A stretch of DNA of 40,827 nucleotides, taken from NCBI GenBank assembly GCA_004102785.1, contig SCEJ01000028.1, forward strand, positions 1-40,827, in the 5' to 3' direction. Position numbers and translations under genes: made by a program. Below are positions 1 through 40,827 of this stretch, piece by piece (position 1 is the stretch's first letter; each line of letters opens with the position of its first letter). The notes under the pieces are model-generated. The model was not told the origin of the DNA. It made no database searches and saw nothing but the letters and a program-made list of their open reading frames with translations. The DNA is from Muribaculaceae bacterium Isolate-013 (NCI) (lineage in GTDB: Bacteria; Bacteroidota; Bacteroidia; Bacteroidales; Muribaculaceae).

Positions 1-284
1 TGCCGGCAGACACTCCTTTCCTGGGTTCCATTGTGCGCCATCACTGGTCGATAGAAAGTATGCATTGGGGACTGGATGTAAATCTGCTGCAAGACAAGGT
101 GAAGCGCAAGTCGGCAAAGGCCGCCCGCAACCTTGACACAATCCAAAGAATGGTCTACTCTGTATTTTCTATATGGAAAGGGTTGCGCAAAAAGCGATCT
201 GACAAAAGAAAAGGCGTGGCAGAACTTATGCGCCATGTCTCGATGAGCTTTACCCGATTGATGCGGTTTCTTTACCAAAAATGA
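1..284 (+). CDS. ISAs1-family-like transposase, C-terminal fragment
   Basis: The reading frame is open from the window edge (first full codon at base 3, reading PADTPFLGSIVRHHWSIES) and stops at 284. The stretch RHHWSIESMHWGLDV followed by KSAKAARNLDTIQRM resembles the end of ISAs1-type DDE transposases, where HW.IEN.LHW.LDV and ARNL are conserved around the last catalytic acid. Only about 93 residues are present, so it is unclear whether the full element is intact. The first possible internal start (GTG at 33) is not a real start, because the conserved block continues upstream. No clear terminal inverted repeat was found after the stop. Family known by motif; activity unknown. Confidence 0.75.
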   Translation, partial: PADTPFLGSIVRHHWSIESMHWGLDVNLLQDKVKRKSAKAARNLDTIQRMVYSVFSIWKGLRKKRSDKRKGVAELMRHVSMSFTRLMRFLYQK

Positions 285-424
285 AAATAAATCTGATTTT
301 CAGAAAAAGATAACTACCTGAAATACAATCATGAAAATTTACCCGATTCTCAACAAACCGGGTAAGGGAAAATATGTCTTTATTTTTATCTTAAATGAAA
401 GAGCCGTGAGGGCGCGACACACAT

Positions 425-478
425 ATTCCGATAACACCTCCTCATGCCGTAGTCGGCATGAGGAGGTGTTATCGGAAT
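425..478. terminator. 25-bp perfect inverted repeat with 4-nt loop
   Basis: Left arm 425-449 and right arm 454-478 are exact reverse complements, with TAGT as loop. It sits between the convergent ends of the transposase and the glycosyltransferase gene, where a two-way terminator is expected. There is no T-run on either side and the stem is unusually long, so it could instead be a mobile palindrome or an IS-associated element. Confidence 0.6.
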
Positions 479-502
479 GGGAGCGCGACCGGAGGGGGGC
501 GC

Positions 503-1462
503 TCAGTCCCAGAGCACGTCGCGCACGGCATAACGGGGCCGGTGCTTGACTTCGTTGAATATCTTGCCGATATACTCCCCTACGATTCCGATCGAGATCA
601 ATATCAGCGAACCGAGAATCCATACGGACAGCATTATCGACGCCCATCCGGCACTAATATGGTCGGAGCAGAAATAGGAAATCAGCACATACACCGCCAC
701 AAGAAGTGCCGCCACAAGCAGAGTCATGCCGGTGAGAAAAATCCAGCGCATCGGGCGCGCCGAAAACGATGTGATGCCGTCAATGGAGAAACTCAGCATC
801 TTTGACAGCGGATACTTCGACTCACCGGCCACCCTGGGGTTACGTTCGTATCTCACAATGGCGTTATCCAGCCCTATCTGCGGGATGATGCCGCGCAGAA
901 AGAGATTGGACTCGCCGTATTGCGCCAGCATGCCGAGGGCGCGGTCGCTCATAAGGCGGTAGTCGGCGTGGTCATATACGGTCTCAAGCCCCATGGCCCG
1001 CTGGAACGAGTAGAAGGCGTGGGCTGTGGTGCGCTTGAAAGCCGTGTCGGTCTGCCTGCAAGAACGCACGCCGTAGACAATCTCTTTCCCTTTGTTGAAC
1101 TCCGTCACCATGTCGGCGATGGCCCGCGGGTCATCCTGGAGGTCGGCGTCGATCGATATTGCGGCATCGCATTTCCCCCTCACCTCCATAAGGCCGGCAA
1201 GGAGCACATACTGATGCCCGCGGTTGTGGGCCAGGGAGAGCCCCTTCACACGCTTGTCGGCGCGGTGGAACTCTTCTATCGTCTGCCATGTGTGGTCGCG
1301 GCTGCCGTCGTTGCAAAGCAACAGATAGCTTTCGGGCGAGGCGATGCCGCGCGCACTCATATCATCCAGAACTCCGAGTAGCTCCGGCACGGAATGAGGC
1401 AATGCCTCCTCTTCGTTATAGCAGGGCACCACAATGGCAATTACCGGTTTCCGTTCTTCCAT
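503..1462 (-). CDS. GtrB/DPM1-type family 2 glycosyltransferase
   Basis: Membrane-bound GT-A glycosyltransferase of about 319 residues, probably moving a sugar from a nucleotide donor to polyprenyl phosphate on the cytoplasmic face (role known for GtrB, ArnC and DPM1 relatives). Visible motifs are VVPCYNEE at the N-terminus, NDGSRDHT, the metal-binding SIDADLQDD, the acceptor-region FLRGIIPQIG and GESKYPLSKM, then two transmembrane helices near the C-terminus before a cytosolic tail. I prefer the ATG at 1462 (MEERKPVIAIV). A TTG at 1489 overlaps the proS stop and would add nine residues that look unlike the family. It follows proS closely and is probably co-transcribed. The sugar and the final acceptor cannot be told from the sequence. 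Confidence 0.88.
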   Translation of the reverse strand: MEERKPVIAIVVPCYNEEEALPHSVPELLGVLDDMSARGIASPESYLLLCNDGSRDHTWQTIEEFHRADKRVKGLSLAHNRGHQYVLLAGLMEVRGKCDAAISIDADLQDDPRAIADMVTEFNKGKEIVYGVRSCRQTDTAFKRTTAHAFYSFQRAMGLETVYDHADYRLMSDRALGMLAQYGESNLFLRGIIPQIGLDNAIVRYERNPRVAGESKYPLSKMLSFSIDGITSFSARPMRWIFLTGMTLLVAALLVAVYVLISYFCSDHISAGWASIMLSVWILGSLILISIGIVGEYIGKIFNEVKHRPRYAVRDVLWD

Positions 1463-1485
1463 AGCAGTCTGTACGCTTTCAAAAA

Positions 1486-2967
1486 TCAATAGTTGCGGGC
1501 GAAAATCACACGGCGGTGCGATGGCTTGCCGGTGAGCATATCCACGCCCTCTTCCTGAGGAGCGTCAACCGGTATGCAGCGGATTGTGGCCTTTGTCTCG
1601 GCCTTGATACGCTCCTCGGTCTCGGGAGTGCCGTCCCAGTGACACATCAGGAAACCGCCTTTTTCGATCTCCTCCTTGAACTGCTCGTAGGTGTCGACAT
1701 TGCGGGTCATCTCACGGCGGCGAGCAAGAGCCTTGTCGTAGATGTTTGTCTGAATCTCCTCGAGCAGATTGCGGATAAATCCGGCTATGCCTTCAAGAGG
1801 CTCGACCTGCTTCTCCAGAGTGTCGCGGCGCATAAGCTCCACGGTGCCGTTCTCGATATCGCGCGCTCCGATCGCCAGGCGCACAGGCACACCCTTGAGT
1901 TCGTAATCGGCGAACTTGAAGCCCGGGCGGCGGTTGTCGGCATCGTCATACTTCACGCGTATGCCGAGAGCCTTCAGCTCGTCGATGATCGGCTGCACTT
2001 TTTCGGAGATGGCACGGAGCTGCTCGTCGTTCTTGAATATCGGCACTATCACCACATGGATGGGTGCGATATGCGGCGGCAGAACAAGGCCGTTGTCGTC
2101 GGAATGGCACATTATCATAGCGCCCATCAGACGGGTGGACACGCCCCACGACGTAGCCCATACATACTCGGGCTTGTTATCCCGGTTTATGAAAGTCACA
2201 TCGAAAGCCTTGGCGAAGTTCTGACCCAGGAAATGGCTGGTGCCCGACTGGAGCGCCTTGCCGTCCTGCATCATCGCCTCTATGGTATAGGTGTCGATGG
2301 CTCCCGCGAAACGCTCGTTGGCGCTCTTGACGCCACGCACCACGGGCACTCCGAGATATTTCTCGGCGAAAGTGGCATAGACCTCCAGCATCTCCTTGGC
2401 TTTATCCTCCGCCTCCTGGCGTGTGGCATGGGCGGTATGCCCCTCCTGCCACAGGAATTCAGAGGTGCGCAGAAACATGCGGGTACGCATCTCCCAGCGC
2501 ATCACATTGGCCCACTGGTTGCAGAGGATAGGGAGGTCACGGTAGGAGGTGATCCAGTTGCGGTATGTGTTCCAGATGATGGTCTCGGAAGTCGGACGGA
2601 TGATAAGCTCCTCCTCCAGGCGCGCCTCCGGATCGACCACCACGCCGTTGCCGGCAGGGTCGTTTTTCAGACGGTAATGGGTCACAACAGCGCACTCCTT
2701 GGCGAAACCCTCCACATGCTCCGCTTCCTTGCAGAGGAATGATTTGGGGATGAGAAGAGGGAAATAGGCGTTCTGCACGCCCGTTTCCTTGAACATTCCG
2801 TCAAGAGTCTGCTGCATGCGCTCCCATATGGCATAACCGTAGGGCTTGATGATCATGCAGCCGCGCACAGGCGACTGCTCGGCAAGGTCGGCCTTGATTA
2901 CAAGGTCGTTGTACCACTGCGAGTAGTTGTCAGCTCGCTTGGTGAGGTCTTTGAGTTCTTTTGCCAT
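1486..2967 (-). CDS. proS: Prolyl-tRNA synthetase, archaeal/eukaryotic type
   Basis: Class II aminoacyl-tRNA synthetase charging tRNA-Pro. At 493 residues it is the short ProRS form without the editing insertion between motifs 2 and 3. Recognisable pieces are the N-terminal [13 protein letters not shown], motif 1 around [17 protein letters not shown], motif 2 with RPTSETIIW and [11 protein letters not shown], the binding segment [12 protein letters not shown], the anticodon-binding domain ([11 protein letters not shown]) and a C-terminal zinc-binding-like extension ending in VIFARNY. ATG at 2967 (MAKELKDLT) is chosen over a TTG at 2979. This ProRS type is usual in Bacteroidetes, so it is not evidence of recent transfer. 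Confidence 0.96.
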
Positions 2968-3013
2968 GGCAAAAAACAATGATTTATCTGTTGGTTTTCG
3001 TTATAGATCTGTT

Positions 3014-3682
3014 TTATCTCCCGCTTTTGGCCTCGCTGACAAGCACCGGGCCAGGCACGATGAAAATCTCCACCCTGCGGTTGGCTCCGCGGCTGGCTAT
3101 GGAGGTGTTCGGTTTCAACGGCTCGGACGGCCCAAGGGGATACCCCATGAGATTCTCGGTCTGGGCCGCATGGGCGTCGAAATAGTCGTAGAGCGCCAGC
3201 ACGCGTTTCTCCGTCAGAGAATAAAGATACGGCTCGGAGCCGGTGTCGTCGGAGTGCACGGCAAGAATCACCTTGAACTTGCCCGGGGTCCGGAAATAAG
3301 GCAGAAAATGCTTAAGCTCATTGCCGGCCGACGGCATCAGAGTGGTGTCGTTGGGCAGGAAAAGGCGCCCGCAGGGCACAGTGGCCACCACGACCTCTCC
3401 CTGGCGCATTGTCTCGACGGTGTAGCCCAGCTTCTGGAGGGCCCTGGCCTCACGGAGCATATACTCCTTTATATAAGGCTTCTGCTTCTGGGGCACCTGC
3501 GGGAGCAAAAGGGTCTCCTCCATCGTCAGTTCGGCAAGCTCTTCCTGAAGCGCGACCGGGGTTGCGCCGGCATCCTGCGCCACAGCCGCAGGGGCACCTG
3601 AGAGCGAGACCGCCAGCATCAGCGCCCCGGCAATCACTCCGGTCCTGTTTAATCCTGTGTTTCGGTTGAACATATACGGCAT
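3014..3682 (-). CDS. OmpA-family C-terminal domain protein
   Basis: Exported protein of about 222 residues with a Sec signal (hydrophobic GVIAGALMLAVSLSG followed by AAVAQ). The second half is OmpA/MotB-like, with LFLPNDTTLMPSAGNELKHF, a central KVILAVHSDDTGS and the closing ASRGANRRVEIFIVP, where Asp and Arg normally hold peptidoglycan. A peptidoglycan-associated envelope role is therefore likely. Start: ATG at 3682 lies 4 nt after the TGA of the upstream acidic gene; an in-frame ATG at 3673 is also possible. The translational spacing suggests one transcript with the upstream gene. Confidence 0.85.
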   Translation of the reverse strand: MPYMFNRNTGLNRTGVIAGALMLAVSLSGAPAAVAQDAGATPVALQEELAELTMEETLLLPQVPQKQKPYIKEYMLREARALQKLGYTVETMRQGEVVVATVPCGRLFLPNDTTLMPSAGNELKHFLPYFRTPGKFKVILAVHSDDTGSEPYLYSLTEKRVLALYDYFDAHAAQTENLMGYPLGPSEPLKPNTSIASRGANRRVEIFIVPGPVLVSEAKSGR

Positions 3683-3686
3683 ATCA

Positions 3687-3992
3687 TCAGTCAAGGAGCG
3701 AATCCTCGTATTCAATTTCAGCTTTCACTATCAGAGGCACATCCTCGGCAAGCACGCAGGCGCCCTTATCCTTGCGGAGCATACGGCATACGTAATCAAC
3801 AAGATCCTGCTCGACATCCTCCTCCGGATCGTCATCCTCCTCAAGGTCGACGTCAAGCATGCCGTTCTCCTCGTAGAAATCCCATATCATATCCACGACA
3901 TTAAGAATCTCATCGGAATCATATGCGGGGCGGCCGGAAGACTCAAGGCTCCGGTTTATATATTCAACTACTCTGTTCTCGTCAAATTCCAT
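3687..3992 (-). CDS. Small acidic conserved-looking protein, function unknown
   Basis: 101 residues, strongly acidic, with a Glu/Asp cluster (DVDLEEDDDPEEDVEQDL) in the middle flanked by helical segments (NRVVEYINRSLESS and DLVDYVCRMLRKD). No signal peptide or membrane helix. It begins at an ATG at 3992 and ends 4 nt before the OmpA-like gene, so the two are probably co-translated. I do not recognise a named family. The length, codon use and tight spacing argue that it is a real gene. Confidence 0.7.
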   Translation of the reverse strand: MEFDENRVVEYINRSLESSGRPAYDSDEILNVVDMIWDFYEENGMLDVDLEEDDDPEEDVEQDLVDYVCRMLRKDKGACVLAEDVPLIVKAEIEYEDSLLD

Positions 3993-4042
3993 AATTATCC
4001 TCGGATAAATATTATGCGGTTGTATATGAATTAAAGGCAGAA

Positions 4043-4576
4043 TCAGTCAAGCAGCCCCTCCGGCAGCGACAGCGTGACGGTGCGCCTCTCCGGATCGACT
4101 TCCGATATGAATTCACCTGCGGCAGGCACAAGCATCTCCGTGCCGGCATCCGTCTCTATTATAAACAGACAATTGGCGGTGGAGGATTCCAGCGCGGCGA
4201 TTTTTCCGCCAAGACGGCCGTCGTCGGAGACAGCCCGGAAGCCCACAAGGTCGTCGACATAGAACCCTTCGCTGAAATCGGGGGCATCTACGGCCGCCTC
4301 CAGCTCATCCGCGGCAACATAGACCGTTTTGCCACACAGCGCCGAAGCCTCTTTTTCCGACTCCACGCCGTCAAGCATTATCAGATCGCTCTCTGCGCTT
4401 TTAGGGCGTGAGCTCTCTACAAAGAACGGCACCGGCAGGCCGTCCATCATCAGGAATATGCATCGCAGTTCCTCCCAGGGGGGCACATCACAGCCGAAGG
4501 TCACCACCATCTCGCCGCCGACGCCGTGCGTCTTGACGATGCGGCCTGCCGCGCGGAGATTATCTTCCTTTATCAT
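4043..4576 (-). CDS. rimM: Ribosome maturation factor RimM
   Basis: RimM helps mature the 30S subunit by binding ribosomal protein S19. The 177 residues show the RimM N-terminal barrel (AAGRIVKTHGVGGEMVV), the linker with LIMLDGVESEKEASALCGKTVYV, and the PRC-barrel half (EGFYVDDLVGFRAVSDDG followed by EMLVPAAGEFISEVDPERR). Length is normal for the family. It lies 11 nt downstream of the DUF4290 gene. In many Bacteroidetes murA sits between these two; here it is absent. Confidence 0.93.
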   Translation of the reverse strand: MIKEDNLRAAGRIVKTHGVGGEMVVTFGCDVPPWEELRCIFLMMDGLPVPFFVESSRPKSAESDLIMLDGVESEKEASALCGKTVYVAADELEAAVDAPDFSEGFYVDDLVGFRAVSDDGRLGGKIAALESSTANCLFIIETDAGTEMLVPAAGEFISEVDPERRTVTLSLPEGLLD

Positions 4577-4587
4577 GGTGCGGAGGC

Positions 4588-5178
4588 TCAGCGGCGTTTT
4601 TTCTTCTTCGACTTGGCCGACGCCACAGGGGCCGCCCTGAACTGATGCAGGCTCGTCTCCGCCGGATTAAGACGGATTTCCCCACGGGTCATGTCGGCCA
4701 GATCCTTGAATATACGGGCATCCTCCACGCCGTCGGGGTTGACGGCGAGCATCTGCTTCTTCATCTGGTTGGCGACAAGGAGTATCACCTCGTCGCGCTC
4801 CGGCCCCTGGGGCATCTGCCGCACTTTCTCCACCATCTGCTGCACAATCCGGCCGTAATGGCGCATACGCATCGGCGCCTGGGTGTAATCCACCCGCTCC
4901 GGACGGGAGGCGAGCTGCTCACGGGCAATCACCTCGCAGGGGAAATCCACGTCGAGGCGGAAATCGGACATTATCATTATATGGTCCCAGAGCTTATGGC
5001 TGTTGTCGGCCGAACGCAACTCGGGGAAAAGATTGGCCATGGCGCCAACTATCGCATGGGCGCAACGGGTGCGCTCCTCCCTATCCTCGATTGCAAGGCA
5101 ATGGTCGACCATTTTCTGTATGTTGCGGCCATATTCGGGGAGCACCAGGCGACGTTGCTGTGTATTATAAGTCAACAT
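4588..5178 (-). CDS. DUF4290 family protein
   Basis: 196 residues, soluble, mostly helical, with a basic C-terminus (SAKSKKKKRR). The opening MLTYNTQQRRLVLPEYGRNI and the core DHCLAIEDREERTRCAHAIV are typical of the Bacteroidetes-specific DUF4290 family, whose biochemical role is not established. It is first in a short operon with rimM, which hints at a link with translation or ribosome assembly, but that is inference from position only. ATG start at 5178. Confidence 0.88.
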   Translation of the reverse strand: MLTYNTQQRRLVLPEYGRNIQKMVDHCLAIEDREERTRCAHAIVGAMANLFPELRSADNSHKLWDHIMIMSDFRLDVDFPCEVIAREQLASRPERVDYTQAPMRMRHYGRIVQQMVEKVRQMPQGPERDEVILLVANQMKKQMLAVNPDGVEDARIFKDLADMTRGEIRLNPAETSLHQFRAAPVASAKSKKKKRR

Positions 5179-5318
5179 TGGTTCTCTCTTATAAAATATC
5201 TCACAAATTTACGCCAAATTTCCCAAACTTCAAAATCCGGCTTGACAAAGCGGCAAAACACCGCGGCGGGGACGCATGGCCTGACACCACACGCCCCCGC
5301 GCCACACATCCGGCGCCG

Positions 5319-6551
5319 TTACCGGTCGCCGTCGACATCAAAGCCGGCGGCACGCACCGCCCGGACCACCGCCTCGGCGTCGTGGCGCCCCTGCACCCTG
5401 GCCACGCCGGTCGACAGGCTTACATCGACCCCGGTCACCCCCTCCACTTCGCCGATGGCGCGGGCCACCGCGCCCTGGCAATGGGGGCAGTTCATTCCGG
5501 TCACATGATATTCAGCCGCGACGCCGCCCCGGAGATTTCTGCCTCTGGCGAAAAACCGCCTCACCAGCGACGCCGCCAGCAGCAGCGCCATAACCACCGA
5601 GCAGACCCATGTGAACACTCCGGCGCCGGCGCCATGCGCGCATCCGCCATGCCTGACGGCCACATCGAACCATACCGGAGGCAGCAGATAATCCACGGCC
5701 AGCCCGAAGGCCATCGCCCCGGCCACAATCGACACCAAATACACCACGGCAGCCTTGCGCCCCATCTCGCGGCTGATGAGCGCGAACGACGCGAAATTAG
5801 CCGCAGGGCCGGCCATAAGCAGCACAAGGGCGGTGCCCGGCGAAAGCCCCTTTAGCATCAGCGACAGCGCAATAGGGATGGAGCCGGTGGCGCACACATA
5901 CATCGGCACCGCAATCAGCACCACAAGCAGCATCGAAAGCAGCGGTGCATCCCCCAGCGATGAGAAGAAATCGGCAGGAACATATACCGTTATCAGAGCG
6001 GCGACAACAAGTCCCGCCACAAGCCACACCCCAATAGAGTCGACTAGATCGACAAATCCATAACGCAATGCACCGGCCAGCCGGCCGGCAAACGTTCGCG
6101 AAGCCCCGGCTTCAGCCGGAGCCGCCACGCAGACCTTCGCCTGCGCGGCAGGCTTTTCGGTAGCACCGACCGCACGGCCTCCGACAAGAGCCGTGACAAG
6201 AGCCGCAACCGGACGGATCACCGCGAACGCCGGCCCCAGCAGCGACCACGTGGCAGCGATGCTGTCGACCCCGGTCTGCGGAGTGGCTATCAGAAACGAT
6301 GTGGAGGCCGCTCTGGAGGCGCCCCCGCGACGCATGGCCACAGCCGCCGGAAGCACACCGCACGAGCACAGAGGCAGAGGCACCCCCACGGCCGCAGCCT
6401 TTGCCACGGCGCCCCAGCCACGCCCTGAAAGATGCCGGGCAAAAATATCCGCAGGGACAAACGAATGTATCAGCCCCGCTATAATAAACCCGAGCAGAAT
6501 GTAGGGAGACATCTCGCCGAGCATAAAAAGCAATGAGTTCAGAATTTCCAT
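5319..6551 (-). CDS. SO_0444-type Cu/Zn efflux permease with fused HMA domain
   Basis: Polytopic inner-membrane permease of 410 residues, of the ArsP/DUF318-like group thought to export heavy-metal ions. Seen: the N-terminal helix MSPYILLGFIIAGLIHSF, the conserved PLPLCSCGVLPAA with the Cys pair, ATPQTGVDSI, a second permease half (FVDLVDSIGVWLVAGLVV and AGPAANFASF), and a His/Cys-rich loop (RHGGCAHGAG). The last roughly 70 residues are a heavy-metal-associated ferredoxin-like domain with the metal-binding GMNCPHC. It is divergent from a Fur-family gene, which fits metal-responsive control. Its transcript probably begins near 6715 and carries a structured leader of about 165 nt. Confidence 0.9.
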   Translation of the reverse strand: MEILNSLLFMLGEMSPYILLGFIIAGLIHSFVPADIFARHLSGRGWGAVAKAAAVGVPLPLCSCGVLPAAVAMRRGGASRAASTSFLIATPQTGVDSIAATWSLLGPAFAVIRPVAALVTALVGGRAVGATEKPAAQAKVCVAAPAEAGASRTFAGRLAGALRYGFVDLVDSIGVWLVAGLVVAALITVYVPADFFSSLGDAPLLSMLLVVLIAVPMYVCATGSIPIALSLMLKGLSPGTALVLLMAGPAANFASFALISREMGRKAAVVYLVSIVAGAMAFGLAVDYLLPPVWFDVAVRHGGCAHGAGAGVFTWVCSVVMALLLAASLVRRFFARGRNLRGGVAAEYHVTGMNCPHCQGAVARAIGEVEGVTGVDVSLSTGVARVQGRHDAEAVVRAVRAAGFDVDGDR

Positions 6552-6715
6552 ATTTAGAGGTTGTTTAAAAATAAATGTGAATACCCGGCCGAAAAGTTCG
6601 AGGCAGCTTTCGCTCTGAAGCGAAGGAGCTGAGCCCGGCTATGTGACTGAGCTGAAGAGTGAAAGATGCCCGAAATTTTCGGTCTGTGACTGTCTGTTGA
6701 AAGCAGTTTGTTTTG
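6552..6715 (-). other. Structured leader or dispersed repeat upstream of the metal permease
   Basis: The stretch between the permease ATG and its likely promoter holds nested inverted repeats. CAGCT (6604-6608) plus TTCGCT (6609-6614) pairs across the loop CTGA with AGCGAA (6619-6624) and AGCTG (6627-6631). A CCGAAA/TTTCGG near-palindrome lies at about 6672-6684, and GTGACTG is repeated at 6642 and 6686. Short ORFs here lack coding character. It may be a cis-acting leader RNA or a copy of an interspersed repeat; the sequence alone does not decide. Confidence 0.45.
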
Positions 6716-6720
6716 TTTTG

Positions 6721-6728
6721 CAAAAGTA
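6721..6728 (-). promoter_or_regulatory. Promoter -7 box of the metal permease
   Basis: On the minus strand TACTTTTG matches the Bacteroidetes -7 consensus TAnnTTTG. No good -33 TTTG lies at 19-21 nt; a TTGC is only 13 nt away. Activator or Fur-type control is possible. Confidence 0.45.
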
Positions 6729-6804
6729 CACATAAAATGTTGCAACCCGGTGGCAATCCACATCGGCCCCACATATATCATAGTGCCACATCCGGCAAAA
6801 TCAC

Positions 6805-6812
6805 TACCTTTG
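6805..6812 (+). promoter_or_regulatory. Promoter -7 box of the Fur-family gene
   Basis: TACCTTTG fits TAnnTTTG and lies 47 nt before the ATG at 6860. The -33 box is weak. It is back to back with the permease promoter, so one operator could control both. Confidence 0.45.
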
Positions 6813-6859
6813 CACCACAAACCGCACCACAGACAAATATCAACCCACAGCATACGCAT

Positions 6860-7285
6860 ATGACCCCTGCACCCGAAAACATCGAAGACATCATGGAAAA
6901 GGCCGGCGTTAAGCCGACCGCGAACCGCATACTTGTGCTTCGCGCCCTCATATCATCCGACAGCCCCCGCAGCCTCGCCGACCTGGAGGAGCAACTCCAG
7001 ACTCTCGACAAATCAAGCATACACCGCGTGCTCAATCTGTTCTCCGCGCACCACATCGTACACGCCATAGAGGACGGCCGTGGCATCGTGAAATTCGAGC
7101 TGTGCCCCGGAGGCGATACCCACGGTACGCCCGGCCACATGCATGTACACTTCTACTGCGAGAGCTGCCACAAAGTCTACTGCTTCGACCACCTGCCGGT
7201 GCCTCCGGTGCCACTGCCCGACGGATTTGACGCACACTCGGTCAACTATATGCTCAAGGGCTACTGCCCCGACTGCCGCAAGTAA
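6860..7285 (+). CDS. Fur-family (Zur/PerR-like) metalloregulator
   Basis: 141-residue transcriptional repressor. The N-terminal winged helix is seen in KPTANRILVLRALISS and KSSIHRVLNLFSAHHIVHAIED. The dimerisation half holds the metal-site histidines HMHVHFYC and the structural zinc site Cys100/Cys103 (CESC) with Cys136/Cys139 (CPDC). Start at ATG 6860, just downstream of a TACCTTTG box; a longer in-frame reading from 6713 runs through the promoter and is rejected. Being divergent from a Cu/Zn exporter suggests zinc or copper homeostasis, but the inducing metal cannot be read from the sequence. Confidence 0.9.
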   Translation: MTPAPENIEDIMEKAGVKPTANRILVLRALISSDSPRSLADLEEQLQTLDKSSIHRVLNLFSAHHIVHAIEDGRGIVKFELCPGGDTHGTPGHMHVHFYCESCHKVYCFDHLPVPPVPLPDGFDAHSVNYMLKGYCPDCRK

Positions 7286-8143
7286 GGGCCCGCGCCTGCC
7301 GCCAGAAAACAAGTATGCGATGAAGGAGAAACAGTTCCGTTTTTTAGACCGATGGCGACGCACACGCCAACAACGGCCGTAACGACACATAAAGTACGTT
7401 ATAATAACCGTTTAAATGTTAAAAACGACATTTAACACAACTATGCAAGCCTTTATGGTTGTTATATTTTCAAAGAGCCGGAGGGCCACGCAGAATATCC
7501 CAAGGATTTAGTATTGAAAACATAAACACGAGATAAAGCAGACACACAGCCTTCCGCATCCGCAAAGGCCGCAAATCTATATTTACATAACCGAATCCAA
7601 TATATCCGCGTCAATTTACCTTCTCGAATTATTATTTACATCGGCAAACCGAAACAACATTTAACATTAGCTTGCTGATGCAAAGCAAAATTCGCACACA
7701 CAAATTCACATCTAAAACCGGAGGCAACACAGGTTTACTACTGCAAGTTTACACTCCCGACACCAGACAACAGCCCCAACCACCATTCTCTTTACAAACC
7801 GACCGTGGCAAAATTTGCAAACCACACAGCCCATTCAACACCGAATCACATCGATTAAAATGCAACTTTACCCCGTAAATATATATTAACACATTTTAAA
7901 TATACATATAAATCATTGAGAATCATACTTACTAAGCTCGTAACATAAAGCTATGCACGAAGTTCGCATACCAATCTTCACGCAAACACTGCCAGCCAGC
8001 GCTTATATCACAGTATATACACCTCATAATCATAACCATTAACACACAAACATAAACCATCACACGAAAGCAACAGAACGCCATAGATTAACATCCCCGA
8101 ACCTCCAATTACAGACAACCATATATCAAGCTTCTTGTTTTTG
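7286..8143. other. AT-rich non-coding stretch
   Basis: About 860 nt without a convincing gene. It contains an 8-bp stem (TTAAATGT at 7412-7419 with ACATTTAA at 7428-7435) and many short A/T tracts and CACAC runs. A 68-codon ORF at 7672-7878 has composition like translated intergenic DNA. I see no tRNA-like cloverleaf. An unrecognised small RNA is possible. Confidence 0.5.
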
Positions 8144-8289
8144 TTTGCGAATTCACATTTGATGTTAATAATTTACAAACACAAGCCACACCCCAACAAA
8201 ACCACTACATTTGCAAATTCACGCGATTTGCATTTTCACACCATAAAATTTGCATTATTGAAGAATAGTAATTACATTTGCACATTCAT
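8144..8289 (+). repeat. Three TTTGC-type boxes at 66-67 bp spacing before the XRE gene
   Basis: TTTGCGAATTCAC (8144-8156), TTTGCAAATTCAC (8210-8222) and TTTGCACATTCAT (8277-8289) start 66 and 67 bp apart. The last two each follow TACA, so each also forms a TACATTTG -7 box. The first contains TGCGAATTCACA, a near-palindrome. They may be autoregulatory operator sites or duplicated promoters. Confidence 0.5.
8249..8280 (+). promoter_or_regulatory. Bacteroidetes promoter of the XRE gene
   Basis: TTTG at 8249-8252, a 20-nt spacer, then TACATTTG at 8273-8280 is a full match to the sigma-ABfr consensus. Transcription would start near 8286, about 23 nt before the ATG at 8309, which supports that start. 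A second TACATTTG at 8206-8213 lacks a clear -33 box. Confidence 0.75.
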
Positions 8290-8308
8290 AAATACAAACC
8301 CGATAGCC

Positions 8309-9169
8309 ATGGACCTTGTTAACCGATTGAAATTCTTTCTGGAGAAGAACAATATCGCAATATCACAGTTCGCCGATACGTGCGGCATACCGCGCCCCAC
8401 TCTGTCACAGATACTTAACGGACGCAACAAAAAGATTTCCGACGAACTGATCTCAAAAATCCACGCGGCCTACCCTGCCTTATCCGTGTTATGGCTGATG
8501 TTTGGCGAGGGGAGTATGGATGCAGACGCGAATACGAGAATCTCAGAGCCTCAAGACACCCGCAAAACCGACCAGGAATGCGAATATAGCGTTGCATATG
8601 AGCATGATGCGAGCTTCAACGGAAGCAGCAGCGCTTACACGGATTTTTCATCAGAAAATTCCGCGGATTCCGGCATGACGGATTTTGCCGGAATCACAGA
8701 CACAGACACAGGCACCGGCGCCGGCCACACGCCGGAACACCTTTTTTCAATACGGGAAGAAAATCCGGCCGAAAGCAGCGCCTCCCCCAAAGGCACCGGG
8801 ATGGAGGACCCTTTGACATCCGACGGCTCAATTTCATTTTACCCGCGACATGAAGGCAGACCAACTCAGAAAGTCATCTCGCACTACCCCACCATGACTG
8901 AGGATCACACGCACCCAGCGGCCGACACCGCCGCCGATGCAGACAAGCCCAATACTCCCGGAGCAGTCGAAGCCAACACCGCCGCCGACAGCTTCGTGCC
9001 GTATATCCCGCCTCCACCCGAGCCTTACGGAGCCAGGAGCAATCCGAGAGACACACCCGCTCCCGCCCCTCTCGAAACCGTAGCTGTGCCGGCCGACCCG
9101 GCGAAAAGAATCACCAGTATCGTAGTGTTTTATTCCGACAACTCATTCCAGTCCTTCACACCATCCTGA
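8309..9169 (+). CDS. XRE-type helix-turn-helix protein with long disordered tail
   Basis: 286 residues. The first 70 form a Cro/C1-type HTH (LVNRLKFFLEKNNIAISQFA, then GIPRPTLSQILNGR), followed by YPALSVLWLMFGEG, an arrangement common in Bacteroidales XRE proteins. About 190 residues of Ser/Thr/Pro/Asp-rich, probably disordered sequence follow, and the protein ends in ITSIVVFYSDNSFQSF, a hydrophobic end motif I associate with this Bacteroidales family. ATG at 8309 is chosen because the promoter lies just upstream; the longer frame from 8135 would place the promoter inside the gene. Targets are unknown. The upstream repeats suggest self-regulation. Confidence 0.82.
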   Translation: MDLVNRLKFFLEKNNIAISQFADTCGIPRPTLSQILNGRNKKISDELISKIHAAYPALSVLWLMFGEGSMDADANTRISEPQDTRKTDQECEYSVAYEHDASFNGSSSAYTDFSSENSADSGMTDFAGITDTDTGTGAGHTPEHLFSIREENPAESSASPKGTGMEDPLTSDGSISFYPRHEGRPTQKVISHYPTMTEDHTHPAADTAADADKPNTPGAVEANTAADSFVPYIPPPPEPYGARSNPRDTPAPAPLETVAVPADPAKRITSIVVFYSDNSFQSFTPS

Positions 9170-9184
9170 CCAGCCGCCAGACAC

Positions 9185-9234
9185 AAAACCGGCCGCCACG
9201 GACTCATTTCTGAATTCCGTGGCGGCCGGTTTTT
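9185..9234. terminator. Two-way intrinsic terminator
   Basis: Arms 9185-9202 and 9216-9233 are perfectly complementary over 18 bp, including flanking AAAA/TTTT, with a 13-nt loop. T-runs occur in both directions. It separates the convergent XRE and LEA-like genes. Confidence 0.9.
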
Positions 9235-9269
9235 CCAGGCGCCATTTCCACCTCCAGGCGAGGGAGGCG

Positions 9270-9710
9270 TCAATGCCGCAGTTTGTCGGCAAGACCGGCG
9301 GCTTTCTCGGCTCCCGTCTCAAGGGCATCGGCGGTGAAATCCTTTACCTTGTCAAGAATCGAAGCACCCTTCTCGGCAGCTTTATCCTTGAGATCTCCCG
9401 CCTTATCCTTAAGGTCGGCAGCTTTTTCGGCGACCTTATCCTTGAAATCACCTGCCTTATCCCTGAGGTCGGCGGCTTTTTCGGCAGCAAGTTCTTTGGC
9501 ATCGGCAAGTTTATCCTTGGCCGCATCAACCATTTCGGCTGATTTTGCCTTTGCATCAGCCACACATCCGGCCGACTTGGCTTTAGCCGCGGCCAGTTCT
9601 TCTTTGGCCGCCACCTTGGCGGCATCGGCACTGAGCGCGGCAGCCTGCCGCGATACCTCCGCAGCGGCTTTCGCCTGCTGCTGTCTTTCAGTCAGATTAT
9701 CCATAGTCAT
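9270..9710 (-). CDS. LEA-like Lys/Ala/Asp amphipathic repeat protein
   Basis: 146 residues built almost entirely from Ala, Lys, Asp and Glu in an 11-residue-like rhythm (units such as AAEKAADLKDKAGDLKDK repeated from about residue 70 to 120). This resembles late-embryogenesis-abundant and apolipoprotein-type helices, which protect proteins or membranes under stress. No signal peptide or membrane helix; one Cys. ATG at 9710, with a second at 9704. It is divergent from clpC, consistent with a stress context. The function is inferred only from composition. Confidence 0.75.
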   Translation of the reverse strand: MTMDNLTERQQQAKAAAEVSRQAAALSADAAKVAAKEELAAAKAKSAGCVADAKAKSAEMVDAAKDKLADAKELAAEKAADLRDKAGDFKDKVAEKAADLKDKAGDLKDKAAEKGASILDKVKDFTADALETGAEKAAGLADKLRH

Positions 9711-10051
9711 ATTATTTTAGCGTCAGTTGCATTCACCGGTATAACACCAGGGTGCGGTCGCCGGTTTACACATGTGCCGATACCGCCTCTCTTTTTAGAG
9801 CATTTTCAGACAAACACACCGGCATTAACATTTTTTATGACTTTTGATTTCTATATGGCACACCTTTTGCCTTTATAATCCGTTATAAAATCAAGGCGTC
9901 ACTCACCCGATGCCAAACGCACAGTGACTGACACGCCACCCGATTCCAGCGCCTGAATATTCTGCAGCCGTCAGGCATTGTAAACCTGCCGCAGCTCTCT
10001 CCAATATATTACAGGCATAGCTGTCACCGATAAAAGGAAATGTAATCAGAG
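9711..10051. other. Intergenic region between divergent stress genes
   Basis: 341 nt holding the regulatory regions of the LEA-like gene (leftward) and clpC (rightward). I find no TAnnTTTG box with a proper -33 element on either strand, so an alternative sigma factor or non-consensus promoters are likely. A purine-rich AAAGGAA at 10036-10042 lies 9 nt before the clpC ATG and could serve as a ribosome site. Confidence 0.45.
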
Positions 10052-12658
10052 ATGGACATCAATTTTTCACCCGAACTGAAAGCCGTGCTTGACCTGAGCC
10101 GCCAGGAGGCCATCAGGCACAACAACTCCATAATCACCCCCGAGCATCTGATGCTGGCCCTGCTGGCCGACACCGGCTCGCGCGTGTTCACCCTTCTGGA
10201 GAAGGCCTCGCGCAACGTGTCGGTCTACCAGCTCCGCCAGGAACTGGACAGTGTACTCTACAACGCCGAAGCCCCGATGGAGACCGAGGTCGTGGTCAGC
10301 GACCTCGCCAACCGGCTTGTGAAGCTCTCGGTGCTTGAGGCCAGAATGCTTCGCAGCTCGGTGGTCGACACCGAGCACCTTCTGCTGGCCATACTCCACA
10401 ATCCGGAAATCCAGCGGATGAACTTCATCGTGCCGTTCCGCCAGGCAGGCATCGACTACACCTCGCTGCTGGGAGTTCTGCCAAACAACGTGCAGGGCAA
10501 CACGCCGCGCGACGGCTCCCCCTATGCCGATGATGACGACGATGATGACGACGAGGCCCCTGCCGCCGGTGAGGCCGCCCGCCCCGAACCGCGGCGTGAA
10601 GCCACAAGGCAGCGCGGAGCCGACACCCCCACCCTCGACAAGTTCGGCAACGACATGACACGTGCCGCCGAAGACGGCCGCCTCGACCCGGTCGTGGGGC
10701 GCGAGAATGAAATCGAACGCCTGGCCCAGATTCTATCCCGCCGCAAGAAGAACAATCCGGTGCTTATCGGAGAGCCTGGAGTCGGAAAATCAGCCATCGT
10801 CGAAGGGCTGGTCCTGCGCATCGTGCAGCGCAAAGTGCCGCGCATTCTTTTCAACAAGCGGGTTGTGTCGCTCGACATGGCCTCTGTTGTGGCCGGCACG
10901 AAATACCGCGGACAGTTCGAGGAGCGGATAAAGGCCATTCTCAACGAGCTGGCGAAAAGCCCCGACGTGATACTGTTCATCGACGAGCTGCACACCATCG
11001 TCGGAGCCGGCAACGCCGCCGGCACGATGGACGCCGCCAACCTCCTCAAGCCGGCGCTCGCCCGCGGCGAGATACAGTGCATCGGCGCCACCACTCTTGA
11101 CGAATACCGCAAGAACATCGAGAAGGACGGCGCGCTCGAGCGCCGCTTCCAGAAAGTGATGGTAGAGCCCACCACCCCGGAAGAAACCCTTCAGATTCTC
11201 GAAAACATCAAAGACAAGTACCAGGACCACCATAACGTAACCTATACCGACTCGGCGCTGAAAGCATGCGTAGACCTTACCGAGCGCTACATCACCGACC
11301 GCAATTTCCCCGACAAGGCAATCGACGCCCTTGACGAGGCCGGTTCGCGGGCACACATAACCGAAATAACCGTGCCCCGCGAAATCGAGCGCCTGGAGGA
11401 GGAGATAGCCCAGGCCGGAAGAGAGAAACTCGCCGCCGCCCAGAGCCAGGACTTCGAGAAGGCGGCCTCCTTCCGCGACAGGGAACAGCAGCTCAAGAGC
11501 CGACTGCAGGAGGCCAACGACGCCTGGGAGCAGCAGTTGCGCGCCGACCGGGCGATGGTCGACGCCGACAAGGTGGCCGAGGTGGTGGCGATGATGACCG
11601 GCGTGCCCGTGCAGCGCATCGCCCAGGCCGAGGGCTCCCGCCTCAAAGAGATGGCTCCGGCTCTTGCTCGCCAGATCATCGGGCAGGACGCCGCGATTGA
11701 AAAAATCGTAAAGGCCATACGTCGCAACCGTGTCGGCCTCAAGGACCCCGGCAAGCCGATAGGCACCTTCATGTTCCTCGGCCCCACCGGCGTGGGCAAG
11801 ACCCATCTCGCAAAAAAACTCTCAGAATACCTTTTTGACTCGCCCGACGCCCTGATACGCATCGACATGAGCGAATATATGGAAAAATTCACCGTCAGCC
11901 GGCTCGTAGGCGCGCCTCCGGGATATGTAGGCTACGAGGAGGGTGGCCAGCTCACCGAGAAAGTGCGCCGCCGCCCCTACTCCGTGGTGCTTCTCGACGA
12001 AATCGAGAAAGCCCACCCTGATGTGTTCAACCTCCTGCTCCAGGTGCTTGACGAAGGACGGCTTACCGATTCGCTGGGACGCCGCGTGGATTTCAAGAAC
12101 ACCCTCATCATCCTCACCTCCAACATCGGCACCCGCCAGCTAAAAGATTTCGGCTCGGGAGTAGGCTTCAACACACGCCCGGCCGACAAGGAGAAGGAAT
12201 ATGCCGACTCGGTGATACAGAAAGCGCTCAGCCGGGCGTTCGCCCCGGAGTTCCTCAACCGTGTCGACGACATCGTGATGTTCGACCAGCTCGACCGCGA
12301 TGCCATCTTCCGCATCATCGACATCGAGCTCGCCGGATTCCGCAGCCGCATGGCAGCCCAGGGCTACACACTGGACATATCGCCCGAGGCCAAGGAATAT
12401 ATCGCCGCCAAAGGCTACGACAAGCAGTATGGAGCGCGTCCGCTCAAACGCGCCATACAGAAATACCTCGAGGATCCGCTGGCCGAACTCATCCTCAACT
12501 CCGAGCTCGCTCCCGGCGACAGCATTTCGGTCAGCTTTGACCCCTCTGCGGAAAAAATCACCACCGATGTGGTGCGCGGCCTGCCCTCGCCCAGCTCACA
12601 GGCCTTGCTTGGTTCTCCCGGGCCCGGCGGTGACGGCGGAGCCGGCGCTGCCGACTGA
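10052..12658 (+). CDS. clpC: ClpC-type AAA+ unfoldase
   Basis: Hexameric ATP-dependent unfoldase that feeds substrates to ClpP. The 868 residues show a double Clp N-domain (residues 1-150), the first AAA+ module with Walker [10 protein letters not shown] and Walker [10 protein letters not shown], a UVR-type middle segment ([21 protein letters not shown] region) that marks ClpC rather than ClpA or ClpB, and the second AAA+ module with [14 protein letters not shown] and [16 protein letters not shown], plus the C-terminal D2-small domain. Odd feature: an eight-Asp run (about residues 158-165) followed by an Ala/Pro/Arg linker joins the N-domain to AAA-1. The C-terminal tail is Gly/Pro-rich. Terminator at 12726. 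Confidence 0.95.
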
Positions 12659-12725
12659 CACCGCCATCCCCCCTGACTGCAATTTTGTCAGTCATCCCTG
12701 CCACGGTTTCATTATTTTTAACTAT

Positions 12726-12758
12726 AAATGCCACCCCTGCCGGGCTGGCATTTTTTTT
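12726..12758 (+). terminator. Intrinsic terminator of clpC
   Basis: AAATGCCA (12726-12733) pairs with TGGCATTT (12746-12753) and is followed by a run of eight T. It separates clpC from htpG. Confidence 0.88.
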
Positions 12759-12837
12759 GCCGTTTGTTATATATCAGGTGCGGGAGTCCACTCCCGGCAT
12801 CAATGAAACTGAACAATAAACCCAGCATACAGACAAC

Positions 12838-14865
12838 ATGAAAGGAACAATCGGAGTTACCACCGAGAATATCTTTCCGGTGATAAAGAAATTTCTTTAC
12901 AGCGACCACGAAATCTTTCTGCGCGAGCTGGTGTCGAATGCCGTCGACGCCACACAGAAGCTGCGCACCCTCTCCTCGTTCGGAGAATACAACGGCGAGC
13001 TTTCCGACATGAACGTGACGGTCAGCATCGACTCCGGCGAGGGCACGCTCACCGTCTCCGACCATGGCATCGGCATGACAGCCGACGACATCGAGAAATA
13101 CATCAACCAGATAGCTTTCTCCGGCGCAGAGGAATTCCTTGAGAAATACAAGGACAGCGCCAACGCCATCATCGGTCATTTCGGCCTCGGATTCTATTCG
13201 GCTTTCATGGTGGCCCGTAAAGTCGAGATCCGCTCGCTCTCCTATAAAGAGGGCGCCCAGGCAGTGAAATGGAGCTGCGACGGCTCCCCCGAATTTACGA
13301 TGGAACCGACTGAGAAGTCAACACGCGGCACCGATATAGTGCTCTATATCGACGACGACAACCGTCAGTTCCTCGAAGCCTCACGCATCGAAGGACTGCT
13401 GCGCAAATACTGCCGCTTTCTTCCCGTGCCGGTGATCTTCGGCAAGGAGCAGGAGTGGAAGGACGGCAAGATGACCGACACCGACCGCGACCGCATCATA
13501 AACATCACCGAGCCGGCATGGACTAAAAAACCGGCCGACCTCACCGACAAGGACTACCTCGCATTCTACCGCGAGCTCTATCCGGGGCAGGACGACCCTC
13601 TGTTCTGGATTCATCTCAATGTCGACTATCCTTTCACCCTTACCGGAATCCTTTTCTTCCCGAAGATCCACAACAATCTCGAGGTCACCCGCAACCGCAT
13701 ACAGCTTTACTGCAACCAGGTCTACGTCACCGACTCGGTGGAAGGTGTGGTGCCGGAGTTCATGATGCTCCTCCAGGGTGTGATTGACTCTCCCGACATC
13801 CCGCTGAACGTAAGCCGTTCGTATCTCCAGAGCGACACTGCCGTAAAGAAAATCTCCTCATACATCACAAAGAAAGTGGCATCGCGCCTGGATGAGATCT
13901 TCCGCAACGACCGCCCTGGATTCGAGCAGAAGTGGGACGACATCAAGATATTCATCGAATACGGCATGCTCACCGACGAGAAGTTCTGCGAGGCCGCGAT
14001 GAAATTCTGCCTCCTGCGCGACACCGACGGCAAATACTTCACCCTTGAGGAATACCGCACGCTCATCGAGCCGTCGCAGACCGACCGCGAGGGGAACGTA
14101 GTCTACCTTTACGCCACCGACCCGACCGCGCAATACAACTACATACGCTCGGCCAACGATGCCGGTTACTCCGTGATTGTGATGGACGGCCAGCTCGACC
14201 CGCACTTCGTAGGTCTGCTCGAGCAGAAAATCGAAAAGAGCAGGTTTGTGCGTGTCGATTCCGACGTGGTCACCAATCTTATTCCCAAAGCCGACAAAGC
14301 CGCTGTCGACCTCTCCGACACGCGCCGCAACATCCTCACCACCATGTTCGACTCTCAGTTGCCTGAAGTCGACAACGCGCGTTTCCTCGTCACCTTCGAG
14401 GCCATGGGGGCCACAGCCGCTCCGGTGGTGATTACCCAGAACGAATATATGCGCCGCATGAAAGAGATGGCAGCCATTCAGCCAGGCATGAACTTCTACG
14501 GACAGATGCCCGACAGCTACTCGCTGGCTGTCAACACCGATCACCCGCTCATCAGGAAAATCTCCGAAGAGGCGGGCGCCAGCCTCGATGCGCGGATAGA
14601 GCCCCTGGAAAAACAGATTAACGACGACAACGCGCGGATTACAGCCCTGCGCGGCGACAATGCCACTGACAAGGAGAAAGCCGAAGCCGACGAACTCGTA
14701 AAGGCCGTTGACAACACCCGTTCGGAGCAGACCACCATCATCGCCGGATACGCCTCGGAATGCCCCGTGGTGCGTCAGCTTATCGATCTGGCACTCCTTG
14801 GCAACGGACTACTCCGCGGTGCCGAGCTGTCGCGGTTCATCTCCCGTTCGGTCGAACTGCTCTGA
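12838..14865 (+). CDS. htpG: Molecular chaperone HtpG (Hsp90)
   Basis: Cytoplasmic Hsp90 homodimer of 675 residues, somewhat longer than the E. coli protein. ATP-binding motifs of the GHKL fold are clear: FLRELVSNAVDAT (Asn for Mg), VSDHGIGMT, and GHFGLGFYSAFMVA as the lid/G3 region. The middle domain has the conserved SRSYLQSD with its catalytic-region Arg, and the C-terminal dimerisation domain ends near SRFISRSVELL. ATG at 12838 is within the conserved GTIGVTTENIFPVIKKFLYS start. Neighbour clpC suggests a stress region, but the terminator between them argues for separate transcripts. Confidence 0.96.
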   Translation: MKGTIGVTTENIFPVIKKFLYSDHEIFLRELVSNAVDATQKLRTLSSFGEYNGELSDMNVTVSIDSGEGTLTVSDHGIGMTADDIEKYINQIAFSGAEEFLEKYKDSANAIIGHFGLGFYSAFMVARKVEIRSLSYKEGAQAVKWSCDGSPEFTMEPTEKSTRGTDIVLYIDDDNRQFLEASRIEGLLRKYCRFLPVPVIFGKEQEWKDGKMTDTDRDRIINITEPAWTKKPADLTDKDYLAFYRELYPGQDDPLFWIHLNVDYPFTLTGILFFPKIHNNLEVTRNRIQLYCNQVYVTDSVEGVVPEFMMLLQGVIDSPDIPLNVSRSYLQSDTAVKKISSYITKKVASRLDEIFRNDRPGFEQKWDDIKIFIEYGMLTDEKFCEAAMKFCLLRDTDGKYFTLEEYRTLIEPSQTDREGNVVYLYATDPTAQYNYIRSANDAGYSVIVMDGQLDPHFVGLLEQKIEKSRFVRVDSDVVTNLIPKADKAAVDLSDTRRNILTTMFDSQLPEVDNARFLVTFEAMGATAAPVVITQNEYMRRMKEMAAIQPGMNFYGQMPDSYSLAVNTDHPLIRKISEEAGASLDARIEPLEKQINDDNARITALRGDNATDKEKAEADELVKAVDNTRSEQTTIIAGYASECPVVRQLIDLALLGNGLLRGAELSRFISRSVELL

Positions 14866-14918
14866 CAGAGTTTCCCGTCATACAGCCTGCACAGGCATAA
14901 ATGCCTTGGATAACGAAG

Positions 14919-14960
14919 GCGGTGCATCATCACGCTCCACGAGCCGTGGCGATGCACCGC
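14919..14960 (+). terminator. Branched hairpin after htpG
   Basis: GCGGTGCATC (14919-14928) pairs perfectly with GATGCACCGC (14951-14960), and inside it CCACG (14937-14941) pairs with CGTGG (14945-14949). The T-run is weak (CTTTCAT). Two smaller palindromes, GCCTGCACAGGC and AGGCATAAATGCCT, precede it. Probable htpG terminator. Confidence 0.6.
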
Positions 14961-15066
14961 TTTCATAATATAGCCCGTACAGTCCGCCATATTTCATCGA
15001 CAAACGCCATGGCACCGGCCACAAATGGAGTTTTGAAAGATTTTTTTAAAAATTTTAAACATTTTG

Positions 15067-15097
15067 TTTGTTACTTCAAAAATAAAACGTAACTTTG
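15067..15097 (+). promoter_or_regulatory. Textbook Bacteroidetes promoter
   Basis: TTTG (15067-15070), a 19-nt spacer, TAACTTTG (15090-15097). Predicted start near 15103. No ORF of useful size follows before the terminator at 15236. Confidence 0.82.
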
Positions 15098-15102
15098 CCA
15101 AC

Positions 15103-15273
15103 ACAGACAATAAATATAGCTTCAACCGACAATAATTCAATGTTCCATTGATTGCAATTAGTATCTTTTCAGGCATTCAATCTGACGAATATCAAGTGCT
15201 TTGGAACAATTCTCTTCATCTGATTTAATATTCCCGCCGGGAATGCCAGTGATTGGTATTCCCGGCTTTTTTT
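15103..15273 (+). ncRNA. Candidate small RNA of about 170 nt
   Basis: This stretch is bounded by a consensus promoter (15067-15097) and a strong intrinsic terminator (15236-15273), with no reading frame between them longer than a few codons. Internal pairing is visible: TGTTCCA (about 15140-15146) with TGGAACA (about 15201-15207), and inside that a TCAG...CTGA hairpin. Length and a long closing stem could fit a 6S-like RNA, but I cannot confirm a family. Start estimated from the -7 box; end from the T-run. Confidence 0.6.
15236..15273 (+). terminator. Intrinsic terminator of the candidate small RNA
   Basis: GCCGGGAAT (15236-15244) pairs with ATTCCCGGC (15258-15266). An inner CCA/TGG extends the stem and seven T follow. 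Confidence 0.9.
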
Positions 15274-15610
15274 ACATTAATAATTCAAACTTCTGTATTT
15301 ACTGACGGTACCATCGCCATGTTTTATGTTATTAAACACAAATTCCTTTTTTCTGTTATGCAACATATCTGATTTTTTTAAACACTATTGCACATTTGCA
15401 CACATTTTGTGCAACCCATTACCACCAATCAATAAACAAAAACAACCAAACTCAGGCATTAAACAAAAAACCACAACCGATAATCGGCACCGTTATTTTC
15501 AATTAAAATTATTTCACACCAAATCAAGCGCTTTTTTCACCATTTTTTATTGCACACATTTTGAAAATATTCCAATAAAAATTCCGATATTTGCACATCA
15601 CTTATAAATT
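15274..15610. other. AT-rich leader region before ptb
   Basis: About 340 nt, very AT-rich, with no believable gene. A 93-codon ORF at 15326-15607 is low-complexity Phe/Asn/Thr sequence and is rejected. Just before ptb, TTTG (about 15561) and GATATTTG (about 15588-15595) resemble a promoter with an imperfect -7 box. Confidence 0.45.
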
Positions 15611-16525
15611 ATGCCGACTATGCAAGCATTAAAAAACTTCTCCGAACTTACCGAGCATCTCAAAAACAACGGTGTGCGCAAACGTGTGGCCGTGGTGTGT
15701 GCAGACGATCCTGAAACGGAATATGCCGTATGCCGTGCGTTGCGCGAAGGTTTTGCCGACTTCATTATGGTGGGCGACAGAACCCGGCTTGAAGCCTACC
15801 CCGATCTGGCTGAATTCACCGGCCGGATAGAGATTATCGACATAAAGGATCCGGACGAAGCTGCCCGTCACGCCGTAGCCCTGGCGCGCGAGGGCAAGGC
15901 TGATGTAATCATGAAAGGCATAATCAACACCGATAACCTTCTGCGTGCCATCCTCAACAAGGAGACCGGCATATTGCCCAAGGGCTCAGTGCTGACCCAT
16001 ATCACAGCCGGCGAGATTCCCGGCTACCACAAGCTGCTATTCTTCTCCGATGTGGCTGTGATTCCCTATCCCACCTTAGAGCAGCGTAAGAGCATAATCG
16101 AATACGGTATATCGACTCTGCGCCGTTTCGGCATATCACAGCCGAAAGTCGCCCTGATACACTTCACTGAAAAAGTAAATCCGAAATTCCCAAACTCGGT
16201 CGACTATCAGGAACTTGTCTGTCTCAGCAAAGAAGGGGCTTTCGGTGAGGCGATTCTTGCGGGTCCGATGGATGTCAAGACCGCCTGCGATCTCCATTCG
16301 GCGAAAGTAAAACATATCGAATCGCCCGTATGCGGCGATGCCGACCTGCTGATATTCCCCAACATTGAGTCAGGCAACACTTTCTACAAAACGGTCACCC
16401 TCTTCGCCAAAGCCGAAGTGGCAGGAATGCTCCAGGGGCCGAAAGTACCCGTAGTCCTGCCGTCGCGCAGCGACTCCGGCATGTCGAAGTACAACTCCCT
16501 GGCAATGGCGATTCTCACCGCCTGA
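15611..16525 (+). CDS. ptb: Phosphate butyryltransferase
   Basis: Converts butyryl-CoA and phosphate to butyryl-phosphate and CoA (reversible, cytoplasmic). The 304 residues fit the PTA/PTB family: KRVAVVCADDPETEYAV near the N-terminus, ADVIMKGIINTDNLLRAIL, LTHITAGEIPGYHKLLFFSDVAV, and the C-terminal GNTFYKTVTLFAKAEVAGM with PVVLPSRSDS. It is followed after 72 nt by butyrate kinase, which makes Ptb rather than phosphate acetyltransferase the likely identity. Related chains such as isobutyrate or 2-methylbutyrate are possible substrates. ATG at 15611; a second ATG three codons later is an alternative. Confidence 0.9.
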   Translation: MPTMQALKNFSELTEHLKNNGVRKRVAVVCADDPETEYAVCRALREGFADFIMVGDRTRLEAYPDLAEFTGRIEIIDIKDPDEAARHAVALAREGKADVIMKGIINTDNLLRAILNKETGILPKGSVLTHITAGEIPGYHKLLFFSDVAVIPYPTLEQRKSIIEYGISTLRRFGISQPKVALIHFTEKVNPKFPNSVDYQELVCLSKEGAFGEAILAGPMDVKTACDLHSAKVKHIESPVCGDADLLIFPNIESGNTFYKTVTLFAKAEVAGMLQGPKVPVVLPSRSDSGMSKYNSLAMAILTA

Positions 16526-16597
16526 CACCACCTGAGGCCCAGGCCATGCCTGCCGGCAACCTCCTCTCCGTTTCCACCATTTCACCAAGGCTACAAA

Positions 16598-17719
16598 ATG
16601 AAGAAAATACTTGCAATAAATCCAGGTTCGACTTCAACGAAAATAGCAGTCTTTGAAGACTCTAAAGCCGTGATGAGCCATACTATCCGCCATTCGGTGG
16701 AGGAGCTCAGCCCTTTTCCGAAAGCGATTGACCAAATGGATTACCGGCGCCAGCTTGTGCTTGACACCCTGGCCAAGGAGAACATACCCTTTGAATTCGA
16801 TGCGATAATCGGGCGCGGAGGGCTGCTTCGCCCCATTCCGGGCGGCGTCTATGAGGTAAACGAGCAGATGGTCTACGACCTGCTCCACGCCAGGCGCGAC
16901 CATGCCTGCAATCTCGGCGGTCTGCTGGCCTACAACCTGGCTCGCGAAATCTCCGGATGCCAGGCTTTCATGGCCGACCCCGGGGTTGTCGACGAGATGA
17001 TTGACATAGCCCGCGTCACAGGCTCCCCCATCATGCCACGCATCACAACCTGGCATGCCCTCAACCAGCGTGCGATCGGCCGCCGCTATGCCAGGGACCT
17101 ATCCGTGTCCACCGGCAAGAAAACACGCTATGAGGAGCTCAACCTCATCATCTGCCATCTTGGCGGCGGTATCTCGGTGGGCGCCCACTCCGGGGGAAAA
17201 TGCATCGATGTAAACAATGCCCTCGACGGCGAAGGGCCGTTTTCGCCCGAGCGAGCCGGCACACTCCCGTCAGGCGCCCTTATCGACCTCTGCTATTCCG
17301 GGCGCTACACCCAGCACGAGCTCAAAAAGCGCATCAGCGGAAAGGCCGGGCTGGCAGCCCACCTCGGCACAGTATCAGTGCCTGAGATTGAGCAGCGGAT
17401 AAAGGACGGCGACGAAAATGCCCGGCTCGTGCTCGATGCCATGGCCTATCAGATATCCAAAGCCGTGGGAGCGCTGACCCCGGCGCTGTTCGGCAAAGTC
17501 GACGCCATACTGATTACAGGCGGCATCGCCTATTCCGAATATGTGACCTCCCGGATCATAGCCCGTGTACGCCACATAGCCCCTGTGGCTATCTATCCCG
17601 GCGAGGACGAGCTGGAGGCACTGGCGCTCAATGCCCTCGGCGCCCTCAGCGGCGAGCTGCCGGTCAACGAATACACTTCACTTGAAACAGCCTCCTGGGC
17701 TGCCTTTGCCGACGCATGA
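16598..17719 (+). CDS. buk: Butyrate kinase
   Basis: Acetokinase-family (ASKHA) enzyme transferring phosphate from butyryl-phosphate to ADP, giving butyrate and ATP. In 373 residues it shows the phosphate-1 motif LAINPGSTSTKIAVF, RGGLLRPIPGGVYEVN, the HALNQRAIGRRYA segment, phosphate-2 ICHLGGGISVGAH, and adenosine motif ILITGGIAYSEYV. It is slightly longer than common Buk proteins because of the C-terminal tail after ALSGELPVNEY. Its last four bases (ATGA) overlap the NUDIX start, a sign of translational coupling. Confidence 0.94.
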   Translation: MKKILAINPGSTSTKIAVFEDSKAVMSHTIRHSVEELSPFPKAIDQMDYRRQLVLDTLAKENIPFEFDAIIGRGGLLRPIPGGVYEVNEQMVYDLLHARRDHACNLGGLLAYNLAREISGCQAFMADPGVVDEMIDIARVTGSPIMPRITTWHALNQRAIGRRYARDLSVSTGKKTRYEELNLIICHLGGGISVGAHSGGKCIDVNNALDGEGPFSPERAGTLPSGALIDLCYSGRYTQHELKKRISGKAGLAAHLGTVSVPEIEQRIKDGDENARLVLDAMAYQISKAVGALTPALFGKVDAILITGGIAYSEYVTSRIIARVRHIAPVAIYPGEDELEALALNALGALSGELPVNEYTSLETASWAAFADA

Positions 17720-18240
17720 CAACCGCCGGCACCGACATGAGGTTCAGATTCTGCCCCGACTGCGGGGCACCCCTTTCGGAGCGTGACCTGGGCGATGACA
17801 AAAATATACCCTGGTGCGGGGTATGCGGAAAACCTTGGTTTCCGCTTTTCGCCACGTGTGTGATAACACTCGTTCACAACAGCCGTGGAGAAGTACTTCT
17901 GCTTCACCAGGATTATATTTCCACCCGCTATGCCAACCTTGTAAGCGGCTATATGCAGCCAGGTGAGACAGCCGAGATAGCTGCCGCCCGTGAGGTCGAG
18001 GAGGAGACCGGAATAAAAATCAAATCGCTGCGTTACGCCGGAACCTACTGGTTTGGCAAAAAGCAGATGCTGATGATAGGTTTCATAGCAGAAGCCGGAG
18101 ATGACGCGCACATAGCCATCTCCTCCGAGGTCGACTCTGCCGGATGGTATCCGGCCGCCCGGGCTGTGGCTATGGTCCACCCGGCCGGCTCGGTATCGCA
18201 CACACTCTGCGACATCTATCTCGGCTCCATCACCGGGTAG
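17716..18240 (+). CDS. Zinc-ribbon NUDIX hydrolase
   Basis: 174 residues. An N-terminal zinc ribbon (FCPDCGAPL, then WCGVCGKPW: two CxxC pairs) precedes a NUDIX fold with the box GYMQPGETAEIAAAREVEEE matching Gx5Ex7REUxEExGU. The layout resembles NudC-type NAD/NADH pyrophosphatases, but the downstream SQPWPFP specificity motif is replaced by FGKKQMLMIGF, so the substrate may differ. Start ATG at 17716 overlaps the buk stop. Downstream terminator at 18276. Confidence 0.88.
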   Translation: MTTAGTDMRFRFCPDCGAPLSERDLGDDKNIPWCGVCGKPWFPLFATCVITLVHNSRGEVLLLHQDYISTRYANLVSGYMQPGETAEIAAAREVEEETGIKIKSLRYAGTYWFGKKQMLMIGFIAEAGDDAHIAISSEVDSAGWYPAARAVAMVHPAGSVSHTLCDIYLGSITG

Positions 18241-18275
18241 GGTTCATCTGTCTTATCATCCCGTCAGGAAACAAT

Positions 18276-18313
18276 CGGGCCGGCTGCATTTGCGGATGCA
18301 GCCGGCCCGGTTT
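18276..18313. terminator. Strong two-way terminator
   Basis: Perfect 14-bp GC-rich stem (18276-18289 with 18296-18309) around a 6-nt loop. It is placed between the convergent NUDIX gene and the last gene of the long minus-strand locus. T-tracts are short on both sides. Confidence 0.85.
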
Positions 18314-18334
18314 CTGTCTGTTGACAACAGTATG

Positions 18335-18964
18335 TTACTGCGCGAGCATACGGTTCACAACATTCTGCACTGCCCTGTAATTGTCGCCAAGGCGTGCGCG
18401 GCGCTCGTCGCCGTTGCCATAGTCACCGCGTATAACCTTTGCAGCCTCGGCCTCCAGATCAATCGACGGTGAAGCCGAAGGAGTGACGGCCGGCGACGGC
18501 TCAGTCTGAGGCTGCTGCGGCTCATATGGAGTGGCGGCAGCTTCAGCAGAGGCGGCGGAGGCGGCCGCATCCGCGGCTACACTGTCGGCAGCCTCTGTTT
18601 CCGTAGCTGCCTGATCCGAGGCATCATTTTCCGACTCATCGCAGGGTGCCGGAGCCTGAATCTGTTCCGCCTGCTGGGGCTGTTGTGCGGTCTTCTCGGC
18701 GGAGTCGCATCCTCTGATACAAGCAATTACAATCACCACAAGCACGATAATGGAGCAAATCCATATCCAGGTCATCCTCATCGGTTTGCCGGTTTCAGGG
18801 GGATCGGGCAACTCCATCGGGGGCACATTCTCCGGCTGCGGGTGCTGGTGCATGGAAGCCGCCTCCTGAGGGATTTCCTTTTCAAGGTCGAAACTGCGCT
18901 TCACCGGCTTCTCCAGGTCGAAATTACGACGGCTCTTTCTGTTGTTATCATTTTCCTGTGCCAT
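18335..18964 (-). CDS. Single-pass membrane protein with Cpl-7-like wall-binding end
   Basis: 209 residues: a charged cytoplasmic start with a doubled RxFDLEK motif (NFDLEKPVKRSFDLEK, residues 14-29), one transmembrane helix at about 64-84 (WIWICSIIVLVVIVIACI), a long Ala/Glu/Pro/Gln-rich spacer, and a C-terminal module KVIRGDYGNGDERRARLGDN followed by YRAVQNVVNRML. The last part matches the CW_7 repeat of Cpl-7-type lysozymes (VIxGxWGNGxxRxxRL...YxxVQxxVN), which binds cell wall. It would therefore tether the membrane to peptidoglycan. Last gene of the locus, 98 nt after terD-like. The doubled FDLEK motif may be a docking or phosphorylation site (inference). Confidence 0.72.
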   Translation of the reverse strand: MAQENDNNRKSRRNFDLEKPVKRSFDLEKEIPQEAASMHQHPQPENVPPMELPDPPETGKPMRMTWIWICSIIVLVVIVIACIRGCDSAEKTAQQPQQAEQIQAPAPCDESENDASDQAATETEAADSVAADAAASAASAEAAATPYEPQQPQTEPSPAVTPSASPSIDLEAEAAKVIRGDYGNGDERRARLGDNYRAVQNVVNRMLAQ

Positions 18965-19062
18965 GTTCAGTTGTTAGTGTAAAGTTTGAAATAGTTGAAA
19001 TGCAGGCGCTGCTGCACCTGTCATATCAACAAATCCGAATGGCAAAAAGATTAAAACGACCT

Positions 19063-19695
19063 TTATGTGTAGATATCGATAAGAGTCTGCATTCCGCCTT
19101 CATGGCCCTCTCCGAGAGCCACGAATTCCCAGTCGCCGTCGTCATTGACGGCAAGTTTTGCAACCTCCACGGCCGTTTCGCTCGAGAATTTCTCTTTCAG
19201 GTCGTAGCGGCACAGTTCCTCGCCGGTCACTTCGTTGACGATAGTGATTGACGGTTCGCGCACGATGCCGAAAGTCAGCCCGTTCTTGTCGCCATGATAT
19301 ATTGTTACACAGAAAACAATCTCGGATACCCCCGGCGACACCTTCGCCAGGTTCACATGCATGGTCTCGCCATCACCACCGCTGAGGTCATCGGCCGAGC
19401 CGAGTACCGAATTGTCAGCCGACACGGGCACTGTGATCGCCATCCATGCCTTTTTGTTACCGTGCACGGATTTGTTGAAGGGCTCGTAAACACCGGTTTC
19501 AGGATTCGCGCGCCGTTGCGAGTTATAGAACACGAAGTCGGCATCATCGCCAATCACGCCGTTGTCACCGGTCAGAAATGCAGAGGCATCAAGGTCCGCC
19601 CCTGATTTCCAGTTAAGGTCAACACGGATTTTCTCAAGATCGCTCTCTTTGCTTAGCGAGAAGCGGTCACCTTTTTCAATCTGGAATCTTGCCAT
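19063..19695 (-). CDS. TerD-family calcium-binding stress protein
   Basis: 210-residue cytoplasmic protein of the TerD/TerZ/CABP family. The start MARFQIEKGDRFSLSK and the core VDLNWKSGADLDASAFLTG with DADFVFYNSQ are diagnostic; the acidic clusters around residues 35-53 and the SGGDGE segment are the family's calcium-binding positions. A second strand set (EIVFCVTIYHGD) completes the fold. ATG at 19695 chosen; the longer frame to 19770 runs into the upstream gene. It lies 10 nt after the small ASKHA gene. No terA, terB or terC is present, so this is TerD used as a part of another system rather than a tellurite operon. Confidence 0.92.
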   Translation of the reverse strand: MARFQIEKGDRFSLSKESDLEKIRVDLNWKSGADLDASAFLTGDNGVIGDDADFVFYNSQRRANPETGVYEPFNKSVHGNKKAWMAITVPVSADNSVLGSADDLSGGDGETMHVNLAKVSPGVSEIVFCVTIYHGDKNGLTFGIVREPSITIVNEVTGEELCRYDLKEKFSSETAVEVAKLAVNDDGDWEFVALGEGHEGGMQTLIDIYT

Positions 19696-19705
19696 AGTGT
19701 AAAAA

Positions 19706-21589
19706 TCAGAGATTTGAATATTTGAGTATAAGTTGGTCAATGTCAGCGACGTCCAGTCCGGCCTGCACATAAAGCGCCCTGGCGTTGCCGAGGGTGTTCA
19801 GGGCTGTCGGTGCCATAGCGTGGGTGGCCATGTTTGCCTGGCTGCGCAGGCGGGTTACATCGCGGCTTACATTAATGAGTTTCGTGCAGAGTTCGGCCAT
19901 AGCGCTGTTGCGCTCAAGGGCGAATTTACGCTTGGCCTCCATGAAACGTCCGGCTTTCATCAGTTCTGTTGCCGGTGCGTCGGGCGATACTGCCGGCCGC
20001 ACAACGGATGGAGCCTGCGACGCCGGAGCCGGCCGGGGTGTGGCCGGAGCTCTAAACCGCCCTGCCGTCTGCTCCATGAAGCCGGAGAACCTGCGGGCCG
20101 CTTCACCTGAAGTCTGCCCCACCGAATCGGATAGTTTGCGGGCCGCTTCACCTGAAGTCTGCTCCAGAGAGTCTGAGAGCTTGCGGGCAGCATCGCCGGC
20201 TTTTTTCACCAGGTCAAGGAGACTTTTCTTGTTGACACGCGTGACAGTGCGGTCATCAGCCTCCACAAGGCGTGCCTTCCAGTCATCGATCCAATGGTTA
20301 AGTTCGTCATTAAACTCCGATATGCCTGCGATTTTCAGGCCGTCCTTCAGCGTTTCGACCATCTCTATGGCCGCCTTGTAGTTGAAGTTCGGCTGGCGCG
20401 CCTTTGCTTTTGCTTCTGCCAGACGGATACGCTTCTCACGGCTCCAATAGCGGTACTTCTCGTCCGACATCGGTGCGTCGGGTACAGACATCGGTGCGCT
20501 CGGCACTGTCGCTCCGACCGGCCGCACTATGTTCGGGCGTGCCGAGATTATATAGTCGAGTATTGTATCACGCACACTCTCGCCGGTGTCGCCCTGCAAT
20601 TCCAACAGTTCACTGAAGAATGGGTTCAACTGGCTGCGGAAAAATTCGTTGCAGGTGTTCTCGCCCTTCAGTATCGCTGTGGTGGATTCGGGTGCCAGCC
20701 CCATGTCGTCGAGCATGATTCGCAGCCGTGTGCGCAGATCAGCATCGGCGCTGAGCGCCACGGCGGCCTTGGTGAGATATGCCTGGCCTGAAGTTCCGTC
20801 GGAAACGGTGATACGCACCGAAGCCGAAACCTTGCCGCTGTCAATAAACGCGCGCGCCTCCTCTTCGATATTTTGCAGGTCGATATCGCTGAACTCCACC
20901 CATGGATTATCCTTCTGTATATCGCCTTTTATTATTCCGATAGCCTTGACAAGCCGGGGGTCGCCCCCCTTCCCCTTGAGACACGCACGCCGCGGCTGCT
21001 CGTTGGAGTATTCACGGGTAGAATATGCCGTGCAGTAAAGGTCGGTGCCGTCCGACATTATCATCACCACGCTGTTATGCCTGATTTGGCGCTGAACAGC
21101 GTTTATGGCCAGCCGGTTGTAGTCAATTTCCCTGAGATTGCCGTAGCCTCCGGCCCTGAGCAGTTCGAGCACATAATCGCGTTCGCCGTCAGTGATATCC
21201 GGCCCGAAATTCAGAAATACAGGCATCCCGGCGCGGTTGGTCTCAAGATCACCGGCACGATTGAACAGAGTGTTCTTCAAGAACCTTTTCAGGCATGCCT
21301 CTATCGCATGGAAAAGCAACTTCTCATAGGAGTATTTCGTGCCGTTATAATCGAACACCCCATCCGTACGGGCCAGGGAGAAGATGTCGGAGAAAGCCCC
21401 CTCTACCCCGCGCCGGGCAGCGACAGCCGCATCCTCGCCTACCTCAATCTGCGAGCCATGGCAATATACGGCCAGCGGTGCAGGCCACACCCCGTCGAAG
21501 GTGCGCAGCCTGCGGTCGTCGCTGTCGTCGCGATAGTAGTGGAAAGCTATCGTGGTGTGGGTTATGGATATTACAACGTAATATTTCAT
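19706..21589 (-). CDS. Degenerate Hsp70/actin-fold (ASKHA-like) protein with coiled repeat tail
   Basis: 627 residues. It opens MKYYVVISITHTTIAFHYY, a strand-turn-strand like phosphate-1 of the Hsp70/actin fold but lacking the usual DxGTT glycines. VVMIMSDGTDLYCTAYS at about residue 180 resembles a weakened phosphate-2 loop, and MPVFLNFGPDITDGERDYVL resembles the region before it. Later parts are helical (DEKYRYWSREKRIRLAEAKA) and include three 15-residue repeats of the form AARKLSDSLEQTSGE. Probably an inactive or modified partner of the large ASKHA protein, whose TGA overlaps this ATG (21586-21589). The nucleotide-binding claim is inference from fold pattern only. Confidence 0.6.
   Translation of the reverse strand: MKYYVVISITHTTIAFHYYRDDSDDRRLRTFDGVWPAPLAVYCHGSQIEVGEDAAVAARRGVEGAFSDIFSLARTDGVFDYNGTKYSYEKLLFHAIEACLKRFLKNTLFNRAGDLETNRAGMPVFLNFGPDITDGERDYVLELLRAGGYGNLREIDYNRLAINAVQRQIRHNSVVMIMSDGTDLYCTAYSTREYSNEQPRRACLKGKGGDPRLVKAIGIIKGDIQKDNPWVEFSDIDLQNIEEEARAFIDSGKVSASVRITVSDGTSGQAYLTKAAVALSADADLRTRLRIMLDDMGLAPESTTAILKGENTCNEFFRSQLNPFFSELLELQGDTGESVRDTILDYIISARPNIVRPVGATVPSAPMSVPDAPMSDEKYRYWSREKRIRLAEAKAKARQPNFNYKAAIEMVETLKDGLKIAGISEFNDELNHWIDDWKARLVEADDRTVTRVNKKSLLDLVKKAGDAARKLSDSLEQTSGEAARKLSDSVGQTSGEAARRFSGFMEQTAGRFRAPATPRPAPASQAPSVVRPAVSPDAPATELMKAGRFMEAKRKFALERNSAMAELCTKLINVSRDVTRLRSQANMATHAMAPTALNTLGNARALYVQAGLDVADIDQLILKYSNL
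20093..20180 (-). repeat. 45-bp in-frame repeats in the small ASKHA gene
   Basis: The segment GCGGGCCGCTTCACCTGAAG recurs at a 45-bp interval and a third, diverged copy precedes it in the reading direction. It encodes three copies of AARxxSxxxEQTxGE, a heptad-like amphipathic helix. Confidence 0.7.
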
Positions 21590-24500
21590 CGTCTGCTTAG
21601 ATTCGGAATAAGGTAGTTGTCGTAGAACTTCATACCTTCGAGGATAATAATCGGCGCTACGAAGTCGAATTTGCCCTTGTGTTCGCGCTCCTTGTCGGCC
21701 GCCTGCTCGAACTCGGCGAGATTCTTTATGTAGCCGTCGATGTTCATATTGCGGAAACCTTCCATGAACACCTCCACCGGCATATTGAATCCCATCTTTG
21801 AGGCTGCTGTGTAGAACAGTTCGGCGAAGGCCATGAAACGCGGACAGGCGCATTTGCCGAAACCAGGCTGCGGAGCCTTGAAATATCGCCCGATATGCTT
21901 CATCATCAGCGGCGTCACACCGTTGTCGGCCTCAAGAGGGAGCTGGGTGTTGTCAGGACGCACAATCGAGAAACCGTCTTCGCCGATAATCTCGATCACA
22001 ACCTCGTCGCGCGGCACAAACAGGCGGTTATTGTTTGCCGCAAGCCCTTTGGAAACTTCATATTTCACATCGGGAGACGACTGTTTGGAAAGGTTGATAC
22101 GCGGCCAGTCGGCCAGCATCTGATACATCGCCTGCTCGCCGCCGAGCCCGAGCATGAACATACGCACATAATATTCGTTGGCCAGTTCATACTGGCTGGT
22201 GGTGCTGAACCACTCGAATATGCGCGCACCCTTGCCGGCGAACACCACCTGAACAACCGGTTTGCCGGTCCACGCACAGTCGGGGCTCTTTGACACCTCG
22301 CGGATAAGCTTTGCGGCAATCTGCCCGGCGTAGAAGGTGATGAGGCCGGTCACATACAGATTCACGCTCATAAGCTCGGGGCAGCGGGCGGCTATCTGCT
22401 TGTAGAAATCCGGCAGTTGCTCAGGCTTTAGACGGTCAACTATCTGCTCGAAGAAATATGGCGCCATATCAGGCTTGTAGACGCGCGGCCCCTTGTTGAG
22501 CCCCATCACCGACAGGCCGAAGCGCGAGCATATATCCTTGAGCACACTCTCGAAATTGGGAGCGAACTCAGTAGCCGCCGCAACCCTCTGCGCTGCGAAA
22601 CGGATGGAATTCTGCTTTATCATCGTTGTGCCCTGCTTCAGGCGGCATATGGCAGAGAAGTCGGTAGTGCTGCCTCCGATATCGAAACAGAGAGTAAGTT
22701 TATCGCCGGTATCTGCCTCCTTGGCCTTGACGAGATACGACGCCACGGCGCAAGCTTCCGTAAGGGAACGGTCATCAGGCAACGGAATCGGATTGAACGA
22801 AACCGGTTTATTGTTGTCGTCAGGCATGAAGTCGGGTATCTCCGGCTCTGCAGCCTGCGCCGGCTGTGCAAACCCTGACGGGGCACTGCCGAATCCGGCA
22901 TGCTCCTGCGGCTGGCTGCCACCGAACGTACCCGAACCAAAAACTCCACTGCCGAATGGTCCGCCGAAACCGGCGGATTCGTCAGATCCGGCTGCGACCG
23001 GTCTTTCCGAAGCGCTGTCGGCTGAGGCATCGCCGAACGCTCTGCCGAACGCTCCTCCGAAAGCACCGGAGCCTAAACCGCTGCCAAACGCTCCCGAGCC
23101 GAACGCTCCGGAGCCGAACGGAGAGTTGTCGCCTTTTCCGGCAAACACTCCGCCGTCAGCGGCACCTATCATGCCGCTGCGGTGCGGCCGCACATCAAGA
23201 ACTATTTTATTTCGGTTTTCATCCACAACAGGCGATATATCCTTAAGCGAATCCCATATTATGCGATAGGAATTAAGCAGATTGTCCCCCATCGAGGACG
23301 GATAGGACCATTTCATTGTCACCGGCACAACCCCCTCGTGGAACATCTGCGCATACACATGCAGCATCAGCGAACGGAGGAACGCCTCCTTGTGCGACTT
23401 GTCGATTTCCTGGTCACTCCACTTCATGTTATGGATCTGCGTCACATCGCCACAACCTGGGAATTTGAGTTTGATTTCCTTTTCCTCCACACCCGATACG
23501 GGCAGGTTATTGGAGAAACTCGGAAAACCGCCTTTCACTTCGCGGGCCATCATGCGGTTGTTGTCGCCCTCGTCGTCAACTCTCAGGCGCCGCGAGTCAT
23601 GTAGTGTGAGCACACTCTTTATGGCGTTTGACGCGATTTCGCCGTTCTGGAAAAAGAAAATCTGTTTCTCTTTCGGATTAGATATGTCACCGTCAGTGGC
23701 CGACGACAGCAGCGACACGCGATGGTTCCTGAATTCAAGCCCTTTCAGCTCGCTGTTATCCTTGTCGTAATAGGCCACAGAGGTGTTGGTGCTTCCGAAA
23801 TCGACACCGAGGCTGGCATTGCGCAGATTCACCTCTGTGCCGATTCCGTTGTAAGGCAACCCGGTGTTGCGGTCGGAGGAATAGTTTATCACAAGGAATC
23901 CACCCTCCTTCTGTGTCTGCGACAGCAGGCGCACCCCCTTGAACGGGAGATCCGACTCATATATCTCATATTTATACGAGTTGTCGGCCACACGGTTATC
24001 AGCTCCAACAAGGAGCGATGATTTCACAATCGGACGCCCCAGCGAGTCGGTGGGGTTTGTCATCTGACCGTCCTGGGCCAGGTATATCGGCTCGGAATTC
24101 GAGTCAAGCAATATGCAACTGCAGTCAGTGGCATCGTCAGCCACGAATGGCATTGCCCTATAAGGATGCTCCACGCTCTGGGCATTATGGGGCATCTCGC
24201 TGTAAAGGAAATAACGGGTCCAGTGACGCGATATGAAATCGGGCCACAGTATGAGGTCCTTCTTGTTTATTGCCTTGTCGGGCCGCACCGTATACGACTC
24301 TTTGAACGGACGGCGCTGCCCCTCGTTGGTGACAAGCGTGAGAGTAACCTCGAGGTTGTTCTCAAGCGCCTCCTCGTCATATACCGCCGTAAGGGTGGAG
24401 CGCAGGCTGTTTCCCTGCGGCGACACACCGGCGACGGCCCCGATATTACGACCGAACACATTCAGCCCCATCGCGCTCAGCGGGAGCGCAAAATAAGCAT

Positions 24501-25587
24501 ACTCCTCCGGCGACTGTTTTTTGGGAGCTTTGAGCACGTATACCGGCAGGTGGGCAAGGAGCCCGGGATTGCGGTCGTAAGTCTCGTCGAGCACGATGCG
24601 CGCTATTTCGCTGTCTTTGGGAAGAAGCGCCTTCTTCGGGTCGAAAGCGATATAGCCTTCAGTCGGATTAATTGTCAGAGAGCCATCCTTGCCGTAAAGC
24701 TGGTCCTTGAAGTTGAATACAAAGGAGAACGGCTCGTCGAAAGCGGCGTCGACCGGAGGGATACTTTTGCCGTCGAGCGAATATCCGTGGCTCTGGGCAT
24801 AGGCGGCAATCTCTTTGTGCCAGTCGGTGAGATTGTTGAGCAGATTGTTAAACGACGGCCTTATCGAAGCGTCAAGCTCCTGATAATAATTCTGCACACG
24901 CCCGATGTTATTGATAACATGCCCTACGTAGGCATAGAGCGCCCGGGTCTGGTCCTCATCCATATCGGCAAGGAGCGGGTCGATGAATTTACCCGTCTGC
25001 GGGTCGATCCACGGCCTCATCGAAGGATTCACCCGGTATCCGACCGATGTGAAAAGGAATGTCTCGGGTGAAGTGCCGCCTACAACCTTGCCGTCATATT
25101 TCACAATATTTATAAACGGCACCTGGCGTGCGGTGCTGTTTGACGGGGCACACCACAACGGCGCGCGCTCCAGCAGCATGTTGCCGAAAGCGCCGAGCGG
25201 CTCGTAGATATTCTCGGTCTCCCTCACATCCTTGCCGTCGTGATAGGCCAGGTCTATGCGGCGTACCTGGAACTTCGGATAATCCAGAGCCAGGGCGGCT
25301 ATAAAGCCCCTCCATTCTTTCACGAGAGCCTCATAGTAGCGGTTCAGGCCTGAGACTGACGCCGACGATGATTTGCCGGTGCGGTCAAGCGCAGCCTTGA
25401 AAAGGTCCAGGCGGGCGAAAGCGGTGGGTATGCCGGATACGATATCTCCTACATTGGTTGTGGCCTTTAGCGCGGGGGTCACTATGTCGCGCACAAAGAC
25501 AGGCATATTAAGAAGCTGCGACCACTTGCCGGATTCACCGGTAGGAAGGCCGGCCGTAGAGTCTATAACGATAGGTCTATTTGCCAT
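21586..25587 (-). CDS. Very large Hsp70-like ASKHA ATPase, possibly SrfB-related
   Basis: 1333 residues. The first roughly 590 are a large unrecognised region (MANRPIVIDSTAGLPTGESG at the start). An Hsp70/actin ATPase core follows: phosphate-1 LGVDFGSTNTSVAYYD near residue 590, phosphate-2 LCFDIGGSTTDFSAICRL near 965, and adenosine motif VQVVFAGKGARIFEWF near 1115. Between phosphate-1 and phosphate-2 lies a Gly/Ser/Phe/Pro-rich low-complexity insert (about 815-920, FGSGAFGSG-type repeats). The layout and the intact motifs recall SrfB-family proteins, an annotation I hold loosely. It starts 18 nt after the tubulin-like gene and overlaps the next gene by four bases, so three proteins are probably made together. 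Confidence 0.8.
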   Translation of the reverse strand: MANRPIVIDSTAGLPTGESGKWSQLLNMPVFVRDIVTPALKATTNVGDIVSGIPTAFARLDLFKAALDRTGKSSSASVSGLNRYYEALVKEWRGFIAALALDYPKFQVRRIDLAYHDGKDVRETENIYEPLGAFGNMLLERAPLWCAPSNSTARQVPFINIVKYDGKVVGGTSPETFLFTSVGYRVNPSMRPWIDPQTGKFIDPLLADMDEDQTRALYAYVGHVINNIGRVQNYYQELDASIRPSFNNLLNNLTDWHKEIAAYAQSHGYSLDGKSIPPVDAAFDEPFSFVFNFKDQLYGKDGSLTINPTEGYIAFDPKKALLPKDSEIARIVLDETYDRNPGLLAHLPVYVLKAPKKQSPEEYAYFALPLSAMGLNVFGRNIGAVAGVSPQGNSLRSTLTAVYDEEALENNLEVTLTLVTNEGQRRPFKESYTVRPDKAINKKDLILWPDFISRHWTRYFLYSEMPHNAQSVEHPYRAMPFVADDATDCSCILLDSNSEPIYLAQDGQMTNPTDSLGRPIVKSSLLVGADNRVADNSYKYEIYESDLPFKGVRLLSQTQKEGGFLVINYSSDRNTGLPYNGIGTEVNLRNASLGVDFGSTNTSVAYYDKDNSELKGLEFRNHRVSLLSSATDGDISNPKEKQIFFFQNGEIASNAIKSVLTLHDSRRLRVDDEGDNNRMMAREVKGGFPSFSNNLPVSGVEEKEIKLKFPGCGDVTQIHNMKWSDQEIDKSHKEAFLRSLMLHVYAQMFHEGVVPVTMKWSYPSSMGDNLLNSYRIIWDSLKDISPVVDENRNKIVLDVRPHRSGMIGAADGGVFAGKGDNSPFGSGAFGSGAFGSGLGSGAFGGAFGRAFGDASADSASERPVAAGSDESAGFGGPFGSGVFGSGTFGGSQPQEHAGFGSAPSGFAQPAQAAEPEIPDFMPDDNNKPVSFNPIPLPDDRSLTEACAVASYLVKAKEADTGDKLTLCFDIGGSTTDFSAICRLKQGTTMIKQNSIRFAAQRVAAATEFAPNFESVLKDICSRFGLSVMGLNKGPRVYKPDMAPYFFEQIVDRLKPEQLPDFYKQIAARCPELMSVNLYVTGLITFYAGQIAAKLIREVSKSPDCAWTGKPVVQVVFAGKGARIFEWFSTTSQYELANEYYVRMFMLGLGGEQAMYQMLADWPRINLSKQSSPDVKYEVSKGLAANNNRLFVPRDEVVIEIIGEDGFSIVRPDNTQLPLEADNGVTPLMMKHIGRYFKAPQPGFGKCACPRFMAFAELFYTAASKMGFNMPVEVFMEGFRNMNIDGYIKNLAEFEQAADKEREHKGKFDFVAPIIILEGMKFYDNYLIPNLSRR
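22860..23130 (-). repeat. FGSG low-complexity insert inside the ASKHA gene
   Basis: Short direct repeats (for example CCGAACGCTCC and close variants) encode FGSGAFGSG-like units in the middle of an ATPase core. The tract resembles FG-type disordered, possibly phase-separating sequence. Exact copy number may vary between strains. Confidence 0.7.
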
Positions 25588-25605
25588 TTCAGAACTCTTA
25601 AAAGG

Positions 25606-27234
25606 TTAGAAATCGTATTTCTGAGCCATGGTAATGGCATTGTAAATATGGGCGAGATACTGCTCCTTGACTGTTTCCACATGCTGGTCTTCGGCCGGGA
25701 AACAGTTGGCGTCGATAAGCCCCTTTATGAATTTGTCGTATCTCGACGAAAGGAGCGGCTTGTCCCAGTTGTGACGGTCATCCGTGAAGATGTCGCCCGG
25801 GTCGATGCCGGCGATTTCATTCACTCCCGTGCGGAAGGCATCGTTGTTGAAGATGAACATCCCCGGCACGGTTTCCTTGACCTGATACATCCACCCTTTG
25901 GTGAGATTGCCGTTCACAACGTTGTAAGCAAACATCTTCAGATAATCGTCAAGCTCCTTGGCCTGTTCGTTGGTGATGGAATCGTAGTCATGAATCTTCT
26001 GGTCGGCAAAGCGTTCGAGCAGCCCCTCGTTGCCGGGCAGGCCCAAAGCTCCTTGATGCTTCGAGAGCACAAGATGAGCATAGGAGAAGAATGCTCCGAG
26101 CTTGTTTTCAAATTTGTCGCCGTCATTGATAAAACTGGTGCCGGTGAGGCGTAGCTGCCCGTTGTCGTCGGTCTCCACATTTCTGTACAGATATGTGGCC
26201 TGCTTTTCCACAATCGGTTCGGTAAAGAAATCGTAGGCCGCCGAGGCGCACATCAGTTCCACCACATGCGCGGGGTTTTCCTGCTCGCGGCCGCCGGTAA
26301 TGGTCTTGCCGCTGTTCATGCCTGTGACATCGAGTTTTGCCGATGCCGGCCATCCGATATGGTAGAGGCGTTTATAGAAATTGCGCACAGTAGGGTCGCC
26401 GAGATAGAACTGCATGGCGGCCTGAGAGTTGAGGGCGAAGTTATTGGAGTCGGCGATAACCTTGTCGGCTGATTTCTGCGCCGACGTCGGGGCGGTGAAC
26501 ATAAAATAGTCGGTAAGGAGAGTGGAACCGAACTTCACTTTCGAGAGGTCAAGCGAACTCGTGCCGTCGGAAAGGATGCTCACCGAGTCGCGCAGGGCGA
26601 TAGGCACCACCGGAATCGACGATGCTCCTGTGCCGCCGAAAACCGATCCGAACACAAACACGCGGGCGTTGCCGGAATTCTTCTGAATCAACTGCACGAA
26701 TTTCTGAAGCGCCTTTTCATGTTCCTTCACATCCTTGCCTCCGCGTTTGGCGTTGATTGCAGCCTCGATGATGCCGTGATACATCAGCATACTTCCCAGG
26801 TGTGTCTGGGCGCGATAGCCATGGTCAAGCTCGAAATTCTGCACTGTTTCCGGGTCAAGAAGCAGATCGGCCAGCTCCTCGTTGTCCTGCTTGCAGGCAT
26901 TGGATATGTTCGACACCTGCGACAGCACTTTATACGACTTGCGGCTCGGCGTGGAGTAATCGGTGAAGAATTTATAGAGATTCAGCTTTGCAGAAAAGAA
27001 GGTGTTGGCGTTCGGACGGCCGCCGAAATTCGACGAGTCGTTTGTCTTCACCTTATTATATAATTCCACCAGCCCTTCCACGCGGCTCTTGTTGCCGTTG
27101 CTCTGGTCGGTGTCAAGGGTCAGGATTTCAATCTCCTGGTCATCGAACATTCCGGCGGCGCACAGGTGCACGAACGCCTCCAGGCACCTCATGCCGGTGC
27201 CGCCGATGGCTATCAAGAATAATTTATCGTTCAT
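25606..27234 (-). CDS. Tubulin-like GTPase (Tubulin_2 type)
   Basis: 542-residue cytoplasmic protein. The tubulin/FtsZ-like fold is indicated by the N-terminal FLIAIGGTGMRCLEAFVHL (nucleotide loop 1), ILTLDTDQSNGN (residues 38-48, loop after strand 2) and the glycine-rich signature VFGSVFGGTGASSIPVVPIA (about 195-213), which corresponds to the GGGTGTG box of FtsZ. The C-terminal half (from about 300) is helical and unrecognised. Such tubulin-like proteins occur in signalling and conflict loci rather than in division. Whether it polymerises is unknown. ATG at 27234; 49 nt after the small membrane gene and 18 nt before the large ASKHA gene. Confidence 0.85.
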   Translation of the reverse strand: MNDKLFLIAIGGTGMRCLEAFVHLCAAGMFDDQEIEILTLDTDQSNGNKSRVEGLVELYNKVKTNDSSNFGGRPNANTFFSAKLNLYKFFTDYSTPSRKSYKVLSQVSNISNACKQDNEELADLLLDPETVQNFELDHGYRAQTHLGSMLMYHGIIEAAINAKRGGKDVKEHEKALQKFVQLIQKNSGNARVFVFGSVFGGTGASSIPVVPIALRDSVSILSDGTSSLDLSKVKFGSTLLTDYFMFTAPTSAQKSADKVIADSNNFALNSQAAMQFYLGDPTVRNFYKRLYHIGWPASAKLDVTGMNSGKTITGGREQENPAHVVELMCASAAYDFFTEPIVEKQATYLYRNVETDDNGQLRLTGTSFINDGDKFENKLGAFFSYAHLVLSKHQGALGLPGNEGLLERFADQKIHDYDSITNEQAKELDDYLKMFAYNVVNGNLTKGWMYQVKETVPGMFIFNNDAFRTGVNEIAGIDPGDIFTDDRHNWDKPLLSSRYDKFIKGLIDANCFPAEDQHVETVKEQYLAHIYNAITMAQKYDF

Positions 27235-27283
27235 TTGGCGATGTCAGTGTTTGCATTAGTGAGTCAATAGCCCTCGGTTGGAA

Positions 27284-27622
27284 TCAGAACCAGCTTGCGA
27301 GTTTGCCGCGGGTGCTCTTGCTGATAACAATGCCGAGAAGGATATACAGGGCGAATGCCGAGAAGGCGGCTATGCATGAGTGAATGAGAAACTTCGAGTA
27401 GAGAGTCGGTACTGTGATGGAGTTGACATTGACAAGGAAGTCGATGCCGAACGAGGCCACAAGGGTAAGGGCGCCGAACACCCAGAACCACACCTTGCGG
27501 GCCGCCACGTCGGAACGGTCGGGCTTGAATGAAATCATCTGCGATACAATCACAGCGAGAAGAAACATCGCTACAAAAACGATAATGGCCACCATGTAGC
27601 AGGGGAATACGGAGGTCTGCAT
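27284..27622 (-). CDS. Three-helix membrane protein
   Basis: 112 residues with three clear transmembrane segments: YMVAIIVFVAMFLLAVIVSQ (about 9-28), VWFWVFGALTLVASFGIDFL (44-63) and a third around residues 81-103 (CIAAFSAFALYILLGIVIS), joined by a basic cytoplasmic loop (FKPDRSDVAARK). No known family. Its place between the vWA-like membrane protein and the tubulin-like protein suggests that it links the outer and inner parts of the system. Confidence 0.72.
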   Translation of the reverse strand: MQTSVFPCYMVAIIVFVAMFLLAVIVSQMISFKPDRSDVAARKVWFWVFGALTLVASFGIDFLVNVNSITVPTLYSKFLIHSCIAAFSAFALYILLGIVISKSTRGKLASWF

Positions 27623-27675
27623 TTCAATATGTGTATTTAATGTTTTGGTTTTTAATTTTCAATTGCGGCACACGT

Positions 27676-29187
27676 TCATTTGCCGTTGACATGGAAATAT
27701 GCCGTATATATTATTTTTCCGTCAGGTTCGGTCGAATTGTGGTCATCGGGGTTAACAGCCTGGAGAGTGTTGCGAACGGATTCGGCCAGGGAGTTGTTGC
27801 CCGGCCATGCGAAAAGTTGATTTACCAGTTCGTAACGCGGAGTGGCCTTCTTCACAACAATATCCACACGGTAAAGGGCGGTCTGCCCCTCCTCGGAGGA
27901 GAATGTGCCGTTGAACTTGGGATCGAAATCCACAAGCACCTCAAATTCGCCGGGATTGTCGACCTCAGTCTTGCCCAGGCGCAGGAAGTCGTAGACCGGC
28001 ACCGCACTGCTGTTGCCGGTGTAATTCTCGTCGAACTGACTGCGGTACTGACCGGTTACGTCATACACTTTCAGTCCGATCTCATCAATGACATATCCGC
28101 TGTTGCAGGTGAGATTGAAGTAGCGCTCCGACAGCAGATGGCGGAAAGGCATTACTTTCATATCTTTCACAGCCTGCGGGTCAAGTTTCTCCTCCGCGAG
28201 CATGGCGGCATTATCAAGAATCTGCTTCCACGACTCGGCCTGCGAGGGATAGAACTCTGCTATCCACCCCTCAAGCACCCGGTAGGCCTGCTTTGTGCCG
28301 CTCTCGTCAATCATGGATACGGCATCCACCTCATTGGCGTCGTGATAGTTTCCTCCTTTGAAGTAGCCGCCCTTGTAGGTCACGGCGTCGCCGTCGGAAA
28401 TCTGCGTCTCATAGGAGCGCGACACCGGGAAGAGGTTGTTGGCCAACTGGAAACGGGTATAGTTGGCGTGTTTCCCTTCGAGGGCGTCGTCAATCTGCTT
28501 TACAAGACGCTGCCCGTAGTCGTCGAACACCGTGAAATAAAGGTGCTTGGGCTTGCCGTTCTCCACAAAGTCCATCACATAGAAGGTGATGTTTTTGCCG
28601 GTCTTCACCCAGTCGGTAAAATATTTCTTGGCATAGTTCTCAAGCTGTATTCTGCCGCCGGTGAACTCCTCGAAGTCGGTCATAAGGAATGCCGGACGCT
28701 GCTCTTTGAGAATCCTGGCGAGAGTCTTTTCAATCGGGGCGCTGGTGTTGTCGTATGATTTTTCCGAAACTATTCTGTTGAAGATTTCCTTGGAATCCTG
28801 GCGCCCGAGCGGCGTTATCTCCTCATTGGCCAGTGAGTAAAACTCGCTTGTCTTTGTGAGTTTGTTCACAATCCCCATAAGGTTGTCCTTGATTCCGGTA
28901 TCCTTGTAGGCGTGCTGCATGCCGTTTGAAAAGTCTATGTAAGCGTCCACGCCGCTGTCGGGCAGTCTCTCCTCATTCGGAATCTGCACCGCCACGAACT
29001 CCTCCATCTTAGAGCCGTCAAACCAGTCCGTCGGCGGCCACAACAGCCATGCCAGCAGTCCGGCAATAGCCAGAAATGCTGCCGCGCAACCTATTATCAA
29101 AGGTGCCTTTGACGAACCGCCTTTGCGTTTTCCATTTGTGCGCCGGCTCCGGGGTGCGGCGGCGCGTGTCTTGCGTGAAGGTCTCAT
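27676..29187 (-). CDS. Membrane-anchored protein with vWA-like metal site
   Basis: 503 residues: a very basic cytoplasmic start (RKTRAAAPRSRRTNGKRKGG), one transmembrane helix at about 29-50, then a large extracytoplasmic part. In that part DFSNG (Asp85-x-Ser87-x-Gly89), the segment NTSAPIEKTLARIL (Thr148) and AFLMTDFEEF (Thr170-Asp171) are ordered and spaced like the three MIDAS motifs of von Willebrand A domains. The last 130 residues look like a separate beta-rich domain (FEVLVDFDPKFNGTFSSEEG). The vWA call is mine from motif pattern, not a named family hit. It has its own promoter at 29276-29283. Confidence 0.62.
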   Translation of the reverse strand: MRPSRKTRAAAPRSRRTNGKRKGGSSKAPLIIGCAAAFLAIAGLLAWLLWPPTDWFDGSKMEEFVAVQIPNEERLPDSGVDAYIDFSNGMQHAYKDTGIKDNLMGIVNKLTKTSEFYSLANEEITPLGRQDSKEIFNRIVSEKSYDNTSAPIEKTLARILKEQRPAFLMTDFEEFTGGRIQLENYAKKYFTDWVKTGKNITFYVMDFVENGKPKHLYFTVFDDYGQRLVKQIDDALEGKHANYTRFQLANNLFPVSRSYETQISDGDAVTYKGGYFKGGNYHDANEVDAVSMIDESGTKQAYRVLEGWIAEFYPSQAESWKQILDNAAMLAEEKLDPQAVKDMKVMPFRHLLSERYFNLTCNSGYVIDEIGLKVYDVTGQYRSQFDENYTGNSSAVPVYDFLRLGKTEVDNPGEFEVLVDFDPKFNGTFSSEEGQTALYRVDIVVKKATPRYELVNQLFAWPGNNSLAESVRNTLQAVNPDDHNSTEPDGKIIYTAYFHVNGK

Positions 29188-29275
29188 TTTGTTATGATCA
29201 GGTTTATTATTATTTCAGCGTATGTGTGTGTGGTAATGTATCGTCTGTTAACGTCATCACGGTATTATATACTTG

Positions 29276-29283
29276 CAAAGATA
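29276..29283 (-). promoter_or_regulatory. Promoter -7 box before the vWA-like gene
   Basis: TATCTTTG on the minus strand, followed by an untranslated leader of about 80 nt before the ATG at 29187. The -33 box is poor. Confidence 0.5.
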
Positions 29284-29367
29284 CAAAAACATTCGTTATT
29301 TCCCATCTTCCGGTTGAATTTTTTCGTGATTCCGGTTGTTATGAATTCATTTTATGCTAAATAACAT

Positions 29368-29407
29368 ATTCCGCGCGCCAAAGCATAGCAACTCTGGCGC
29401 GCGGAAT
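29368..29407 (-). terminator. GC-rich hairpin after the first Sel1 gene
   Basis: ATTCCGCGCGCCA (29368-29380) pairs with TGGCGCGCGGAAT (29395-29407), a perfect 13-bp stem with a 14-nt loop. The T-run after it is weak (ATGTTATTT). Together with the promoter at 29276 it divides the locus here. Confidence 0.7.
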
Positions 29408-29430
29408 ACCGCATGACCAACCGGTCGGAA

Positions 29431-31005
29431 TTATTTTATTAACTGCAGGAGGGAGGTATATGCCGGCTTAACATATGCCTTGGCAGCCTCTTCGGCTTTC
29501 TTTTCCGAAGCCTCAAGGCCTCCCAGGCCATTACGGTAGCATTCTGCCAGACGTTTTGCAGAGTTCTCCGAAATCTGCCCCTGCTCCATGGCAAGGAGAT
29601 AATACTTCACCGCAAGGTCAAGATTCTTTTCAACACCGCGGCCTTCATAGTACATGTCGCCCAGTCCGCACTGCGCCGGCGCATAACCGGCGTCGGCGCC
29701 CTTGCGCATAAGGTCGACAGCCTTATCCTTATCCATATCCCTGGCCACATCCTTGCCCCCCTCATAAAGGCTGGCAAGCAGAAATAGCGCCTGAGGCGAA
29801 GTGGCGGAAGCCTCCGTAAGGAGCTTCATACCCTTCTTCAGGTTACGCTTGGCGTAGTCGCGGTTGCAGTATATCGCTCCGGTCATCACTTTGCCGTCGG
29901 CCACTTTGGCCTTGTCGACAGCCTTGAACTCCTTTAGAGCGGCATCGAAGTCCTTTTCATTGTATAGCCGCACACCGCGCATGTAGCTTACGAAGGGCGA
30001 GCCGGCGATGGTATCGTCAACGAGCCGGGCAACGCGCTTGGCCTGGCGCTCCATAGCGATGGCATACCAGTACATCGCCCGGTCATAATCCACCGGTGTC
30101 CCTACCCCCTGGCGGTAGTTTCCGGCGAGAATCCATGCGGCATTCTGAGCTTTTTCAGCCGCGGCGCGACGCATCCATTTCATCCCCTGCTCCGCATTTG
30201 GCATCATGCCGTTGCCGTTGAAATAGCACATAGCCACCTCATACATAGCCTGACGCTGTCCGGCCTCGGCTGCCTTGAGCATTATGTCGGCACCTTCGCG
30301 GGCATCCTTAGGCATCCCCTCGCCCCGGTTCATCAGGAAGCCGTAATAGTAGGTGCACACCGGCTCATTACGCTCATATCCCATCTTGAAGAACTTCGCC
30401 GCTTCGGCAGGCTTCTTGGCATTGAGGAGCATTACCCCGGTTTTCAACTGGGCTTCAGCCGAGCCTTTCGTGGCTGCGGCGGCATAATAGCGTGCGGCGG
30501 TGTTGATATTCTTCTCCGTGCCTATGCCGTTCTCATAGCAGGAGCCGAGCAGCATATCGGCGAAAATATCGCCTTTGGCAGCGAGTTCCTCCTGATTGCG
30601 GAATAATGCCTTGTTGCCTTTTTCAATCGACTTCTGATAGAGTTTTATCGCTTTCAGAGAGTCACGCTCAGCACCATTGCCGGTCTGATAGCAGAGCGCC
30701 ATGTTCCCGATTGCCGGGGCGAAATCCTGCCGGGCCGACCGCGACCACCACTGCATGGCCTCATGATAATTACGGTCGACGTGACGCCCGGTGTAGTACC
30801 ACAGGCCGACATCGTTCTGTGCGCGGGCGTCCCCCTTGCGGGCCTCTGCAAGCACATTCTTAATAGAGTCGGTAGCCTCCTGGAGCGTCTGCGAGGTGTG
30901 TTTCACCTGCTTTTTGCTTTGCGCCGACATTACAGGCGTTATGGCAAAAGCAGAGGAGAGAGAGAGGAGAGAGAGGAGAGAGAGGCTTATGATTATTTTT
31001 TTCAT
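29431..31005 (-). CDS. Exported Sel1-repeat protein
   Basis: 524 residues. A Sec signal peptide (MKKIIISLSLLSLLSLSSAF) is followed by about a dozen Sel1-type helical repeats across the whole length, for example NDVGLWYYTGRHVDRNYHEA, SCYENGIGTEKNINTAARYY and LGDMYYEGRGVEKNLDLAVK. Sel1 solenoids bind proteins, so this is probably an outer scaffold or ligand-sensing subunit. The signal peptide is encoded by CT-rich tandem repeats (30953-30985). It follows the second acidic protein by 47 nt and ends at the hairpin at 29368. Confidence 0.88.
   Translation of the reverse strand: MKKIIISLSLLSLLSLSSAFAITPVMSAQSKKQVKHTSQTLQEATDSIKNVLAEARKGDARAQNDVGLWYYTGRHVDRNYHEAMQWWSRSARQDFAPAIGNMALCYQTGNGAERDSLKAIKLYQKSIEKGNKALFRNQEELAAKGDIFADMLLGSCYENGIGTEKNINTAARYYAAAATKGSAEAQLKTGVMLLNAKKPAEAAKFFKMGYERNEPVCTYYYGFLMNRGEGMPKDAREGADIMLKAAEAGQRQAMYEVAMCYFNGNGMMPNAEQGMKWMRRAAAEKAQNAAWILAGNYRQGVGTPVDYDRAMYWYAIAMERQAKRVARLVDDTIAGSPFVSYMRGVRLYNEKDFDAALKEFKAVDKAKVADGKVMTGAIYCNRDYAKRNLKKGMKLLTEASATSPQALFLLASLYEGGKDVARDMDKDKAVDLMRKGADAGYAPAQCGLGDMYYEGRGVEKNLDLAVKYYLLAMEQGQISENSAKRLAECYRNGLGGLEASEKKAEEAAKAYVKPAYTSLLQLIK
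30953..30985 (-). repeat. AG/CT microsatellite in a signal-peptide coding region
   Basis: The plus strand reads as AGAGAGAGG units: one 11-bp copy (30957-30967) and two exact 9-bp copies (30968-30976, 30977-30985) after a leading GAGG. In the gene this encodes the Leu/Ser core of the signal peptide. Loss or gain of one AG pair would shift the frame near codon 12. Confidence 0.75.
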
Positions 31006-31052
31006 CGCATCTATGTTTTATACAAACTTCATGTGGTTGACCGGCAGGAGTT

Positions 31053-31697
31053 TCAGATAAGAAGATCGTCGGCGATATCGCCGCCTGCCAGATAGTCTTC
31101 GGGGTTGTCATACGGGAAATCCACCGGGCCGCCGTATATATCGGGTTCCACATACTCCCAGTCTCCGGGGCCGCCATACATCACCTCGACAATATCGCCA
31201 ATCTCTATTTCGGGATTATCAAAAATATCCGGCTCACCTGAAATAATGTCGTCAGGATTATCTATAATCTCGTCCGAGCCTATGGGCACATAGGTCAGAT
31301 CCTGTTCCGGCTCTCCGGGGATAACCTCCGGCTGTTCGTCAATAATGGCGATTTCCTCCGGCTGGTCATCCTCGCCTGCAACGACGTCGGGCTCCTCCGT
31401 AACATCGATACGTATCTCATTCACATCAAAAACCTCTTCTTCAGTCTCGGTCTCGGTATGAACAGCTTCTTCGGCTTTCGCGGGAGCTGCGGGCTGCGAT
31501 GCAGTGGCGGCGTCATCCTGCCACTCATCTTCAGGTGTATTCATCCCCTGGGCCGCCATGGTGCCGGCCACACCTGCCGCGGCGGCAGCAGCCATACCTC
31601 CGGCCATTCCGGCCACCTTGCGGGCCTTGCCTGTTTTATTGTCGTCGTTTTTCTTTGCGGCACCGTTTGCCGTTGAATTGAGATCTTTTGTTTCCAT
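31053..31697 (-). CDS. Gly/Ala hydrophobic segment plus acidic tail protein (copy 2)
   Basis: 214 residues. A Lys-rich start (residues 1-27) leads into GMAGGMAAAAAAGVAGTMAA, a Gly/Ala hydrophobic stretch that could cross a membrane or pack as a helix pair. The rest is strongly acidic with Pro-Asp-Ile-type repeats and a Tyr-Gly-Gly-Pro pair (VMYGGPGDWEY and DIYGGPVDFPYDNP), ending GGDIADDLLI. It has the same design as the protein at 37777-38628. No known family. It sits next to a radical SAM enzyme and has its own promoter (31736-31766). ATG at 31697. Confidence 0.72.
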   Translation of the reverse strand: METKDLNSTANGAAKKNDDNKTGKARKVAGMAGGMAAAAAAGVAGTMAAQGMNTPEDEWQDDAATASQPAAPAKAEEAVHTETETEEEVFDVNEIRIDVTEEPDVVAGEDDQPEEIAIIDEQPEVIPGEPEQDLTYVPIGSDEIIDNPDDIISGEPDIFDNPEIEIGDIVEVMYGGPGDWEYVEPDIYGGPVDFPYDNPEDYLAGGDIADDLLI

Positions 31698-31735
31698 ATG
31701 TCGTGTTTTGTTTGTTTATCGTTGTTTCTGTGATG

Positions 31736-31766
31736 CAAAGTTACATCCGGCGCCCCCCTTTGTCAA
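31736..31766 (-). promoter_or_regulatory. Internal promoter of the locus
   Basis: Minus strand: TTG at 31766-31764, a 20-nt spacer, TAACTTTG at 31743-31736. It drives the acidic protein and probably the downstream Sel1 gene. Confidence 0.75.
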
Positions 31767-31828
31767 GTTTTTTCACCGTTCTTGTGTGAAACACCTGCAT
31801 TTCTTGATGAAGTCACGGCCAAAAGCGC

Positions 31829-32845
31829 CTATGGTTCAGCGGCGACAAGCCGTTTGTAATGGCAAGTCATCAGCGAGCCGTCATCGTTACGCAGATGCAT
31901 GCCGTTGCCGCGGCATTTGTCGAACACGCCGCAGTCGGCACACTCTCCGGTCCGCATCCACGAATGGTCGCGGTAGCAGTCGAACCGGCGGCTCCACACC
32001 TCCCAGAAGGAATCCTTGTAGATATTACCCTGCGTATAGCTGCTGCGTATGCTGAGGCATCCCGATATATCGCCGTTGGCAAGCACCGAGGCGGTGTTGA
32101 GTCCGGCCTGACACCGGAAAAGATGTCGGCGCACCCTTCCCTCGTACTCACCGAGATACCCCTCGCAGGCATACGAAAGGTCGATTTTACCCTCCTTGCG
32201 GGTACGTACAATGAATTCCATCAGTTCGCGTAGCTGGCTGTCGGAAATCTGCAGCCCGCTGTTGTCTTTGGCGCGTCCCATCGGCACGATGGTGAAGCAG
32301 CGCCATTTCTTAACGCCGGCATCGATGAGCATCCTTTTCATCTCCTCCATATGCGGAAGATTGCGGGAGTTGACACATGTTATCACATCCCACACCAGAT
32401 GCGGCGCCTGGCGTATATGCCCTATGGCTTTATAAACTCGGTCGAAACTCACCGGACTGTTTCGCAACCAGTTGTGCTGCTCCGGCATACCGTCGACGTC
32501 AATCGCCAGCGAAGCCAGCCCGTTGCGCGAAAGCTCGCGCATCATAGGGCCGTCAATCAGCATACCGTTCGACACCATCCCCCAGAAAAAACCGCGGCGC
32601 GTTATCTCGCGGCCGCACTTCAGTATATCAGGGCGCACCAGCGGCTCGCCGCCAAGGGTAAACACCACCGTTTTCGTGTCGGGCTGATGTCGCTTCACCT
32701 CATCGAGCACAGGGAGAAAGTGCTCCAGAGGCATATCCGGAGTTTCCGAAGTCGTACGGCAGTCGCTGCCGCAATGCAGGCACTGCATGTTGCACCTGAG
32801 AGTGCTCTCCCAGAACAATTGCCTGAGTTTATATATCATTGCCAT
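31829..32845 (-). CDS. Radical SAM/SPASM enzyme
   Basis: 338 residues. The radical SAM cluster motif CNMQCLHC (Cys18, Cys22, Cys25) and the GGEP segment (LGGEPLVRPDIL, about 64-75) are intact. The C-terminal part has the many cysteines of a SPASM/twitch domain (RCQAGLNTASVLANGDISGC, then ECADCGVFDKCRGNG and a final TCHYKR). SPASM enzymes usually modify peptides or proteins, including sulfatase maturation and RiPP cross-links. The neighbouring acidic protein with paired YGGP motifs is a candidate substrate (inference). ATG at 32845 is only 8 nt below a promoter box, so the mRNA may be nearly leaderless or the ATG at 32839 is used. Confidence 0.88.
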   Translation of the reverse strand: MAMIYKLRQLFWESTLRCNMQCLHCGSDCRTTSETPDMPLEHFLPVLDEVKRHQPDTKTVVFTLGGEPLVRPDILKCGREITRRGFFWGMVSNGMLIDGPMMRELSRNGLASLAIDVDGMPEQHNWLRNSPVSFDRVYKAIGHIRQAPHLVWDVITCVNSRNLPHMEEMKRMLIDAGVKKWRCFTIVPMGRAKDNSGLQISDSQLRELMEFIVRTRKEGKIDLSYACEGYLGEYEGRVRRHLFRCQAGLNTASVLANGDISGCLSIRSSYTQGNIYKDSFWEVWSRRFDCYRDHSWMRTGECADCGVFDKCRGNGMHLRNDDGSLMTCHYKRLVAAEP

Positions 32846-32853
32846 GTAACTAT

Positions 32854-32884
32854 CAAAATTATTTCAGACTATTATACCATTCAA
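32854..32884 (-). promoter_or_regulatory. Promoter of the radical SAM gene
   Basis: Minus strand: TTG at 32884-32882, a 20-nt spacer, TAATTTTG at 32861-32854. The start codon follows after 8 nt, so transcription would begin at or just before the ATG. Confidence 0.65.
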
Positions 32885-32991
32885 TTACCCTTCTTAGGAT
32901 ATTTTCCACTGTCCACAAGATATATATTTTTCATTATATGCGGCAAGTAAATCGGCAATCAGTCAATTGCATCACACAACCCCGACCGGAA

Positions 32992-33305
32992 TCATTCAGC
33001 ATGAATCAGACTATCGATTATGATTTCAGCATTCTGATTTCCGCTTTGAGCAGCAAGCCGGGTAAGCCGGTCAGCTTCAGTCGCATCAACCTCAACGCCA
33101 CGCCCAAAACGGTAACATCTTGCAAGCCGCTCATATGCACGCCCACGCAGACAGGCCGTATATTCGCCATCCGGCAATTCATCGTCACATGGCACAGCGT
33201 TATAGCAGGAGAATGCCGCCTCCCAGTCGTGAAAGTGCTCATATTAGCCTCGTATGTGCCGCTCTTTTTAAGATAATGGTAAGCCGAGTCAATATCAGTC
33301 GCCAC
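32992..33305 (-). pseudogene. Broken Sel1-repeat gene
   Basis: Two frames together give one Sel1-like product. The first (from 33305) reads ATDIDSAYHYLKKSGTYEAN. The second continues from about 33240 as EHFHDWEAAFSCYNAVPCDD and includes the Sel1 repeat RLARCYRFGRGVEVDATEAD. A shift near 33237-33245 joins them; the second frame has a TAA just upstream and only a GTG as a possible start. The first frame also lacks an ATG. It lies 36 nt after the intact Sel1 gene. A sequencing error or programmed shift is less likely but not excluded. Confidence 0.7.
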
Positions 33306-33341
33306 ATAAGTAACTGTTCAAAAATATCTTATACCTGCGGG

Positions 33342-34508
33342 TTATCGCTGGTTGAGCCACTGCTGTATGCGTACGGCATCGGGATTGCCGAGAGTGGCAG
33401 CCTCGGCGCTCAGTTCATCAGCTTTAGCCTCATTCACAGCCGTGCCGCGCCCGAAACGATACATCGCCGAAAGTTTCAGCAGCACATCGGCACGCACATC
33501 CTTGTCGGTGAGTTTCGGACTGGCAAGCGCCTTGTTGAAATAGTCGAAAGCATTAGTGAAGTCCTTCGTCTTTGCATAATAATGGATACCGAGAAAATAT
33601 GCCGCCCTGGGATTGGATGAAGCGACCTTGCTCAGGTACCAGATCCCCTTTTTCTCATCGGCCGGGATATTGCCGATTCCGGTATAATACAGTTCGCCGA
33701 GGTTATAATACGCCTGTGAATTTGAATTCATCGACGACTTTCGCCAGTAGTCAAACACTTTGGTGTAATCATCGCTGCCGCTGAATGTATTGTATAAAAA
33801 CAGGGAAATTCCGGCATTGAGCCAAGAGTTACCCATACGCTCACTGTTCTTTTTAACATCGGTGGAATATTTCGAGTAGCGGTACCAGTCGTCGGCCGCC
33901 TTCTCATAGTACTCGGCGGACTTCCTGTAATCATCAGCCTCAAGCGTTTTCATTCCCTTCCGGTAGTAAAAATCGCCAAGCATATCGTCGCGTGTGCCAT
34001 AGAAAACCATCTCGCTGTTGTCGGTCGAGAAGTATGCCAGCCTGGCATTCTCCATCAGCAGTATCGCCTTGTCAAGATCTTCTTCAAGGCCGTATTTTCC
34101 GTTTGCATAAAAGTTGGCAAGGTTGATACGCGACTGAAACCGGGCATCGGAAAAGGCATCAGGATTATCCACGCAAAGCTTGAAGAGGCGTATCCCCTCC
34201 TGGGGGTTCGTCTCCACCCCTTTCCCCTGCATGTAGTATACCGCAAGATCAAATTGCGATGAGCCGTAGCCGGCCGCCGCCGCCTTAGCGTACCAATAGG
34301 CGGCCTTCGCAAAATCCTGTTCAGCTCCGCGCAAGCCCTCCGCGTAGCTGCGGGCAAGATAATACTGGGCCTTATGGTCATCCTTACCGGCAAGTTTCTC
34401 CAGCTTGCCCACATTCATTTCATGATATTTCTTCGCACCGTAAACCGGAGCGGCAGCAATTACAGCCAATGAAGCCGCTACTGCAAGTATGTATTTTCTC
34501 ATATTCAT
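33342..34508 (-). CDS. Exported Sel1/TPR-like repeat protein
   Basis: 388 residues with a Sec signal (MNMRKYILAVAASLAVIAAA followed by PVYGA) and Sel1 repeats such as ARSYAEGLRGAEQDFAKAAY, LAVYYMQGKGVETNPQEGIR and LGELYYTGIGNIPADEKKGI. The middle is more TPR-like with Tyr-rich helices. It begins 20 nt after the kinase gene, so the pair are probably one unit, and it may be the periplasmic partner of the kinase's outer domain. ATG at 34508 preferred; 34502 possible; the TTG at 34514 is unlikely. Confidence 0.86.
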   Translation of the reverse strand: MNMRKYILAVAASLAVIAAAPVYGAKKYHEMNVGKLEKLAGKDDHKAQYYLARSYAEGLRGAEQDFAKAAYWYAKAAAAGYGSSQFDLAVYYMQGKGVETNPQEGIRLFKLCVDNPDAFSDARFQSRINLANFYANGKYGLEEDLDKAILLMENARLAYFSTDNSEMVFYGTRDDMLGDFYYRKGMKTLEADDYRKSAEYYEKAADDWYRYSKYSTDVKKNSERMGNSWLNAGISLFLYNTFSGSDDYTKVFDYWRKSSMNSNSQAYYNLGELYYTGIGNIPADEKKGIWYLSKVASSNPRAAYFLGIHYYAKTKDFTNAFDYFNKALASPKLTDKDVRADVLLKLSAMYRFGRGTAVNEAKADELSAEAATLGNPDAVRIQQWLNQR

Positions 34509-34528
34509 AAGCAACTGTTCTTTATTAA

Positions 34529-36094
34529 TCAGAATGGGTAGCTTCCGACCGAGGGATCGTCATAATAGCCGGCAGCCTTCAGAGTCTCGGCCACTCTCTT
34601 TGCCTGGGCTGTGCCTGAGCCTGCGGCGGCAGCCAGCCGCACATACTGGTCGGCCATCTTGTACTGGCGTCCCTGGAAGTATTTCTCAGCCAAAGGCGCG
34701 TATGCTTTCACATATCCTTTGGCGGCGAGAGCCTTGAAATCGTCAAGGGTGCGTGCGGCGGCGAATTGCGCGTCAAGGTTATCGGCGGGAGCCGACGGCA
34801 AGCCCGGAACAGGTTCAGGTTTCGCCATTTCCGGCTCCTTAGGCTCAGGTTTCCGGGCCTCCTCCTCGCCGGAAACTTTGCCGGAGCCGTCAGACTCATT
34901 TCCGGATGCGGTCATATCATCGACAACCTGAGCTACATCCGTTTGATTCAGACTGTCAGCCGCGACTTCCTCCGCATACATGGCAACAGAATCAGCCGCC
35001 TCCACGCCTGCATTCCCGCTGCCCGACGAAGGGATGTTCTTAACCAGCAAAACACCGCCGGCCAACAGTGCGCACACACCAAGCGCCAACAGAGCGGGTT
35101 TCAAGTATCGCGAATAATCCGTGGTGCGTCGGCGTCTGCCAAGTTCAAGGAGATAGGTTGCATTGCCGTCTGTATGATGGTCGGCTATGTCAAGGCCAAG
35201 CTCCTCGGCAAATTTCTCGACCGACTGCGTGCGGTCCTCCTTGTCGCGGCGCAAAGACTTCACAAGTGCGTCCTGCACGCGCTCCGACACCCCCTCAGGA
35301 AGTGCGTCGATGATTTTCCTTGCAGAAATCTCACTTGACTTCACCGGCCATTTCGCCGTGAGAAGATAGAGCATTGTGGCGCCCAGGGCATAGACATCGG
35401 CCTGCGGAGTGAATGTTGTAAGCCCCAGGTATTGCTCCTGCGGAGCGAAGCCGTCGGTGCATCCGGCTGCAGTGAGTTCCGAAGTCGCCTTCCCCTTTTT
35501 GTCGTAATGCTTGGAAAGGCCGAAATCAATCAGCACTGGACGCAGCGAACCATCGTCCTGCCTGGTGAGGATTATGTTCTCGTGCTTGATATCCAGATGT
35601 GTTATCCGGTTCCGGTGCAGCAGAGCGACAGCCTGAAGCACCGGCCGTATCACGCTCAACGCCTGCTGCTCGGTCAACGGAGTGTCCTTGTGCTTCCTTA
35701 TATAACGCAGCAGATCGTCGCCGGGTACAAACTCCATCACATAATAGGCGGTGTTGTTGGCCTTGAACACCTCGTAGATGGCCACTATGTTGGGGTGCGC
35801 TATGTTTTGGCGGTCAAGCCGCCGCGCCTCGGTTATAAAATCGTCAAGGCCGTTCTCGATAATATCTCTGTTTGATTTGAGATATGATATGGAGTGGTTG
35901 TCATCGCGCTCGCACAGCTCCTTGCGGAAATATTCCTTCATGGCGAACACGCGGCCGTCGGAGAGTCGCTCCACCTTGTAGGTTATGCCGAATCCCCCCG
36001 CGCCGAGCACTTTCTCCACTCGGTAGCGGTGCTGGCCGGAACTGATTACAACTCCAGGCGCCAAGGCGCCTGCATGTGTCTTATCATCACTCAT
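34529..36094 (-). CDS. Transmembrane Ser/Thr protein kinase with outer Sel1-like domain
   Basis: 521 residues. Cytoplasmic Hanks-type kinase (about 23-300): Gly loop LGAGGFGITYK (30-40), Lys53 in FAMKEY, Glu89, catalytic loop HLDIKHENI with Asp168, DFG at 190-192 and APQE (217-220). The usual HRD Arg is absent (HLD), so this is a non-RD kinase that may not need activation-loop phosphorylation. One transmembrane helix at about 332-352, then a Pro/Glu-rich stalk (KPEPKEPEMAKPEPVPG) and a C-terminal Sel1-like helical module (FKALAAKGYVKAYAPLAEKY). It starts 5 nt after the PP2C gene. The topology suggests that it senses an envelope signal and phosphorylates FHA partners inside. Confidence 0.93.
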   Translation of the reverse strand: MSDDKTHAGALAPGVVISSGQHRYRVEKVLGAGGFGITYKVERLSDGRVFAMKEYFRKELCERDDNHSISYLKSNRDIIENGLDDFITEARRLDRQNIAHPNIVAIYEVFKANNTAYYVMEFVPGDDLLRYIRKHKDTPLTEQQALSVIRPVLQAVALLHRNRITHLDIKHENIILTRQDDGSLRPVLIDFGLSKHYDKKGKATSELTAAGCTDGFAPQEQYLGLTTFTPQADVYALGATMLYLLTAKWPVKSSEISARKIIDALPEGVSERVQDALVKSLRRDKEDRTQSVEKFAEELGLDIADHHTDGNATYLLELGRRRRTTDYSRYLKPALLALGVCALLAGGVLLVKNIPSSGSGNAGVEAADSVAMYAEEVAADSLNQTDVAQVVDDMTASGNESDGSGKVSGEEEARKPEPKEPEMAKPEPVPGLPSAPADNLDAQFAAARTLDDFKALAAKGYVKAYAPLAEKYFQGRQYKMADQYVRLAAAAGSGTAQAKRVAETLKAAGYYDDPSVGSYPF

Positions 36095-36099
36095 CGCAA

Positions 36100-37059
36100 T
36101 TATCCGAATATCTTTTTTAAGAACGAACTTATTTTAGACTTAAAAGACAAGCTCGATGAGGAGACCTCCTTAATTTCTTCGCGCGTCACATCAATCGGGG
36201 CTGTGGTCACGCAAGGTGCATCGCCGTCAATCTCCACCGATGAGGTTTCACCATCTGCCTGAGGTTCATTTTCCAGGCCGGGGCCGCATTCAGCCTCTCC
36301 GCAGTCCACACCGGCCACACCTATCAGGATTGCAGTATTGTTATCCGACGAATCCTCCGACATTTTGGCCAATTCAGCGATTTTCTCCCCGTCGGGCTTA
36401 TCCGAAGAGAGTATATCGAGCAGCGCCCGGTCGGAAACCTTGTCCAGCACACCGTCGGTGCACATGAAGAAGTAGTCGCCCGGCTCCACATCCGCAATCT
36501 GCATGGTAGTGGCCGTGGGACGCTCCTCTCCGGGCGCCACATACCCCATGCAACGTGTGATTATATTCTTTTTGGGATGGTCGATAGCCTGCTGCGGGGT
36601 GATTACCCCCGAATGCACCAGGGCGTTGACAAGCGAGTGGTCGTCACTCTGGTACATGATGCCGACTCCGGGGCGCACATGATAGATGCGGCTGTCGCCG
36701 ATATGTGCGGCCAGCACTCCACCGCCATTCACGCACACGAGAGTGAGCGTCGTGGCCATTTCGTGCGTGTCGCCGGCCATCCGCCGGTTGAGTGCGCGGA
36801 ACGCACAGTCAAGCACCAGAGTGAGCTCGGCGGGGGTAAACTCATTTGTAAAGTCCACGCGCTCCATGTAAGCGCCTATGGCATCGGCCACAGTGCGCGA
36901 TGCCACCTCCCCTTTGTCGTGCCCCCCCACGCCATCGCACACCACAAAGGCATGCGTCAGCGCCGAAGGGCGGTCGGCATCAGGATAGCGGGCATCCTCC
37001 TGATTTGCCCGCCTCCCTTTCTGGCAGAAAGAATAGGGTTGTCTGAGTGTGATATTCAT
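36100..37059 (-). CDS. PP2C-type Ser/Thr phosphatase
   Basis: 319-residue metal-dependent phosphatase. Signature residues are present: VVCDGVGGHDKGE (Asp42, Gly43), HIGDSRIYHVR, SDDHSLVNALVHSGVI, MCTDGVLDKVSD (Asp201) and DNNTAILIG (Asp239). After the catalytic domain (to about 250) there is an acidic linker and an amphipathic basic end (SLSFKSKISSFLKKIFG), which may bind membrane. Its ATG overlaps the stop of the FHA gene (TGATG), and the kinase follows after 5 nt, so kinase and phosphatase are expressed together and should oppose each other. Confidence 0.94.
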   Translation of the reverse strand: MNITLRQPYSFCQKGRRANQEDARYPDADRPSALTHAFVVCDGVGGHDKGEVASRTVADAIGAYMERVDFTNEFTPAELTLVLDCAFRALNRRMAGDTHEMATTLTLVCVNGGGVLAAHIGDSRIYHVRPGVGIMYQSDDHSLVNALVHSGVITPQQAIDHPKKNIITRCMGYVAPGEERPTATTMQIADVEPGDYFFMCTDGVLDKVSDRALLDILSSDKPDGEKIAELAKMSEDSSDNNTAILIGVAGVDCGEAECGPGLENEPQADGETSSVEIDGDAPCVTTAPIDVTREEIKEVSSSSLSFKSKISSFLKKIFG

Positions 37060-37772
37060 CAGTTCTGTCGGTCAAAACGGAATTTTGTGGTGCCCATCAC
37101 TATGGTATCGCCGAAGTTGAGCGATACCGACTCGCCGTTCATCAGCACCGAGCCGTTGTGTATCACGGGATTGACAGCTTTGATAACAGTGAGTTTGAAA
37201 GTGTAGCCGTTCTCGGTGGTGTTCATGTCAATCTGCACCGACCGGCGCGACATTGTTTTGTCGCCCTTGATTGAGATATCCGACGGCGCCGAGGCATCCT
37301 CGCGGCCTATGATATTACGTCCTTCGCGCAAAGGGAAATCCTTATTGAGCAGATATTTGCGGAGCAACACAAGCTTCCCGCTGATAAACTGCGCAGAATC
37401 AGAGGCATGCGGCTTGGTTTTTTGCTTGACGAACGCTTTCAGCGGCCCCTTGCAACGGGGGCAGGCAAATGCCTTGTCGCCGGGCACTTTCGACTGGAAC
37501 GATATTTTATGAGCGTGGCAATGGGGGCACTCCACCTCATAGCGCTCGTTGACAATGAAAGTGTCGCTGAATGCTATCGGCTCGGCTTTCGAATTATCGG
37601 GGACATCGGGCGCCGGAGCGGCATCCATGCCAGGAATCCTGACACGCATCTTCGCCGAGCAGTGCGGACATGCTATCGGGTATATCCCCGACTTGGCCGG
37701 GCGCTTGATTTTTATCGGTCGGGAGCACTCCTTGTTCTGACAACGGAGCACAAGTACTTCATTCTGTGCCAT
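37059..37772 (-). CDS. Double zinc-ribbon FHA protein
   Basis: 237 residues, soluble. Two zinc ribbons come first: Cys11/Cys16 with Cys35/Cys38, and Cys82/Cys85 with Cys104/Cys107 (ECPHCHAHKI, ACPRCKGPLK). The last 100 residues are an FHA domain: NIIGRE (153-158), TMSRRSVQI (173-181) and the closing MNGESVSLNFGDTIVMGTTK. FHA domains read phospho-Thr, so it is a likely target or adaptor of the kinase. ATG at 37772 is used; a longer frame to 37889 runs into the neighbouring gene. Its stop overlaps the PP2C start. Confidence 0.88.
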   Translation of the reverse strand: MAQNEVLVLRCQNKECSRPIKIKRPAKSGIYPIACPHCSAKMRVRIPGMDAAPAPDVPDNSKAEPIAFSDTFIVNERYEVECPHCHAHKISFQSKVPGDKAFACPRCKGPLKAFVKQKTKPHASDSAQFISGKLVLLRKYLLNKDFPLREGRNIIGREDASAPSDISIKGDKTMSRRSVQIDMNTTENGYTFKLTVIKAVNPVIHNGSVLMNGESVSLNFGDTIVMGTTKFRFDRQN

Positions 37773-37776
37773 AACG

Positions 37777-38628
37777 TCAGCCGAGCATATCCTGTGCAAG
37801 TGAATCGGCGCCGAAATCATCCATATCGCCGCTGTCGTCGGCGGCGAGGTAGGTGTCGTCATCGTGAATCTCAAGCTCCACATCGTCAACGGTCGTGCCG
37901 GTGTTCAGTGCCACAACGTCACCTTGTTCGTCAACAAACGGATTTCCGTGCTCGTCGCCCAGCACATCGAACACGTTATCGTTGTCGAGGTCAATCATAG
38001 TGAGCTGATTGCCGTATTCGTCATGAAACGATGCTGTGGTCATCGCCTCGCCATAAACGTTGTAGACCGTGCCGATTTCATCAAACGACACCACATCAGC
38101 CATGTCAATGTCGTTGGGGTCAATCATCTCCTCCGAAATTATTGCCTCAGCGATTTCGTCGGGATTCACCGGCTCTGGTTCAGGTTCAGGCTCTGGTTCA
38201 GGCTCTACCACAGGCTCGCCGCCGGGATTTACCGCCACAGGCTCCTCCGGCTCTGTAACGTGACCGGTTTCCACCGGTTCTTCCGGCACTTCCGGTTCTT
38301 CCAGACTGATTACAATATCATCGCCGCCGGCCACGAACTCCTCCGACGAGGCCTGCGGCTGCGGTGTGGCCTGCTGCTGCGGTGTGGCCTGCTGCTGGGG
38401 CTGAGGTGATGCAGGCTGCTGTGACTGCTGTGACTGTGAAACATCAGGCGCGGCATCCTGGAGGGCTGCATTCTCCTGCGGCTGCGGCTCATCGCTGCCG
38501 TTGCCGCTGGCGGCGTAACCGGCGGCAGCTCCTCCGATTCCGGCCGCTGCTGCTGCGCCTGCTGCTGCAGCAAATCCTGATTTGCCTTTACCTTTCTGTG
38601 ACTTGTCGATAGGCTTGGTGTCGTTCAT
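37777..38628 (-). CDS. Gly/Ala hydrophobic segment plus acidic tail protein (copy 1)
   Basis: 283 residues. The Lys-rich start MNDTKPIDKSQKGKGKSG leads into FAAAAGAAAAAGIGGAAAGY, then a Gln/Pro-rich spacer, a Glu-Pro run (PEPEPEPEPEP) and a very acidic C-terminus with Asp/Asn-rich, calcium-loop-like stretches (MIDLDNDNVFDVLGDEHGNP), ending ADSLAQDMLG. Same plan as the protein at 31053-31697, so probably paralogues. No known family. The repeats LDNDNVFD and DEHGNPFVDEQGD look like metal-binding loops. Promoter at 38664-38695. ATG at 38628. Confidence 0.74.
   Translation of the reverse strand: MNDTKPIDKSQKGKGKSGFAAAAGAAAAAGIGGAAAGYAASGNGSDEPQPQENAALQDAAPDVSQSQQSQQPASPQPQQQATPQQQATPQPQASSEEFVAGGDDIVISLEEPEVPEEPVETGHVTEPEEPVAVNPGGEPVVEPEPEPEPEPEPVNPDEIAEAIISEEMIDPNDIDMADVVSFDEIGTVYNVYGEAMTTASFHDEYGNQLTMIDLDNDNVFDVLGDEHGNPFVDEQGDVVALNTGTTVDDVELEIHDDDTYLAADDSGDMDDFGADSLAQDMLG
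38171..38393 (-). repeat. In-frame hexamer and 18-bp tandem repeats
   Basis: GGTTCA/GGCTCT-type hexamers (38171-38206) encode the Glu-Pro run. Two perfect copies of an 18-bp unit (38358-38375, 38376-38393) encode repeated QQATPQ. All units are multiples of three, so length changes would keep the frame. Confidence 0.75.
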
Positions 38629-38663
38629 TGTCGTTATGTTTTGTTTATTCTGTTTTGATATCA

Positions 38664-38695
38664 CAAAATTAATGCACGCCTGTGTGGAAATGCAA
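38664..38695 (-). promoter_or_regulatory. Internal promoter of the locus
   Basis: Minus strand: TTG at 38695-38693, a 21-nt spacer, TAATTTTG at 38671-38664. It would drive the acidic protein and the FHA, PP2C, kinase and Sel1 genes after it. Confidence 0.7.
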
Positions 38696-38719
38696 GTGTT
38701 TTCATGATATAAGTACGAA

Positions 38720-38756
38720 CCCCGGGGATTTCTGTACGAACTTGAAATCACCGGGG
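38720..38756 (-). terminator. Hairpin after the caspase gene
   Basis: CCCCGGGGATTTC (38720-38732) and GAAATCACCGGGG (38744-38756) pair over 13 bp with one G-T wobble. GTACGAA occurs in direct repeat on both sides. The T-run is weak. With the promoter at 38664 it separates the caspase unit from the rest. Confidence 0.6.
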
Positions 38757-38786
38757 CCGTGAAAAGACTTGTTATTGTAATCCTTG

Positions 38787-39551
38787 TTACTTCTGTTTCT
38801 TTGCGGGTTTCGGAGCGGCGGGCTTGTCGGTCCAGTCGGCCACAACCACATTATGCAGTGACGCCGGAGCTTTGAGCTGAGGATGCTGTTTGCCCTGCGA
38901 ACGGCGCACAACATCGGCATGTATATATTTGAAAAGTTCAAGCACGGTCACCTTGCGGTCGCCATTCTTGTCTGATTTGCCGCGCAGTCCTTTCATCAGA
39001 GCCTGCGTGAAGAACCCTGCTCCAAGAAAAGGATTCTCGGCCGAATACTCGTTGTCGCGGCACGAAAGGAAAAACATCAGTCCTTTTGTGTCGGCCACAT
39101 CGTCCATCCAGCTTGAATCAGTGGCACTATGGGCCATGGTGCCGGCAAAACAGGCGTCGACAAAACAGATTTTCTCTTTGGCGGCCGAGGTTGAAAGCAC
39201 TTTCAGCAGGTCGTCATACGGAATCGGACGGTCGTAGGCGCAGATTGCCCCCGGCATCCCGTGCCCGGAATAGAAGAACACCACACGGTCGCCGGCCTGG
39301 GCGCGGTTGCATATGGCGCGCAGCTTCTCCAGCACGTTGGCATAAGTAACATTCGACGATGTGAGCAGCGTTATATCCTTAGTCTGCGTCGACATCACTT
39401 TAGCGAAGTTCTTCGCATCCTTGGTGGTCTGGGCTAGGTTGTTGGCCTCGTCGCCATAGTTTGACACTCCGGTAACAAGCACGAATGTGCGCGCCTGCAT
39501 ACCGGCCATTGCCATAAGCAGAATTAAAAGCGAAAAAAATATGCGTTTCAT
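38787..39551 (-). CDS. Exported caspase-fold peptidase (C14 family)
   Basis: 254 residues with a Sec signal peptide (residues 1-20, ending MAGMQA). The caspase fold is clear: RTFVLVTGVSNYGDEANNLA, the catalytic His in VVFFYSGHGMPG (His97) and the catalytic Cys in ICFVDACFAGTM (Cys133). DKNGDRKVTVLE (194-205) looks like an EF-hand loop, as in many bacterial metacaspase relatives. A basic Pro/Lys tail closes it. A signal peptide on a caspase inside a kinase/FHA locus is unusual: the protease would act in the periplasm or outside. Substrate unknown. It starts 49 nt after the membrane FHA gene. Confidence 0.9.
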   Translation of the reverse strand: MKRIFFSLLILLMAMAGMQARTFVLVTGVSNYGDEANNLAQTTKDAKNFAKVMSTQTKDITLLTSSNVTYANVLEKLRAICNRAQAGDRVVFFYSGHGMPGAICAYDRPIPYDDLLKVLSTSAAKEKICFVDACFAGTMAHSATDSSWMDDVADTKGLMFFLSCRDNEYSAENPFLGAGFFTQALMKGLRGKSDKNGDRKVTVLELFKYIHADVVRRSQGKQHPQLKAPASLHNVVVADWTDKPAAPKPAKKQK

Positions 39552-39600
39552 AAATCAGGTATTTTTCATGTTGACAATTATCTGGCATCCGTGTGACAGC

Positions 39601-40251
39601 TCACCTGGCCTTGCAGCGCGAGCACTGGCGGTGTTCGACATCAAACTCCGAGAGCGGACGCTCGCACCGGGGGCAGACAATAACCTTCTCCCTGCGGCGG
39701 CGCACCGCCTTCAGCGACACGGCATTGCCGTTGAAGAGCACTCCCATAACCACCGGAGCGCTTGAAATGAGTATATAGCGCAGATCGGGCGGCACGGAAG
39801 CCACTTTCAGCCGGTCGAGCACAAAACATATGGCTATCACGGCGAATCCGGCGAATTTTGCTATCCATCCGTTGCGCTCCATGATTTTCTCTTTCTTACG
39901 CTCCTCCTCAAGCTGGCGACCCATCATACGTTTCAACTGCAGGAACTCATATTCATAATCGTCGTGGGCCGGAGCGAGCAGATGCCCTGCGGTAAAGACG
40001 AAGCTGCCGCTGTCGCCGCCCCCGAGACGTATTATGGTATCCTTTGATATACGTTTGGTATAGACGCGGTGGAACACCCCCTTGTCATCGCGCACAAAAG
40101 TGCCGTTTGTGGAGTCAAGGTCCTCAAGCGCCCAGCAACCATGGTCGTCAACCGTTATCTTCACATGGCGTCCGCTGACACTGTTGCAGTGCTGCGGCAC
40201 CTTCACCATCGTGCCGTTTTCGTTACGGCCTATTATATATTCCATACTCAT
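39601..40251 (-). CDS. FHA protein with two membrane helices and zinc ribbon
   Basis: 216 residues. The N-terminal FHA domain has YIIGRN (5-10), SVSGRHVKI (24-32) and LEDLDSTNGTFV (42-53), all the conserved phospho-Thr-binding positions. A charged helix (LEEERKKEKIMER) leads to two transmembrane helices (about 128-146 and 156-173) and a C-terminal zinc ribbon (CPRC at 193-196, CSRC at 210-213). Both ends should be cytoplasmic. It could recruit phosphorylated partners to the membrane. ATG at 40251 lies 2 nt after the LytTR stop; the GTG at 40257 is less likely. Confidence 0.88.
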   Translation of the reverse strand: MSMEYIIGRNENGTMVKVPQHCNSVSGRHVKITVDDHGCWALEDLDSTNGTFVRDDKGVFHRVYTKRISKDTIIRLGGGDSGSFVFTAGHLLAPAHDDYEYEFLQLKRMMGRQLEEERKKEKIMERNGWIAKFAGFAVIAICFVLDRLKVASVPPDLRYILISSAPVVMGVLFNGNAVSLKAVRRRREKVIVCPRCERPLSEFDVEHRQCSRCKAR

Positions 40252-40253
40252 TG

Positions 40254-40652
40254 TCACTCTTTGTCAGGCGAAGACGTTTCCGGGCGGCCGCCGGCAAACA
40301 TGGTGCCGATTCTCTCCTTATACTGCTTCAAAAGCGGTTTCGGCACTGAAAGCGGATAGGTGTTGGCCTCATAGTCGGAAAGAGTCACACGCTGGCGTGT
40401 AACGCTGATTTCCGTAAGATAGGTCTGGTTGATTATCAGCGAGCGACCCAGACGCACAAACGGCGACGGCTGGCTTGCCGGCCACGAGCGTCTGATGAAC
40501 TCCTCGACTTTTGAAAGCCCGAGCGTGAGCAGGTGTGTCTTGCCTCCGATATAAGTCAGTTGCGTGTAGTTGCCGTTTGCCTGAAAAAATGCAACTTTCG
40601 ACAAATCTATTATAAGCAGCTCGTCACGCGAATTGATACATAGCCTGTACAT
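40254..40652 (-). CDS. Stand-alone LytTR DNA-binding protein
   Basis: 132 residues, essentially only a LytTR domain: LLIIDLSKVAFFQANGNYTQ, LTLGLSKVEEFI and FVRLGRSLIINQTYLTEIS are the family's strands and loops. There is no receiver or membrane domain, so it is not a classical two-component regulator. Placed first in the minus-strand locus, it is the natural candidate regulator of it. ATG at 40652 is favoured because a TATCTTTG box ends at 40695; the TTG at 40697 would lie inside that box. Confidence 0.87.
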   Translation of the reverse strand: MYRLCINSRDELLIIDLSKVAFFQANGNYTQLTYIGGKTHLLTLGLSKVEEFIRRSWPASQPSPFVRLGRSLIINQTYLTEISVTRQRVTLSDYEANTYPLSVPKPLLKQYKERIGTMFAGGRPETSSPDKE

Positions 40653-40694
40653 GGTATCGAAACTGTAATTGAATGCGAATAATGGTTTATGCCA

Positions 40695-40702
40695 CAAAGA
40701 TA
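40695..40702 (-). promoter_or_regulatory. Promoter -7 box at the head of the locus
   Basis: TATCTTTG on the minus strand, a perfect TAnnTTTG, about 43 nt before the LytTR ATG at 40652. No clear -33 TTTG, as is common for activated promoters. LytTR self-binding upstream (40703-40780) is possible. Confidence 0.55.
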
Positions 40703-40781
40703 AGTATGTTTTATTAAAGAATTAATGCAATGAAATCCATTTTCAAACGTTATTGTCTTACATATACTTATCTCTCCAATT

Positions 40782-40827
40782 ATGTCAAGACAAGCAACGA
40801 AGATAAATATAAGCGAGGAGCAACGAA
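40782..40827 (+). CDS. Start of a divergent gene, perhaps IS630-type transposase
   Basis: ATG at 40782 opens a frame that runs to the window edge and reads MSRQATKINISEEQR. That start resembles the N-terminal HTH region of IS630-family transposases (MxRxAxxIxLSxEE). Only 15 residues are visible, so the identity is tentative. Confidence 0.45.
   Translation, partial: MSRQATKINISEEQR

What the first reader, a model, noticed from the sequence alone, without database searches (positions are those of the whole stretch)
18335..40652. A 22-kb one-strand locus joining kinase signalling, caspase, tubulin-like, Hsp70-like and TerD parts
Every gene over 22 kb is on the minus strand, with many stop/start overlaps or gaps under 20 nt. 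Each recognised family (Hanks kinase, PP2C, FHA, caspase, Sel1, vWA-like, Tubulin_2, ASKHA, TerD, radical SAM, LytTR) is individually known, and TerD proteins are known to travel with vWA and signalling modules. I do not know a described system with this full set. The topology suggests an envelope sensor layer, a phospho-relay and a cytoplasmic ATP/GTP-driven core. A role in stress, phage or contact-dependent conflict is inference.
Basis: partly seen in the sequence, partly recalled or inferred. Interest (0 to 1): 0.95.

Follow-up and report, generated by a model that had tools for sequence, protein, structure and literature searches.

The report
Tubulin–Hsp70–TerD envelope operon beside signalling cluster
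A Bacteroidales bacterium carries, side by side, two separate gene clusters: one is a variant of a predicted envelope machine that pairs a tubulin-like protein with two Hsp70-like proteins and a TerD protein, and the other is a phosphorylation-signalling cluster with a caspase-like protease that happens to be its neighbour.

Summary
The one-strand run at 18335-40652 is real, but reads best as two modules. Module A (18335-29187) is a predicted 7-gene operon: vWA-like protein, 3-TM protein, tubulin-like GTPase, large Hsp70-like ATPase, a second Hsp70-fold protein (seen by structure prediction; phosphate-1 loop lost), TerD, and a TM protein with a wall-binding CW_7 repeat. Among 80 Bacteroidota loci the core order is complete in 65. 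The last genes alternate: TerD in 51, DO-GTPase/GAP1-N2-like in 15, other in 3, undetermined in 11. Module B (29431-40652) is a kinase/PP2C/FHA/caspase/Sel1 cluster. No module B gene was found near these 80 loci, and a terminator-like hairpin plus a promoter-like box separate the modules. Against full separation: outside the family both occur in 2 of 291 genomes, 0.15 expected (P 0.008), on separate contigs. Module A is a new variant of the FtsZl1 and DO-GTPase/GAP1 tubulin/HSP70 systems (Makarova & Koonin 2010; Kaur et al. 2020): TerD stands where the GTPase/GAP1 pair stands, and the window's genome has neither of those. Most likely role: an NTP-driven envelope scaffold for stress or phage conflict. 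The function is inference.

The parts
27676..29187 (-). Module A, gene 1: vWA-like protein, one N-terminal TM helix, predicted periplasmic
27284..27622 (-). Module A, gene 2: 112-aa protein with three TM helices
   Evidence: hydropathy; 75 of 80 loci
25606..27234 (-). Module A, gene 3: tubulin/FtsZ-like GTPase
   Evidence: Tubulin_2 20.8 bits (cut-off 27) and Tubulin 19.3 bits (cut-off 33), both below cut-off; GGTGMR and FGGTGASS loops invariant in 11 of 11
21586..25587 (-). Module A, gene 4: large Hsp70-like (ASKHA) ATPase with a ~590-aa N-terminal region and an FG-rich insert
   Evidence: phosphate-1 and phosphate-2 residues invariant in 13 of 13 rows; weak PDB profile hits to Hsp70s, best E 0.013; 79 of 80 loci; insert
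19706..21589 (-). Module A, gene 5: second Hsp70-fold protein, phosphate-1 loop lost, variable C-terminal part
19063..19695 (-). Module A, gene 6: TerD, the only TerD match in the genome
   Evidence: PF02342 2.5e-41; one match in the own genome
18335..18964 (-). Module A, gene 7: single-TM protein with C-terminal CW_7 repeat (wall binding recalled)
   Evidence: PF08230 5.9e-12; TM 65-83; in 10 relatives scanned the slot holds CW_7 in 4 and OmpA in 6
29276..29283 (-). Promoter-like box TATCTTTG ahead of module A
   Evidence: that TAnnTTTG is the Bacteroides -7 consensus is recalled
29366..29409 (-). Terminator-like hairpin between module B and module A (19-bp stem)
18276..18309 (-). Terminator-like hairpin at the end of module A (14-bp stem; also scored on the plus strand)
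29431..31005 (-). Module B: Sel1-repeat protein with signal-like N-terminus
   Evidence: Sel1 5.3e-55; hydropathy
31053..31697 (-). Module B: Gly/Ala-rich segment plus acidic protein
   Evidence: sequence; relative in G445
31829..32845 (-). TIGR04133 radical SAM/SPASM protein inside module B; probably a passenger
   Evidence: 478 bits, cut-off 425; no match in the six other module B loci read
33342..34508 (-). Module B: Sel1-repeat protein with signal-like N-terminus
   Evidence: Sel1 4.4e-28
34529..36094 (-). Module B: Hanks-type kinase with one TM helix
   Evidence: Pkinase 2.3e-37; TM 333-351
36100..37059 (-). Module B: PP2C phosphatase
   Evidence: PP2C_2 1.7e-13
37059..37772 (-). Module B: zinc-ribbon plus FHA-like protein
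   Evidence: weak Yop-YscD_cpl and Zn-ribbon matches, all below cut-off
37777..38628 (-). Module B: Gly/Ala-rich plus acidic protein, EF-hand-like by eye
   Evidence: sequence
38787..39551 (-). Module B: caspase-like protease with signal-like N-terminus
   Evidence: Peptidase_C14 9.2e-25
39601..40251 (-). Module B: FHA protein with two TM helices
   Evidence: FHA 4.4e-10
40254..40652 (-). Module B: single-domain LytTR regulator
   Evidence: LytTR 9.7e-07

Best explanation
Module A is an accessory operon that builds an NTP-driven scaffold under and across the cell envelope. Inferred working: the vWA-like domain in the periplasm senses a ligand or wall damage; the 3-TM protein passes this inwards; the tubulin-like GTPase polymerises at the membrane; the large Hsp70-like ATPase, helped by a degenerate Hsp70-fold partner, controls assembly much as FtsA or a chaperone would; the TM/wall-binding protein ties the assembly to the wall; TerD (Ca2+ or nucleotide-like ligand, recalled) is the switch or output and takes the place held by the DO-GTPase/GAP1 pair in sister operons. 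The purpose is most likely envelope stress or phage/contact conflict. Shown: gene content, order, one Hsp70 fold by confident model, motif conservation, tail exchange, patchy distribution. Inferred: topology beyond hydropathy, polymerisation, sensing and the biological role. Module B is a separate kinase-PP2C-FHA-caspase cluster that is adjacent here.
For: In 80 of 80 loci the core genes found share one strand; 65 of 80 show the full order; 290 of 305 core junctions are within 100 nt. Tail: TerD 51, DO-GTPase-like 15, other 3, undetermined 11 of 80 (Pfam checked in 2 of the 15), with at least 3 changes forced by well-supported branches on the tubulin tree. The protein after TerD has one TM helix in 44 of 47 loci and CW_7 or OmpA in 10 of 10 scanned. 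Second Hsp70 fold. No DO-GTPase2 or GAP1-N2 in the window's genome, one TerD. Patchy: 11 of 198 family genomes. Modules A and B separate.
Confidence: 0.55

Rival explanations
1. The whole 22 kb is one system: module B phosphorylates parts of module A, as kinase and PP2C genes accompany some FtsZl1 and GAP1-N2 operons.
For: Adjacent and co-directional here. G016 and G077 carry both, 2 found against 0.15 expected outside the family, P 0.008, or 0.003 with the stricter count of A. In those two the caspase lies with FHA-type and kinase genes; no PP2C was found on the stretches fetched. G077 has a PP2C gene after its tubulin-ATPase pair and a kinase two genes on, on the other strand. Published kinase themes.
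Against: No module B gene near 80 module A loci; 61 of the 80 hold at least 3 kb and 58 at least 5 kb on the vWA side. No excess in the family: 3 found, 2.5 expected. Terminator-like hairpin and promoter-like box between them.
Confidence: 0.18
2. Module A is a membrane-remodelling or vesicle machine with no defence role (the Makarova and Koonin reading).
For: vWA, tubulin-like, OmpA or CW_7 and TM parts match their FtsZl1 gene set.
Against: Patchy presence: 11 of 198 in the family, 10 of 295 in the order, 3 strong of 296 in the phylum, window included; alternating tails. Neither excludes it.
Confidence: 0.25
3. Module A is a metal or tellurite stress system because of TerD.
For: TerD matches its profile over nearly its whole length.
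Against: No other TerD in the genome; 15 of 80 sister operons have a DO-GTPase tail instead; no other Ter family was matched in the window genes scanned.
Confidence: 0.07

Closest known systems
DO-GTPase/GAP1 systems, GAP1-N2 type (Kaur et al. 2020, PMC7159879; abstract and sections 27-29 read, other passages by term search)
   Same: Tubulin, HSP70 and vWA genes, wall-binding and TM parts. A passage in its section 6 names a class that combines the GTPases with tubulin homologues and an HSP70. Of 80 sister loci, 15 carry a DO-GTPase-like gene and 14 are labelled GAP1 after it, by session profiles; in Pfam both DO-GTPases tested pass PF19993, one of two GAP1 genes passes PF20013 and one falls short, 22.3 against 24.
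   Different: The window's genome has neither gene. Section 29 calls the tubulin, HSP70 and kinase themes non-overlapping and places them in Firmicutes and Actinobacteria; here tubulin and two Hsp70-like proteins sit together in Bacteroidota. TerD is named once there, as an effector of other (VMAP) systems. Its figures and tables were not seen.
FtsZl1 (Tubulin_2) operons (Makarova & Koonin 2010, PMC2875224; parts 1-2 of 5 read, other passages by term search)
   Same: Divergent tubulin, vWA protein, OmpA-type protein, sometimes kinases and a GTPase with a cysteine-rich domain; a Bacteroides member is in their alignment.
   Different: Hsp70, DnaK, FtsA and tellurite do not occur in the text; figures and extra files were not seen. 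The window protein scores under the Tubulin_2 cut-off.
FtsZ-FtsA cell-division pair (recalled)
   Same: A tubulin-family GTPase encoded beside an actin/Hsp70-superfamily ATPase; a cyanobacterial relative of the ATPase has a weak FtsA match, E 0.0028, below cut-off.
   Different: The ATPase is about 1100-1480 aa with a large N-terminal region; vWA, TerD and wall binders are added. A weak analogy.
Ter systems (a passage in PMC7824862; Anantharaman et al. 2012 recalled, not held)
   Same: TerD with a vWA protein near the membrane, described there as blocking phage or xenobiotics.
   Different: No TerB, TerC, TerF or TelA match in module A; TerD follows a tubulin/Hsp70 core. One relative (L161) has a TerB-like match just under cut-off.

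Membership tests
GAP1-N2 DO-GTPase system | DO-GTPase gene | tested here: not met
   PF19993 (DO-GTPase2): no match in the own genome; one of 14 control genomes rings. DO-GTPase1 was not searched genome-wide
GAP1-N2 DO-GTPase system | GAP1 with GAP1-N2 domain | tested here: not met
   PF20013: no match in the own genome; one of 14 control genomes rings
GAP1-N2 DO-GTPase system | Tubulin or HSP70 accessory genes | tested here: met
GAP1-N2 DO-GTPase system | FNIII-repeat component | tested here: inconclusive
   no Pfam match in the window's 715-aa ORF or in two sister proteins; FNIII-like repeats seen by eye in L103, not tested
FtsZl1 (Tubulin_2) family and operon | Tubulin_2 domain over cut-off | tested here: inconclusive
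   20.8 bits, cut-off 27; loops conserved
FtsZl1 (Tubulin_2) family and operon | Extended coiled coil and helical C-terminal domain after the GTPase domain | not tested
   no coiled-coil prediction run; the protein is 542 aa
FtsZl1 (Tubulin_2) family and operon | vWA protein in the operon | tested here: met
   modest Z, so met by fold plus motif together
FtsZl1 (Tubulin_2) family and operon | Wall-binding OmpA-type protein in the operon | tested here: met
   CW_7 in the window, OmpA in relatives
Hsp70 superfamily (second Hsp70-fold gene) | Hsp70 nucleotide-binding-domain fold | tested here: met
Hsp70 superfamily (second Hsp70-fold gene) | Intact phosphate-1 motif (ATP hydrolysis) | tested here: not met
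   no acidic residue among the five commonest at the matching position of the 59-row alignment; the place of the motif was set by eye
Canonical Ter system | TerD with TerC/TerF/TelA partners | tested here: inconclusive
   none matched among the window genes scanned; TerC, TerF and TelA were not searched genome-wide; TerD is single
Known anti-phage system in PADLOC | Match of the tubulin, ATPase or TerD gene to a PADLOC model | tested here: not met
   no match for these three at E <= 0.1

The most novel reading that the evidence does not exclude
Bacteroidota carry a dual-cytoskeleton immune machine: a tubulin-like polymer whose assembly is run by an active Hsp70/actin-superfamily ATPase (FG-rich in many Bacteroidales) and a pseudo-Hsp70 partner, clamped between a periplasmic vWA sensor and a wall anchor, with an exchangeable output cassette, either TerD or DO-GTPase/GAP1. 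The tubulin-ATPase pair is older than the phylum, since cyanobacterial plasmids carry it in the same order.
Probability: 0.3. Interest if true: 0.85.

Novelty: new variant of a known kind. Interest (0 to 1): 0.6.

Why it matters
TerD in place of DO-GTPase/GAP1 behind a constant tubulin/Hsp70 core is not mentioned in what I saw of the papers found by the searches listed under Tried and rejected; it links TerD to the tubulin/HSP70 conflict systems and makes the role of TerD directly testable by comparing the two tails. Strains in named genera (Pedobacter, Chitinophaga, Segatella copri) carry it. It also shows an Hsp70 fold that the Pfam search missed.

Tried and rejected
One 22-kb system: rejected as an operon, kept as a functional rival; its odds were raised from 0.15 to 0.18 on recheck because the stricter count of A gives P 0.003. 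SrfB-type ASKHA, from memory: no such Pfam match. PDB sequence profiles: nothing for the vWA-like protein, nothing significant for the tubulin. Foldseek for the vWA-like model: no match at E <= 0.001, and its first row is not a vWA fold. Empty-site comparison: of nine flanking proteins only the two butyrate-pathway ones matched, weakly, and only in G445, so insertion history is unresolved. Phages: no match. Plasmids: three cyanobacterial records, two opened. Not-in-print claim for the TerD variant: searches; the library is open-licence only, most listed papers were seen as listings only, figures and supplements were not seen, and searches returned no paper (looked for 'tubulin2', since '_' is passed over). 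The tool kept the best 80 of 171 relatives, so distant ones are under-sampled; the 80 include identical or near-identical pairs (L096/L099, L155/L156, L121/L123).
Full report
What is there. The window is a whole 40,827-base contig of a 3.3-Mb genome in 385 contigs. From 18335 to 40652 I genes, all on the minus strand. Families were checked with Pfam and, for part of the genes, PADLOC and NCBIfam (10 proteins each).

Two modules. Module A is 18335-29187, module B 29431-40652. In same-family genomes module A was read in 9 loci other than the window (G334, G328, G424, G300, G436, G347, G306, G431, G365; the tenth, G398, was not fetched) and no module B gene lay beside it; module B was read in 6 loci (G445, G435, G428, G388, G139, G397) with no module A gene on the stretch. 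Several of these contigs are short. In 80 named loci, the best of 171 relatives, with up to 10 kb on each side where the contig allows, no module B gene was found; 61 of 80 hold at least 3 kb and 58 at least 5 kb on the vWA side. The B profiles rest on 4 to 7 sequences, and on one for two genes, so distant B genes could be missed.

Co-occurrence. In 198 family genomes, A by its ATPase gene is in 11 and B by its caspase at E < 1e-25 in 45; both in 3 (G000, G347, G431), expected 2.5, P 0.47. A caspase hit alone does not prove a whole module B. In the order sample of 295, A by its tubulin at E < 1e-30 is in 10, B caspase at E < 1e-25 in 7, both in G000, G016 and G077. Without the family, 291 genomes hold 9 A, 5 B and 2 with both, expected 0.15, P 0.008; with A counted only where the ATPase lies beside the tubulin (6), expected 0.10, P 0.003. 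In the seven caspase stretches opened, FHA-type genes were found in 7, kinases in 5 and PP2C in 4; some of these contigs are short. So adjacency was seen only in the window, while a looser tie cannot be excluded.

Transcription signs. Between the modules lie a terminator-like hairpin with a 19-bp stem (29409-29366) and a TATCTTTG box 96 nt before the vWA-like gene. Of 8 TAnnTTTG boxes on the minus strand, 5 lie within 100 nt before a gene (LytTR, second acidic gene, radical SAM, first acidic gene, vWA-like) and none lies inside module A. The two longest-stem terminator hits on the minus strand sit at the end of module A and between the modules. Overall terminator and sigma-70 counts do not exceed shuffles. 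The box as a Bacteroides promoter consensus is recalled, and no shuffle test of it was made.

Module A core. Of 80 loci, tubulin is in 80, the ATPase in 79, vWA-like in 76, 3-TM in 75, second Hsp70-fold protein in 72. The full order is in 65 of 80; the core genes found share one strand in 80 of 80; 290 of 305 junctions are within 100 nt, median gap 15. The ATPase has invariant phosphate-1 and phosphate-2 residues in 13 of 13 aligned rows, and its profile finds Hsp70s in the PDB weakly (E 0.013). A 40-residue stretch with at least 45% G+F occurs in 24 of 89 ATPase sequences, which include repeat copies of the same loci. The core is looser further out: in 10 order-level tubulin loci outside the family the ATPase is beside the tubulin in 6.

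Exchangeable tail. After the core, 51 of 80 loci have TerD (often two) and then mostly a single-TM protein; 15 have a DO-GTPase-like gene, followed by a gene labelled GAP1 in 14; 3 have other genes; 11 are cut or undetermined. These labels come from session profiles; Pfam was run on 2 of the 15. Only L123 holds both TerD and DO-GTPase, with TerD on the other side and strand. On a 72-row tubulin tree the tail changes at least 4 times, 3 forced by well-supported branches; the tree has long branches, and the TerD label of G365 is weak (E 2.6e-4 by phmmer; no Pfam match). The protein after TerD has one TM helix in 44 of 47 loci; of 10 scanned, 4 carry CW_7 and 6 OmpA. The window's genome has no DO-GTPase2, no GAP1-N2 and just this TerD.

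Spread. Strong tubulin matches: 10 of 295 in the order and 3 of 296 in the phylum, window included; the ATPase in 11 of 198 in the family. No hit in phage records. One IMG/VR contig carries vWA, 3-TM, tubulin, ATPase and CW_7 genes in order; the three proteins between ATPase and CW_7 were not matched, and two look TerD-like by eye. Three cyanobacterial plasmids match the tubulin distantly; in the two opened, an ATPase-like gene of about 1100 aa follows.

Comparison. Makarova & Koonin 2010 (parts 1-2 of 5 read, plus term passages) predict a membrane-remodelling machine from FtsZl1, vWA, kinase, GTPase and OmpA genes. Kaur et al. 2020 (abstract and sections 27-29 read, plus passages) describe DO-GTPase/GAP1 systems: one passage names a class with GTPases, tubulin and HSP70 together, another calls the tubulin, HSP70 and kinase themes non-overlapping. 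So tubulin with Hsp70 is not itself new. What I did not find there is the Bacteroidota form without DO-GTPase and GAP1 and with TerD in their place. It is a new variant of that kind. It fails the strict GAP1-N2 definition, and its FtsZl1 membership is inconclusive.

Verdict. The best reading is an envelope scaffold for stress or phage conflict (0.55 for the explanation as a whole). The function is not shown. Interest was lowered from 0.62 to 0.60 on recheck, because of the Kaur passage on tubulin with HSP70.

Noticed in passing
L045 14383-16889 (G000 contig C319): A second tubulin-like gene in the same genome, next to a 368-aa piece that by eye resembles only the N-terminal part of a large ASKHA protein.
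   Followed up: partly
L181 7974-12906; L182 7983-12879: Cyanobacterial plasmids carry a tubulin-like gene followed by an ATPase-like gene of about 1100 aa, the same order as in module A.
   Followed up: partly
window 23035-23154 (ATPase residues 812-851): FG-rich low-complexity insert in the ATPase domain, Gly/Leu-rich in some relatives, resembling nucleoporin repeats by eye.
   Followed up: partly
L161 12498-14072: TM/CW_7 protein with a TerB-like match at 24.3 bits, just under the 24.4 cut-off.
   Followed up: no
window 31829-32845: TIGR04133 radical SAM/SPASM protein within module B; whether its usual lipoprotein partner (recalled) exists was not searched.
   Followed up: no
L039 2543-11565: In G077 the tubulin-ASKHA pair is followed by PP2C, a 472-aa protein and an opposite-strand kinase.
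   Followed up: partly
L191, L192, L193: Caspase, FHA, PP2C and kinase genes cluster in other Bacteroidales families too, in varying order; one paper search for this set listed only Kaur et al. 2020.
   Followed up: partly
L078+L079 (G347 contig C13) 18216-34262: A 5348-aa open reading frame close to module A.
   Followed up: no
L123: A divergent TerD pair upstream of a module A operon that has the DO-GTPase/GAP1 tail.
   Followed up: no
L096: A contig filed under Candidatus Saccharibacteria has a tubulin identical to that of a Bacteroidales contig (L099); probably a binning error.
   Followed up: no
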